From the IMG/VR virus record IMGVR_UViG_3300009431_000021, positions 1 through 50,665 of that record: a stretch of 50,665 nt of DNA; one strand, 5' to 3'. This stretch comes from a virus. This document shows, piece by piece, positions 1-50,665 of the stretch. The notes beneath the pieces are model-generated. The model saw only the letters and a program-made list of their open reading frames with translations. It was not told the DNA's origin and searched no databases. The position numbers were made by a program, and so were the translations under genes. Position 1 is the first letter of the stretch; each line of letters starts with the position of its first letter.

Positions 1-1
1 C

Positions 2-1513
2 TCATGATATTATATCTATGGATTTGCTGATGCCTTCACAGGCGAAGGTCAATGATTCAGGCATACTACCCGTCTTTGTATACGTAAAGCGGGCATATCC
101 ATGTCTATCGGTCACCGTCTCAGCAGGCATAATCGTTCCAATGGTCGGCGCACTACAAGTAATGATGGCATCATGCTTACCTCCGCCGAGCTGATTGATG
201 GCCCTGACTGTGATGTTGATGGATTCGCCAACGGCGACCTGATGGTTGTGCTCCAAAGCTATCTTGATGTCTACAACATCACCCGGCTTGTCCCATATGT
301 GCAGGTATCCCTCTCTCACTTGATTGTACTTTGGATCGATTGATAACGCCTCATCCGCATCTGCCTGTGCAGGCACTGCAGACAGGTTGGAGAAGGCGGC
401 CTTAAGTCCGCCATCAACAGTATAAACTATACAATACTGTCCGCCAATATACGCTCCATTGATGTATCCAGGCGTATCATAGGAGACGATGGATTGCTGA
501 CAGATGGCGGAGATAACTGTGAGAGAATGCCCATAGCGTAGACATTCTATTCTATTGTCATTGAATACGACATCTATCTTCTCATTGCCAGAAGTGCAGG
601 CTTTGCCTTCACTTCTCATTATCGATGCGAACTTGGTACACTGACCGATAAGATGAGGACGCGTCCAGCAGATAGGCAAGGAGAAAGGGCTTGCCTTGCC
701 TCCTGCCTCTGCGATTTGAGATGTAATCAATCCAGTAGTCAGATACAACCTGCCGTTCCATGTGAACGTCACGACGGGATATCCACTTGCACCGATACAA
801 ATATCGCTGTACTCTCCAGATGTTATCCCGATAGGCTCGATTACATCCCAGTTGTTCATCCCCTCATCGGACATGATGAGATATATGACATCGTTATGGG
901 TGAATGTCAACATAACTATCTCGCTGCCGCTCAAGGCGCCTTCTGAATAGAAATCAGGATTATCAGCCTTAACTGCTGCCACATAGTATCTCTCATCCGA
1001 TGAACTCGTCACATTGTGCCTGCTGGTATAGCCATCCGATGAGGTGATATAGTATATGCCGCTGTATCCAGCATCCCTGTCGGCAAAGAACACATATATC
1101 TCATTATTACATGTTATAGCGTCAATGCTATTCGCCTTTGTCGTCAGTATCGTCGAAGTCGCCGCGCTCCAGGCGACCCCACTATCTTCACTCGTCCTGT
1201 ATTTGATATAATTGTCATCGATGTAGAAGAGATAAAGCAAGGCGCCAATGACACAGATAGCGCAAAGAGTTCCTTCAGTCACAAAGGACGGCGCGTTAAA
1301 TAGCCTGTTCTCGTAGTACACATCATCATCGCTGTATTCTATTGTCTCACCGTCAGTGATAAGTCTTCTACCATCCAGGTGATACTGTCCCGCTTGCGGT
1401 TCTCTGCTGTGGAGGATGCGCTTGTATTCATCTGCCCTTCTGACTATGCTCGCTTCGCTCAGTGGTTTACAAAAAAACGTAAACCACAAAAGCACGTTAT
1501 CAGCCAATTTCAT
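2..1513 (-). CDS. Receptor-binding candidate: propeller plus Ig-like (Big_1) domain
   Basis: 503 residues, complete to its TGA at 2-4; the start overlaps the previous gene by 14 nt with GGTGGTGA as RBS. The N-terminal part is encoded by a hairpin element (codons 6-22). About 60-390 has sialidase/propeller-like repeats with SxDxG loops (CNNEIYVFFADRDAGYSGIY, YYITSSDGYTS, CIGASGYPVVTFTWNGRLYL). The final 90 or so residues are a Big_1 Ig-like domain (VAVGESINITVRAINQLGGG, ITCSAPTIGTIMPAETVTDR, YARFTYTKTG). A second hairpin (590-617) is read as RSEGKACTS. As the last gene of the baseplate block, it is a good receptor-binding candidate. No active-site residues were recognised. Confidence 0.65.
   Translation of the reverse strand: MKLADNVLLWFTFFCKPLSEASIVRRADEYKRILHSREPQAGQYHLDGRRLITDGETIEYSDDDVYYENRLFNAPSFVTEGTLCAICVIGALLYLFYIDDNYIKYRTSEDSGVAWSAATSTILTTKANSIDAITCNNEIYVFFADRDAGYSGIYYITSSDGYTSRHNVTSSSDERYYVAAVKADNPDFYSEGALSGSEIVMLTFTHNDVIYLIMSDEGMNNWDVIEPIGITSGEYSDICIGASGYPVVTFTWNGRLYLTTGLITSQIAEAGGKASPFSLPICWTRPHLIGQCTKFASIMRSEGKACTSGNEKIDVVFNDNRIECLRYGHSLTVISAICQQSIVSYDTPGYINGAYIGGQYCIVYTVDGGLKAAFSNLSAVPAQADADEALSIDPKYNQVREGYLHIWDKPGDVVDIKIALEHNHQVAVGESINITVRAINQLGGGKHDAIITCSAPTIGTIMPAETVTDRHGYARFTYTKTGSMPESLTFACEGISKSIDIIS
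590..617. repeat. In-gene hairpin element, GGCTTTGCC family
   Basis: Arms AGAAGTGCAGGC and GCCTTCACTTCT around TTT, with one mismatch. In the 503-residue gene it is read as RSEGKACTS, in the same frame as the GKAY copies in three other genes. Confidence 0.78.
1447..1496. repeat. 50-bp tagged hairpin element, copy A
   Basis: TGCTCGCTTCGCTCA (tag), arm GTGGTTTAC, loop AAAAAAAC, arm GTAAACCAC, then AAAAGCACG. It is identical to 16411-16460 (reverse complement) at 49 of 50 positions. It covers codons 6-22 of the 503-residue gene (NVLLWFTFFCKPLSEAS), so this protein's N-terminus comes from the element. Confidence 0.93.
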
Positions 1514-4253
1514 AAGTCACCACCGCCAATCCTTTGCGCTCGTTGTCAAGTTCGTGTGAGGGAGTTATCTGTTCTGTCACTTTGCGTCCACACAGATAAT
1601 ACTCTGTGCCTCTGATGTTGAATGACCCTTGTGTAATCTTCGGGAATCCATCTCTGTTTATCTCCGTGAGCAAGTCATCGGCATAATGCCCCGATTGAAT
1701 ATACTTAGCGGATACAGGTGCCTTTTGCGGCAGATTTTGCCGCAAAAGGATTGCGTCTGCCATCACGGGGTTCAACAAGTCCACATTGCCATCTATCCAC
1801 TCCGTGTCATCCAAGAAGCTGTTGCCAAAGGTGCGCATCGTCTGGAAAAAAGTGCAGGCAAAGCCAGAAGCGCAGGCTTCGCCTCGCTTCTCACTTTTTG
1901 GCAGCCTGCTGCCCACCTGTGGGCTGCTTACACTGATGTCAGATGAACTATCAGGCTTTTCGATAAAGCATGACTCCGCTCGTTCCCCGTTCTCGGTCAT
2001 GTAACTGACTGACACATATCGATTGCTAATGTCCCCGGATAGCCAGACGATGCTATCGACGTTGTAAGCCGCATAGTCTTGTATGCTGGCGGGCGTTGCC
2101 TTGTATCCGTACAGAGTATATTCTAAGCCGAATGCACGCTCCGTCATGTCATTGTACAATCCATCGTCAGAGGCATACAAGCCTGCTTCGGCGTCATCTA
2201 CGGCGCAATTGAGCTCACCATCAGATTCTACCACTATCATGTATTCTTTATTAGCTTCCAGTGTGATACGGGTATCTGGGTGTGTCATCTCATAGAATCC
2301 GTTGGCATACCAATGCATCACTAATGCTTCGCTGGCGACATCTATCAGGCTGATTTGGGCGAGGGCATCGGTAACAATGCCGAGATGAAAGCCGAACAGT
2401 ACGGTATCGTCACTTACTGAGAATATCTGACCGACAGAGCGATATACTTGTCCCAGATTGCCGCTCTCCTTTCTGATAGCAACAGTTGTCCTCTTTATCG
2501 GCAGTCCATCTATAAAGACCAGCAGGTTATGCTCATCGTGTTCGCTAACATCATAAGGATTAATTTCCCTTGCCATCACTTCAGCATAAGAAAGCGGCGT
2601 CTCCTTCAATCTGACCGTGTTATGTGTCTTGACGACATTTGTATCAGAGCCGATAGCCCGAGAGACGCTGTTGATAACTCCCTGGGCAGTGTTGTTCGAT
2701 GGATGAACATATACGTTGCGCAATCTTTCGCGATAACTCACATTCGATTCATCTGGCAGACGCGTTACATCCAACAATAGTCCAAATGTATCTAAAGGCG
2801 TCCACAAGGGATACGACTCTTGAGATACTTCCATGCTGTTGATGACGAAAGTGTTATACTGTTCTCTGGTAAAGCAATCGTACACGTCATTGACATAATA
2901 GTCATAATACAACCGATGCTTTACCAGGGCATTATGAGAGATAGTCCACATATATCCTTCGGCATCGAACGCTAATCCTTCATACACACCGTTCAACTGA
3001 TAGCCGTGGACCTTTTCGAGAGAATAAGCATTGTACACATGCAGGTAACTGTTCCCATCAAGAAGATACAGGTGTTCGTGGCGATATGCCAATCCCTTTA
3101 TCTCTTGATGTTCGAGGGCGTATTCATCCAGTACGTCGTACTCGAAGGATAGCCGATACAGATTGCTCTCAATGGCTCCCCAGAAGCATTCCCTCTGGTC
3201 ATCATAACAGAGGTAATCGTATCTGATGTCGCCGCTTACTTGAACAGCAAAGTCTTCGATGTCAACGGTCGCAAAGGTCAACCATTCGTCGATAGTCTCG
3301 CCTTCGACGGGATATGTCAGGGTGATGTAATATCTGTTGTTCGTCTCATCATAGGTGGCAGCATAACCGTTGAAGTTATACGTACCAGCGGTGCCGTCAA
3401 AAGTCACATCGTATTTGTTCGATGACTGCGCGGGCTCAATGACGATGACTATCCATTTGCCGTTAGCGCTCGGCGGCTCATCCCCTCCCAACAGCTCTTG
3501 TACTTCTGTCTCGTTGAGGACCTGGGCAACGGTAACATATTGATAGCTTGAATCATAGATGGCGTTATACTCATCGACCGTAACGCCCCGTATATCTATT
3601 CTACCCCGATATGTATATGCCACATGATATTCGCCGGGTGTATCTATCTGCAACTGCTTGTTCTCTATCGTGTAAAGAGGCTCCTCTCCTTGCGCATTTT
3701 GTACACGAATACTCTGAGGCAGGTATCTGAGTCTATCGTTAGCATTGACCTCTTCAGTGATGAAAGACAGTGTATTGACCAATTCATTGAGGATGTCGCC
3801 GGTGGCTGTATCGAGTATAAGTATTCTATCGGCGAGGGAGACGAGCAGACAATCTTTATACTCGCGATTATAATAATGTAGATTATAATAATCTATATCA
3901 TATGCCCAGTATGGCAGAGGTATACTGCCGACAACCGCGGAACGCGTATGCGGCGCCGAGAACAAGAATTCGCCCATGTCCTTCGCCAGTGACAAATCAA
4001 TGCCGTTACCCTGCGCGGTTAATACTGGCGTCGATAGTTCCGTCTTGTATGCTACTGAAGGTATACTGATGTCGCTCTCTTCCAGCGACGTCTCGCTCAG
4101 GACGCCTTTGACCTGACGGTTAGCCTCATCAATGGCGATACCGAAGGTATTGAGCAGAGCGTACATATTACTACTGGATGACTTGTCGAACTGGTCTGGG
4201 ATCAGTTCTAATAACTCTTCTATTGATATGGATGTGTGATACGCCTTCTTCAT
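1500..4253 (-). CDS. Large baseplate-distal/fibre protein with propeller-like middle
   Basis: 917 residues from MKKAYHTSISIEELLELIPD; AGGAGGTTATATC is an ideal RBS here, and an upstream start (4316) overlaps the previous gene. The N-terminus (FDKSSSSNMYALLNTFGIAI) resembles the gpI-like helical anchor that follows gpJ in baseplates. About 330-500 holds short repeats of the YLLDGNSYLHVYNAY / GLAFDAEGYMWTISHN kind, probably a beta-propeller. LPDESNVSYRERLRNVYVHP + SNNTAQG is a known baseplate-anchor motif. The C-terminus carries KYIQSGHYADDLLTEINRDG. Two hairpin elements (1721-1749 and 1847-1899) lie in its coding sequence. Fibre anchor or receptor-binding structural protein. Confidence 0.65.
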   Translation of the reverse strand: MKKAYHTSISIEELLELIPDQFDKSSSSNMYALLNTFGIAIDEANRQVKGVLSETSLEESDISIPSVAYKTELSTPVLTAQGNGIDLSLAKDMGEFLFSAPHTRSAVVGSIPLPYWAYDIDYYNLHYYNREYKDCLLVSLADRILILDTATGDILNELVNTLSFITEEVNANDRLRYLPQSIRVQNAQGEEPLYTIENKQLQIDTPGEYHVAYTYRGRIDIRGVTVDEYNAIYDSSYQYVTVAQVLNETEVQELLGGDEPPSANGKWIVIVIEPAQSSNKYDVTFDGTAGTYNFNGYAATYDETNNRYYITLTYPVEGETIDEWLTFATVDIEDFAVQVSGDIRYDYLCYDDQRECFWGAIESNLYRLSFEYDVLDEYALEHQEIKGLAYRHEHLYLLDGNSYLHVYNAYSLEKVHGYQLNGVYEGLAFDAEGYMWTISHNALVKHRLYYDYYVNDVYDCFTREQYNTFVINSMEVSQESYPLWTPLDTFGLLLDVTRLPDESNVSYRERLRNVYVHPSNNTAQGVINSVSRAIGSDTNVVKTHNTVRLKETPLSYAEVMAREINPYDVSEHDEHNLLVFIDGLPIKRTTVAIRKESGNLGQVYRSVGQIFSVSDDTVLFGFHLGIVTDALAQISLIDVASEALVMHWYANGFYEMTHPDTRITLEANKEYMIVVESDGELNCAVDDAEAGLYASDDGLYNDMTERAFGLEYTLYGYKATPASIQDYAAYNVDSIVWLSGDISNRYVSVSYMTENGERAESCFIEKPDSSSDISVSSPQVGSRLPKSEKRGEACASGFACTFFQTMRTFGNSFLDDTEWIDGNVDLLNPVMADAILLRQNLPQKAPVSAKYIQSGHYADDLLTEINRDGFPKITQGSFNIRGTEYYLCGRKVTEQITPSHELDNERKGLAVVTYEIG
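1721..1749. repeat. In-gene palindrome CCTTTTGCGGCA
   Basis: 12-bp perfect arms CCTTTTGCGGCA / TGCCGCAAAAGG with a 5-nt loop in the 917-residue gene. It resembles the CCTTTTCCGCC family of the 1781-residue gene in its pattern (CCTTTT then G/C-rich arm) but not in exact bases. Confidence 0.75.
1847..1899. repeat. Nested in-gene hairpin, GGCTTTGCC family
   Basis: Outer arms AAAAAGTG / CACTTTTT enclose an inner hairpin AGAAGCGCAGGC ... GCCTCGCTTCT (one-base bulge, loop TTC). It looks like one palindrome inside the loop of another. In the 917-residue gene it is read as KSEKRGEACASGFACTFF without a frame break. A small perfect GCCCAC/GTGGGC hairpin follows at about 1910-1923. Confidence 0.75.
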
Positions 4254-4264
4254 GATATAACCTC

Positions 4265-5431
4265 CTACGGTGACACCGTGACATGAATATCCTTCATCTG
4301 CGCCACATACTCCCATACTTTGTCCCCAGGCTCCCTTATTATCTCATTGGTGCTCCTGTCCATCCAGCCGCTCTTGAATCGAGTGCGTATGGCGTATGCT
4401 CCAATGTACTTGATGCGCGAATCGCCTAATATCAACCGTTGGATAGCATCGGGGACAAGTTCGCCTAACATGCCTAAGTCGTTGATATATTGCACGATGT
4501 TATACTTTGTATTGGTTACATCGTCCTTCTCCGCTCGTGTCAAAGCATGTTCGCTCGTCAACGGAATGGTCATCTGCACATCGATATATTCAGGAGATTT
4601 AACATATACGCTCGTTCCTGCGGCTGTCACACCTTCGACTGTCGTCCGCACGGCGTTAATCAATACGGCGTTGGCTCTCGGCTGTATTGACTCCATATAG
4701 AGCGTCACGGCGCCGAGATACGGCTGATTATTGCGTAAGAGGGCATTGCGAACACCCGGCACGTCCAATGCTGTACTCATAATGGCGCTTTGATTGCCCG
4801 TGGCTTGCGTCATTCTGGACGCCTTAATCCTCGCCCTGTAGTTATCATCGCTCTCGTTCATCTCACCCGATTCTATTGGATAATCATTGCCCACCAGCAA
4901 CTCTCCCTCATCGAACGTCGTATCCGTCATCTCATATCTGGTCAACTGCCCCTTGCCAACGTTGCCCTCTTCACCAGATGTACTTGCTATGACGTTAACA
5001 TACGCGTGCTTCGATGCTGGTAAGAAGACCGCGTCGCTGGTAGTAACGTGAATTAACGGCGGGGATGTCGCCGTCATCAGGATTGTGCCGCTGGGGATGA
5101 CATATTGGTCGCGGTCGGGACGCAAATCGGCTAATGTCTGGTCATCGACGAAGTAGAACTTGACGTTCCGCAAGGTATCATCCGTTGCATGGATGTTCAC
5201 CTTCCGTGCCACATCGAACATCTCGCCGATGCGATCGAGGAACACGCCGCTGGCTCGGTCGAGGAACAGCATCTCGGTCTGGAATTCAAGTCCGCTCTGA
5301 ATGCCTATCAGACTTCTGTTGACCGCCTCTACGAGCATCATAACCCTCGAGCCTTCGGTTATCCCTTTGAGGTCAGAATTATTAGTGATGTAATCCCTGG
5401 CGGCGGCATTTAATTCTTTCAATGTTCTCAT
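4265..5431 (-). CDS. Baseplate protein, gpJ-like (gp6-type wedge)
   Basis: 388 residues from MRTLKELNAAARDYITNNSD with AAAGGGGGGATACAAAG in front; an upstream extension of 26 residues has no RBS of its own. The sequence follows the gpJ/baseplate wedge pattern: GITEGSRVMMLVEAVNRSLI (start helix), FQTEMLFLDRASGVFLDRIG, then DFG...G...YP..AG.I-like ESDDNYRARIKASRMTQATG and NQSAIMSTALDVPGVRNALL. The C-terminal DSRIKYIGAYAIRTRFKSGW is also typical. With the gp25-like protein it forms the wedge ring around the hub. Confidence 0.9.
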   Translation of the reverse strand: MRTLKELNAAARDYITNNSDLKGITEGSRVMMLVEAVNRSLIGIQSGLEFQTEMLFLDRASGVFLDRIGEMFDVARKVNIHATDDTLRNVKFYFVDDQTLADLRPDRDQYVIPSGTILMTATSPPLIHVTTSDAVFLPASKHAYVNVIASTSGEEGNVGKGQLTRYEMTDTTFDEGELLVGNDYPIESGEMNESDDNYRARIKASRMTQATGNQSAIMSTALDVPGVRNALLRNNQPYLGAVTLYMESIQPRANAVLINAVRTTVEGVTAAGTSVYVKSPEYIDVQMTIPLTSEHALTRAEKDDVTNTKYNIVQYINDLGMLGELVPDAIQRLILGDSRIKYIGAYAIRTRFKSGWMDRSTNEIIREPGDKVWEYVAQMKDIHVTVSP

Positions 5432-5547
5432 CTTTGTATCCCCCCTTTCTTGCTCGTCCCCCCATCGTTCCGTCTCCACTGGGGGACTGCGCATTGTATT
5501 GACAATCAAGCTACTTCATTCATCATTGAACATTTATAATTTAGCAG

Positions 5548-5575
5548 AAGTCTTAGCAGCATGCTGCTAAGACTT
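5548..5575. repeat. Perfect palindrome with neighbouring GAGCGAAGCGA tag
   Basis: Complete 28-bp palindrome with arms AAGTCTTAGCAGCA / TGCTGCTAAGACTT, followed on the plus strand by TTTTTGGGAGCGAAGCGAC. The tag is the same as at 1447-1496. The T-run lies on the plus side, away from the direction of transcription. The same 160-bp gap (5432-5592) also has GTCCCCC/GGGGGAC (about 5456-5487) as a weaker hairpin and no ORF of note. Confidence 0.8.
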
Positions 5576-5592
5576 TTTGGGAGCGAAGCGAC

Positions 5593-6021
5593 CTACTGCA
5601 AATCACCCACTTCCATGATGCCATCGGATACATTGAACATAAATGGCAATGTGATGAACTCCCCGGTAAGGCTTATATCGATGAAGAATACAAGCTCATA
5701 GACAGTTACCTGTACACAACGAATACGTATGTTCTCGCGTGGGACGACGTCGGCAAAGGCTCTGTATAGTTCAGCTATCATTTCTCTGGCTTGTCCTTCA
5801 GAGAAGGGGACGCCGATGAAGTTATCGAATTTGATGCCGACATCAGGATGCATCGGGTGAGAGCCTATTCTTGTTGTCAGTATCGTAACGATGTCATCTA
5901 TTACTGCTTGCACTTCCGGCGCTCTGCCGGATTGTGTTACGGCGAGGTCACCATTCCTATCTACCACAAGATCGAAGCCATTGCCGTTATGTTCTACTGA
6001 TATATCTATCTTATTCATCAT
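5593..6021 (-). CDS. Baseplate wedge protein, gp25/W-like
   Basis: 142 residues from MMNKIDISVEHNGNGFDLVV. AAGGA precedes it, and its ATG overlaps the previous TGA; an upstream extension of 43 residues would overlap the neighbour completely. The core DLAVTQSGRAPEVQAVIDDI, VTILTTRIGSHPMHPDVGIK + FDNFIG is the standard gp25/IraD/W fold: the (L)AL..G...V..(D)I..IL.T..GE.P..PD.G. pattern. It builds the inner wedge of the baseplate that triggers sheath contraction. The gpJ-like gene is next. Confidence 0.88.
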   Translation of the reverse strand: MMNKIDISVEHNGNGFDLVVDRNGDLAVTQSGRAPEVQAVIDDIVTILTTRIGSHPMHPDVGIKFDNFIGVPFSEGQAREMIAELYRAFADVVPRENIRIRCVQVTVYELVFFIDISLTGEFITLPFMFNVSDGIMEVGDLQ

Positions 6022-6365
6022 AACAAATCCTTCAATGCTGACTGTATGCCCCGTACTTTGTCCAAATATGGCACGGTGAACATCAGCACAGGTATAGGTG
6101 TCACTGTCGTGCTTGGCAGGCAGGTCATCAGTTGTGGATTCAGCTTCCACATGCCCCCTATAGTAATCTTATCGGGCTTCATCGACAATGATAACTCTTT
6201 GCCAGCGATTACCACCCTGCCATCCTTATAGGCTACCACCCCGGTCTTGGGATTGGCGAGGATACCGGCGGCATTACCTGCGGCTCGTACGAGGGGATAT
6301 TCCTTTTCACCCCGGATGACCGTGCCGTCCTTGCCAACTGGTGATAAATCATTGAAGTTATTCAT
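6018..6365 (-). CDS. Small baseplate-region protein (unknown)
   Basis: 115 residues, RBS GGAGTGATATAACT. The first half (GTVIRGEKEYPLVRAAGNAA, GILANPKTGVVAYKDGRVVI) has a glycine- and charge-rich beta pattern; the second half holds PDKITIGGMWKLNPQLMTCL then PSTTVTPIPVLMFTVPYLDK. Its TGA overlaps the next ATG. It might be the spike tip or a spike-chaperone-like partner of the preceding 109-residue protein. No family recognised. Confidence 0.5.
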   Translation of the reverse strand: MNNFNDLSPVGKDGTVIRGEKEYPLVRAAGNAAGILANPKTGVVAYKDGRVVIAGKELSLSMKPDKITIGGMWKLNPQLMTCLPSTTVTPIPVLMFTVPYLDKVRGIQSALKDLL

Positions 6366-6367
6366 AG

Positions 6368-6697
6368 TTATATCACTCCATCTATTACAGCTTCAGTCTC
6401 TACTCTTAATCTTTCCTGCGAGGGTAATAGCATCGCCACAGAATTCTCATAGCCGCTATCGAAATCTGGATTCAGAAGAATGACCCTGTCGGAAGCGGAC
6501 GCATTCTCCTTTGTAGCGATACCCTGATGTAATCTGGGCGTTGTCGTAAGTAATGGTACCCATATTCGTCTACCGTTAGGCACAAGTACCTGTACCTGCT
6601 GTGTCTTCTCGTTGTACTTCAGGAGTTCGACGTTAGCAAAGACTTCGTTCATAATTTGCTTGACCGTATTACGCACTAAGGCTTGCACTTCAGTCAT
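6368..6697 (-). CDS. Baseplate protein, spike/OB-fold-like candidate
   Basis: 109 residues, RBS AGGGAGGTATAGAC. A short helical N-terminus (VQALVRNTVKQIMNEVFANV) is followed by small beta strands: VELLKYNEKTQQVQVLVPNG, IWVPLLTTTPRLHQGIATKE, SDRVILLNPDFDSGY. This matches the OB-fold-like N-terminal part of gpV-type baseplate spikes. The next genes are gp25-like and gpJ-like, as expected in a P2/Mu-like baseplate order. The glycine-rich beta-helix and metal-binding tip of a full spike are absent. Confidence 0.5.
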   Translation of the reverse strand: MTEVQALVRNTVKQIMNEVFANVELLKYNEKTQQVQVLVPNGRRIWVPLLTTTPRLHQGIATKENASASDRVILLNPDFDSGYENSVAMLLPSQERLRVETEAVIDGVI

Positions 6698-6726
6698 GTC
6701 TATACCTCCCTATCATTTCTAAATGT

Positions 6727-7368
6727 TCACCTGAAGAACACGTTCATCTTCTGTATCCAAGCTCCTTTGACTTCCGGCGCAGATATAATGTCCACATCGA
6801 TGCCGAATGATTGTTCATAGACATCAGGCGGCTCGGTATATGTAACATAGAGGTCCATGCTCTCTATTTGAATATTTTGGTACTGCTGTGTAGGCGTGAC
6901 ATTATTGTAATCGCGGTCTCTGTTACGAATGCAGAACTTAGTAAGCCCAGTCTTGTTAATATGACTGATAGCAGCAGCATTCAAATCCCAGTTGTACCAG
7001 GTCTGCCCAATATTGATATCCATCAAATAGCTTGAGAAGTTGTTATAATCATCTACCTGTATACTGTCTTCCTGTTGTGTTCCCTCTTGCAATACTCCCA
7101 TCTGAGGGCTGCCATTCCCTTTAATCCTGAAGTAAGCGGATTCTATTATGCAATTGTCCGGCAGACTTGAGGTGTTAAATATGACGAATGCACGCTGACA
7201 ATAAAATCGATTATCTTGACTATACCCTTTATCAGCTCTGACATGTAACTGGTTGTATGTTGTGTCATCTCCGACAGCGGCATTCCGAACAGGCGCCCAA
7301 CCATTTCCATAATTCCCTCTTAGCTGTACAGAACCCCTTTTATAAGGACTGAATGATACTTCTGGCAT
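6727..7368 (-). CDS. DNRLRE-like jelly-roll protein of the baseplate region
   Basis: 213 residues from MPEVSFSPYKRGS; AGGAG lies 8 nt in front of this ATG, and a GTG three codons earlier is too close to it. The fold signature is that of DNRLRE/disaggregatase-related carbohydrate-binding-like domains: RAFVIFNTSSLPDNCIIESA, YFRIKGNG, then AAISHINKTGLTKFCIRNRD. The tail SFGIDVDI ... GAWIQKMNVFFR is shared with the 128-residue gene at 43666. It may bind glycan or decorate the baseplate or fibre attachment. It is located between the hub and the spike-like gene. Confidence 0.65.
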   Translation of the reverse strand: MPEVSFSPYKRGSVQLRGNYGNGWAPVRNAAVGDDTTYNQLHVRADKGYSQDNRFYCQRAFVIFNTSSLPDNCIIESAYFRIKGNGSPQMGVLQEGTQQEDSIQVDDYNNFSSYLMDINIGQTWYNWDLNAAAISHINKTGLTKFCIRNRDRDYNNVTPTQQYQNIQIESMDLYVTYTEPPDVYEQSFGIDVDIISAPEVKGAWIQKMNVFFR

Positions 7369-7381
7369 TATAATCACTCCT

Positions 7382-10300
7382 TTACCATTTGAATACCTGA
7401 TCTGGATCGCCTATATGCAGTATAGCATCCTTCAGGTTGGTCCCAAATTCGCCTATCTTGCGACCGATTATAAGTCTGCCGTCATTGAAATCTCTGAGCT
7501 GACCATGAATATTGCTCCAGAACTTATCCTTGCGGAAGCCTTTGACGCCTGAGACATACGGCTTATTCTTATGGATCATCGGCAACAGGAACACCGGTTC
7601 ACGCTTGCCCTCATCTATCCTCCCAAAGATGCCGAGGACACCGCCGAGGATAGTCAAGCCAGCCGCCGCAAGCAGTCCTCCGGGAAGAACAGCTAATCCC
7701 ACCAATGCTGCCGTACCCGCCGCAGCCCAGGCGCCCATAGAGCACAAAGGCTTATGTATTCCATGCCAATCGCCCACATATACCGTCAAATCAGGTGTTA
7801 TCATTGTCGTATAGCCTGTCTGCTTGCTCATAATATGTACTACCTGTTCGACATCGCATGGTCCGAACATATCGTTATAGAAATCCATCAGGATACATCT
7901 GTCATACGGCCATATACTTGAGTCACCGACCAGGACAAGATTGCCAGTATACATATCCCGAAGCGCATCCCTTAAATAAGAAGCAGCTACATTGTGCGCT
8001 ACCCGCTTGCCGATTGTGCCCACTGCCGTCGGGTCTTCGACCACCAGCGTATGCGTCAGTTCGTCCGGGATGTCGTCATCAGCCTTCAAAGTATAAGAAG
8101 CGCGCTTGCCACCATTATCCTCGCTGTAAATAAGCGTCACTTCGTTGTAGACGCCACGCTCAGATAACTGCACCTGATTGGACACCAATCTCGTGTGGCT
8201 TGTGATGTAGTGATAGTTCCTGAAGGGCTTCTGGCGCGGATTCTCCTGTTCGTTGAACATAACGTACTTATCGTACCATTCGTCATAATCCTCCCAATTC
8301 TGCTGCTGCCACATCTTCTGTGACTCAGCGACGAACAATCCGGCTTGCTGGCGATGGAGTTCGTTGATGCGCTTCTGTTGGGCGTACCACCGTCGGTATT
8401 TCATATTGCGCTTATCGACGTAGAAGTACAATTCATCCGGTCTACCGAAGAACAGTGTGGCTCTATGCCCATACGGACGTGTCGCGCATACCATGTGGGG
8501 GAATCGCTTCGTTAGCGATTGCATCGTATCCCAGATGGTGGAGTTGTTGATCATCATAGCGCGTTGGACTTCTAATAACCACCAGTTATCCCTCTGCGGT
8601 GAGTAGATATTCTCGTTACGGCTGCTCCAGAACCATAAGTCTATCAGAGTGGGCACACCGAAGTGAATCACCCTCGGGTCTTGCAGCAAATGCTGGATAG
8701 CATGTTGTTCATAGTTGAAATGCAATCTGCCGGTAAATGCCCTGGGGATACCTTCGAGGATGGGCATAACCTGCTTGAGCGTATGCTTGTAGACAAAATA
8801 TAAAGGTCCCCATCCTTCACCTGGCTTATGAGGCTCGTATCCTATCGGTGCATATAACTCGGCGCCAAATGACTGACAGGTGATGGTAATCACCTCGCCG
8901 ACATCATAGGAGGCGATCTGCCCAGTGAACACCGTATTGAGCATGTCGCTATTGCTGTCGTAGCCCATCTTTATCTGCACGAGCTCACCCGTCTCCAATG
9001 GAATACGATAGACGTCCTGCTCTAAAGTTGTATCGGCATATACGCCTTGCAGTTCGTACTTGCCAGCAGGCCCGCCGACTTTATTGAACGGATTGACCAG
9101 ACTAATGACCGCAGTATCAATGCCGCTCTTCCTCGAGGAGACGACATCTATCATCGTTATGGCACTGTAGCTATAAAAATCATCAAAGCGGCGTATCTTC
9201 TCATTGTCCTCCTGAATGAACGATATCCAAAAAGTGGGGAAGGCTAAGTCAAGGTCCCAATCCTTCTGCTGATACATCGTCGAATACTTGCCGGTGTGTA
9301 AGTCGAACAATTCAGTGTAATGTTCTACTGTATTGATATCCTTCGGATTGTAGACGCTATCCAACGTATCCTTATTGTCCTCAAAGGCGGGATTATTTCG
9401 ATACTGGATCGGCTCCTCGAAGTTGACGCCCGAAGGCTTATATTCACTGTGTCCCGCTTCAGCAATTAGCACATTCAACGTCTTTGTGCCAGTATCCATC
9501 TGCACGTTGACATAGCCGACAAGCCGACCGTACGTGCCATAGGCGCTGTTCTCATCGTAAGTGACGGATTGTATCTTGGTAACATATTTCTCGGCGAAAT
9601 TGAGCGCCTCCTGCGCTTTCTTGCCCTCCGTAGCATTATATGTCTCGGCGTCCATCGCCAAATACTTGCTATCTCTGTTAGCAGCTTTATCATGGGTGCG
9701 TTCGGGAGTATCGACACCAGCCAGACGGACGTATACCTCTTTGCCATCTTCCATTGTCACACGCACCGTATCGCCGTCTATCATCTTGGCGCCAGTCACG
9801 CGTTGCGTAATATAACGAGGCGTTATCCTCTCGCGTCCTTCGGGTGACATGAACGCTTGCAGGCTCTTACGCAGGCGGTTAACTTTACCGGCGAGGGCTG
9901 CCCGGTGCTTGTCTAACATCGGACGATACGTCTCGAACATGTTCGTCTTATAGACGTAGAATGTCGGCGGCACATAGTGCGCCGCTGAATAGCCTAACTC
10001 CCTTAAATGCGGATATACTTTATCAAGCAAAACCATCAGCCCATCGTCATAGCGCGGCAGTTCAAGGTCCGGGTATGTAGGCGAGATGTATTCCGTCTCC
10101 TTAATCGATTCGATAGCATCAATATCGTCTATCAGGCGCTCTTGCAGCCATCTGACAAAATGCGGCAAGTATACCAGATGGTGTTCATACGTCAATGTAA
10201 AATGCGTGCTATTCAACTGGTCCTTCATATCTTGCAGCGTTGTCGCTCTGATCAAATCGTGTATGTGCATCACCTTACCATTATATTGTATGAAGAACTT

Positions 10301-12442
10301 GTCCCCTACGTCACGCCAGGGCGTCTCGTAAATACTCTTGGTATTATATACTCTATCCCACCCAAATGGGCTCAAGTCAAATAACAGGGCTTTGGATATA
10401 TCGGGGCGAGCAGATGCGGGGAACAATTGAATGTCAGGACGCTTAAATAAAGTCCGCAACTGCGATAGTATTTTGGCATTGACCGATGTGTCATTAGGCG
10501 TAACCATACCATGAAAGCGATAGAACTCCCGCGCATGTCCTCTACCAAAGTGGCGATGCAAAAGCAGCATCGACTCATCTTGAAATGGACGCGTGGTTAT
10601 CTCCTCTTCCTTCGTATATACCTTCTCCGCATCACTGCCCATAATCTCTGTCAATACCTTCTTGTATTCCTGCCTAACATCAGGTCTGCGCCACAACATC
10701 GGCATAGCGCCTATAATAGTCTGCGGTCCAAAGTAATCGGTATGCTGTATGCGCCCATACTGCTTGCTATGAATATTATCCTCGACCAATCTCAGCGTAA
10801 CCACCCAACCATTGGTACTGCCTTCCATGTCCGCAATGGCAATCTCGTCGATGTTGATGTACTCTACACCTAAAAGATTGACTATCTCTTGTTCAATCTT
10901 AAATGAAGCGAACTTAAAATACTTCCTCTTATTGCGCACATCCTGCTCTAACTTCTTGTGTAGGAACTGGAGCTTCTGCACCCATACTTCGTCAGTCGTC
11001 TCAATGACCACAGTGAAGTACGTATCCTGGCTGCCGAGATACTGATGGACGGGCAACTTCGAACCCTGTATCGGCAGTGATGTTACGATATTTGACAGAT
11101 GCGCATTGATGCTTGCCACTACAGAGCGCCCGGCTGTCGGCTCAAGCGTCAGTCTCTGCGAGTCATCGTGTTCTATCATATCGCGGTAATCGAACTGCTG
11201 GCGTCCTCTTAGGCTGTATATATCCGCTGGCTCGTACTCTTTGACCACGGGCGGTGTGAGCGCCAATGTACCGACGAATGAGTTCACCGGGCGTAATCTA
11301 TCGAGCATTTTGTTCATCCACGGCATGAAGATGCTATCTTCGAGGTAATTGGTCCGGTCACCTTCAGGTGTTATGTACTCTATCCTTGGCAGATACGGTC
11401 GGTAATTGAACAACAGGAGCGATAGATGAACTTGCAATGCCGCATCGTTGCCCTGCATGGTACTGACAGTTACATTGGACAGTGTTACCATAACTTTGTC
11501 CATCGACAGATTCGGCGCGGTTACTTCTGATGCGATCGAGAACTTCACCTGTTCTAACTTTCGCAGATGTAATAACCTCTCTGCGAGTTCAGCTACTTCT
11601 CTATCGCCTATTCTATTAGACTCATCTAATAGATTCTCTATATCTCTATTTGTTACCTCCTTGTACTCCGTTGCAGTTAATACACGCTTATATGTACGTA
11701 ATGCTGGTGCAAGCAATGCCTTTGGGATGTTTGGGTCATGCCTGCCGGCGTCCGGCATACAATTCTTGAGGGCAACATCTATTAGCTTTTGCCAGATGGA
11801 TGGTATCTGCTTGACATCGTCGGCTACCGTCCGCATGTATCCTCCGGTATCGATGTTCAAAAAGGCTGATAGATGTCGTTGCTTTACCTCTAAGAAAGGT
11901 GTCCTCTTAAAGCAGGCGATTATCTGGCGTAACTCATTATTGATAGACTCTACAGATGGGAATATCAGCTCGATGTCTATAGTGATATTGCCTCTGCCGG
12001 TCTTCAGATGGATTGACCCCTGGGTGCGCATCGTCTGAAGACGTTCATTAATGCTCACCTCGCCGATATTGATGGACAATGGTGGTATTGAGCACCAGAC
12101 TGTGCCTATTTTGATATGTCCGCTTTCGTAATAAATGAACTCTGTTGCCTGCTTGACCTCTTCGAGATATACATCTTGCGGTGTTCCAGTGCCGGGAGGC
12201 TGGACGCCCAATTCGATGTCATCGGTAGAGGCGGCGGCGCTTTCCAAGCGTTCGTGTTCGATGTTGTTGCGTGGACGATAATAGACGGTCTCGCCATCCA
12301 ACAGCACCTTATCCCAGGGGACTATTAAGACGCCGTATTCATCAAGGGATACCCGGTCAGCTTTGACGTTGTTAGACGCGAGGATGCTGACGAGCTCTTT
12401 ACATGTCATCTGTCGCTTAACTGTAATGGCTATCCGTCTCAT
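7382..12442 (-). CDS. Baseplate hub protein with embedded staphylococcal-nuclease domain
   Basis: 1686 residues; the start overlaps the previous stop (ATGA). Residues from about 105 (GTVWCSIPPLSINIGEVSIN, NITIDIELIFPS, CFKRTPFLEV) form a tube-fold domain of a type seen in tail hubs. Residues 877-1000 are a thermonuclease (SNase) domain: MIDGDTVRV, VRLAGVDTPE (Arg and Glu as R35/E43 of SNase), YGRLVGYV (R87 equivalent), LIAEAGHSEY. All catalytic residues are present. After it come gpD/gp27-like hub segments (RKSGIDTAVISLVNPFN; GELVQIKMGYDSN; VFTGQIASYDVGEVITITCQ). A hydrophobic glycine-rich stretch near the end (GTAALVGLAVLPGGLLAAAG) could insert in membrane. Probably the central hub that pierces the envelope, with a nuclease delivered or used there. 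Confidence 0.8.
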   Translation of the reverse strand: MRRIAITVKRQMTCKELVSILASNNVKADRVSLDEYGVLIVPWDKVLLDGETVYYRPRNNIEHERLESAAASTDDIELGVQPPGTGTPQDVYLEEVKQATEFIYYESGHIKIGTVWCSIPPLSINIGEVSINERLQTMRTQGSIHLKTGRGNITIDIELIFPSVESINNELRQIIACFKRTPFLEVKQRHLSAFLNIDTGGYMRTVADDVKQIPSIWQKLIDVALKNCMPDAGRHDPNIPKALLAPALRTYKRVLTATEYKEVTNRDIENLLDESNRIGDREVAELAERLLHLRKLEQVKFSIASEVTAPNLSMDKVMVTLSNVTVSTMQGNDAALQVHLSLLLFNYRPYLPRIEYITPEGDRTNYLEDSIFMPWMNKMLDRLRPVNSFVGTLALTPPVVKEYEPADIYSLRGRQQFDYRDMIEHDDSQRLTLEPTAGRSVVASINAHLSNIVTSLPIQGSKLPVHQYLGSQDTYFTVVIETTDEVWVQKLQFLHKKLEQDVRNKRKYFKFASFKIEQEIVNLLGVEYINIDEIAIADMEGSTNGWVVTLRLVEDNIHSKQYGRIQHTDYFGPQTIIGAMPMLWRRPDVRQEYKKVLTEIMGSDAEKVYTKEEEITTRPFQDESMLLLHRHFGRGHAREFYRFHGMVTPNDTSVNAKILSQLRTLFKRPDIQLFPASARPDISKALLFDLSPFGWDRVYNTKSIYETPWRDVGDKFFIQYNGKVMHIHDLIRATTLQDMKDQLNSTHFTLTYEHHLVYLPHFVRWLQERLIDDIDAIESIKETEYISPTYPDLELPRYDDGLMVLLDKVYPHLRELGYSAAHYVPPTFYVYKTNMFETYRPMLDKHRAALAGKVNRLRKSLQAFMSPEGRERITPRYITQRVTGAKMIDGDTVRVTMEDGKEVYVRLAGVDTPERTHDKAANRDSKYLAMDAETYNATEGKKAQEALNFAEKYVTKIQSVTYDENSAYGTYGRLVGYVNVQMDTGTKTLNVLIAEAGHSEYKPSGVNFEEPIQYRNNPAFEDNKDTLDSVYNPKDINTVEHYTELFDLHTGKYSTMYQQKDWDLDLAFPTFWISFIQEDNEKIRRFDDFYSYSAITMIDVVSSRKSGIDTAVISLVNPFNKVGGPAGKYELQGVYADTTLEQDVYRIPLETGELVQIKMGYDSNSDMLNTVFTGQIASYDVGEVITITCQSFGAELYAPIGYEPHKPGEGWGPLYFVYKHTLKQVMPILEGIPRAFTGRLHFNYEQHAIQHLLQDPRVIHFGVPTLIDLWFWSSRNENIYSPQRDNWWLLEVQRAMMINNSTIWDTMQSLTKRFPHMVCATRPYGHRATLFFGRPDELYFYVDKRNMKYRRWYAQQKRINELHRQQAGLFVAESQKMWQQQNWEDYDEWYDKYVMFNEQENPRQKPFRNYHYITSHTRLVSNQVQLSERGVYNEVTLIYSEDNGGKRASYTLKADDDIPDELTHTLVVEDPTAVGTIGKRVAHNVAASYLRDALRDMYTGNLVLVGDSSIWPYDRCILMDFYNDMFGPCDVEQVVHIMSKQTGYTTMITPDLTVYVGDWHGIHKPLCSMGAWAAAGTAALVGLAVLPGGLLAAAGLTILGGVLGIFGRIDEGKREPVFLLPMIHKNKPYVSGVKGFRKDKFWSNIHGQLRDFNDGRLIIGRKIGEFGTNLKDAILHIGDPDQVFKW

Positions 12443-15400
12443 GCTGCTAACACCTCTCTTATCCGATTGCGCATATATCTATCGTTCATCGGCGTACTAT
12501 CATCCCGCATTGTTATCCTTACATTGGCTGGCACGTTATTTATCCCGGCGGTCGCTCGTCCGAGGGAGTGTCCGAACTGTTGTTCATCCACATCACTGTT
12601 AGTGGCACCGTTCATCACAATTCGAGTGCCTCTACCTCGTGCATCTGGCACTTGCGCCCTGGACATCACCGGCGGTTCCGTCCGGCTCAGAGGAGTAGGC
12701 AAAGCCTCTCCTCTCTGTGGCACTGGTACATCTATTTCATCAGGCTTCGTCACTTGTCGGATGCCGTATGCAATGCCGAGTCCTGCGGCTGCTATCCCGG
12801 CGAAGGGTAATAGCTTCCGCATCCCTTTTCCGCCAAATATGGCGGAAAAGGGATGCGTCTTTTTCATAGCTTTGCTGACAACGCTGGCGGTCTCGTCACC
12901 GACTTCTTCTGCCAAAAGGAGAGGCGAGGGAGTTGGTCTGCCAGTATCAGCATACATTCCTGCTTCAGCCGGGTCGATTTCCATCGCCCGCAGCTCGCGC
13001 TCCAGATATTCGGCGTTAAAGAGTCCGGCTTGAATTGTATCCACAGCCTCTTCAGGTGGCAATTGTCCCGCCAACTGACGGATGCGTTCCCGTTCGCCTC
13101 TGATGGCTGCGTCTATCTCTTCTTTGGTGAACTCGCCTTGCAACAAGTCTTCTATCTGTTGTGGGTGCAATGCTACTGAAGCGTCACCCTGTGCAAGCAT
13201 CCTATCAGTCTCTTCTCTTATCCTTCGATAGGCCAAATTTTGGCGTGCGAACAGATTGAACTCACCGATATCCATCGTGCGCTCTAACTGCTCCGGACGC
13301 ATATACGGCACAGGAGCCGCTCCCGGTTCGCCAACGGGAACCACCCACGGCACATCTCCTGCCTTTTCCGCCAAATTTGGCGGAAAAGGGCTGGCAAATG
13401 GCTCAAAGGGCGCCATCTCGACCACTTTGTAACGGGCGCCACCCTCGGCTTCTATCACCGTGCCAACACCGGGCGTAATCTCCCTGGTCCTCTGAGCAGC
13501 CGTCCATACCGGTCCTTCTTCAGGTATACCAAGTACCTGTGTCAGTGGTTCCCGGAGGCTTATCTCGCCGGTCTGAGGGATACGGCGCGCCTGGAACATG
13601 CGCTCAAATCCCTGGGTCGCTTCCTCGAACAGATAGCGCTGGCGTTGGGCGACCTCCATCTCTCGGACGGTCATCTCATCAATGCCTGCCTCGGCTAAGA
13701 CATCGAGAGCCTGTTCGGGTGTCTCTGCGGCAGCTATCTGACGGGCTAACGCCTCTTCGTCCACGCCTTCCAGGTCACCGAACATCGTACGGACTTCCTC
13801 TGCCAGTCCTTCGCCTAATTCCTGTTCAGCCAATGCTTGCAGGCTGATGCGTTCGACACCAGCGCCGTAGACATCGCCGATATCTTCCATCTCACCGAGT
13901 AGAGCGCCGCCCAATTCGGGACTATAAGCGAATTTGCGCTCTTCTATTAGTTTAGCTACCTCTTCAGGCAGATATTCGCGTCCGGGTATCGGCCCTGCTA
14001 TTTCAGGTGTGACCAATGTTCGCCTGACGTCTTGCATCCTGCGATTGACCCGGTATCTGATGTACTGCTCAATGTTGGCTGCTATATCAGTGCCGTGTTC
14101 AGGTGCGATGATAGCTTTGCCAGCTTCGATATGGAACACACCGCGTTCGCGGAGATTAACTATCTGCGAGACAGCGTCCTGAGCGATGTCCTGTACTTCT
14201 TCCATAGATAAGCGTCGCTCAAGGATATACTGGCGAATTGATTGGAAGATGCGTTCAGCGACTATTCTATCATTGACGCCGGGGAGGATGACATGCGTTC
14301 TGCCTAACTCGCCAATGTCACCTATATCCACGCGTCGCAATGCCTCGCCAAGACCTTCAGCACGTAAAAAAGTGTAGGCTTTGCCTGCACTTTTAGCGCC
14401 TGGGGATTCCATCGGCGCCATCAGGTCATCCCATCTTGCCGCATATGTGATCCTTGTGCCAGCCTGCTCTATCGGTATATTTTCGCCAGCCCGCAGTCGC
14501 GCCAACATATCAGGATCCAACGTCATCTCTTCGGCTACTCGGCGTACGTCTGGATGTGCCGTTGTAACTGGGAGAGATATTTGCTCCTGATATGCCTCAG
14601 AGATACGCCGCGCTCTTCTGGACGACAGTTCGTTAAATCTGGATATACGCGCTTCTCCTGTTGCTGCTTCCGCTTCGAGTTGCTGAGCGCGCTCGAACAG
14701 GTGTTCCTTAACTTGTGCAGGCTCAGCTTCTGCTGGCGTATATACGCCTCCAGGCACGCGTCCTAATTGTCTCAAGCGCTCTTCATATGGCTTTAACCCG
14801 CGTTCGATGCCGTCGCGGATATACTCCTGTACTTCTTCTTGGAAGGCTTCCGCCGTAGGACGCCATTGGGCGCCGGTTCTTCGTTCCTTGATGCGACGCC
14901 ATATCCTGCCAGCTCGCTTCGCTCCCAGTCGTTCGTACAAACCAGCTCGGAGATGTGCTATGCGTTCGCCCGCGGGACGTGCGGCAGCTTCTGCGAGTAT
15001 CTCTTCGGGCATTTTGAACATGCGCACAGCGCCTTTAAGATTCTTTGCCGAATTATCCATCAATCCCTGCGCTTCAAGGACCTCTAAGCGATGTCTGACT
15101 GACCACTGCCATGCTTTCCATCCTTCGCGTGGTTCGGCTGCTCTTTGATAACGCATCCACCCGGCTATCGGTCCTTCTCGTCCCAATCGCTCTTCTAATT
15201 CTGGCAGATACCTGTATGTAGCCGTAGCGATGCCCTCTTCACCGAGTTCCCGGGCGCGCCCTGCTGCTTCGGGTGTAACGATGCCATAGTGTTCGAGCCA
15301 ACGCAATTGTTCTTCTGGCTCTAATCCCCTAATCATCGCCTGCGCGTGTAACGGTCCTCGTGTAGCGCGGATAAGCGGCATGGGGCGTTCGCCCGTGAGT

Positions 15401-17784
15401 TCTCTAATAATGTTCCGTGCGGTCTGTTCTCTGAAGGCTTCCCTTAATTCAGGCGCATGGCTGGCGACGACTGTCTGCGCTTCTTCCATGCGCTTTACTA
15501 TCAGCCCACGATAGGCCATCGGCTGCCAGCCTTCGATAATGCCATGTCGCTGTAGAGTGGCTATCTGGCGTTCAATCGGCAATTGCTCATACATGCCAAA
15601 TGCCGATTCCACTCTCGCTTCCGCCCGTTCTACGAGTCCTTCTAATTCAGGTATATCCCGTATCTTGGCAAACAGCGTCTCGGCATCGACATCATCAAGC
15701 ACAGCGGCATCGAGTCTGCCAGCGGCGACGAACGGATGAGCAGAGCGGACTCTAACCCCGTCTTCTATCTTCTCAGCGGTTATCATCTGCCAATTGAGAG
15801 TTTTACTATCTGCCATCCCGCGACGCGCTTTGATGATGCCTTCTGTTTTGAGCAGACGATTGTACTCCGCCACCTGTTCAGGACCTAAAGGCGCAGGTAT
15901 CGGCATCATCTCGCCGAACAATTCTGCCCTTTTACTGACAAGAGGACGAATGCGCTGTTCCTGTATGCGGAATGCCCCGGTGCGTTCCAATGTGGCTGCG
16001 TCCTCTATATCGAGGAATCCCATATGGCGCTCTTGTTGATACAACAACTGTGCCCAGTAATCTGTCCCTGCGCCACGTATACCTCTAAGTCGCTCAGGGG
16101 CTTCCTCTATCAACTGACGTTGTACCAGGCGCATGTGGCGTCTGACTTCTTCGGTGCCGTAATGTTCCGTCCAGCGTTGCAACAAGAGCCTGTTGGCTTC
16201 GATGCGCCGGGCTTGCGCCATCTTCGTACCCATCCGGATACGTCGCTTACGGGCTATCGCTTCAGCCATCAGATCGGTGCCATCCATGAGTGTGCGAATG
16301 CGCTCATGCGGTATTTCGCCCCGGAGGATTACACCTTCGACATCAGTATGCACGGCTATGGGAACGCCAGTCTCCGTAGCAGCCAACTGTTCGACGCCGG
16401 TTATCTTCGCCGTGCTTTTGTGGTTTACGTTTTTCTGTAAACCACTGAGCGAAGCGAGCAGTATATCCTCACCCTGTCGCTCATAGCCGATTGGTCTGCT
16501 GAGGAAATACTGCCAAGCGTCAGCCTCTTCTGTGAATCTAACGCCTTTGCCAACCGCCTTTGGCACAGATACTTCTCCCAGCTTTAGTTCGGTAGGCGAC
16601 AGAGGCAATTGGACCATCTTTGCCGGAGTTGCGCCACCCCATGCCGTGCCGTGGGGGAATTCGCCACCGACGTGATGCCGGGTCAACGTTGAGCCAAGAT
16701 AATGTCCGGTCTGGGGGACGCCCATCAGCATACCGGGCTGCCGCATCAAGTGAATATAATCACCCTTGGCAGTGAACATGCCTGCCATCTGTCGGCCGAA
16801 TCTGTCCCTTTTGAACTGCTGCAAGAAGCGCTGTTGACTCGGATGAACAAGCCCTTCCATAATGTCATAGGCATCAGTAGGATCGGCGGCTTGGACGAAC
16901 GTACCACCGGCTCTATGGGCGTTAGCCAATGCCTCTTTGTGTAGCATTGGATCGCCTATGGCAACAATAGGGAGCTTCTCTACTTCCCCTCGCCCCATCA
17001 TGTCTACAATGCGATCTAATGCGCGGCGTTCGGATGCATTGAACGCATTAATCAGGACAGGTCGCTTCCTTGTGAGTCCATACTTATTGATGAGGCGTTC
17101 CACCTGTATATCCCGCGATGTGGTCGCGGCTGCCATTGATGCCTTAACACTTGGATCGAGGGTGCTGCGGCGGAGGATCTCTGTAGCGACATCGACATCA
17201 GGCGCATATTGACCACTGGGCAGGAAGGTGAACATCGTTCCCCTGTACGCTTCGCCGGGACGACGCCACAAGCCCGTGGGCAGGTCAGCGCCGTAGATGG
17301 TCAATGGACGCCGGTATATACCACCGAGGATCTCTTCCGCTGTCTCCTTATCGACCTCTATTTGTTCGGTCTTTCGGAGAACATCGAACATGCCCCGATA
17401 TTCTTCTGGATCAGATACCTTAGTGGGGTCCAACTTAGAGATGTCTATCGGATGCAGTTTGCGCACTGTCCGCTCCAGCGTGACAATTTCACCTGGAGGT
17501 ACATCGCTCAGTCGATACAATGACTCCGGCTGGTATTCTGTATGGGCGGCTCGTCCCTGCTCACTTAGCCTACTGATGGTCTCTGGGCGAAAGAGGCGCG
17601 CTTCTGATGTCACATAGGCCGCCTTATGTCCTGTCCGAACTACTGCTTCGGGACCTACATACACACCAGCTTCAGACGTCTCCGGCACAAAGCGCCAACC
17701 GGTGGCGCCGGCGCGGAACATCGTCGTCGTCTCTCTGGCAGTCTGTAAAGCATCATCAATTATGTTGGAGATGAATCCTCTCAT
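12439..17784 (-). CDS. Giant tail/virion protein 2 (tape-measure-region, 1781 residues)
   Basis: 1781 residues, the largest protein here. It has long charged helices with AEE/RRLE-type repeats (about 500-1100), an alanine/glutamate-rich stretch (LFERAQQLEAEAATGEARIS) and one hydrophobic segment near the C-terminus (FAGIAAAGLGIAYGI, about 1655-1670). The mixture fits a tape measure or a DNA-ejection protein; two such giants in a row leave open which one sets tail length. At least four palindromic repeats lie in its coding sequence (12818, 13362, 14368, 16411) with the frame kept. The stop overlaps the next start as ATGA, showing translational coupling. The Shine-Dalgarno of its own start is weak. 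Confidence 0.6.
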   Translation of the reverse strand: MRGFISNIIDDALQTARETTTMFRAGATGWRFVPETSEAGVYVGPEAVVRTGHKAAYVTSEARLFRPETISRLSEQGRAAHTEYQPESLYRLSDVPPGEIVTLERTVRKLHPIDISKLDPTKVSDPEEYRGMFDVLRKTEQIEVDKETAEEILGGIYRRPLTIYGADLPTGLWRRPGEAYRGTMFTFLPSGQYAPDVDVATEILRRSTLDPSVKASMAAATTSRDIQVERLINKYGLTRKRPVLINAFNASERRALDRIVDMMGRGEVEKLPIVAIGDPMLHKEALANAHRAGGTFVQAADPTDAYDIMEGLVHPSQQRFLQQFKRDRFGRQMAGMFTAKGDYIHLMRQPGMLMGVPQTGHYLGSTLTRHHVGGEFPHGTAWGGATPAKMVQLPLSPTELKLGEVSVPKAVGKGVRFTEEADAWQYFLSRPIGYERQGEDILLASLSGLQKNVNHKSTAKITGVEQLAATETGVPIAVHTDVEGVILRGEIPHERIRTLMDGTDLMAEAIARKRRIRMGTKMAQARRIEANRLLLQRWTEHYGTEEVRRHMRLVQRQLIEEAPERLRGIRGAGTDYWAQLLYQQERHMGFLDIEDAATLERTGAFRIQEQRIRPLVSKRAELFGEMMPIPAPLGPEQVAEYNRLLKTEGIIKARRGMADSKTLNWQMITAEKIEDGVRVRSAHPFVAAGRLDAAVLDDVDAETLFAKIRDIPELEGLVERAEARVESAFGMYEQLPIERQIATLQRHGIIEGWQPMAYRGLIVKRMEEAQTVVASHAPELREAFREQTARNIIRELTGERPMPLIRATRGPLHAQAMIRGLEPEEQLRWLEHYGIVTPEAAGRARELGEEGIATATYRYLPELEERLGREGPIAGWMRYQRAAEPREGWKAWQWSVRHRLEVLEAQGLMDNSAKNLKGAVRMFKMPEEILAEAAARPAGERIAHLRAGLYERLGAKRAGRIWRRIKERRTGAQWRPTAEAFQEEVQEYIRDGIERGLKPYEERLRQLGRVPGGVYTPAEAEPAQVKEHLFERAQQLEAEAATGEARISRFNELSSRRARRISEAYQEQISLPVTTAHPDVRRVAEEMTLDPDMLARLRAGENIPIEQAGTRITYAARWDDLMAPMESPGAKSAGKAYTFLRAEGLGEALRRVDIGDIGELGRTHVILPGVNDRIVAERIFQSIRQYILERRLSMEEVQDIAQDAVSQIVNLRERGVFHIEAGKAIIAPEHGTDIAANIEQYIRYRVNRRMQDVRRTLVTPEIAGPIPGREYLPEEVAKLIEERKFAYSPELGGALLGEMEDIGDVYGAGVERISLQALAEQELGEGLAEEVRTMFGDLEGVDEEALARQIAAAETPEQALDVLAEAGIDEMTVREMEVAQRQRYLFEEATQGFERMFQARRIPQTGEISLREPLTQVLGIPEEGPVWTAAQRTREITPGVGTVIEAEGGARYKVVEMAPFEPFASPFPPNLAEKAGDVPWVVPVGEPGAAPVPYMRPEQLERTMDIGEFNLFARQNLAYRRIREETDRMLAQGDASVALHPQQIEDLLQGEFTKEEIDAAIRGERERIRQLAGQLPPEEAVDTIQAGLFNAEYLERELRAMEIDPAEAGMYADTGRPTPSPLLLAEEVGDETASVVSKAMKKTHPFSAIFGGKGMRKLLPFAGIAAAGLGIAYGIRQVTKPDEIDVPVPQRGEALPTPLSRTEPPVMSRAQVPDARGRGTRIVMNGATNSDVDEQQFGHSLGRATAGINNVPANVRITMRDDSTPMNDRYMRNRIREVLAA
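12818..12857. repeat. In-gene palindrome CCTTTTCCGCC family, copy 2
   Basis: 17-bp perfect arms CGCATCCCTTTTCCGCC / GGCGGAAAAGGGATGCG with a 6-nt loop, the longest perfect stem in the window. It is read as HPFSAIFGGKGM near residue 1645 of the 1781-residue protein. Its core is the same as the copy 500 bp away, in another frame. Confidence 0.87.
13362..13389. repeat. In-gene palindrome CCTTTTCCGCC family, copy 1
   Basis: A complete 28-bp palindrome with arms CCTTTTCCGCC / GGCGGAAAAGG and centre AAATTT. Inside the 1781-residue gene it is read as PFPPNLAEK. The related copy at 12818-12857 is read in a different frame. Confidence 0.85.
14368..14394. repeat. In-gene hairpin element, GGCTTTGCC family
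   Basis: Arms AAAAGTGTAGGC and GCCTGCACTTTT around TTT, with a single T-G pair. In the 1781-residue gene it is read as KSAGKAYTF (about residues 1130-1139). Confidence 0.82.
16411..16460. repeat. 50-bp tagged hairpin element, copy B (inverted)
   Basis: Reverse complement of 1447-1496 with 49 of 50 positions identical. It consists of GTGGTTTAC / GTAAACCAC arms, a loop of A/G, and the tag GAGCGAAGCGAG. It lies inside the 1781-residue gene (about residues 441-458, SLSGLQKNVNHKST), where it is translated on the opposite strand relative to the other copy. Confidence 0.93.
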
Positions 17785-17801
17785 ATTAATTCACTGACGA
17801 G

Positions 17802-17834
17802 ATTACGTATTGTGCATAACGCACAATACGTAAT
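17802..17834. repeat. Perfect palindrome between the two giant genes
   Basis: 14-bp perfect arms ATTACGTATTGTGC / GCACAATACGTAAT with a 5-nt loop. The stem would be very stable and has no U-run after it on the transcribed strand, so mRNA processing or stability control is more likely than termination. Alternatively it is a further palindromic element. Confidence 0.75.
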
Positions 17835-17956
17835 TAATCAATATTCATATTGATTGAATAAGTCAGCCTATTCTCTATCAGGAAGTCCTCCGTATAGATC
17901 CAGAACGTCATAGAGGTATCTGGCTGTACGATATCAGGTATGGCGAACATATTCAT
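17834..17956 (-). CDS. Tiny ORF, 40 residues, possible jelly-roll end fragment
   Basis: MNMFAIPDIVQPDTSMTFWI then YTEDFLIENRLTYSINMNID. It starts 5 nt after the stop of the giant gene with no Shine-Dalgarno, so it would need reinitiation. The hydrophobic pattern TFWIYTED...RLTYSINMNI loosely matches LIITEPDAVTTNLTFGIAVDI in the 128-residue gene at 43666, so it may be a remnant of the same type of domain. Its stop lies on the edge of the hairpin at 17802-17834. Low confidence as a gene. Confidence 0.35.
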   Translation of the reverse strand: MNMFAIPDIVQPDTSMTFWIYTEDFLIENRLTYSINMNID

Positions 17957-17961
17957 GCCGA

Positions 17962-20900
17962 TTATGCAGCGCCCAACATTGAATGTCTGTTCTGTTGTAG
18001 CCACCATTCCAGTTCCCTGTTCTTCTTCTTTCGCAGATTCAGTTCGATGGTGTTCTCTCCGGTATCTGTCGGCATAACTTCGATATTATCGACATCCACG
18101 CCATTAGCATTTGCTATTGCCTCTATCTGCCTTCTTATATCGCCAATTGCTCGATCGCCCGCAGGATAAGGTATCTCGGGGTCGAATGCCTCCGCTACTC
18201 GCGTTGTATCTTCCCATAAGTTCAGATCATGATAATCGACACCCTCCTCCTCTGCTATGGCAGATTCAAAGATGTCAAAGTGTTCGCCAAAGACATAGGC
18301 TTTGCCTGTGTCTTTTCGCCAGCCAGCCCATCCGTGCGAAGGCAACGGCGCCTCTTCGGAGAAGTATCGTGCCACTTCGTAGTCAATGTCTCTTTGTGCT
18401 TCAACGCGCATGCGCCTGAATGTCGGTCGCTTCTCCTCTTCGGTCATACCCTTCATATCCTGACGCATGTATTGGGCAGAGATAATCCGTCCGACATCCG
18501 GGGAGAGTAAGCCGAGCATCTCTTCCCTTTCGTCGCCGCTGAGTTCAAGCATATCTCTGAGCAGATTGCGTTCCATCTTGGGTAAAGCGCTGTATATAGC
18601 GAGATAGGAACCAAAGACGTTGGCTCCGACCATTGTGCGCTGTGCGTCCTGAGTATCCCCTTCACCCATAGCTCTGACATATTCCAACCGGTCGAGGTAT
18701 CGTTGCATACCGCGCAATCGTTTGGTCCGTTCCGGGATATAAGGCTCACCGGTCATAAATTCGCCTGCATGTCTCCTCGCCGAGAGTTGTCCGATATATG
18801 CTCCGCCAGCAATGGACATGCCCAGGCGCGCTGCGGGCGTACCGCCGAATAATCTGCCATATAGCGCACCGCGAGCAATGGCAAATGGTAATGGCTCTTC
18901 AGCAGCGAGGTCAATAGCTGGCTTGGCGATCGTCTCTATCGGGCGTTCCCATTCACCGAATGAAGCGCCATAGACGAACTTGCGCTTGTAATACTCGACG
19001 GCGCTATCATAAGGCAGCAATTTGTTATGGATATACGGTATGCGCGCATGCGTGAATTTCTCCCAGAGCTTACCCAATAGTTGTTCATGTGGTAAATAGC
19101 CAGACCAATCCTCCCGGTATGGCTCAATATCAAATGCTCTCTTGATGGTACGCACTTGCTCTCTGATTGTACTATACTGCTGTATCTCTTCTTCAGATAA
19201 TGCACCTGCCTCTATTTGTCTTCGTACTATTGCCGCTTGTTGTCGGTATTCCTTGCTCCACGGCGCCATCTTGGACAAAGTTAGTATCTTATTCAGCGGC
19301 GTGTATTCGCCTTCAATGCCGTATGCTTTCTCGAACTCAGGACCCGGTGTGCGTAGCAAGGCATCTGTACGCAGATGACTTGTGGGAGAGCCACGCATGA
19401 AGTTCTCAAAGTAATCCTCATCAGGGACCCATTCGGGCAACGCCGTCTCCGTCGGATTGACCCAGCCGACGTAATATGGATGCTTGGCGATGAATCGGCG
19501 CATCAATTCGGTAAATCCGGGGTCACCTAACTGTAGATTATAGAACTGACGCTCCAATGATGTCATCCGGGTCGCCGGCTCGATGACATCTCTGTCAGTG
19601 AACGGCGTCTCACTGCCCGTCAGCTTCTGCAATCCTACCTGAGAAAAGAACCCATAAATCCCAGTCCAGGACTGAAGATTACGGAAGGTCTGCCCCATAG
19701 CATACTTTAAGTCAGTTGACCTATAAGGCATTTGACCTTGGGCATAGATGAGCATCTCCTGTTCATCCGTCGGCATCTCTTTCCGTTGGGCTATGCGCTC
19801 AAGCCTTTCCCACTGTTCTGGATGCAGCTTAATATTCGGTCGGATAATCTGCCCTGCTGTGGCAGCGAACATCGGTCCTATTAGTGGTATATCATACCCA
19901 TAGGAGCCCGTCTCAAGATATGTACTTGCCTTCGGATCTATCCTTTGGCGATAGTAAGGGTCGAGCATCGTAGCAACTGTGCCGACGCCGGGGAAGTTAT
20001 ACTTCCAGTATCCCATCGCCCCGCCCCAGGCTTCATATTCGCTCTTATCTTTCAGGCGAGGATACCAATGCTTGCGATAATACTGTACGCGTCCCCCACT
20101 CCAGGGAGTAGAGCCCAACAGCCACCATCTACCAGCCCGGACGGGTATCTCTGTCTCTCCCGTATGTATCTTATGGAGTTCTTTACTGGATTGAGTTAAA
20201 TCTCCCCAGCCCATCGCGGCTGCGCCCATGCCGAGGGCGAGTCCCGCTATGCCTCCTGCTCTACCGCCTACCATCCGTCCTACAGGAGCGGTCCATAATG
20301 GCGTTGCCAGCCGAACCAATTGTGCAAATGGACTTGTGATAGTGCCGGGCAATAATCCCTCTATGCCTTGAGCAGTGCTGGTGATGCCCGTAATGTCCCG
20401 CACAGTAGCCATCGCTTCCTTGGCTTTGATGAGCACGCCTGCCGAAGCTGCTATCGGACCATGCTCCAGACCGGGGACTTCTACCTGGTCGATGACATCA
20501 TCTGCAAAGCGTAAGCCCTGATAAGCCGCCCATATACCGATAACATCACGGAGGAAGATATTCTTGAACAGTCCTTTGAATCCCTTAGTGGGTGGATGCC
20601 CGCCGATAAGGTACTCGCGCAACCGCATTGGGCGTTCCATCAGGTAGTAGGCGGTCAATTTTGGCGTAGCAGATGCCTTTACGGGTATCCGTGTAGCCTC
20701 GCCGAAGATATTAGCTCGCTCAAATAGGTCGAGGTCGCCAGCCTCATAGAAGGGCGCCATGCGCGCTAACGCAGACCGCCTGAAAGGACCGCCAGTAGGC
20801 GTCATCAGGCGTTCTATAGCACCCGATATTGCCTCCGGATCGTATGACTTCTCCATGAAGTCAATAGACGTAAAGAAGTCACGCGCTTGTCGGGATGCCT

Positions 20901-22767
20901 TGCGCGAAAGGACGCCCTGCTCGAACAGTTCATCTACTCGGGCGAGGGATTCCTCCAATGGGATAGCCGCTCTAACCGGACCTCGTCCTCCGGTAGTAGC
21001 CAGATTATGCAGGACATATCTCTTAATGACCTCGGTATTCTCTATGCCAGCGGTATTACGTTGCCTGAGTATGCGTAGCGTCTCATCTGTCGGCGCTTCG
21101 CCTACAAGTGTGCCTCTTAACTGACGATGTAAGTTAAATAACTCACTTGTGCCAGCAGGGACAGGTACATGCTCCTCACGGAGAAAGTGTTCGATCAGAC
21201 TTTCATCGGATGCCAGAGCCGCCGCTTCGCTCGTGCCGCGTTCGTAATATTTGGACGCGAAGTCCGTCGGCATCCTTTTGTAGATGAATGCCCTTGCCCT
21301 GGATAAGCGCCCTTCCATCTCCTGAAGCAATGTTACGTCAGCTTCGGCTAAGTCGTCGGCGATGCGTCCGATACGGGCAGCCATCGTCTGACCGGCCAAT
21401 TGTTCGGCGGTGAACGGTAGTCTACCAGCAGCAGCAAGTTGTTCTTCGAGTCCCTGGAGCCGACCATAGGCTGCGCGCTGCACATCAGTAACGATATCGC
21501 TGGCGAACATACCGAAGCGGACGTCTTCCGTCCCGGTAAATCGGCGGAACCATTGACCCAAGCGATGGAAGACCGGCTTCTCAGTGCCGTATGTAGGACC
21601 AATATGGAGAGCCCTCGCCATACGATGCAGCCATGTGCGCTTCGGACCCCAGCCGCGTTGTTCAGCAAGCTCTTCTACTGATGGTATATCAAAGCGTGGC
21701 GTCCCAGTAATATCTGCGATGACACGTTCGAGGGTACCGCCGCGCGGTGCGCTGAAGAATCTGCCGGGTATCTGTTCGAGCCCTCTGGGTCGAATCTCAT
21801 ATAACGCTTGTCCAATAGTTACGGCGCCAGCAGGAGCGCTGATCTCTTCTAATGCTTTAGCTCCCATATACTTGGCGCCGAAGGGATGATAGGTAAAGCG
21901 AGGGGCAAAAGCAATGTCCTCAATGGTGGAGATATGAAATAGTTCAAAGGGACGTAGTCGTCCAAATATGGGTATATTAATGGCAAATTGTCGATTGAGA
22001 TTGCCTAAGAAGCGTCTGATGCCACCAACTGGCATGACGTTCCTGATGTCGAGGACATTACCTGCTTGCGTATAAATACCGCGTCCAGCGCGAAGTTCAG
22101 ATAGTGGACGTTCGATGCCGAGTTCGCGCATCATGCGCAGGACATCGGTAGCATCTTCTTCGCCCAGGAATTGCGCCATTGACGCTGGTTCAAGTCCAAG
22201 CGCTCGTTCCCACCGGGATGGCTGCATCCGGGCGTATCGGCGCTCAACATCTTCTGCAAGCCCACGCCTGACTGAGGCTATTATATCTGTCTCTATGCCG
22301 GTCAGTTCTTCTGGCAGACTGCCACGCACATGACTAACGAATGCTTCGGCGTGCTCCAGTTCTCGGTATAGTTCCGCGGCAACCGGTCGGCGGGCTCGCG
22401 TCATGCCGCGCGTCCACGCTTCGGAAGCAATTGTCCGCATCCTTCCGAACATCGCCTCGGGATGCCGCGTGAGTCCCTTCCATGTAATTGCTCCTCTTGA
22501 CAGCACATCGCCAACGACAGATGTGGCACCTGAGACATATGGGGGCGTATATCCCGCCAACCGGGAAGCCGCCCGCGCTAAGGCGGGGAACCGTCCTGCG
22601 GCGGCAACACCTACAATAGTCGCAATACCACCAGCGACGGCGGCGCCAAAGGTTGTTATATACGGATGGCGTGAAAAGATACTGCGCTCTCGCGTAGTGT
22701 AAAGAGATAGGCTTTGCCTGTCTCTTTTCCCATCGTCTCGATTATATATGCTGTTGTGTTGAGGCAT
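17962..22767 (-). CDS. Giant tail/virion protein 1 (tape-measure-region, 1601 residues)
   Basis: 1601 residues. A hydrophobic N-terminal stretch (FGAAVAGGIATIVGVAAAGR, about 38-58) and a glycine-rich hydrophobic stretch (GRAGGIAGLALGMGAAAMGW, about 830-850) could cross membranes. Between them are arginine- and glutamate-rich helices. The position after tube, chaperones and small tube-like proteins is that of a tape measure, and transmembrane segments are common in those proteins. Against this, the sequence lacks simple long coiled coil and is rich in aromatic residues (KHWYPRLKDKSEYEAWGG), as in proteins ejected into the cell. Palindromic repeats encode residues near both ends (22701-22728, 18289-18315). 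Tape measure or ejected protein, not resolved. Confidence 0.6.
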   Translation of the reverse strand: MPQHNSIYNRDDGKRDRQSLSLYTTRERSIFSRHPYITTFGAAVAGGIATIVGVAAAGRFPALARAASRLAGYTPPYVSGATSVVGDVLSRGAITWKGLTRHPEAMFGRMRTIASEAWTRGMTRARRPVAAELYRELEHAEAFVSHVRGSLPEELTGIETDIIASVRRGLAEDVERRYARMQPSRWERALGLEPASMAQFLGEEDATDVLRMMRELGIERPLSELRAGRGIYTQAGNVLDIRNVMPVGGIRRFLGNLNRQFAINIPIFGRLRPFELFHISTIEDIAFAPRFTYHPFGAKYMGAKALEEISAPAGAVTIGQALYEIRPRGLEQIPGRFFSAPRGGTLERVIADITGTPRFDIPSVEELAEQRGWGPKRTWLHRMARALHIGPTYGTEKPVFHRLGQWFRRFTGTEDVRFGMFASDIVTDVQRAAYGRLQGLEEQLAAAGRLPFTAEQLAGQTMAARIGRIADDLAEADVTLLQEMEGRLSRARAFIYKRMPTDFASKYYERGTSEAAALASDESLIEHFLREEHVPVPAGTSELFNLHRQLRGTLVGEAPTDETLRILRQRNTAGIENTEVIKRYVLHNLATTGGRGPVRAAIPLEESLARVDELFEQGVLSRKASRQARDFFTSIDFMEKSYDPEAISGAIERLMTPTGGPFRRSALARMAPFYEAGDLDLFERANIFGEATRIPVKASATPKLTAYYLMERPMRLREYLIGGHPPTKGFKGLFKNIFLRDVIGIWAAYQGLRFADDVIDQVEVPGLEHGPIAASAGVLIKAKEAMATVRDITGITSTAQGIEGLLPGTITSPFAQLVRLATPLWTAPVGRMVGGRAGGIAGLALGMGAAAMGWGDLTQSSKELHKIHTGETEIPVRAGRWWLLGSTPWSGGRVQYYRKHWYPRLKDKSEYEAWGGAMGYWKYNFPGVGTVATMLDPYYRQRIDPKASTYLETGSYGYDIPLIGPMFAATAGQIIRPNIKLHPEQWERLERIAQRKEMPTDEQEMLIYAQGQMPYRSTDLKYAMGQTFRNLQSWTGIYGFFSQVGLQKLTGSETPFTDRDVIEPATRMTSLERQFYNLQLGDPGFTELMRRFIAKHPYYVGWVNPTETALPEWVPDEDYFENFMRGSPTSHLRTDALLRTPGPEFEKAYGIEGEYTPLNKILTLSKMAPWSKEYRQQAAIVRRQIEAGALSEEEIQQYSTIREQVRTIKRAFDIEPYREDWSGYLPHEQLLGKLWEKFTHARIPYIHNKLLPYDSAVEYYKRKFVYGASFGEWERPIETIAKPAIDLAAEEPLPFAIARGALYGRLFGGTPAARLGMSIAGGAYIGQLSARRHAGEFMTGEPYIPERTKRLRGMQRYLDRLEYVRAMGEGDTQDAQRTMVGANVFGSYLAIYSALPKMERNLLRDMLELSGDEREEMLGLLSPDVGRIISAQYMRQDMKGMTEEEKRPTFRRMRVEAQRDIDYEVARYFSEEAPLPSHGWAGWRKDTGKAYVFGEHFDIFESAIAEEEGVDYHDLNLWEDTTRVAEAFDPEIPYPAGDRAIGDIRRQIEAIANANGVDVDNIEVMPTDTGENTIELNLRKKKNRELEWWLQQNRHSMLGAA
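18289..18315. repeat. In-gene hairpin element, GGCTTTGCC family
   Basis: Arms AAAGACATAGGC and GCCTGTGTCTTT around TTT, with one T-G pair. Inside the 1601-residue gene near residue 1490, read as KDTGKAYVF. Its arms are nearly those of the intergenic copy at 23372-23399. Confidence 0.8.
22701..22728. repeat. In-gene hairpin element, GGCTTTGCC family (different frame)
   Basis: Arms AAAGAGATAGGC and GCCTGTCTCTTT around TTT, with one T-G pair. It lies within codons 14-22 of the 1601-residue gene, where it is read as GKRDRQSLSLY. That is another frame than the GKAY copies, so the conservation is of DNA, not protein. Confidence 0.8.
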
Positions 22768-22784
22768 AATTTAGACCACTACCT

Positions 22785-23354
22785 CTATTCTTCTATGCAA
22801 CCGTGAGTATGCCCTGATAAGTAAATGTCAGCGTTAGGGATTACCCCTTTGCCGCGCATGGCAGCGTTAATCTTACCGCCCGCGGTGCGGCTACTTGAGG
22901 TCCCGTGGACACAGTGTATGTGGTACACCGTCTCGCCGACAACGATGGATAACAGGACGGAATCGCCGAAATACGGTACTGAGAGCTTATCGGCGAGGAG
23001 TTCACATATATCATAACTGGTAGATACCTTCACTCTACGCTCATGATTACCGGCGATCAAGCCAATAATCTTACTTTTGATTGTGCCAAGTATCTCCTCA
23101 CACGCTTTGAATTCCTCGAAGGGTGAGCCTCCTTCATGTGTGAAAGATAAGGAGTCTTTTACCGCGGTGTTCAAGATGTCCCCGCCTAAAAAGGTAGCGA
23201 CATTAGCGTTATCAGAGATGTATTTTACATATTGCTCAAAAATTGGCCGGCAAAAATCAGTCTGCTTGCCGGTGGAAAAGTGAAGGTCATACAATGGAAC
23301 TAATTCAACGAATTCAGCGCCTTGCTCTTCGGGATGGTACATGTATTGTGTCAT
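22785..23354 (-). CDS. Calcineurin-like metallophosphoesterase, short
   Basis: 189 residues from MTQYMYHPEEQGAEFVELVP, chosen because GGGAG is correctly spaced; an upstream ATG (23411) would put the hairpin repeat into the protein. All core motifs are present: DLH (LYDLHFSTG), GGD (FLGGDILN), GNHE (LIAGNHERRV), H in HCVHGTSS and GHTH (LSGHTHGCIEE). The protein stops only four residues after GHTH, so the last strands normal for the fold are missing, and it may be truncated. It would hydrolyse phosphodiesters with two metals. Its place between tail genes is unusual. Confidence 0.85.
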   Translation of the reverse strand: MTQYMYHPEEQGAEFVELVPLYDLHFSTGKQTDFCRPIFEQYVKYISDNANVATFLGGDILNTAVKDSLSFTHEGGSPFEEFKACEEILGTIKSKIIGLIAGNHERRVKVSTSYDICELLADKLSVPYFGDSVLLSIVVGETVYHIHCVHGTSSSRTAGGKINAAMRGKGVIPNADIYLSGHTHGCIEE

Positions 23355-23371
23355 AGTCAAGCTCCCTGCTG

Positions 23372-23399
23372 AAAGACACAGGCTTTGCCTATGTCTTTT
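23372..23399. repeat. Intergenic hairpin element, GGCTTTGCC family
   Basis: Arms AAAGACACAGGC and GCCTATGTCTTT around TTT, with one mismatch that becomes G-U in minus-strand RNA. It lies between two genes, 17 bp upstream of the phosphoesterase start, if MTQYMYHPEEQ is the true start. The family also occurs inside six coding regions here. Confidence 0.8.
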
Positions 23400-23407
23400 A
23401 ATTTGGG

Positions 23408-24166
23408 TCAATATATTATACGCTGTGCGAAGAAGCTATGCACATCGACAAGCGCCTCCCCGGATGTATCTACTCTGTGTTCCGTACGAGTAATCTTAAC
23501 GCCGACAATTCGTCGAGACTGCTCTCTATGCGTCTGTATGCCGGACGCTCGCATATCGACAGGATCACCGTAATGTATCCGTATATCAAATGGCGGTATA
23601 TCTATCGGCTGGATTAACTGCGCCTCCTGTGGGTCATCCTCCGACAACATAATGACATCACTTCTGGCGCCCGCCAGCGTTATCGCCATATCGTAAAGGA
23701 TACGACTGCGCGCTTGGGACCGCCGTCTGACCGCCTTGTTAAAGCTGCCCTTTGCCTGGTCATAACCCTGATCGTCCGCTGCAAATCTCTGCAACGTCTT
23801 ATAATGTTGGTCAACGGCTACATTCGCAAGCTGCCATGCGGAGTCACCAGCTAAACGGTCTTCAAGGCTCAGATTGATATCATGGCGCTCTTGCGGGTCA
23901 GGCTCCGTCACCAGGATTATCTTCTGGAGGTAATCAGGCGCAATGAAGCCGACGGAAAAGGTGCCCTGAACTATCTGTCTGCCGGTGGCCATACCCGAAT
24001 AATACTTCGAGTGATAACCGAATAGAGGTCGGTCCTCCGACGTCTCCACATACATGATGTTATCGACGTCGTCTATCCATGTGCCTCTACACCAGAAGGT
24101 GACGTTGATGCCGGAATAGTAATCCGTCTGTACGTATGCTGGTCCATTAAAGACGATATCGTTCAT
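23408..24166 (-). CDS. Tube-like/baseplate protein, companion of the previous gene
   Basis: 252 residues, starting 2 nt after the previous stop. YYSGMATGRQIVQGTFSVGF + IAPDYL mirrors the core strand pattern of the upstream 162-residue protein, with an inserted helical region (about 95-150) and a C-terminal sheet (RRIVGVKITRTEHRVDTSGE). This suggests a paralogous tail-tube-fold protein with an insertion, probably in the hub or first tube rings. No name can be given. Confidence 0.58.
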   Translation of the reverse strand: MNDIVFNGPAYVQTDYYSGINVTFWCRGTWIDDVDNIMYVETSEDRPLFGYHSKYYSGMATGRQIVQGTFSVGFIAPDYLQKIILVTEPDPQERHDINLSLEDRLAGDSAWQLANVAVDQHYKTLQRFAADDQGYDQAKGSFNKAVRRRSQARSRILYDMAITLAGARSDVIMLSEDDPQEAQLIQPIDIPPFDIRIHYGDPVDMRASGIQTHREQSRRIVGVKITRTEHRVDTSGEALVDVHSFFAQRIIY

Positions 24167-24168
24167 AA

Positions 24169-24657
24169 TTAAGTCCCAGGCGTAATTGCGGTTAGGGGGT
24201 CAAAATCCAGTGCCGTATACTGTATGACAAAGGGGAGTGGTCCGGGTGATTCTATATCGTAGCGCGTCCCTTCGGTATGGAGTTCGATGCCGTAGAAGGC
24301 CATCTTGGATACATAATCACCTTCGATATCCACAAAGATGAGATATAGATTAAGTCGTCGGTGGATGTCATGCCCTGGCATAACGCGTAATGCTTGACGC
24401 AGTTTGTTCAGCGGATGCTCATGCATCTGGGTGAAAGATAGTGTGCCTGCGATGGTACGCGTGCCTCTGGCGTGTCCGCGTGGTGTTCTGAATCCGAGCA
24501 CTTTGCGCTCACGCTTATCCCACAGCACGTTATAGGTAACATAACTTAGATTGCCGATATGAAAGCCAGCATTCTCTATGTCCTCTATGCTATCGAACAG
24601 GCGCCGTTCACCTATGTCGATATATGCCATTACATTCGAGCCCGTATACGATTGCAT
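24169..24657 (-). CDS. Tube-like/baseplate protein (RTIAGTLSF type)
   Basis: 162 residues. The core GFRTPRGHARGTRTIAGTLS followed by FTQMHEHPLNKLRQALRVMP is a recognisable pattern of small tail-tube-fold proteins near the baseplate hub of large myophages. AFYGIELHTEGTRYDIESPG gives the second sheet. RBS GAGGACCTAATC. It follows the chaperone pair. Probably a tube-initiator or hub-associated ring protein; the exact orthologue is not certain. Confidence 0.65.
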   Translation of the reverse strand: MQSYTGSNVMAYIDIGERRLFDSIEDIENAGFHIGNLSYVTYNVLWDKRERKVLGFRTPRGHARGTRTIAGTLSFTQMHEHPLNKLRQALRVMPGHDIHRRLNLYLIFVDIEGDYVSKMAFYGIELHTEGTRYDIESPGPLPFVIQYTALDFDPLTAITPGT

Positions 24658-24659
24658 GA

Positions 24660-25271
24660 TTAGGTCCTCTTATTATCTTTATCTGCATCAAATGGCACTT
24701 CAAGGTTGCCTTTCTTCGTCTGATACATCCGTTCGAGCGCATGCCTCATTGCGAGAGGTACCTGCGCATAATAATCGTCGGTTAGGGTGAATTGAGTGGA
24801 CTTCGGTTGTGCCGTATGAGGTAGGGGTTCTGTCGAGATGTCTGCTGCCCCTGGTCTTTTTGTTACATCTACCGTTCCTTCTGGAAGGTTCCATGTATTG
24901 ATGCGCCCCTGTAGAGGATTTCCGTCGGGCTGCTCATCGCTTTGAGCATCTTCGACTTGTGGTTCTTCTTGCAAGTATCCGTATTTACGCAACCATTGTT
25001 CATCGGTCAGATGATACTTGCGTTGGAATTTCGCCAGGTCACCAAAAGGATACGCAACACTGTTGTCTTCTTGTAATTCCGGTATTGCTGTAACATCCTC
25101 ATGGATTGTGACCTGTACGTCCAACATCCTTTCAGCATGCGCCAGGGTACGCAGAAGGGTAGGGACATCATAATTGCTAAGGTCACCGGGCAAGCAGTGG
25201 AACGCTTTACAGATAAGGTGTTCGGCTTGTCCCCAGAACGTGTCAAGATACGCCCTGCTTGCCTTTAGACC
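24660..25271 (-). CDS. Tail assembly chaperone, frameshift extension (gpT-like)
   Basis: About 203 residues reachable only by -1 slippage at 25271-25277. The joined product would be about 348 residues. The first residues after the shift are GLKASRAYLDTFWGQAEHLI, then a helical region (DVPTLLRTLAHAERMLDVQV), a disordered acidic linker and a C-terminal helical end with TDDYYAQVPLAMRHALERMY. A TTG at 25193 could be taken for a start, but coding continues upstream of it to the slip site. The C-terminal part is expected to bind the tape measure protein. Confidence 0.82.
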   Translation of the reverse strand, partial: GLKASRAYLDTFWGQAEHLICKAFHCLPGDLSNYDVPTLLRTLAHAERMLDVQVTIHEDVTAIPELQEDNSVAYPFGDLAKFQRKYHLTDEQWLRKYGYLQEEPQVEDAQSDEQPDGNPLQGRINTWNLPEGTVDVTKRPGAADISTEPLPHTAQPKSTQFTLTDDYYAQVPLAMRHALERMYQTKKGNLEVPFDADKDNKRT

Positions 25272-25705
25272 TTTCCCACTACGGTGGCGTTAGACCACAT
25301 GGACGCTCTCTCTACTTGAGAGAACAGCGTCGCCACCAGACCAGCGGGCATTGTGGGTAATTCGGTGTCGATTATCTTCGGATGCAGCACACAGACTTTG
25401 ACTGTCTCCTCTTCTGCTGCCGCCGCTGATTGAGCGGAAGCAGCGATCTCCGTATACTCACGGTAGAGCAGTCCTCTGTAGATATATACCTTGCTGTCTT
25501 GTGTGACCCTGCCGTCAGGGTCGGTGATAACGACGGTATATATGTCGCCGTACTGTTCCCGCCAGACGTCCAGTTGTTCTGGCGTCGGCGGAGAAAGCAT
25601 CCATGTAATCGGTGATACCGGCGGTGTCAGGCCGGCTTGATACGCTTGTAGCCATTGATTAAAGTTGGCTTCTCTGTCGGTATTCTCTGTTGTGTTCTCT
25701 GGCAT
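25265..25705 (-). CDS. Tail assembly chaperone, upstream frame (gpG-like)
   Basis: 146 residues, RBS AAAGGGGGAGAATCCCA. A mostly helical protein ending NATVVGKV. It sits between the tail tube and the tape-measure-sized genes, where the gpG/gpGT chaperone pair is expected. Its last codons contain GGGAAAG, a canonical slippery heptamer in the right phase, 4 codons before the stop. Short form: this protein. Long form: fusion with the next frame. It probably coats the tape measure protein and directs tube polymerisation. Confidence 0.85.
   Translation of the reverse strand: MPENTTENTDREANFNQWLQAYQAGLTPPVSPITWMLSPPTPEQLDVWREQYGDIYTVVITDPDGRVTQDSKVYIYRGLLYREYTEIAASAQSAAAAEEETVKVCVLHPKIIDTELPTMPAGLVATLFSQVERASMWSNATVVGKV
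25271..25277 (-). promoter_or_regulatory. -1 programmed frameshift site GGGAAAG
   Basis: In the zero frame the heptamer reads G GGA AAG, the X XXY YYZ form. Slipping back one base gives GGG AAA and then reads GGT CTA AAG GCA into the downstream open frame, past the TAA at 25265-25267. The downstream frame is open without interruption from here to 24660. No clear pseudoknot was identified by eye. Confidence 0.88.
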
Positions 25706-25730
25706 TGGGATTCTCCCCCTTTCATAGTCA

Positions 25731-26309
25731 TTATTTTTTCGTTGCTGCGGCAGCTATCTGTTGCCACGGCTCGGTACGCTTTGCAATGTAAGCGTATGTC
25801 ATCTGAAGATGGTCTTCATCTATACCGGTAACAAATCCTTCATTGATGATAGAACATTGTTCGATGACCTTCTTGATAGCTTGTCCTTCAAGGTCAACTC
25901 CGATGAGTACAAGATTGAATGGCTTGAGCTCAAAGGTATATCGAGGCGCCGCCTCCTGTCTCACGCTGCTGATATCTGCTCCTGCTTGAGTTCCAAACTT
26001 CGCCGGAGTACCCGTCGCAGTCGTGATTTTATTAATCTTCTCGCTATTAGGCAAGTAGATATCCTTTTTGCCGTTACCTGTGAGCTTATAGGCGAATGGG
26101 TCTTCAGTGTCAACGATGGCGACGATGCTTCCAGCAGCAGCCAACTTATTAGTCGTCACACCGTGGAATTCTCGCTTACCCATCACATAGATAGGCGCCT
26201 TCTCTGCGGTGACACTGCAAGATACCGCCTGCATCGTATCGAGGACATCGTCATCGGTTACTGCTACTATCTGTGAGCCGCTAAAGCTGGTGTAAATGCT
26301 TTCAGACAT
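25731..26309 (-). CDS. Tail tube protein
   Basis: 192 residues from MSESIYTSFSGSQIVAVTDD. AGGAG lies 9 nt before this ATG; a GTG three codons upstream is too close to it. The protein is a single beta-sandwich type domain with AVSCSVTAEKAPIYVMGKRE and LKPFNLVLIGVDLEGQAIKK, typical of myophage tube proteins. Genes for sheath, tube and assembly chaperone follow in standard order. It would stack as hexamers around the DNA channel inside the sheath. Confidence 0.85.
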   Translation of the reverse strand: MSESIYTSFSGSQIVAVTDDDVLDTMQAVSCSVTAEKAPIYVMGKREFHGVTTNKLAAAGSIVAIVDTEDPFAYKLTGNGKKDIYLPNSEKINKITTATGTPAKFGTQAGADISSVRQEAAPRYTFELKPFNLVLIGVDLEGQAIKKVIEQCSIINEGFVTGIDEDHLQMTYAYIAKRTEPWQQIAAAATKK

Positions 26310-26340
26310 TATTATCACACTCCTACTCGTTGCGCTCGTC

Positions 26341-26374
26341 CGACCTTCGGCGGATTATCATCCACCAAAGGTCG
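26341..26374. repeat. Tagged intergenic hairpin between tube and sheath genes
   Basis: 15-bp arms CGACCTTCGGCGGAT / ATCCACCAAAGGTCG with a 4-nt loop. The two mismatches become G-U pairs in minus-strand RNA. CTCGTTGCGCTCGTC precedes it and GTAAAAGCG follows on the plus strand, repeating the tag-hairpin-AAAAGC plan seen at 1447-1496. It could also set the ratio of sheath to tube mRNA. Confidence 0.75.
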
Positions 26375-26428
26375 GTAAAAGCGTGCGCTGCTATTAAATC
26401 CTTTTATTCCCCTTCAGCTTTATAAAGT

Positions 26429-29230
26429 CTAAGCTGACAGTGTTGTTGTCACGAATACCTCGCGAATCTCGAATCTGAGTCTTAGTGTCAGGTCAACGTT
26501 GAGTTCGCCGAGTACCCGTTGGGTGGCGTCAGCGCTCACGGCAACACTACTGCCCGGCGCCAAGATGCCTTGCTCTACCTTGGCATTCAACAAGCGCTTG
26601 AGTTCGTCATTCAATGCCACCTGCATAATGGTGTCATTCGGCTTGCCGATGTACTTGCGAGCAGTCGCCCTTATATCTGTCAGTACGGTCTTGACCACAC
26701 GTACGGTAGAGACCCGCACGTAATCCGACCGGTCGCTATCTGAGACATTGCGCGCCGCGGTCATACCGTCAACGAGGTATGGTAATCCAGTACCCCTGAC
26801 AGCAGCCGTCACATAGCGCATCTGCACCATCTTCTCCAACTGACTGTTGGATAACAGCTTGTACCTCAACTGGCTGACCGTCGGCAACTGCTTATTCGTC
26901 GAGCCCTCCGCCACGGGGATGCTGCTGAGCAAGCCCGCATAGAGACATTCACCGGTGCCATAGTACGGCACGTTATAGACGCCCTTGGGGAATAAGACTT
27001 CAAAGGCGCAGACGGACACCAATCCTCTATAACTCTCAAAGCTGTCCATCACGGTCGCCGGTCGTTGTGGATAGGCAGCATCCGGAGCGGTCAGGTTGGT
27101 ATGATACGTGGTGAGTTCGTCGCCCTTTATCTGTCCAGTCGTGCCCTTTATCTTGTCGATGTTATAGCCATACCCCGGTTGCGAGGCTGCGGCGCCCGGA
27201 TACGGCGACACGGAGATGATGCCGATGGTTTCCTTGTACTCCTCCGACAGCGTCCGCAGGAAGCTATTGATGAGGGTATGATACCCACAGTTGACGTTAC
27301 CCGGTGAACCAGAGGCGTCGAAGCCCGCTTTGAGCGAGTCTATGTAGACGCTGGGGAAGACGATGATGTCTGCCTCGTAGTTCTCTAAGAGCTCAAATGC
27401 TTCCTGCAACGCTTCATAGATGGTATCCGGCTCCATGAAGACGCCGTCTTTGCCGCCGGTGAGCGTCGTATCGACCGGGTCACCTGGCATAGCCTGATAA
27501 TGCTGGTAACTGAGCGCAATCTGTCCGGTTGGCGTCGGGCTGAAATGCACCGTCTTGCCATCAGTAGCCAGCCAGCATTCGCCCTCGTTCTCAGCGCTGC
27601 CGATGCTTAAAGCCTTATCATACTTGTACGTCACTTTAATGAGTTCTGGCAACGCCGCGCCAAAATTGACGCTATTGGATACTGATGTCCCGCCAAGGCG
27701 GTAGTGCAAGTTAGCAGTCGGTGCAACGCCTACCTGGACAAAGCGTTCATCAGTATCATATGGCGCCACGTCGGGCTCGCCAAAGGCACGATAGTCGATG
27801 TAGTAGGACGCCGTGATGGTCTGTCCATCTTCACCACCTACATCCGTATTGAATTTACACTCGCCAGTCTCAGCGTTGATAACTACTTCTCCTGCATTGG
27901 GATTCGTTCCGGCGTAATCAGCCGCCATCACGTATACAACTGTGAGAGCACCGGTGGTATCCGCACTTATACCCCATAACTTAGAAGACGCCGTCTCATT
28001 CCGGACGGAGGGGATATACTTGAGTTGGTCAGCATCGACGCCGGCTGTGCCTACTACCTCGCCCGAGATTAAGGCAAAGGCGTAGCGGTCAAAGGAGACG
28101 GTGAACAGATCGCCGACATTAGGCGGGCTGCCCACGCTATCACTTAACTTGATGATGCCCGTATGGGTGGCGATGAATTCGTTGTTATCAGGCGTTGCCG
28201 CTAACATCTCGCTCTGCTTGATGAAGACGCCATCGCTGTTGGCGCCCTCATCGGCATCGGGCGCGTAGGAATTGCCTTGCGCATCGGTAATAGTGAGCGC
28301 CCCAGGGATAATGTTCCCGCCGTAGAAGATAGCGTTATGACTTCTCAAATCTAAGACATTCTGCCCACCCACCTGGGTGACGGCGACTTGCCTTCTGACG
28401 ATAGACGCTTTGACTGTACTGAAAGCATACTTTGTCGGGTCATCATCGGCTTCATCCACCGTCGCTGGCGGAGCGCTGTATTTTGCGCCGCGCGACAGGG
28501 AGACCGAGGATGAGCCAGCGGCTATCTCTTCATCCGTCATCGTTGCTTCTTCGGTCACTGATAGTAGCGAAGCAAGCGGTCTGGATGGACTGCCACCTGC
28601 GGTATTAGGCGTAATAGACGCGGCGGGTGCGTGCTGTTCATTCTCCACCGTATCGGTCTCTGCCGTTGCCGTGACAACTTGAGCGGCATTATCATCGCTG
28701 TTAATCGCATCGGTGAGGGCGCCGGGCGTGGCGTATGCGGTCAGATTGAACTTGCTGGTTGCTTTACTTACTTTTGCCTCTTTCGGATTGGTAATATACA
28801 GCCAATCTCCTGCGAGCTTAACTACGACATCGTTATAGATAGTGCCAGCATATATTGCTTCAAGGGTAATACTATCTTCTGGCTGACTATCTTGCAGCGC
28901 TTTTTGTGCTCTTGCGGCTGTCTTGCCGATGCGCAGTCCGCGTATATCAGGAGTGCCATTGGTTGTTCCATCGAAGGCTTCGATGATGCCGCGCACTAAT
29001 GTTGAGCCCTGCTCAGTGACGCCGAAGATGCTTTTCTGCAAGTTCGCCGCCTCTCGTATAGGTGCTCCAGCGCTTTTACGCGTAGCTATCTGTACAGGCG
29101 TATTCAGCGGACCATCGGTAGCCGTTCCAATGATGAGAATGCTCGGGTTCGCGCCCGCCACCTCGCTGACAATCGGTAAGCTATTGTCGATGAGTATACT
29201 GCGGACTCCCGGTATACGTTGTTCGTTCAT
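26429..29230 (-). CDS. Contractile tail sheath protein
   Basis: 933 residues, longer than the typical 400-700. The N-terminus (PGVRSILIDNSLPIVSEVAG, then ANPSILIIGTATDGPLNTPV) and C-terminus (TVRVVKTVLTDIRATARKYI, later NVDLTLRLRFEIREVFVTT) are classic sheath sequences; both ends form the linked arms of the sheath mesh. The middle holds several inserted beta domains (about 200-600), probably on the outer tail surface, and explains the length. It is followed immediately by the tail tube gene, so the contractile tail assignment is firm. Confidence 0.93.
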   Translation of the reverse strand: MNEQRIPGVRSILIDNSLPIVSEVAGANPSILIIGTATDGPLNTPVQIATRKSAGAPIREAANLQKSIFGVTEQGSTLVRGIIEAFDGTTNGTPDIRGLRIGKTAARAQKALQDSQPEDSITLEAIYAGTIYNDVVVKLAGDWLYITNPKEAKVSKATSKFNLTAYATPGALTDAINSDDNAAQVVTATAETDTVENEQHAPAASITPNTAGGSPSRPLASLLSVTEEATMTDEEIAAGSSSVSLSRGAKYSAPPATVDEADDDPTKYAFSTVKASIVRRQVAVTQVGGQNVLDLRSHNAIFYGGNIIPGALTITDAQGNSYAPDADEGANSDGVFIKQSEMLAATPDNNEFIATHTGIIKLSDSVGSPPNVGDLFTVSFDRYAFALISGEVVGTAGVDADQLKYIPSVRNETASSKLWGISADTTGALTVVYVMAADYAGTNPNAGEVVINAETGECKFNTDVGGEDGQTITASYYIDYRAFGEPDVAPYDTDERFVQVGVAPTANLHYRLGGTSVSNSVNFGAALPELIKVTYKYDKALSIGSAENEGECWLATDGKTVHFSPTPTGQIALSYQHYQAMPGDPVDTTLTGGKDGVFMEPDTIYEALQEAFELLENYEADIIVFPSVYIDSLKAGFDASGSPGNVNCGYHTLINSFLRTLSEEYKETIGIISVSPYPGAAASQPGYGYNIDKIKGTTGQIKGDELTTYHTNLTAPDAAYPQRPATVMDSFESYRGLVSVCAFEVLFPKGVYNVPYYGTGECLYAGLLSSIPVAEGSTNKQLPTVSQLRYKLLSNSQLEKMVQMRYVTAAVRGTGLPYLVDGMTAARNVSDSDRSDYVRVSTVRVVKTVLTDIRATARKYIGKPNDTIMQVALNDELKRLLNAKVEQGILAPGSSVAVSADATQRVLGELNVDLTLRLRFEIREVFVTTTLSA

Positions 29231-29236
29231 TACAAT

Positions 29237-29259
29237 AGGATGTTACTTAGTCACATCCT
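29237..29259 (-). promoter_or_regulatory. Hairpin between the distant SD and the sheath start codon
   Basis: On the minus strand, AGGATGT-(9 nt)-ACATCCT forms a perfect 7-bp stem. AAGGGAG lies just upstream, at the end of the previous gene, and the sheath ATG lies 6 nt after the stem. No other Shine-Dalgarno is near this ATG. Folding the stem shortens the SD-ATG distance from about 35 nt to about 11 nt, as in some T4 tail genes. The AGGATG of the stem itself would be hidden. Confidence 0.6.
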
Positions 29260-29261
29260 TT

Positions 29262-30236
29262 TCACTCCCTTATGCCATTGTTAATGACAATTTCTTCTAT
29301 TGCACGTATCTGTTGACTCGATACTCTATACGTCCTGACAAACCAGTACAGATGCCTTTGATGAACGAATATCTTGTTGCCGAATTCAAGTTCATCTCTT
29401 ATCCGTCGTACCATGTGGCAATCATCTATACCGTTCGATTGGAACCAGGGGATGTAATCCTCCAGCGTATATTGTAGCCAGAGAATTAGTTCATCCGCTT
29501 CTCTTTTGCTTAACGATACTACTGTGAAATCGACGATGTTATCATATGTCCATATCCTGTCTACCGTTGCCATACCCGCCTGCTCAGAAGGATAACTTCG
29601 CTTGCGCATCCCCTTTATCTGCTGCCGCTTGCCAGATGGCTTAATGCCACCTCCGGGCGTTCGACTGTCAAGAGTGAATATGATATATGGCTTATTCAAT
29701 CGTTCATGACGTTGACACAGAGAGGTATAGGCTGATAACTCTGCATCTGTAAGCTCACCTGTCAGCAACTTAGCTTTTAGACTTCTGTATTGTGTCAATT
29801 CAGCGAGCGATAGCTCTTCAAAGTCGTCCTCTTGTCCGAACAGGTCAACTGGCTCACTTTCGGTGAACACTATATCTGGCCGCAATGAGGTCATCAGGCG
29901 GAAGCATAACATGAAGAAGCCATCTATATCCAGCGGGGTGCCTTCCCTCGCCGAGACTTGATGACCAGATGTCGCTATACCTTCAACTTCGGGCGACCAT
30001 TCGCTCACAAAGCCATTGACGTTGTATCCTTGAACGGAGAAGTAATAGGTGAGGCCGCCGATAACATCAATGATGAAGGTATCATCGGCGCCTGCATCCA
30101 TTGTATCCTCTTCTCCATCTTCACTGCGCCATTTGACGGCAGTGCCGGCGTACATCGTATCATCCGGCTTGCCGATGCTAATCGTCAGCTTGTCTATACC
30201 GCTTACGATAGATATGTCTGGATATTCTACCTGCAT
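29262..30236 (-). CDS. Tail-completion/neck protein candidate with N-terminal Fn3 domain
   Basis: 324 residues. Residues 1-90 look like a fibronectin type III domain (DKLTISIGKPDD..., YYFSVQGYNVNGFVSEWSPE). After a helical linker the C-terminal half (GMRKRSYPSEQAG, IVDFTVVSLSKREADELILW, then YTLEDYIPWF and QRHLYWFVRTYRVSS) resembles tail-terminator/sheath-completion proteins of SPO1- or A511-like myophages. It comes directly before the sheath gene, a usual place for that protein. Its last codons (ATA AGG GAG TGA) also carry the only Shine-Dalgarno-like sequence for the sheath gene. Confidence 0.65.
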   Translation of the reverse strand: MQVEYPDISIVSGIDKLTISIGKPDDTMYAGTAVKWRSEDGEEDTMDAGADDTFIIDVIGGLTYYFSVQGYNVNGFVSEWSPEVEGIATSGHQVSAREGTPLDIDGFFMLCFRLMTSLRPDIVFTESEPVDLFGQEDDFEELSLAELTQYRSLKAKLLTGELTDAELSAYTSLCQRHERLNKPYIIFTLDSRTPGGGIKPSGKRQQIKGMRKRSYPSEQAGMATVDRIWTYDNIVDFTVVSLSKREADELILWLQYTLEDYIPWFQSNGIDDCHMVRRIRDELEFGNKIFVHQRHLYWFVRTYRVSSQQIRAIEEIVINNGIRE

Positions 30237-30237
30237 C

Positions 30238-30822
30238 TTATCTGTTCCCTGACCAGCCTCGGCAGAAGCAGATATAGTATTCCACTCTGCCGAGCGTCAC
30301 CTTTGGCGTCACTAAGTTAATATCCCACTTAGCGCTTGTGAGCAGCGCCTTTCGCATCTCTGTGTGATGCTGGAAGTCCGCATGGCGCATTTTAGCGTGT
30401 CCCTGGATGGCATTGCGCCCGAGATACCTGGCATATTGTATTGCCTCATCGCTGTCCAGTTCCACGATGACGTCGGCTCTTTTAGGACGACAATCCGGCG
30501 TGAGGATGAATGCTTTGTTAGGCGAAAAGACAACACCGTAAGATGTCTGTCTCTCAGCCGTAGCTCTTGTCCCCTGTTCGACGACGGATTGGCTGATGGC
30601 TTTGCGCAGATGCTCGTGGACGGGCCAGCCCGTGCCGAAGCACCAGACGCACTGCGGGTGGGCTTCCCTTCTGGACACATCCCAACAGTGGCATCTATCC
30701 GAACGAACAGCTCTGCGATACAGGATATATGTACCGTGCGATGCAATTAAGTCTGCTATCTTAGCTTGGATATCTATGCCGATTGAGTGTCCTCTTGGCG
30801 AGGGGACAGGAGTTAGTCTCAT
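30238..30822 (-). CDS. Head-tail joining candidate with Cys motif
   Basis: 194 residues; the start overlaps the previous stop. The N-terminal third has RCHCWDVSRREAHPQCVWCF + GTG, a CxCW ... CxxCxGTG arrangement seen in neck proteins of large myophages, where it probably binds zinc. The rest is mixed alpha/beta (KAFILTPDCRPKRADVIVEL, VTLGRVEYYICFC). It is followed 1 nt later by the tail-completion candidate. A connector or neck role fits both motif and position, but the exact orthologue cannot be named. Confidence 0.65.
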   Translation of the reverse strand: MRLTPVPSPRGHSIGIDIQAKIADLIASHGTYILYRRAVRSDRCHCWDVSRREAHPQCVWCFGTGWPVHEHLRKAISQSVVEQGTRATAERQTSYGVVFSPNKAFILTPDCRPKRADVIVELDSDEAIQYARYLGRNAIQGHAKMRHADFQHHTEMRKALLTSAKWDINLVTPKVTLGRVEYYICFCRGWSGNR

Positions 30823-32084
30823 GTGCGCCTCCGCGTCATGACGACATATTCACCTAACCAATCGCGTCGGTGCGGTCGAATATTATGCGTGCGTCCGCCT
30901 CGGATTTGGGATGCGGTATGCTCCGATTGCCTTGCCGACTTGCCGCTTACTATATACGGCATCTTTAACGTCGGCATCTCTTGCGTACAGAGCCACAGTT
31001 CACCCTCTATCTCTTCGTACAGCCTCTTGAGTCCCTCTGGCTCCCGGACATCTATGTACATCTGATATTCACCGAGACGTTCAGAGATGCCGCTATGAGC
31101 AATCGTCTCACCGAGGGCGAGGCTAATAATCTGTAGTTGCGTCCTATAGGTTACCCAGTCGCGATGATACCAAAAAGTGTAGGCTTTGCCTTCACTTTTT
31201 TGCAGTGTCCCGGTACTTATCCGGTCCTGAATATATTGACTGTTCTCACGGATTTGCAAGCAGACAGGGAGCGATGGCAGGTTGGCGATGAAGGTGCTTA
31301 TCCTTTGCCTTACACGTCTCTCTGTCGAGTAGTATGGAGACAATTGAGATGCAAAGAGCAAGGTATAATCCTTCTCCATTTGTGTGGTATAGACGCTCTG
31401 TATACGCCTATCTACGATGACTCTGTAAATCTTATTAGGCAGTAAAGCGCCGCTCAGAGTAACATACAACAGTCCGTCGGAGACTGATGTGGAGAATGAT
31501 ACTTCTATGTCATCCGCCTCGCCATCGATGTCCTCGGCGATGATTGATATAATCTGGCTGTATACATCATCGAAAGTGTCACTTAGAGGCTCATCGAACT
31601 GTAAGACTATTTCATCGACGCTGCTGATATGAGCGGCATTGGTCGGTGGACTTGTAGCGGTGACAGTCAATCCGTGTTCCGCGACCAACGTGGGCACATA
31701 GACGGTTTCAATGGTCGGCGCTGGTACCCTATCATGCGGCACGCCCACCTGCGCGGAAGTGGTGAACGTGACCACAATAGTAGAGCTAAGGGGATTACCT
31801 TCATCATCCTGGAGGTATATGTTGTTCAATCCGTTGTCATGTCCGAGTACAACAAGGGTATACGATGACTCTGGCAACAGATACTGTTGTGGCGTAACTG
31901 TAATCGTCCGCGCCGCGTCATCATATGACAGAGATACCTGTACCTGTTGACTGCCTGCCAGGGTAAGGTTGATTACCTCACCTGATATGCTATTTTCATT
32001 TACAGGGACATCGGAGATGATGGTGACGCGTTCATCGATGTCAAAATCCTTTGCCCCGTTGCTCGGATTAACTGTTAGTTGCAT
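30819..32084 (-). CDS. Neck/adaptor candidate with N-terminal Ig-like (Big_5-type) domains
   Basis: 421 residues. The first 230 or so contain two SbsA/Big_5-like Ig domains: NPSNGAKDFDIDERVTIISD ... LLPESSYTLVVLG, then TNAAHISSVDEIVLQFDEPL ... LLPNKIYRVIVD. Both have the NA-DVS...I.FDEP... PNT.Y.V pattern. The C-terminal 190 residues are a separate alpha/beta domain (STERRVRQRISTFIANLPSL) with a basic tail. A palindromic repeat encodes KSEGKAYTF inside this part (31171-31202). The stop overlaps the next start. Between capsid and sheath genes, it is probably a head-tail connector or neck decoration. Function inferred from position. Confidence 0.6.
   Translation of the reverse strand: MQLTVNPSNGAKDFDIDERVTIISDVPVNENSISGEVINLTLAGSQQVQVSLSYDDAARTITVTPQQYLLPESSYTLVVLGHDNGLNNIYLQDDEGNPLSSTIVVTFTTSAQVGVPHDRVPAPTIETVYVPTLVAEHGLTVTATSPPTNAAHISSVDEIVLQFDEPLSDTFDDVYSQIISIIAEDIDGEADDIEVSFSTSVSDGLLYVTLSGALLPNKIYRVIVDRRIQSVYTTQMEKDYTLLFASQLSPYYSTERRVRQRISTFIANLPSLPVCLQIRENSQYIQDRISTGTLQKSEGKAYTFWYHRDWVTYRTQLQIISLALGETIAHSGISERLGEYQMYIDVREPEGLKRLYEEIEGELWLCTQEMPTLKMPYIVSGKSARQSEHTASQIRGGRTHNIRPHRRDWLGEYVVMTRRRT
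31171..31202. repeat. In-gene hairpin element, GGCTTTGCC family
   Basis: Arms CAAAAAGTGTAGGC and GCCTTCACTTTTTTG around TTT, with one mismatch. On the coding strand it reads in frame as KSEGKAYTF within the 421-residue protein. Related hairpins occur in at least five other unrelated genes in this window. Confidence 0.8.
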
Positions 32085-32799
32085 TGGATTTTACCTCTAC
32101 GGTTTCTTTCTCGATAAAGCTGTAGCCATTCATCTTAGACAATTTGTCATCGAGCCATTCTAATAGTGACTTCCTTGGATTCATATCGCGTCCTTCTCTA
32201 TCACGGATGTACATTATCTTTTGGACGAGCTGTCGGTCATCTCCCTTATTAATCATCTCACTTAGTTGTGCTATAATCTTTCGCACGCCCAACAGTAATA
32301 GGTCATCAGCCCACTTCTTAATCTCTTGTGTGACTACATCTAACGGCTTATCTATTAAATCTTTGGCTGGCTGAGGGATTAATGATTCGACCACGGCATT
32401 ATATCGGGCTCTAAAACTGGCATCATCTGTCTCTATATCGCTGAACATCAGCTCTGCGCCCAAGGTATTATGTACATCGATTATCTGTCCTGTCTGAATA
32501 CCGGCAAGAAGTACAAATTCAGACAGATTGCCAAGGGGTTTGCCCAATGGATTCTTAATTGTAAGATGATGCTCCAACACGTCAGCTTCATCGGCGCCCT
32601 TAGCTACCACCTTGCCATCTGTATTAAGTATAGGAATAGGCGCCTCCAGGTTCAGGTCAACGTCCAATGACCAAAATGCGGCTTTGTTGCAATTCAATTT
32701 CACTCGTCCTACAATGTTCTCTTCCTTGCCGGTTACTTTGCTTAGCTTCGTACCAAAGTCAGGTGTATCCTGTTTTTCTTTCGCCTTTTCTTCTGCCAT
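32068..32799 (-). CDS. Structural protein after the capsid gene (unknown)
   Basis: 243 residues from MAEEKAKEKQDTPDFGTKLS. This ATG has AGGAGAATCAA directly in front. The frame is open further upstream through the tagged hairpin region, but that extension (rich in SER and repeats) is unlikely to be used. A lysine/glutamate-rich N-terminus leads to a mixed alpha/beta body (IVGRVKLNCNKAAFWSLDVD) and a helical C-terminus. Head-completion or capsid-associated protein by position; no family recognised. Confidence 0.6.
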   Translation of the reverse strand: MAEEKAKEKQDTPDFGTKLSKVTGKEENIVGRVKLNCNKAAFWSLDVDLNLEAPIPILNTDGKVVAKGADEADVLEHHLTIKNPLGKPLGNLSEFVLLAGIQTGQIIDVHNTLGAELMFSDIETDDASFRARYNAVVESLIPQPAKDLIDKPLDVVTQEIKKWADDLLLLGVRKIIAQLSEMINKGDDRQLVQKIMYIRDREGRDMNPRKSLLEWLDDKLSKMNGYSFIEKETVEVKSNATNS

Positions 32800-32823
32800 T
32801 TGATTCTCCTTCGCTTCGCTCAA

Positions 32824-32849
32824 CTGGTCAAGGAAAAGCACTTGACCAG
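32824..32849. repeat. Hairpin element CTGGTCAAG, copy 1 (tagged)
   Basis: 9-bp perfect arms CTGGTCAAG / CTTGACCAG with an 8-nt loop, preceded on the plus strand by TCGCTTCGCTCAA and followed by AAAAA. It is one of two tandem copies (46-bp spacing) in the 200-bp gap between the capsid gene and the next gene. The layout matches the elements at 1447-1496 and 16411-16460. Confidence 0.85.
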
Positions 32850-32869
32850 AAAAACCCTCACTTCGTTCG

Positions 32870-32895
32870 CTGGTCAAGGAGAAGCACTTGACCAG
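32870..32895. repeat. Hairpin element CTGGTCAAG, copy 2 (tagged)
   Basis: Second tandem copy with identical arms and a loop differing at one base. It is preceded by CTCACTTCGTTCG, a variant of the tag, and followed by AAAAGC. Either hairpin could also act in processing or attenuation of the capsid transcript, but there is no proper U-run on the minus strand. The rest of the gap (32896-33003) holds GGTGATTGG/TGGTGATTAG-like short repeats and no ORF. Confidence 0.85.
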
Positions 32896-33003
32896 AAAAG
32901 CTCCGCCCTTTCTGGTAATTGGTGATTGGTTAGTGGTGATTAGTATTACTCCACCACTCCACCAGTCTACCTGCTTCTTGGTGCCAGTCCATCACTCATC
33001 ACT

Positions 33004-34287
33004 TTATGATGGTAATGGATTGTTGCTGGCATCCCATACGAGTTTAGATTCCCAATCATATCCTTTGGCGGTTGAAATTTCCACTGCTGACACTAAGTAT
33101 CGCCCGTTGTTCTTGGGCGCAACGTTCCAGAACTCAAGCAACATCATATCTGTTATCGAATGCAGCGGGTCTTCCCATTTTTTCGTAGTAACGGGTCCAC
33201 CGTCAAGGTAGATACCCACCTGGTCATTGACAGCCATAATCAGCGTTGTTGTCTGAGTTGTCGGGTTGTATGGGATAAATGGTGACACGACAATGCGCAA
33301 CGGCTGCGGGAAAAGTGAAGGTATATCAGCGTACAGAGTAGATTGATTGGGCAACTCAGGATTAGGCGTAGCAAATCCTCTTTGTCCCCAAGATGCTATT
33401 TGTACGTTACCCTGTGGTGCTTTGAACAGCGTACCACCGTTTAACATGGCGAATGTGCGCAGTTCAGGAGATGTGGCGAATATCTTCCATGCCCACGGAT
33501 TCATTATCAGCATATCAGGCATGACTGACTCGGTGAGCATGTACGCCATCATTTCAAAAAGGTCATCCAATATCATCGTACCGTTGAGAGCCCCGGCGAT
33601 ATCCCTACCATGTACTCTTCTTGCAGTAGGCGTTAAGTTGACGCCGGCAGGAGGGGTGGCGCCGCCGTGTATATGGCAACGGCTCCATCGGATGACCTTC
33701 TGCCAGACGTCTACCTCTTTGGCTCTCGCCATTTCTCGACTGGCTTCATCCAGTATCCATTGAACGACAGGCCACTTGGAATACTGAACTACTTCCTCGG
33801 TGAACTGCAATCGCAAGCCCCACTTTTCCGTCTTGACGCCAGCAGTCGCCTCGAACGTGATTATCGCCGAATTTGGTTCGCCCTGTGGCGAGACTCTGCT
33901 GGCAGCGCCGATAAGTCCGCTTGTCATAACCGGCTCATAGACGGTATCGCGTTCCATCGGCATGTTCGTCAAGAGTGATTGGGCTACAAGCAACGGTTGA
34001 GCAGAGCGCTCGACTGTGCGCGTGATACTGTGGGTCAAAGCCAGGGGAACATCCTGCGGAGTGATAGCATCCTCCATGTTGTTCTCCTTGGCGTTCCATA
34101 CGATTATCTCTTTGACTGCGCCCTCGAAGTGCTTGACCATGTCGAGCGGCTTCACCCTTGGATTGCGCCTGTCTTCATCGAGTATGTATCCGCCATTATC
34201 CCAGATGTCGGCCACCTGGTCAATGACACCGTACCATACTCTATCAATGTTGCGGTCATCTAAGTATTGACCTGTGTAGTTCGGCAT
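33004..34287 (-). CDS. Major capsid protein (HK97-like fold)
   Basis: 427 residues, RBS AGGAGTGAGATCAA. It is preceded by portal, protease and an accessory capsid gene, the expected order. The sequence has a helical N-arm, then E-loop and spine-helix type sequence (VKTEKWGLRLQFTEEVVQYS, ILDEASREMARAKEVDVWQK), a P-domain and A-domain region (ESVMPDMLIMNPWAWKIFAT) and C-terminal strands (PLRIVVSPFIPYNPTTQTTT). It probably forms the icosahedral shell after proteolysis by the upstream protease. Assignment rests on order, size and HK97-type pattern. Confidence 0.85.
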   Translation of the reverse strand: MPNYTGQYLDDRNIDRVWYGVIDQVADIWDNGGYILDEDRRNPRVKPLDMVKHFEGAVKEIIVWNAKENNMEDAITPQDVPLALTHSITRTVERSAQPLLVAQSLLTNMPMERDTVYEPVMTSGLIGAASRVSPQGEPNSAIITFEATAGVKTEKWGLRLQFTEEVVQYSKWPVVQWILDEASREMARAKEVDVWQKVIRWSRCHIHGGATPPAGVNLTPTARRVHGRDIAGALNGTMILDDLFEMMAYMLTESVMPDMLIMNPWAWKIFATSPELRTFAMLNGGTLFKAPQGNVQIASWGQRGFATPNPELPNQSTLYADIPSLFPQPLRIVVSPFIPYNPTTQTTTLIMAVNDQVGIYLDGGPVTTKKWEDPLHSITDMMLLEFWNVAPKNNGRYLVSAVEISTAKGYDWESKLVWDASNNPLPS

Positions 34288-34349
34288 TTGATCTCACTCC
34301 TATATCAGTTAATTACATGCGAATAGTGGTATTAGTTATCACTTACTCG

Positions 34350-35744
34350 TTACCGACATTGCAGATTTATCCACATGCCTCTTGCTTGCTCCGGGTCAGT
34401 CTGACCTGAATCCCAAATGTGTGGCGGTAGCCCGTTAGTGCCACTGCCTACCAGTCCTAAGCCGGGCGCCGTCTGCACCATGTTGCCTGCGTTGCGGGAC
34501 CACGGATATTGTGGATTCTTCCAGTCGCCAGCTTCTTCAATCGTATATACGCGCCCGATGATTTGGTCGGGGGCATCATACCCAGGTGTGAACTTGACCG
34601 GATTGCCAAATCTATCAGACATGACATAATCGCCTTCACTTAGACGTGTATCTGGACGAGAGAATCCAGGCGTTACTATGCTGATGCGGGTATAGGCGCC
34701 ATAAGATTGGGCTGTAGCCGCAGTTAGCAGCTTGGTGTTACGGTCAACGGCGGTATAGTTGAACGCGCTTCCACCCGGTACAATCAATTGCCCCGCATCG
34801 GCGAAGGGGGCCGTATCGTCCACGTATATTTGGTCGCTGGATACCTCACCTGTCACATAGTTGCTGCCGCGGGCTACATAGTAAACCCATACATCTTTGT
34901 CAGCCGGAATGTCAACCAAGAATTGGAGTTGGTCTACTCCGCCTGTTCCACCGTTCGCAACGATGTTAATGTTCGTATACTCTTCAAAGTTGGTGGCATT
35001 GAACGGAACAGGACCGGTGTTCTCATCCATAACGAATACCTTAACTTCGTAATTGGTATCTTGCAAGGAGACACCATTCAAGACGCCGGCGAACGCCAGG
35101 TCTTCATTATGAGTACCAGTCCATCCTGTGCTTGTATTAAACTTCTGCCCACTTCCCCATATAATCTCATTGCGTTGCATACCCATATGAATGAGATATG
35201 CCGCATCGGACCCGCCATCATTAATAGCAGATATGAACGGGTAATGCGCCCATCCGAGTGTAGCGACGGCTACGCCTTCTCCCTGCGGGTCGAAGTTGAT
35301 GTACACTTCAGATGTATCCTGATAGGCGTCGTGGAACAGCACGCCGAATGGCTTGTTCGGCGGAATCACTACTTCAGCGCCGATGTCGCTAGAAAGAACA
35401 GCATCGTTATCGGTTCCCTGCTTCAAGACGAGATGGTCAACATCAAGCTGTGAGTATACGCCGACGACTGATTCTACGCCGCCATTACACGGCACCAGAT
35501 AATTGTTCTCGTCTACCGACACTATCGTACCCGCCTTCATGACGGTAGGTATCATCGGATTGGTATCCTTCTGGATGAATTCGATGACCGGCAGGTACGG
35601 AGCAGGACGGAGAGAAGCTGAAGGCACCTTCGAGCTGTCGTACATCGCCCCGGTCTCTACGCCCTCGAAGTGATATTTATGAGTTGTCTTCGGGAACACA
35701 CGCCGGAAGCCTACTCCCCTTAGTTGCGAGGTGCTTTGCCGCAT
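34350..35744 (-). CDS. Probable capsid accessory/decoration protein
   Basis: 464 residues, with a strong RBS AAAGGAGTGAATCATA. It lies between the protease-scaffold and the major capsid gene. The composition is beta-rich and cysteine-poor. The N-terminal part contains YLPVIEFIQKDTNPMIPTVM then KAGTIVSVDENNYLVPC, a pattern common in capsid-associated proteins. Later come Ig-like strands with VYINFDPQGEGVAVATLGWA and a glycine-rich C-terminus. Placement suggests decoration, vertex or minor capsid protein. No family could be named with certainty. Confidence 0.65.
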   Translation of the reverse strand: MRQSTSQLRGVGFRRVFPKTTHKYHFEGVETGAMYDSSKVPSASLRPAPYLPVIEFIQKDTNPMIPTVMKAGTIVSVDENNYLVPCNGGVESVVGVYSQLDVDHLVLKQGTDNDAVLSSDIGAEVVIPPNKPFGVLFHDAYQDTSEVYINFDPQGEGVAVATLGWAHYPFISAINDGGSDAAYLIHMGMQRNEIIWGSGQKFNTSTGWTGTHNEDLAFAGVLNGVSLQDTNYEVKVFVMDENTGPVPFNATNFEEYTNINIVANGGTGGVDQLQFLVDIPADKDVWVYYVARGSNYVTGEVSSDQIYVDDTAPFADAGQLIVPGGSAFNYTAVDRNTKLLTAATAQSYGAYTRISIVTPGFSRPDTRLSEGDYVMSDRFGNPVKFTPGYDAPDQIIGRVYTIEEAGDWKNPQYPWSRNAGNMVQTAPGLGLVGSGTNGLPPHIWDSGQTDPEQARGMWINLQCR

Positions 35745-35773
35745 TATGATTCACTCCTTTATTTTAGCATTTA

Positions 35774-37771
35774 TCACTCATCATTATTATCTTTATCTTT
35801 GTCATGCTTGAGCTTAAGCCTGGTCTGGACATCAGTTAAGTCTCCGTTTGAACTTTCGTGGCCTTTCTTATCTTTGACTTGCTCATCTTCGCTGCCTACA
35901 CCAGGATTATCGACGTTCTTCAGGTCCTTCTTATCCTCCTCTGGCTTCTCCGCTACCTGGGTATCGGCTATGGCATCCTTCAGAGAATCGATGCTTCTCT
36001 CCAACAGAGATTTGCGGATGCCGTCTATTTGTTCCTTCGTCTTGTTACCATACTGATTACTTCTAAGTTCTATCAACTTGTCAACAAGATTATCTTTGAG
36101 AGCATCTTCAAGCTCTTCGACGCGTTCGCTTAACTTTTCATATTCTTCTTTAATCTTGTCGAACGCCTCTTTAAGCGTATTCTTATCCCTCTCGGCTGCG
36201 ACTAACTTCTGCTTCAATTCGACTGTCGAGTCCTCGACCAATTCCTTGATGCGCGGAATCTCCAACAGTTCATCGAATGTCTTGTCGGCGAAGTCGTCGT
36301 CACCAATATCCTCTCTCAGAAGCCCGATGTCAGCGAGTGTGACTTTCTCCGCTTCATCGGCGAGCTTCTGGATTTCGGCGTCTGAGAACTTCATTCCCAT
36401 GTTCCTCCCTTTTCTTTTCAAGCATGCTACTGTCCTTGCCTTCTGAGCAGGTGTCAGCCATTTAGCCCTGCCAATCAATCGTAAGCCTGCCGTAACATGC
36501 GGCTTATCATTGGCAGGGAACGTAGGCTTACCCGTCTTTGGATGCTTTGGTCCGCAAAATGCGCTCGTAGGCAAAGCATTGCGTTGCTTGGCGGTTAATT
36601 TAGCGTCATGCGCCTTTGACTCATCAACGTTATTGTCATCAGATTTATTGTCAAATGACCTGTTCTCAGGCACATATACAGGTACTTTGTCCTGCTTCTT
36701 CTCCGGTGTCCTATGTTCATGTCTGCCTTCATAATTAGTGCCATCATGTATATGTGCGCCTGATTGACCACGTCCCTTGATGCCGGCATGCTTATGCAAT
36801 CCGATAAAATTGTTGGCGTCATGTACATGGTCACCATCAATCTTTTTAGGACCATTATGGTCTTCATCGTAATGTCCATGCTTTCCCGTCGGATTAACCA
36901 GGTCATGAGTGTGATATCCGCTATAAGAGACGTTATCAACGCTCCTTACTACAGTAACCACCTGCGGAATGCTGTCGCAGAATTCCATGAAGGCGGAGCA
37001 ATCGTCATCCTCATACTGTTCAAAGACATTCTTCTGTTCAGCATCAGTCATGTTAATCAACGCTTCTTGAGCCTTGTTGAACGCGAACAGCTCAACGCCC
37101 ATAATCTCGCTATCCTTGAACTGTGTCTCCACTATGCGCGCTAACTCATCAGCAGGATGATTGACGACAGCGCTGTGCTTGTACTGCATCTCATCGGGGA
37201 TGAGAAAGTACCTTACATCGTCTACAACACTGCCCGGTGTATGGTCACATGGGTGGGGCTCATCCGATGATTCATCATACCATACATGCCCACATCTGCA
37301 TGTGAACTTGTTGGTGTCGAACGATACGGATATGCCCATATAGCGCCCATCGAGCGCCTTCCTGACCGCCTCTTCATCGGAGATGGTATTCGTCAACTGT
37401 ATCTTGCCGAGTCCCTGCGGGGATAAGGCGGATATCTCCTCGAAGGAGGCGTCCTCCCAGTTGGAATACTTCTTCTTGAACTCATCGGAAGCTATATCGA
37501 CGAATTTGGCGTTCAGTGTGATGCCAATCGCATCGACATCGTCCTTGTGGTGGACGAGGAACGGCTTGCCGTACGGCTTGACGAACGAAGAACAGCCCGC
37601 TTTCATCTTATCAGGACGATAGAAGCGATGATTCTTGTTCACGATGCCAGAGCGCGTTGCGTTGAGCGTAGCTATCAATACCTGACCATCGACGCCATCG
37701 GAGAACAATCCAAGATTGCGTTCAGCTATATTCGGTATACGATAAATAGTGATATCCTCTAACGTTATCAC
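35774..37771 (-). CDS. Prohead protease fused to scaffold
   Basis: 665 residues from a GTG with AAAGGAGTACACAGC in front. Residues 1-225 are a herpesvirus-assemblin/prohead-type serine protease: FLVHHKDDVDAIG (catalytic His about 74/75) and GRYMGISVSFD (Ser about 148/150). A putative zinc site, CRCGHVW ... HPCDH (about 158-177), is inserted after the serine strand. Residues 285-353 are very rich in histidine. Residues 391-460 (KLTAKQRNALPTSAFCGPKH ... GLRLIGRAKWLTPAQKARTV) match the short DUF6582-type module often seen in phage protease and capsid proteins. Residues from about 460 are charged coiled coil, a scaffold. It would shape and then clear the prohead and self-cleave. Confidence 0.88.
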   Translation of the reverse strand: MITLEDITIYRIPNIAERNLGLFSDGVDGQVLIATLNATRSGIVNKNHRFYRPDKMKAGCSSFVKPYGKPFLVHHKDDVDAIGITLNAKFVDIASDEFKKKYSNWEDASFEEISALSPQGLGKIQLTNTISDEEAVRKALDGRYMGISVSFDTNKFTCRCGHVWYDESSDEPHPCDHTPGSVVDDVRYFLIPDEMQYKHSAVVNHPADELARIVETQFKDSEIMGVELFAFNKAQEALINMTDAEQKNVFEQYEDDDCSAFMEFCDSIPQVVTVVRSVDNVSYSGYHTHDLVNPTGKHGHYDEDHNGPKKIDGDHVHDANNFIGLHKHAGIKGRGQSGAHIHDGTNYEGRHEHRTPEKKQDKVPVYVPENRSFDNKSDDNNVDESKAHDAKLTAKQRNALPTSAFCGPKHPKTGKPTFPANDKPHVTAGLRLIGRAKWLTPAQKARTVACLKRKGRNMGMKFSDAEIQKLADEAEKVTLADIGLLREDIGDDDFADKTFDELLEIPRIKELVEDSTVELKQKLVAAERDKNTLKEAFDKIKEEYEKLSERVEELEDALKDNLVDKLIELRSNQYGNKTKEQIDGIRKSLLERSIDSLKDAIADTQVAEKPEEDKKDLKNVDNPGVGSEDEQVKDKKGHESSNGDLTDVQTRLKLKHDKDKDNNDE

Positions 37772-37786
37772 GCTGTGTACTCCTTT

Positions 37787-39253
37787 CTACTGATTTACAG
37801 GCGGTGTTGCCGCCTTCTTCTTGCCATACTGATTGGCGGGTTGGTCTCTGTTAGTCTCAGGAGCGCCTCCCACATCATCAGGCGTCGCCTTCAACTCAGC
37901 CAACGGCAACTGGATGCGTTCAAAGTAGGTGTCATATCGCTCTTCGTCAGTTATCGGGTCCATCTCCAGCCTCTGTCGCATCTCCGTCTCCGTCACCGCA
38001 TTCTTAGTATACAAGTCAGCGGCATGATTCTCACGCTTAATCTGGTCATCTACATCTATCTCCTTGAACCTCAGTTCCACCATATCTGAGTCTTCATCTA
38101 TCGGGTCAAAGCCACCTTCGAGCAATAGCTCACCGATAATCTCCATCTTGAACAGCATCGCCACTTGATTTTGGAAGTCCTTGCACAGGTCAATGCGCAT
38201 TTGCGTGATTGTCGTCGCCGTGCCCCTGTTAGCCGTACCGCCCTCGCCGTAATCGACCGCGCTCATCGCCAGTCCGGAGTGGACTCTCGTCTTGGCATGT
38301 TCAAGATACGGCTGAGCGTTCAACGCCCTGCCTTGAGCGCCCTCTACCTTCACATTAACTCGTCCGTCAGATACCAGCCATTCATCCGGCTCCATCTCGT
38401 TGACTGTCCTCTCCCATTCATCTATCTCACCTGGTCGAGCGGATGCGCCTTCCTCTCCAACCTTCAGATGCTTAACAGGGTGTAGGGACTCGTAGAGGAG
38501 TAGCTCAACGTTCTGTTCTATCCTGCGCAGCATCAGGATGTCATCCAGCACAGGTATCCACAATGACTTGCCGAACAGTTGGCCCGGCTCTCTGTTGTAC
38601 CAAAGGTGGACGACATCGGAAGGAGAATATGTCTTGACGTCCTTGTTCCTCTTGCCCTTGTAGCCCGGTCTGAATTGATTGGCTATCTCATCGATGTCGA
38701 TATTCAGCGCGGCCTCTGTCTTCGACCGCTTCTTCCTATCCTGCTTCCATTCGATGACTCTTCCTCCCTTGTCGGGGTCCCTTCTGGCGCTGAACATGCG
38801 CACCGGCTGAGGGAAGTATCCTGCCACAGGTTCTACTAATTTGTCATCTGTCTCTATCGGCTTGCCCGAACTGCTCTCAGGAGCGCGTACCTTCAGGAGG
38901 ACGGCATTGCTGTACAGGATGATATCGCGGAGCATATCACGGATTAACAGAGACGTGGGCGCCTTCGTGACGCGGGCGAGTTCACGTAATCGACGGCGGA
39001 TGTAGTCTACGGCGGTTTTGTCCTTACCGGTGATAGCCCAGCCTTCCTTCGTACACAGGGTAAGATGCTTGTTGACGGCGAGCATAAAGTAGCTGTCTGT
39101 GAGCCATGCCTTATAGATGGTATCCATATCGTAATCTGGCCCCTTGAACTCATCGCGGCTCTTGACGTCTACAAGCCCGTACCCTTTGACCGTCTTCAGT
39201 CGGGTCATATCGGTAAATCCGCTATTTACATCCACGCCGAATAAGTTAATCAT
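37787..39253 (-). CDS. Portal protein
   Basis: 488 residues, within the usual portal range. Recognisable portal features are an N-terminal wing region (MDTIYKAWLTDSYFMLAVNK), clip/stem-type sequence YSPSDVVHLWYNREPGQLFG + KSLWIPVLDDILMLRRIEQN, and the later segment QGRALNAQPYLEHAKTRVHS then GLAMSAVDYGEGGTANRGTA. The C-terminus has the usual TETEMRQRLEMDPITDEERY (adjacent-residue metal-free tail) and a low-complexity end. It would form the dodecameric ring at the capsid vertex that takes DNA from TerL and seats the neck. The order portal-protease-capsid is classical. Confidence 0.93.
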   Translation of the reverse strand: MINLFGVDVNSGFTDMTRLKTVKGYGLVDVKSRDEFKGPDYDMDTIYKAWLTDSYFMLAVNKHLTLCTKEGWAITGKDKTAVDYIRRRLRELARVTKAPTSLLIRDMLRDIILYSNAVLLKVRAPESSSGKPIETDDKLVEPVAGYFPQPVRMFSARRDPDKGGRVIEWKQDRKKRSKTEAALNIDIDEIANQFRPGYKGKRNKDVKTYSPSDVVHLWYNREPGQLFGKSLWIPVLDDILMLRRIEQNVELLLYESLHPVKHLKVGEEGASARPGEIDEWERTVNEMEPDEWLVSDGRVNVKVEGAQGRALNAQPYLEHAKTRVHSGLAMSAVDYGEGGTANRGTATTITQMRIDLCKDFQNQVAMLFKMEIIGELLLEGGFDPIDEDSDMVELRFKEIDVDDQIKRENHAADLYTKNAVTETEMRQRLEMDPITDEERYDTYFERIQLPLAELKATPDDVGGAPETNRDQPANQYGKKKAATPPVNQ

Positions 39254-39275
39254 TGTTCTTTCAGCCCTTAGTGCC

Positions 39276-40265
39276 CTAACTTCCCTGCTGTTGCATCTTC
39301 ACCCAATGTTCCGCCGTCTTTTCCGTATATTTCATCGCCCTTTCGGTAGGACCCCACTTGGATGCCTTCGCCCGCAGTATAGGCTCAATCTCTTCGACCT
39401 CCATGCCTTTGGTCATCTCGCCGTACTCAATGGCATGCTCAATCATCTCTAACACCGCGAGCATCTTGCGCGCTCTATCCACGTTATATCTGACCTGCAT
39501 CTTAGCTGTGACGCTTGTATTACGAATGGTCACCAGCTTATATAAATCCATGAGCAGATTGTTGACCTTATTGCGAAAGTGACCAATTGCTGGCATAACG
39601 AGTTTACTTATCATCTCATCGAACGGTCCGCACTTGAGCGTCCAATCCTTTACGCGCGGGTCAAGATTGACAAAATCCTCTACAGGAGACAATACCTTAT
39701 CGACAGCCTTATTCACCACACCAATCGCCTGCTTGACACAATACATGGCAAAGTTGTTGACCAGATTGCTGTACATCTTGGTAATGTCTGACAGGTCAAC
39801 GGTCAATCCATTGATATAGATATTCAAGAATACCTTTAGATAAGCGAGGGCTTGTAGATACTTCTCCGCGTCTTTTGGGTCATCAGGAAGAAAGAACTTT
39901 ACAAGACAACTGATGGCGTCATCGAACGCTTTGCCACCGAGCATTTCATTAATGCCAGCGATGTACTCCTCGGTGCCTTTCAGGTGGTCGCCAGAGATGT
40001 AACGTAATTCCGCTGCTGGATAGCCATCTCCTTTGAAGTCCTCTGGAGCGTCAGGCAAGCCGAAGCCACCTTTGATGAAATCGTATGTGTCATCAACATC
40101 CCGCCGAAGGTCCTTGTAATCTTGATACGTCTCCATAGCGAACTGCTGTCGTATGGAGGCTTGCGCCGTTGACTCTGGAGAGCCCACTGAGTGGGCTACG
40201 GCAGTGATAATCTCGATAGCGCTTCTCTGTTGCTTTTGAGTTATCGGTATGCGCTTTACTTTCAT
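39276..40265 (-). CDS. Helical protein upstream of the portal (unknown)
   Basis: 329 residues from MKVKRIPITQKQQRSAIEII. The frame is open further upstream to 40388, but that part overlaps the preceding gene and is unlikely to be translated. The protein is almost entirely alpha-helical by composition, with a conserved-looking core (LDPRVKDWTLKCGPFDEMIS) and many charged residues. It ends just before the portal start. The position would fit a head-assembly or internal head protein, but no family was recognised and that role is inferred from location only. Confidence 0.6.
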   Translation of the reverse strand: MKVKRIPITQKQQRSAIEIITAVAHSVGSPESTAQASIRQQFAMETYQDYKDLRRDVDDTYDFIKGGFGLPDAPEDFKGDGYPAAELRYISGDHLKGTEEYIAGINEMLGGKAFDDAISCLVKFFLPDDPKDAEKYLQALAYLKVFLNIYINGLTVDLSDITKMYSNLVNNFAMYCVKQAIGVVNKAVDKVLSPVEDFVNLDPRVKDWTLKCGPFDEMISKLVMPAIGHFRNKVNNLLMDLYKLVTIRNTSVTAKMQVRYNVDRARKMLAVLEMIEHAIEYGEMTKGMEVEEIEPILRAKASKWGPTERAMKYTEKTAEHWVKMQQQGS

Positions 40266-40272
40266 CTCTATG

Positions 40273-40298
40273 TTATGGGGAGTAAATTGTCCCCATAA
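40273..40298 (-). promoter_or_regulatory. Hairpin between SD-like AGGGGG and the start codon
   Basis: On the minus strand, TTATGGGGA and TCCCCATAA form a perfect 9-bp stem with an 8-nt loop. It is preceded by CAGGGGGC and followed by CATAGAG-ATG. There is no good Shine-Dalgarno beside the ATG at 40265. Folding the stem would bring AGGGGG to about 8-9 nt from the ATG, the arrangement known for some T4 genes. It may equally be a random or element-derived palindrome. Confidence 0.45.
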
Positions 40299-40315
40299 GC
40301 CCCCTGGTTCTTGAC

Positions 40316-40717
40316 TTACAGCAGTCCCAGAGTTGACAGAATATCTATCAATGGATTCTCTTTGACGAACTCCTTGTACTGTTCGCATGTCTTGCCGGTC
40401 AACAATCTGACGAGGATTGAATGTATCTTCTTAGCTATCTTGTTCTTAATCCATTTGCCCACTACGGGGACCCGCCGGATGTATACGAGTATCGTGTTGA
40501 ATATGATAAGTAGCACAGCAGCCTCGAAGGTGAACACGAACGCTATCCACAATGGATGGATGTTCTGGCATTCAGCGTATTCTTCTGGCGTCATGCCTGC
40601 TTGCTCTGCCCTGTAGTTGTTCAGTAGCTCCTCTACTGGCTTATCATCGAATTCTACCCGCGGGGCCATGCCTTCTAATATCTCTAAGGCTTTCTTGTAA
40701 TGCTCGAACCTGAGCAC
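40316..40717 (-). CDS. Single-pass membrane protein (unknown)
   Basis: 133 residues from a GTG. A soluble helical N-terminus (about 1-52) is followed by one strongly hydrophobic segment (PLWIAFVFTFEAAVLLIIFN, about 55-80) and a basic, helical C-terminus (RRVPVVGKWIKNKIAKKIHS). The positive residues after the segment suggest N-out, C-in topology. The Shine-Dalgarno is weak, and the previous stop is 10 nt away. No family recognised; a membrane-active or injected virion protein is possible. Confidence 0.55.
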   Translation of the reverse strand: MLRFEHYKKALEILEGMAPRVEFDDKPVEELLNNYRAEQAGMTPEEYAECQNIHPLWIAFVFTFEAAVLLIIFNTILVYIRRVPVVGKWIKNKIAKKIHSILVRLLTGKTCEQYKEFVKENPLIDILSTLGLL

Positions 40718-40729
40718 ATCCGTGGTCGG

Positions 40730-41134
40730 TCAGGTATCACGCTCGATAATAATCCGCTCCTCGTCGGGGATATCTAATTCCGCTTCTAACTCCTCCACTG
40801 CGCTGGCTAATTCCTCGCCCAAATCATCATCTGGAACGATAATCGCTTCTTCCGTCGTCGTACACGGATAGATGAGACGATGAATGACCTGGAGCGCTTC
40901 CCATAGAGGTCTCTGCTTGACCTTATCGACCGGCGTGGCAAAATCAGAGGCATCACGCTCAAGTACCTGTCCTATCTCATCGAGTTGATTTAATGCTCGC
41001 TCATATCCGGCGAGGAGTTCCGCCATCTGGGGTCCTTCTATAGCAGGTATCTCCTCCTCTGGCGGCTCTTCTGGTATCTTAGATGGCGGTGGCTGCCATC
41101 GTATATGGGGTCGATAAGTAAGCTCGTCTCTCAT
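40730..41134 (-). CDS. Acidic protein of unknown function
   Basis: 134 residues from the ATG that overlaps the upstream TGA (ATGA); a start 12 nt further upstream is possible but less likely. The N-terminal third is proline- and glutamate-rich (PPSKIPEEPPEEEIPAIEGP), probably disordered. The rest is helical and acidic and ends EELEAELDIPDEERIIIERD. It sits between the glycosyltransferase patch and the portal. No motif recognised. A small terminase was considered, but no DNA-binding helix-turn-helix is visible. Confidence 0.6.
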   Translation of the reverse strand: MRDELTYRPHIRWQPPPSKIPEEPPEEEIPAIEGPQMAELLAGYERALNQLDEIGQVLERDASDFATPVDKVKQRPLWEALQVIHRLIYPCTTTEEAIIVPDDDLGEELASAVEELEAELDIPDEERIIIERDT

Positions 41135-41283
41135 CTTCGCACCCACCTTGTCTGCCGACGTCTAATCGGAGATATATTGACAACCGCGCCGAATCTGGTC
41201 ACACGATATGCACGGGAAATCGCATGTGGCTTAGCAAGCCAATATAGAACTCTTGTGAACATCCTTCCAATGTCATATAGCAT
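41131..41283 (-). CDS. Small basic protein, 50 residues (unknown)
   Basis: A short ORF that fills the gap between its neighbours. It starts MLYDIGRMFTRVLYWLAKPH and ends in an arginine-rich tail (RRRQTRWVRR). GGGGAGAT lies 6 nt before its ATG and overlaps the end of the previous gene. Its TGA overlaps the ATG of the next gene as ATGA, the arrangement expected of a real operon gene. The N-terminal half is amphipathic or weakly hydrophobic and the C-terminal half strongly basic. No family recognised; a small membrane-surface or nucleic-acid-binding protein is possible. Confidence 0.6.
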   Translation of the reverse strand: MLYDIGRMFTRVLYWLAKPHAISRAYRVTRFGAVVNISPIRRRQTRWVRR

Positions 41284-41288
41284 TTCTA

Positions 41289-42560
41289 TCAATCTCCCCA
41301 ATTGATGTCAAAAGCAGATTTTCCATGTATCTCATGATGCCTCGTCTTGTACTTCTCTATCAGCAATCTGTTATCCTCGTCAACGATATTATCAACATCA
41401 GGTACTTGGCTGATAGCCGCATTGACATCATGTTCAATAAGACATGGCTGGATAGCCTTTACCTGCCATCCTGCGGCTTCCATCCGCCAGTACATATCGT
41501 AGTCCTGCGCATGCAAGCGGAAGCGCTCGTCAAATATGCCTACCTGTCTGAGAGCTTGTGGATTAATCAGGAAGCAACTGCCAACCCAGTAGTTACACCA
41601 ACGCTTATTTGGCTCATACCATTGCTCAAAGCCGACTATGCCTGTCCGGTTATCCATCGCCCAATATAGCGCCTCCAGCCAGTCCTCCTTAACGGCGACG
41701 TCATCGTTGATAAGGCATATCCAGTCATAAGGCGTATGCATCAGCAGTAGTTCGTTCCATGTCTTTGTAAGCCCTTGATTCTGTTCGTGCCAGATGAGCG
41801 GATAATCATTTAGCAAGTTATAATTATGTCCTGGGCTATCTACGATAATGTGCAAATCATAATTCTTCGTATGCTCTTCTATTGATCTCACAAGGCGCAA
41901 ACACTCCTCCGGGCACTTGTACGTTGGCACACCGATGTGGACGAATGGATGACTCGCTTCTTCAGCATCCACTGACCTTTCGTGGCCGTTCTTTAGCGCA
42001 GGCGCCGGATGTGTTGCCTGCAACGGCGAGGATATTACTATCTCACCCGCGGGTATCTGCTTAGTTACGTTCCCTTGTGAAATGCTGGCGATAGCCTTCA
42101 ATTCGTACATATCTCTGACGTCGTTGTAACGGGACTCGATATCGACATGGGCGAAGCCAAAGTGTTGTAGTATCTCTCGCAGTGTATCAAGAGAGAAGTG
42201 GCATTTATGTAGTTGTCCTTCCGATTCTTGTGTGCCGAATATGGTACAAATCCAATGCTGTAGTCGCTTCTGCGCATCTGCCTTCAGATATTCCTGTACG
42301 TTCGCATCGAAGTCGGGAGTAATTATTATCACTTTGCCACAAGGTGTAATCCAGTTGGCGAACTTGCCTATCAGGTCAATAGCTTCTCTGCGCGTCAGAT
42401 GTTCTATGGCGTGTTCCATCCAGATTTCATCTACCGATGCTGCTCCAAAGTTCAGTTGCCTCATGTCAGCGATGATATCCGCATTTGATTCTGGAGCTAT
42501 ATCAATGTTAAGATAGCCTTCTTTCTTATGTGGTCCACATGCTAAGTGTAATTTCATCAA
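41289..42560 (-). CDS. Bifunctional SAM methyltransferase - GT2 glycosyltransferase
   Basis: 423 residues with two domains. Residues 1-160 are a class I SAM methyltransferase: glycine-rich SAM loop LHLACGPHKKEGYLNIDI (about 3-20), acidic EIWMEHAIEHL (about 44-54) and GKVIIITPDF, as in small glycan or lipid methyltransferases. After a linker, residues from about 205 form a GT-A (GT2) domain: VHIGVPTYKCPEECLRLVRS, metal-binding LINDDV (about 283-288), VGSCFLINPQALRQVGIFDE (about 325-344) and QDYDMYWRMEAAGW (about 351-364). It lies next to a GT9 gene, so the pair looks like a small glycan-modifying cassette acting on host surface glycan or virion proteins. The metal motif is NDD, where DXD is usual. 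Confidence 0.88.
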   Translation of the reverse strand: MMKLHLACGPHKKEGYLNIDIAPESNADIIADMRQLNFGAASVDEIWMEHAIEHLTRREAIDLIGKFANWITPCGKVIIITPDFDANVQEYLKADAQKRLQHWICTIFGTQESEGQLHKCHFSLDTLREILQHFGFAHVDIESRYNDVRDMYELKAIASISQGNVTKQIPAGEIVISSPLQATHPAPALKNGHERSVDAEEASHPFVHIGVPTYKCPEECLRLVRSIEEHTKNYDLHIIVDSPGHNYNLLNDYPLIWHEQNQGLTKTWNELLLMHTPYDWICLINDDVAVKEDWLEALYWAMDNRTGIVGFEQWYEPNKRWCNYWVGSCFLINPQALRQVGIFDERFRLHAQDYDMYWRMEAAGWQVKAIQPCLIEHDVNAAISQVPDVDNIVDEDNRLLIEKYKTRHHEIHGKSAFDINWGD

Positions 42561-42573
42561 CCTTCCCCCTTTA

Positions 42574-42631
42574 CCCCGTTAGAAGTTAATCTTTAACCCC
42601 GAGACGGGGCGCAGCAAGACTTCTAACGGGG
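42574..42631. repeat. Compound palindromic element, CCCCGTTAGAA family (copy 2)
   Basis: Outer 13-bp arms CCCCGTTAGAAGT (42574-42586) and ACTTCTAACGGGG (42619-42631) enclose a smaller hairpin CCCC-GAGAC-GGGG. The arm core matches the element at 45974-46002. Most of it lies within the 3' end of the GT9 gene and supplies its last codons and stop. Confidence 0.8.
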
Positions 42632-43644
42632 CTTACAGAAGCAAATGTGGTATATATCTTGGATAATACCATCTCCGGCGTTATAGACTTCATACATAGA
42701 CAATCCCACTGCATTGCACATTCGTGCATCCATTCACCAGTGAACCAGAAGCACGGCTTGCATACGTTGGTCCAGATATTTGTGTTATTCTCAAATCCAT
42801 ACATCGCGGGATGCGTTGGACCGAACAGCACGACAGATGGCCTGTCGGTTACGAGCCGGCGTAATCGTACAATTCCGTTCTCCACTCCGAGATGTACCTT
42901 GCTCTCCTTCAGATATTGCATCACAGTTGACAATGGCTTGTTCCATACATATCCCGTACACCCCTTGAGCTTTTTCTCCCATCGCCTGCCGATGTGGATA
43001 ACTTTGTATCCATCACAAATGAGTGAATCCACAACTGCCTGCCAGTTCTCGTGCTCCCACTGCTTCGTCTGCTTGATACCTCTTTCAGAGCCCATAGCCC
43101 CCGTATTGATGGTGATGTAGTCGGTATATTTCCCTTTGCTTGGCACTTCATAGCGGGCGTCGTCGTATCCATTCGGGATGTGTTGAGCTATGCCTATCGC
43201 TTCAGCATTGAGTTGAACGACAGACTTACCCTCGTGCTGTAGCTTGTGCGTCTCCCAACTGTTGTAATGCTTCCATGCATGTATATGCTCCAGCGTAACG
43301 TGTACTGGAATTCTTTCATCGGGCTTTCCGTATGCGCCATTGCCTATCAGCTTCCTGCTGTGCTTGTAGACGTCGCCTTTGAATGCCAGTCCCTTATGTG
43401 GTCGCAGGTCAAAAAAGATGTCATACTTCCACGCCTCCATGTTGAATATCGCGTTCCAATCGCGCTTCACATCCACTATCAGGGCATCAGCATATTTGCT
43501 TATAATCTTCTTCATGACGGGCACATCTATTATCGCCGTTATACTGGCGTTCTTATGTGCTCTGCGTATACCTGTCAGCAGGACGGCTAAGTCGCATAAG
43601 TCGCCGATGCCGCCCAACTTGAGTACACCGATTCTTACGCTCAT
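42586..43644 (-). CDS. GT9-family (heptosyltransferase-like) glycosyltransferase
   Basis: 352 residues. The N-terminus VRIGVLKLGGIGDLCDLAVL has the GGIGD loop typical of GT9 ADP-heptose:LPS heptosyltransferases. The C-terminal Rossmann half carries the donor-site signature LGVENGIVR...RPSVVLFGPTHP, then a Cys-rich tail (CKPC..., CAMQWDCLCM) and an I-TPE-V ending, as usual in the family. The RBS GAGGGGGAGAGAG is strong. It probably transfers a sugar to a host cell-surface or virion glycan, perhaps together with the adjacent methyltransferase-GT2 fusion. The last 16 or so residues (SPVRSLAAPRLGVKD) are encoded by a palindromic repeat, so the native C-terminus seems to have been replaced. The acceptor cannot be told from sequence. 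Confidence 0.85.
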   Translation of the reverse strand: MSVRIGVLKLGGIGDLCDLAVLLTGIRRAHKNASITAIIDVPVMKKIISKYADALIVDVKRDWNAIFNMEAWKYDIFFDLRPHKGLAFKGDVYKHSRKLIGNGAYGKPDERIPVHVTLEHIHAWKHYNSWETHKLQHEGKSVVQLNAEAIGIAQHIPNGYDDARYEVPSKGKYTDYITINTGAMGSERGIKQTKQWEHENWQAVVDSLICDGYKVIHIGRRWEKKLKGCTGYVWNKPLSTVMQYLKESKVHLGVENGIVRLRRLVTDRPSVVLFGPTHPAMYGFENNTNIWTNVCKPCFWFTGEWMHECAMQWDCLCMKSITPEMVLSKIYTTFASVSPVRSLAAPRLGVKD

Positions 43645-43665
43645 CTCTCTCCCCCTCGTATAATT

Positions 43666-44052
43666 TCATCTAAAGAACGCATGCATGCCCTGGAGCCAAG
43701 TGCCTTTGCCTTCAGGACGCTCGGCGATATCCACCGCGATGCCGAACGTCAAATTGGTCGTCACTGCATCCGGCTCTGTAATTATCAATGCAAAGCTACG
43801 TACATCATACTGTTCGTTGAAGTCGAATTGATGAATATACTCATCCTCATCGGAGCCGGCTGCGAGGACAATTGATGTATAACCGGATTGATTAATCTGA
43901 TTGGGCTCGATGTTGTTAAAGTACAGGTCAACACCCGTGGTCAGCTCGTACCAGCCGAGCGAATCCAGTTCTACTAGGTTGCGGAACTGATTCGTATTAT
44001 ACCAATCGCCGGTCCCGAAGTCCGCCCCAAAGTCCCCCTTATAGACAATCAA
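43666..44052 (-). CDS. DNRLRE-like jelly-roll fragment; start uncertain
   Basis: 128 residues from a TTG. The middle (WYELTTGVDLYFNNIEPNQI, then NQSGYTSIVLAAGSDED) resembles the second half of DNRLRE/CBM-like jelly-roll domains. The end (LTFGIAVDI ... GTWLQGMHAFFR) matches the end of the 213-residue protein at 6727-7368 (SFGIDVDI ... GAWIQKMNVFFR). No ATG is available in this frame. An ATG with AAAGGA just upstream (44073-44075) is in the neighbouring frame and reads only MAHTTIAA before a stop. One extra base there would give a longer, well-initiated protein, so a 1-nt indel or sequencing error is possible. Likely a virion or adsorption accessory; function inferred from the fold only. Confidence 0.55.
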   Translation of the reverse strand: MIVYKGDFGADFGTGDWYNTNQFRNLVELDSLGWYELTTGVDLYFNNIEPNQINQSGYTSIVLAAGSDEDEYIHQFDFNEQYDVRSFALIITEPDAVTTNLTFGIAVDIAERPEGKGTWLQGMHAFFR

Positions 44053-44080
44053 GCGGCGATTGTTGTATGTGCCATTCCTT

Positions 44081-45910
44081 TCAGAACATCTTCCTTTTCG
44101 GTCTACTCTTACGCCTCAATTGTCTGATTTTAGCTATCCGTGAGTCCTTGCGCTTCTTACCGCTACCCTTCCGCTTTATCTTAGGGCGTTGCTCCTCAAC
44201 AAAAGATGGCTCCATCGTCGTCCGTTCGCCGGGCAACCGTTTCATCTTCTCCTGATTTACTGCATCATCCTCATCCTTGTCCTTCTCCTTAGCCTTGCCC
44301 GGATACGCCGTCCTGAGTTGCACTGGCGAGGTGTCCTTGGCTATGTCGGTCAGTTCGACATCGAACGCCAGTAACGCCAGCATATAGGCGATTAGTGTGT
44401 GCATGCCCTCTTTGGTATATACGGGCATGCCCGTCGGCGACATTCTAATGACGAGGAAGTTACGCATCTGCCCGACCAACAGGTCAGGGGATAAGTCAAG
44501 GGACGCTGGCAATCTCAAGAGCCCTTCCTCAAGGTATACGACAGAGCGTTTGACCATGAACGGCTTCATATGCTTCTGTTCGGTCACGCCGTCCAACGGG
44601 TCCTTGATGGTCTGCTTGGTGGCGAAATCTATCGGGCGGACGATGTTACACAGCTTGGCGTCAGCGATAAGGTCAAGCGTCAGCGCCTTCTTGTCAGCCT
44701 TGGATGCCGTCTTTGCCGCCCTTAACCCGTACGCGTGCAACGTCTCTATCGCCATCTCGCCGTAGCCGGCGTCAAGATAGATGTGTTCAGGATGCCAGTA
44801 GCGATTGAGCTCGATTATCTTCTCTACAGCGGTTGTATGCGTGCGCTTCTGGACTGAAATCTCATGCCAGGCGACGAGCCATATCTCGCCCTTAGGGTTC
44901 CTGCCGACGACTATTATCTGGTCGCCATGCTTGGGCTTGTTCCAATCGACGCCGATGGTATATATCCATCCGGGCTGCGGTGCCATATCCTCGAGGTCAT
45001 ATTCGCGCAACGCCGTGCCGATAAAGGCATGCTTGAAGACGCCCTGTTCCTCTTCACCCCATTCGGCGAGGAACTCGTGGATGAACTGGCTCTCAGTGAG
45101 GACGTCCTTCTGCTCTTGCTCTATCGCTGGCGAATAGTTCGGGTGGTTCCTTCCGTTGTGATGCGATTCCCGGTAGCGCGTCGAATGCGCCAGTTGGTAG
45201 AACTTATCTCGCTTGCCAGTGGGGGTGCTTGACCCCCAGAACTCCCGCTGTTCGTCCTCCGTCAGCATCGGGTAGAGGGCAGCGTAGGCGTCATCCTTCA
45301 TCATATCCATCTCATCGCAGATGATGAAGTGTGCCTCTTGACCTCTGGCGACGTCGCCCTTGTCGCCCGTGGTAAATCCGCTTATCTTGCTGTCATTGGA
45401 GAACTTAATCTCATGGTTGGGCGTCTTTACGAATCGTACGATGGACTCCGAGACGGCATCTGACTTATTACTTAGCTTGATTATCTTCTCGAAGACGTTC
45501 TCTACCTGCTTCAAGAAGGGCGCTGCTACAAGTACGTTGATTTCGCCCGTCGTATACGCCTTATGCAGAGCGCAGAGCGCCAACAGGTCTGATTTGCCAA
45601 GTCTCCTCGCCCAACGCAGGAGACGGCGCTTATGCGTACATAGCAGTTCCACCCGTTGATACGAGCGGGGCTCCCAGTCCAGCTCTTCGGCAGCCCACAG
45701 CAACGGGAAGGTGGCTAACTCCAATGCGTGATAGTCATTCTCTGTGAGGCTCTGTAGAAAATCCTCTTCGTAGACATCTTCGAGGCTTTCTGGTATGCCT
45801 ATGCATCCGTCGGTGAATATCGTATCGAAGGATTCCCTGAGATTCGGGAACTTCTGTTCAAAGTATTGCCTGCATCCTCTACATATATCATTATCATATA
45901 AATCACGCAT
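44081..45910 (-). CDS. terL: Terminase large subunit (ATPase-nuclease DNA packaging motor)
   Basis: 609 residues, a normal length for the family. The N-terminal ATPase has an adenine-binding-type region (PRSYQRVELL, about 81-90), a Walker A variant RWARRLGKS (about 99-107), Walker B HFIICDE (about 194-200) and a coupling motif FWGSSTPTGK (about 224-233). The C-terminal RNase H-like nuclease shows TIGVDWNKPKHGD (acidic residue about 322) and EHIYLDAGYGE (about D380). It would pump and cut concatemeric DNA into proheads through the portal encoded 5 kb downstream. No small terminase was recognised beside it. The ATG lacks a close Shine-Dalgarno (GAGGCGG is 13 nt away), and the leader contains two hairpins. 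Confidence 0.96.
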   Translation of the reverse strand: MRDLYDNDICRGCRQYFEQKFPNLRESFDTIFTDGCIGIPESLEDVYEEDFLQSLTENDYHALELATFPLLWAAEELDWEPRSYQRVELLCTHKRRLLRWARRLGKSDLLALCALHKAYTTGEINVLVAAPFLKQVENVFEKIIKLSNKSDAVSESIVRFVKTPNHEIKFSNDSKISGFTTGDKGDVARGQEAHFIICDEMDMMKDDAYAALYPMLTEDEQREFWGSSTPTGKRDKFYQLAHSTRYRESHHNGRNHPNYSPAIEQEQKDVLTESQFIHEFLAEWGEEEQGVFKHAFIGTALREYDLEDMAPQPGWIYTIGVDWNKPKHGDQIIVVGRNPKGEIWLVAWHEISVQKRTHTTAVEKIIELNRYWHPEHIYLDAGYGEMAIETLHAYGLRAAKTASKADKKALTLDLIADAKLCNIVRPIDFATKQTIKDPLDGVTEQKHMKPFMVKRSVVYLEEGLLRLPASLDLSPDLLVGQMRNFLVIRMSPTGMPVYTKEGMHTLIAYMLALLAFDVELTDIAKDTSPVQLRTAYPGKAKEKDKDEDDAVNQEKMKRLPGERTTMEPSFVEEQRPKIKRKGSGKKRKDSRIAKIRQLRRKSRPKRKMF

Positions 45911-45932
45911 GAGGAGTAATAATCCGCCTCTG

Positions 45933-45961
45933 GTTCTCGCCGCAGAAGTTATGGCGAGAAC
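45933..45961. repeat. Hairpin upstream of the terminase gene
   Basis: 9-bp perfect arms (GTTCTCGCC / GGCGAGAAC) with an 11-nt loop, 22 bp from the terminase start. With the neighbouring 13-bp hairpin it makes the terminase leader strongly structured. No T-run follows on the transcribed strand. Confidence 0.65.
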
Positions 45962-45973
45962 AAATCACGCTCA

Positions 45974-46002
45974 CCCCGTTAGAAACCTTGTTTCTAACGG
46001 GG
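45974..46002. repeat. Perfect palindromic element, CCCCGTTAGAA family (copy 1)
   Basis: Arms CCCCGTTAGAAAC / GTTTCTAACGGGG, 13 bp and perfect, with a 3-nt loop. It lies in the 170-nt gap before the terminase gene. The same arm core recurs at 42574-42631, more than 3 kb away, so this is a dispersed repeat and not just a local terminator. Two copies of CACGCTTTAT lie beside it on the upstream side (about 46020-46040). Confidence 0.8.
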
Positions 46003-46080
46003 CTCAAGTGAAGTGTTACCACGCTTTATCACGCTTTATTATGACCCACTTCATAGTGAACAGCAAGCTGGTTCACTCCC

Positions 46081-46482
46081 CTATATAACAAATTTGAGCA
46101 CTGTGTACACTACAGTTGCGATAATCCCGACTGATGAGACGGCCCACTTGATGATATTAATGTCGCGCTTAATAGATTGGACATCTTTGCTCACAGGCTT
46201 AACGCTCTGGTCAACATACTCTTTGATTTCGGTTCGGAAGCCATTTGAAAAATGCTCCTCAATCGCCTTCAATGTATCTACTATATTGGTCTGTATTTGC
46301 GCCGAATTCCGTGCTATTATACAAACCTCTTGAACAAGTTCCTGTGAATTAGATGCCAATCGTATATCCTCATCTAACTTCACGTTCAAGACGGTAATTG
46401 CCTCGGTCAAATCTCTTTGGGATTCCACCACAGCTTTATTTGACTGTTGATATATCTCTAATATCGCTCGGAATTCATCCAT
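46081..46482 (-). CDS. Small coiled-coil protein with C-terminal membrane anchor (holin/XhlA-like candidate)
   Basis: About 133 residues: a long charged, heptad-rich helix region followed by one hydrophobic C-terminal segment (IIKWAVSSVGIIATVVYTVL) and a short tail. This layout matches XhlA/haemolysin-like phage lysis proteins and some other small membrane-anchored phage proteins. The ATG at 46482 follows GGAAGTGG; a TTG at 46500, which touches the upstream TGA, would add six residues. No endolysin gene was found nearby, so a lysis role rests only on topology. Any membrane-tethered helical protein would look the same. Confidence 0.5.
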   Translation of the reverse strand: MDEFRAILEIYQQSNKAVVESQRDLTEAITVLNVKLDEDIRLASNSQELVQEVCIIARNSAQIQTNIVDTLKAIEEHFSNGFRTEIKEYVDQSVKPVSKDVQSIKRDINIIKWAVSSVGIIATVVYTVLKFVI

Positions 46483-46500
46483 CGTTGTATCCACTTCCAA

Positions 46501-47340
46501 TCATAAGTCCATTTGTTCGATAACGTATTGATACTCAATTACCACTGCTGTATCTTCAGAGCGGTTAGACTGTATCTCTAATCTCAAGTCTGACGCCACC
46601 GCCACAGTGCCGCTAACTGCCCATACTACATCGGGATTCGAGAAAGTCTCCCGATTGAAATTCGTAATCTTGATACGCCGTTCCGTACCGTTAATATCAG
46701 TATACAATCGGAGTGTCAATACAGACCGTTCATGACAATTGCCCACATACAGGAACAATGAATGAATCTTTAGTTGCTTACTTGTCGGAATAGTCAGAAT
46801 ATCAGCGCCCGTCTCGCCCGATGTTGCCCTGTTAGAGTACAAATTTAGACCAGTTGCCTGAGAGTTGACAATATTGCCTGATAACCGTGCAATGATGGCT
46901 ATCTGATTTGCAGCCGTAGCAATGCCGCCAATACCGCCAGAGCTGATATTGGTCTGAAATGTTATACCTGCGTCACCTACAAATTCATAGTCAATTCCGT
47001 TATCCGTCACCTTAATGTTCCTAAAGGTGATGCGAATTACGTCGGATGTAGCATATCCGCTTGTGCTATCGAATACCTCATCGTAATAGACAAATCCATC
47101 CTGCTCACTGCATGGAGCATTATCAACAATGGTAGTCCACGATGTCCCTCCCTGTGACTTTCGGTCTATACTGATAGTACCGGGATTTATCGCGCTCGTT
47201 TTCGGAAGGGAACCGCCCTGGTCAGTCAGGATAAGCCCGAGACGCACAGATACAGTACCAGCTAAGTCTATCGTTGAAGGGATAGATGGTGTGATTTGCA
47301 ATTCAATTGTGTCTCGGTATAATTTATTTTTGTCAGGCAT
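46501..47340 (-). CDS. Beta-rich virion protein, fibre-associated (unknown)
   Basis: 279 residues, starting MPDKNKLYRDTIELQI, the same five-residue start as the two preceding fibre proteins. The rest is different: an N-terminal Ig-like or strand-rich region (to about residue 130) followed by a second beta domain with DIL.IPTSKQLKIHSLFLYVG and C-terminal strands. It starts 9 nt after the previous stop and has no obvious Shine-Dalgarno, so it may depend on translational coupling. Position and composition suggest a fibre tip, adaptor or structural protein. Specific function unknown. Confidence 0.6.
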   Translation of the reverse strand: MPDKNKLYRDTIELQITPSIPSTIDLAGTVSVRLGLILTDQGGSLPKTSAINPGTISIDRKSQGGTSWTTIVDNAPCSEQDGFVYYDEVFDSTSGYATSDVIRITFRNIKVTDNGIDYEFVGDAGITFQTNISSGGIGGIATAANQIAIIARLSGNIVNSQATGLNLYSNRATSGETGADILTIPTSKQLKIHSLFLYVGNCHERSVLTLRLYTDINGTERRIKITNFNRETFSNPDVVWAVSGTVAVASDLRLEIQSNRSEDTAVVIEYQYVIEQMDL

Positions 47341-47349
47341 GCGCTTGCA

Positions 47350-48558
47350 TTAACTGTATTCAACAACACGATACGGCACGGCACGTTGTGCGGTGACAGC
47401 GGAAGAACATTGGATGGTGACTTGCGCCATATCCGTGCCTTTGAACGCCACTTCCTCGGTCAGAGGGTGCATTTCATCCGTGCCTACGATATAGGTGGCT
47501 GTATCAATAGTGCGGAAGTTACTGCCATCTACCTTCAGCTTATATCGCAGTGTGACGGTGCCGCCTTCACCGGCAGTCTCAAGGGTGTCAACGTCAAAGA
47601 TGACAGCCAATTTGCCGTTCTTGCTCGGAGAAAGCGTGGCGACGAGCTCCTCGCCGGTGCCGTGAGCGACTTCCACGTTGTGTGTCCCGGTGGATGTATC
47701 GCCCTTTAGCTCATCCAGGTCAGCAGGCATATTGGCAGAGCCGAGTTCCGCGAGGTTGTCGAGCAGGGCAGCTCTTGCGGCGGTGTAATTGGATGCGCTA
47801 GGATTGCCGTCAATCTTCTGAAGAATTCCCTCAAGACGTTCGAGGATTGACCCATCATCGTTCTCCGTGACAGCGCTGGTATCCGCTTGGTTGTCGGCGT
47901 TGTTATTGCCGAGGAGGATGTCCGCATGCGCAGGCGCTCCGACGATAGTGTACTCATCGCCCGCTGCAATAGCATATGGGAAGTCAGGCTCAAAGGACAG
48001 CGTATCGCTTGCGGCGTTGAAATCGACGATGGTGCGTGCGAGACCAGCGTTGTTCCCTGTGCGCATAAGTACAATAGCGCCGTTCCAGAAGTCGTCGGCT
48101 TGCGTCAGCGCATCGTCTATTAGTGTCCCTTCTGAGCCACTGTCAGCAGTCCCGGTAACTACGGGTGTGCGGTCGAGCGACGCCTGTAAAGCTGCGATGT
48201 CGTCATGGATGTCATTGAACCCCTTCTCGCGAGTAATCAAATCAGCAATATCAGCAGCAATACTAATAACTGGCGTACCGAGAATTCCGGGGATTGTGGC
48301 GCCTGTATCTTCGAGGATACTGTCTACTACCGTGTCCACTGTATCGATAAGCGCTTTTAATGCCCCGAGCCCATTGGTCGGATTATCCAAATCAGACTGA
48401 ATACCATCGGCTACACCATCTACCGTATCTATAAGTGCTTTCAACGCGGCAAGCCCGTAACTGGCATGGTCAATGTCAGCGTTAATGTCGTCAGCGACAG
48501 CGTCTATGACAGATAGCCGCTCGTCTACGAAGCGCTCAATACGGTTCTTATCCGGCAT
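47350..48558 (-). CDS. Second coiled-coil tail fibre protein, paralogue of the first
   Basis: 402 residues, starting MPDKNRIERFVDERLSVIDA, almost the same N-terminus as the upstream gene, followed by two copies of the LIDTVD...VVD coiled-coil repeat. About residues 156-205 (FWNGAIVLMRTGNNAGLART...) form a small beta domain of a type common in phage fibres. About 289-402 is the C-terminal beta domain shared with the 644-residue fibre. AAAGGAGTGGATTACA gives a strong RBS. Shared ends with a different middle suggest duplication followed by domain exchange. The two may form one fibre complex or alternative fibres; the sequence does not say which. Confidence 0.72.
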   Translation of the reverse strand: MPDKNRIERFVDERLSVIDAVADDINADIDHASYGLAALKALIDTVDGVADGIQSDLDNPTNGLGALKALIDTVDTVVDSILEDTGATIPGILGTPVISIAADIADLITREKGFNDIHDDIAALQASLDRTPVVTGTADSGSEGTLIDDALTQADDFWNGAIVLMRTGNNAGLARTIVDFNAASDTLSFEPDFPYAIAAGDEYTIVGAPAHADILLGNNNADNQADTSAVTENDDGSILERLEGILQKIDGNPSASNYTAARAALLDNLAELGSANMPADLDELKGDTSTGTHNVEVAHGTGEELVATLSPSKNGKLAVIFDVDTLETAGEGGTVTLRYKLKVDGSNFRTIDTATYIVGTDEMHPLTEEVAFKGTDMAQVTIQCSSAVTAQRAVPYRVVEYS

Positions 48559-48597
48559 TGTAATCCACTCCTTTCACCTTCATTGCTCGGATTATAT

Positions 48598-48628
48598 ATC
48601 GCAGGCGACTATAACAGCCGCCTGCGAT
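48598..48628. repeat. Intergenic hairpin between the two fibre genes
   Basis: Perfect 10-bp arms (ATCGCAGGCG / CGCCTGCGAT) with an 11-nt loop, in the 89-nt gap between the two fibre genes. No T-run follows it on the minus strand, so it is not a classical intrinsic terminator for these genes. It could be an mRNA-processing or stability hairpin, or one more of the palindromes scattered through this window. Confidence 0.7.
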
Positions 48629-48647
48629 TTCATTCCTTATCCATAAA

Positions 48648-50582
48648 CTAAGCGAACTCAATGACTCTGTAAGGAACCGCGCGTTGGAGGGTGACAGCGC
48701 TGGAGCACTGAATCGTCGCTTCAACGATATCCGTTCCCTTGAACACGGTGTCTTCTACCCCAGGCATCATTTCATCCGTACCAACGATGTAGCTGGACTT
48801 ATCAATGGTTCTCAGGTTGGTTCCGTCGAGTTTAGACTTCAGACGAAGAGTAACGGTGCCGCCTTCGCCCGCGGTTTCAATGGCGCTCACGTCGAACTGC
48901 ACTGCGAACTTGCCGTTCTTGCTCGGAGAGAACGTGGCGACAGATACCTCAGAAGTACCATCGGCAACCTCGATGTTGTGAGTGGCAGTCGATGTCTCAC
49001 CGACCAATTCGGTGTTGCCAGAATCTACGTTGTCGATTGCGGTCTTCAGGGCTGCCAGTCCATGGCTGCCATCAGTCAGTTCGGCATAATTACTGTCAAC
49101 GACGGCGTCAACCGTGTCGATAAGCGCCTTGAGTGCGCCAAGCCCATCCGTCTCGTTATCCAAATCGGCTTGAATGCCATCAACAACAGCATCCACGGTG
49201 TCGATGAGGGACTTGAGAGCGCTAAGCCCATCGGTCGGATTGTCCAGGTCAGTCTGAATACCGTCCACAACAGTGTCAACAGTATCGATGAGGGACTTGA
49301 GAGCGCCGAGTCCATGCGTCACGTCGGTCAATTCAGAATAGTTGCCGTCGATGGCGGACTTGAGGGCACCGAGTCCGTCAGTGGCGTTATCCAAATCGGC
49401 TTGGATACCATCTACGACGGTGTCAACCGTGTCGATGAGGGACTTCAGTGCGCTAAGCCCATAGGCGCCGTCCTGTACCTCGTTCTTGATGGTGTCTACG
49501 TTGCCATCAACGACAGCGATGTCGCCAGAGATGGTGGTTACAGGCGTGCCGAGCTTAGGCTGCATATCGGCGGTATCCGTCAGAATTGCGTTCAGGTCAT
49601 TGGTAGCGTCACTGATGAGGGTAGCGCGGGACTGGTATACGATACTTCCGGCTTCATCCCATCCGAATTCAACCGTCAACGATTCCTCTGTGGTGTCAAA
49701 ATCCACGCTGTAGAAGAAGAAAAACTTACCAGCATCTTCTCTCTGCATGGCGAGCCATCCGGAGGCAGACGGGAAGTTCACTTGGTCTGTGGCAACTGCA
49801 AGAGCGGTTGTCAGAGCGTTGTCTTGGAACAACTCACTTGTGATATACGTGCCATCATCACGGGCCACACGCACTAATACTTCGTTGTTCGCCGGGTCTT
49901 CCATTCCGCCAGCGGTATCGTACAGGTTGGCGCCTATACGATAGGATTCGCTGTCAGCAGCAGGGCGTTGCATATATACGGGCACAGCAGCGGTGAATCT
50001 GGTGTTGTTCTGGATTCCTTCGACGGAGGACTGCACGGTGTCGATTTGGTCGCTCAACGTCTTCAACGTATCGTTGTCTACTCCTCTGATTGTGCTCTCA
50101 GCATTGCTGAGAGCAGTCTCCACGGAGGATTGGCTGGCCGGGTCTGCCGGCAGATTGTCCGTCTTAGCAAAAATGGCATCGACGACGGTATCGACGGTGT
50201 CGATTAGTGCCTTCAATGCACTAAGCCCATCAGTCGGATTGTCGAGGTCAGCTTGGATACCGTCTACCACAGTGTCAACCGTGTCAATCGCGTTCCTGAT
50301 GGCTTCCAGACCAAAGGTAGCATTGGCCAACAGACTGTTGTTGCTATCGACGACAGTATCCACTGTGTCAATGAGCGCTTTGAGAGCGCCAAGCCCATCA
50401 GTTTCGTTGTCCAGGTCAGATTGAATGCCGTCAGCAACGGTATCGATAGTATCGAGTAGAGCTTTCAACGCAGCCAAGCCGTAAGAGGCGTGGTCAACGT
50501 CAGCGTTAATGTCATCGACGACAGTATCGACCACAGAGATAGAGTGGTCGAGCCATCGTGCGATGCGGTTCTTATCAGGCAT
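48648..50582 (-). CDS. Coiled-coil tail fibre protein with 28-residue repeats
   Basis: 644 residues. Two blocks (about residues 14-147 and 364-511) are built from a repeat close to GLGALKALIDTVDTVVDG + IQADLDNPTD, 28 residues or four heptads, which suggests a parallel trimeric coiled-coil shaft. A globular domain of about 150 residues (near 195-345) separates the blocks. The C-terminal part (about 525-644) is a beta-rich domain shared with the next gene (SPSKNGKFAVQFDV, ETAGEGGTVTLR, TIQCSSAV.LQRAVPYRV). The start is set by AAGGAGATGCAAA. The architecture and the paralogue next door point to an adsorption fibre or long virion fibre. No catalytic motif or named family was recognised. The repeated DNA is a likely substrate for recombination and domain shuffling. 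Confidence 0.75.
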   Translation of the reverse strand: MPDKNRIARWLDHSISVVDTVVDDINADVDHASYGLAALKALLDTIDTVADGIQSDLDNETDGLGALKALIDTVDTVVDSNNSLLANATFGLEAIRNAIDTVDTVVDGIQADLDNPTDGLSALKALIDTVDTVVDAIFAKTDNLPADPASQSSVETALSNAESTIRGVDNDTLKTLSDQIDTVQSSVEGIQNNTRFTAAVPVYMQRPAADSESYRIGANLYDTAGGMEDPANNEVLVRVARDDGTYITSELFQDNALTTALAVATDQVNFPSASGWLAMQREDAGKFFFFYSVDFDTTEESLTVEFGWDEAGSIVYQSRATLISDATNDLNAILTDTADMQPKLGTPVTTISGDIAVVDGNVDTIKNEVQDGAYGLSALKSLIDTVDTVVDGIQADLDNATDGLGALKSAIDGNYSELTDVTHGLGALKSLIDTVDTVVDGIQTDLDNPTDGLSALKSLIDTVDAVVDGIQADLDNETDGLGALKALIDTVDAVVDSNYAELTDGSHGLAALKTAIDNVDSGNTELVGETSTATHNIEVADGTSEVSVATFSPSKNGKFAVQFDVSAIETAGEGGTVTLRLKSKLDGTNLRTIDKSSYIVGTDEMMPGVEDTVFKGTDIVEATIQCSSAVTLQRAVPYRVIEFA

Positions 50583-50665
50583 TTTGCATCTCCTTATTAT
50601 TATTGATTAGTAGTATTGATTGTGTTATAATAAGCCGTTATTTGACTTATTTACTTATGTTGGGA
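50583..50665 (-). promoter_or_regulatory. AT-rich leader with RBS of the first fibre gene
   Basis: This is the 83-nt stretch upstream of the rightmost gene. Read on the minus strand it is very AT-rich and ends in AAGGAGATGCAAA directly before the ATG, a strong Shine-Dalgarno at good spacing. A TATTATAAC stretch further upstream could be a -10 element, but there is no convincing -35. The ribosome binding site is clear; the promoter is only a possibility, and the window ends here. Confidence 0.4.

Follow-up and report, generated by a model that had tools for sequence, protein, structure and literature searches.

Phage genomes are compact, and repeats that serve no purpose are believed to be purged from them. 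The PeSL cassettes of T4-type phages, reportedly described by Arbiol et al. in 2010, are said to be intergenic and to carry an early promoter and a stem-loop. In bacteria, REP elements are palindromes with a GTAG or CGTC tag whose mobility is attributed to TnpA-REP/RAYT acting in trans (PMC3733652, PMC8266576). A Y1 transposase recognises REPs in single-stranded DNA by their stem and tetranucleotide tag (PMC8266576). Bacterial REPs are mainly extragenic and lie near the 3' end of the upstream open reading frame (ORF), often overlapping its stop; sometimes they are intragenic (PMC3733652). Two Rickettsia palindromic elements, RPE-4 and RPE-6, are counted among the CGTC-tagged repeats (PMC3733652). 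The repetitive hairpin elements of mitochondria (RHE, double-hairpin elements) are mostly intergenic, occur occasionally in genes, and spread by a mechanism that is not known (PMC2800124). Bacteria are thus known to carry tagged mobile hairpins in the form of REPs; for the kind reported here, which has a tag of its own, there appears to be no earlier description from a phage, and a search of a limited body of literature turned up none.

The DNA analyzed (“the window”) is the whole of virus contig IMGVR_UViG_3300009431_000021 (50,665 bases), with genes on one strand. Terminase, portal, capsid, sheath, and baseplate genes identify it as a myovirus (a large tailed phage); the nearest named phages show about 25–30% identity in terminase and capsid protein. 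A 1686-aa ORF (7382-12442) matches an endonuclease family in mid-protein (residues 851-998) and an endolysin family close to the C terminus. At 48316-50583, direct repeats with an 84-nt period run across two adjoining genes (402 and 644 aa) and give 28-residue protein repeats; the second of these genes (644 aa) has tail-protein PHROG matches.

The element of interest is a 50-mer, family F3. Copy 1 (1447-1496, + strand) has the layout TGCTCGCTTCGCTCA-GTGGTTTAC-AAAAAAAC-GTAAACCAC-AAAAGCACG, in which the tag CTCGCTTCGCTCA is followed by a 9-bp stem with an A-rich 8-nt loop and by the tail AAAAGCACG. Copy 2 (16411-16460, - strand) lies in the opposite orientation and differs by one loop base (loop AGAAAAAC). 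The first-pass annotation had claimed this 49/50 identity and had described the flanks as unrelated. A BLAST search within the record bore out both points: the copies matched at 98% (E 3e-19), far beyond chance, and the match ended with the element, so the flanks of the two copies are unrelated. Both copies had also been placed inside genes, which was plainly right for copy 2 only. This copy is deep in a 1781-aa ORF (12439-17784, - strand) and is read through at codons 442-458 as LLASLSGLQKNVNHKST; the protein is apparently continuous, and a second start just past the copy is unlikely. Copy 1 is at a gene junction. It begins 3 nt past the TGA (1502-1500) of the upstream 938-aa gene (1500-4316, - strand), which overlaps the start region of the 503-aa ORF, whose ATG (1513) lies a few codons before that stop. 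Copy 1 is coding (codons 6-23; 17 N-terminal residues) only if ATG 1513 is the true start of the 503-aa ORF. Searches for relatives of the 503-aa and 1781-aa proteins found none, and therefore neither window copy has a known empty site. A target-site duplication, which the first-pass annotation had proposed to look for, was found at neither. A candidate reading of the DNA between these inverted copies as an invertible segment was rejected by reasoning, because inversion would join sense to antisense sequence. The 1781-aa ORF holds five palindromes (12689, 12818, 13362, 14368, and 16411), and a bare tag, CTCGCTTCGCTCC, occurs in it at 14913 without a hairpin; it is perhaps a relic.

A third copy was found outside the window. 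Viral contigs were scanned for both stem arms around any 8-base loop, and six stretches were returned. Five shared a single repeat context that is unrelated and lacks the tag. The other was L122 (IMGVR_UViG_3300009431_000223; 12,821 bases), which was also the sole close relative of the window found in searches with TerL and the portal protein. With the same two proteins, no relatives were found in species genomes. L122 is a homologous structural module whose gene order equals that of window positions 34350-46629, with about 75% nucleotide identity overall and 82% amino-acid identity in TerL and portal. A 423-aa ORF (41289-42560) that is kept in L122 weakly matches methyltransferase families at the N terminus and glycosyltransferase families at the C terminus. 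The L122 copy, TG-CTCGCTTCGCTCG-GTGGTTTAC-TTAAAACC-GTAAACCAC-AAAA, has both tag and tail and is 90–92% identical to the window copies; at the stem foot, all three F3 copies have GCTCA or GCTCG on one side and AAAA on the other. It lies at 7474-7523 and spans the stop of gene 6576-7499. The window homologue of that gene (39276-40388) has unrelated sequence at the corresponding place, and the element is absent. The two phages differ there over about 75 nt of similar length, which is a replacement and not a clean insertion. Across the two related phages, one element thus occupies three sites that are unrelated to one another, and because the L122 copy is at a non-homologous place, the element moved or was copied. 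The first-pass annotation's view that a short DNA element moved, as opposed to gene homology, is well supported by the three sites and by the empty state of the L122 site in the window. Its count of two copies was correct for the 50-mer in the window but understated the case: besides the L122 copy, there are two elements of the same layout with another stem, and further hairpin families. That the window is a single metagenomic contig could suggest an assembly artefact. Such an origin is hardly credible, since the ORFs at both sites are intact, a separate contig carries the third copy, the loops differ, and further families of the same kind exist.

The two elements with the other stem (family F4) are in tandem downstream of the major capsid gene. 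F4a (32810-32853, + strand) consists of tag TTCGCTTCGCTCAA, stem CTGGTCAAG, an 8-nt loop, and AAAA; F4b (32857-32899, + strand) has tag CTCACTTCGTTCG, the same stem CTGGTCAAG, and AAAA. F3 and F4 share a tag, CTCGCTTCGCTCR (12-13 nt), a 9-bp stem, an 8-nt A-rich loop, and AAAA, with CTGGTCAAG in F4 replacing the F3 stem GTGGTTTAC. When the five sequences were aligned, 45/45 stem cells were paired and 4/9 pairs were changed on both sides, although these four compensated pairs may be one historical event because F4a and F4b are a tandem with one common stem. Slid registers of the same alignment gave 24–38% pairing and no both-side change.

The window was also scanned for sequences with ≤3 mismatches to the tag followed by a hairpin, with 30 shuffled tags as the control. 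Six places were found (1447, 16411, 32810, 32857, 26326, and 5592), compared to a mean of 0.23 and a maximum of 1 for the shuffled tags; as two of the six had defined the tag, the independent support amounts to three sites (one a tandem pair) plus L122. The two looser hairpins are at 26326-26381 (+ strand; CTCGTTGCGCTC GT, an 11-bp stem with one mismatch, and TAAAAGC), between the sheath gene and the next gene, and at 5546-5592 (- strand; GTCGCTTCGCTC and then a 14-bp stem with one mismatch), which is intergenic. In other viral contigs, hairpins accompanied 6 of 124 places with the 14-base tag GCTCGCTTCGCTCA, vs. 4.4 at random places. The tag is therefore not a general phage hairpin mark. In one other viral stretch, L051, the hairpin ACCTCTCCCCGTAAGAACGGGGAGAGGT follows this same 14-base tag.

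Two families of palindromes in the window are untagged. F1 consists of a 7-bp variable arm, AGGC, three bases, GCCT, and the second arm, and has eight copies in both orientations. The copy at 590-616 (+ strand; core AGGC-TTT-GCCT) is inside the 503-aa ORF, and those at 12689-12714 (- strand) and 14368-14394 (+ strand) are in the 1781-aa ORF. Two belong to a 1601-aa ORF, one within it (18289-18315, + strand) and one at its start (22701-22727, + strand), and another (31172-31200, + strand) is in a 421-aa ORF (a Big_5 domain protein). The copy at 23372-23398 (- strand) is just past the stop of gene 23408-24166 and is intergenic if gene 22785-23411 uses its first ATG. The eighth (1847-1899, - strand) is nested, with an inner F1 (1866-1891) within an outer F1. 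Its sense sequence is divided into AAAAAGTGA, GAAGCGAGGCGAAGCCTGCGCTTCT, and GGCTTTGCCTGCACTTTTT, and dropping the middle 25 nt restores a complete outer F1. In six of the eight copies, 97% of cells are paired and 5/12 pairs are compensated. The four copies that were first found deep in ORFs are read in the same frame (K-S/D-x-G-K-A-Y/C-T/V-F/S, with R for K once) among unrelated neighbours. F2 (CCTTTTSCGSC) has three copies, at 1721-1749 in the 938-aa ORF and at 12818-12857 (an 18-bp perfect stem) and 13362-13389 in the 1781-aa ORF.

Hairpins in coding sequence numbered 12, vs. 1.8 +/- 1.5 after synonymous codons were shuffled within genes. When counted in one and the same way, multi-copy hairpin families number four in the window, and among 110 other viral stretches only two (L051 and L103) have any; this is a rough yardstick only, because the comparison stretches are shorter and were picked via tag/stem scans. 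Strong hairpins occur at 0.32 per kb in the window vs. 0.14 in other viral stretches, only about twofold. MITEs are characterized by the terminal inverted repeats of a transposon and a constant target duplication; here, direct repeats of 5-7 bp flank 3/17 hairpins and neither of the 50-mers. Two of the three are 7 bp (at the ends of the F1 copies at 590 and 18289), a length reached at 13/2000 random places, and these are not relied on as target duplications because their 32-34 bp spacing would shift the frame. Such inconsistent flanking repeats, the replacement-like junction in L122, and the perfect arms in unrelated sequences would suit a process with no dedicated mobility, in which replication stalls at hairpins and template switching or end-joining repair then copies them to other places, rewriting their arms into perfect palindromes. 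We consider this improbable, because an unpaired tag is kept beside the stem across stems and genomes, and hairpin template switching would not select a tag.

The intergenic hairpins of the two phages differ. The palindrome CCCCGTTAGAAAC (45974-46002), flanked by GCTCA (TGAGC in sense), is absent from L122. On alignment, 45974-46006 is a clean extra 33 bases bounded by TGAGC at either end; L122 has one TTAGC in its place. Also absent from L122 are a 59-nt segment with CCCCGTTAGAA arms (42573-42631) and a 54-nt segment (40266-40319) that contains a 9/8/9 hairpin (40273-40298); at the latter place, the two genes overlap in L122 (ATGA). L122 has extra intergenic hairpin segments of its own, at 558 and 9054-9113. 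Judging from these alignments, intergenic hairpins appear to come and go between the window and L122, with gain and loss not separable from two genomes. At one shared intergenic place (46052-46084 vs. L122:546-590), the window has an imperfect GTGAACCAGC/GCTGTTCAC and L122 has CGTTTCCCGTC/GACGGGAAACG, i.e. one hairpin is swapped for another. Next to it, 46085-46629 and L122:1-545 are 94% identical, and the shared-module genes are 72–79% identical; this patchy identity suggests recent recombination.

Tagged copies lie near the 3' end of the upstream ORF at 1447, 26326, 32810, 32857, and 5592 and in L122; the exception is 16411. Most follow stop codons and precede the start region of the next gene. 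Taken with the intergenic differences between the phages and the kept stem pairing, this placement would fit regulatory stem-loops at gene ends (stabilising, processing, or attenuating mRNA) that recombination moves around among phages, as with the promoter/stem-loop cassettes of T4-type phages, copy 2 being a stray. We regard this account as unlikely. Copy 2 and most F1 and F2 copies are inside long ORFs, in both orientations, and the nested F1 is left unexplained; moreover, no T-run follows the tagged stems in sense, and a terminator scan of the first 20 kb detected neither F3 copy. The intrinsic terminator as such, a G+C-rich stem with a T run after it, was also rejected: in all F3/F4 copies except 16411 (where A's follow), a T run precedes the stem in sense and GAGCGAAGCGAG follows it. 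Promoter-like sites in the first 20 kb were not above shuffles.

Searches were extended beyond the two phages. The exact tag and arm were not found in viral contigs, nor was the exact tag-and-stem pattern found in 84,980 species genomes; the latter result argues against a common host REP of exactly this sequence, not against variants. The 50-mer had no convincing match in phage and plasmid records, and an Rfam search gave no match. Y1 transposase (PF01797) was absent from the window and L122 (63 kb; both records are fragments).

Among described systems, REPs are the most similar. Like them, the phage elements are single hairpins of 20-50 nt with an unpaired tag on one side and several families per genome; most lie just behind genes, and some are inside ORFs or supply stop codons. 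The F3/F4 element itself is 46-50 nt long and contains a 26-nt hairpin, within the 20-40 bp of the single-hairpin palindromes of REPs. It differs in its tag (CTCGCTTCGCTCR, 12-13 nt; GTAG and CGTC were tested and are absent), in its phage location, in the lack of a Y1 transposase in the 63 kb, and in number: strict tagged copies are 4 in 50.7 kb (window) and 1 in 12.8 kb (L122), which is low for REPs. With neither GTAG nor CGTC as its tag and so few copies, the element is not filed as a REP, though it probably works like one. The first-pass annotation had drawn a comparison to Rickettsia palindromic elements (RPE), which are read in frame within ORFs. It suits copy 2 and the untagged intra-ORF hairpins; however, RPE-1 is longer, and here no homologue was found that would reveal a clean in-frame insertion. 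REP is the closer analogue, since gene ends are where copy 1 and the majority of the other tagged copies sit. PeSL cassettes share the behavior of small stem-loop cassettes changing place between phage genes, but the present hairpins are also inside ORFs, and no promoter was recognised. RHE are likewise short mobile hairpins of several families, but in organelle genomes. They are not known to have a conserved tag of the phage elements' kind.

The 50-mer is probably a copy of a REP-like element that is non-autonomous and spreads as DNA, a single short hairpin flanked on one side by an unpaired tag. It occupies unrelated sites in two related phages; across F3 and F4, stem pairing is kept while the letters change, and the tag stays across stems. 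Placement is mostly just behind genes, with at least one copy in an ORF, and other palindrome families, one with a nested copy, share the genome. We infer the mode of movement as follows. The element would disperse as DNA, probably by folding into a hairpin when phage replication leaves single strands exposed. A trans-acting enzyme would recognise tag and stem; REP and TnpA-REP suggest, by analogy, a Y1/HUH transposase, which could come from the host or from the unseen part of the phage. Copies would be retained at sites where their cost is low. Such sites would be the stretch right behind a stop codon, where the hairpins may have a role in mRNA as stem-loops, and large genes without close homologues, if a stop-free frame is used. 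Counted against the REP-like reading are the tag that is neither GTAG nor CGTC, the lack of a Y1 transposase in the two fragments, the few copies, the lack of target duplication at the 50-mers, and the replacement-like L122 site. A bolder form of the idea, about which we are doubtful, is that the tagged palindromes of this phage lineage are a separate class of mobile elements with no relation to the REPs of bacteria. Several families would coexist in it and insert into one another, and the lineage would have dedicated machinery that puts hairpins into phage genes during replication.

Several REP-like families in one phage, some of them in structural genes, would be evidence that viruses, too, can harbour elements of this sort. 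Phages could carry them from host to host and would offer a small, fast system in which to watch the little-understood spread of REP-like elements.
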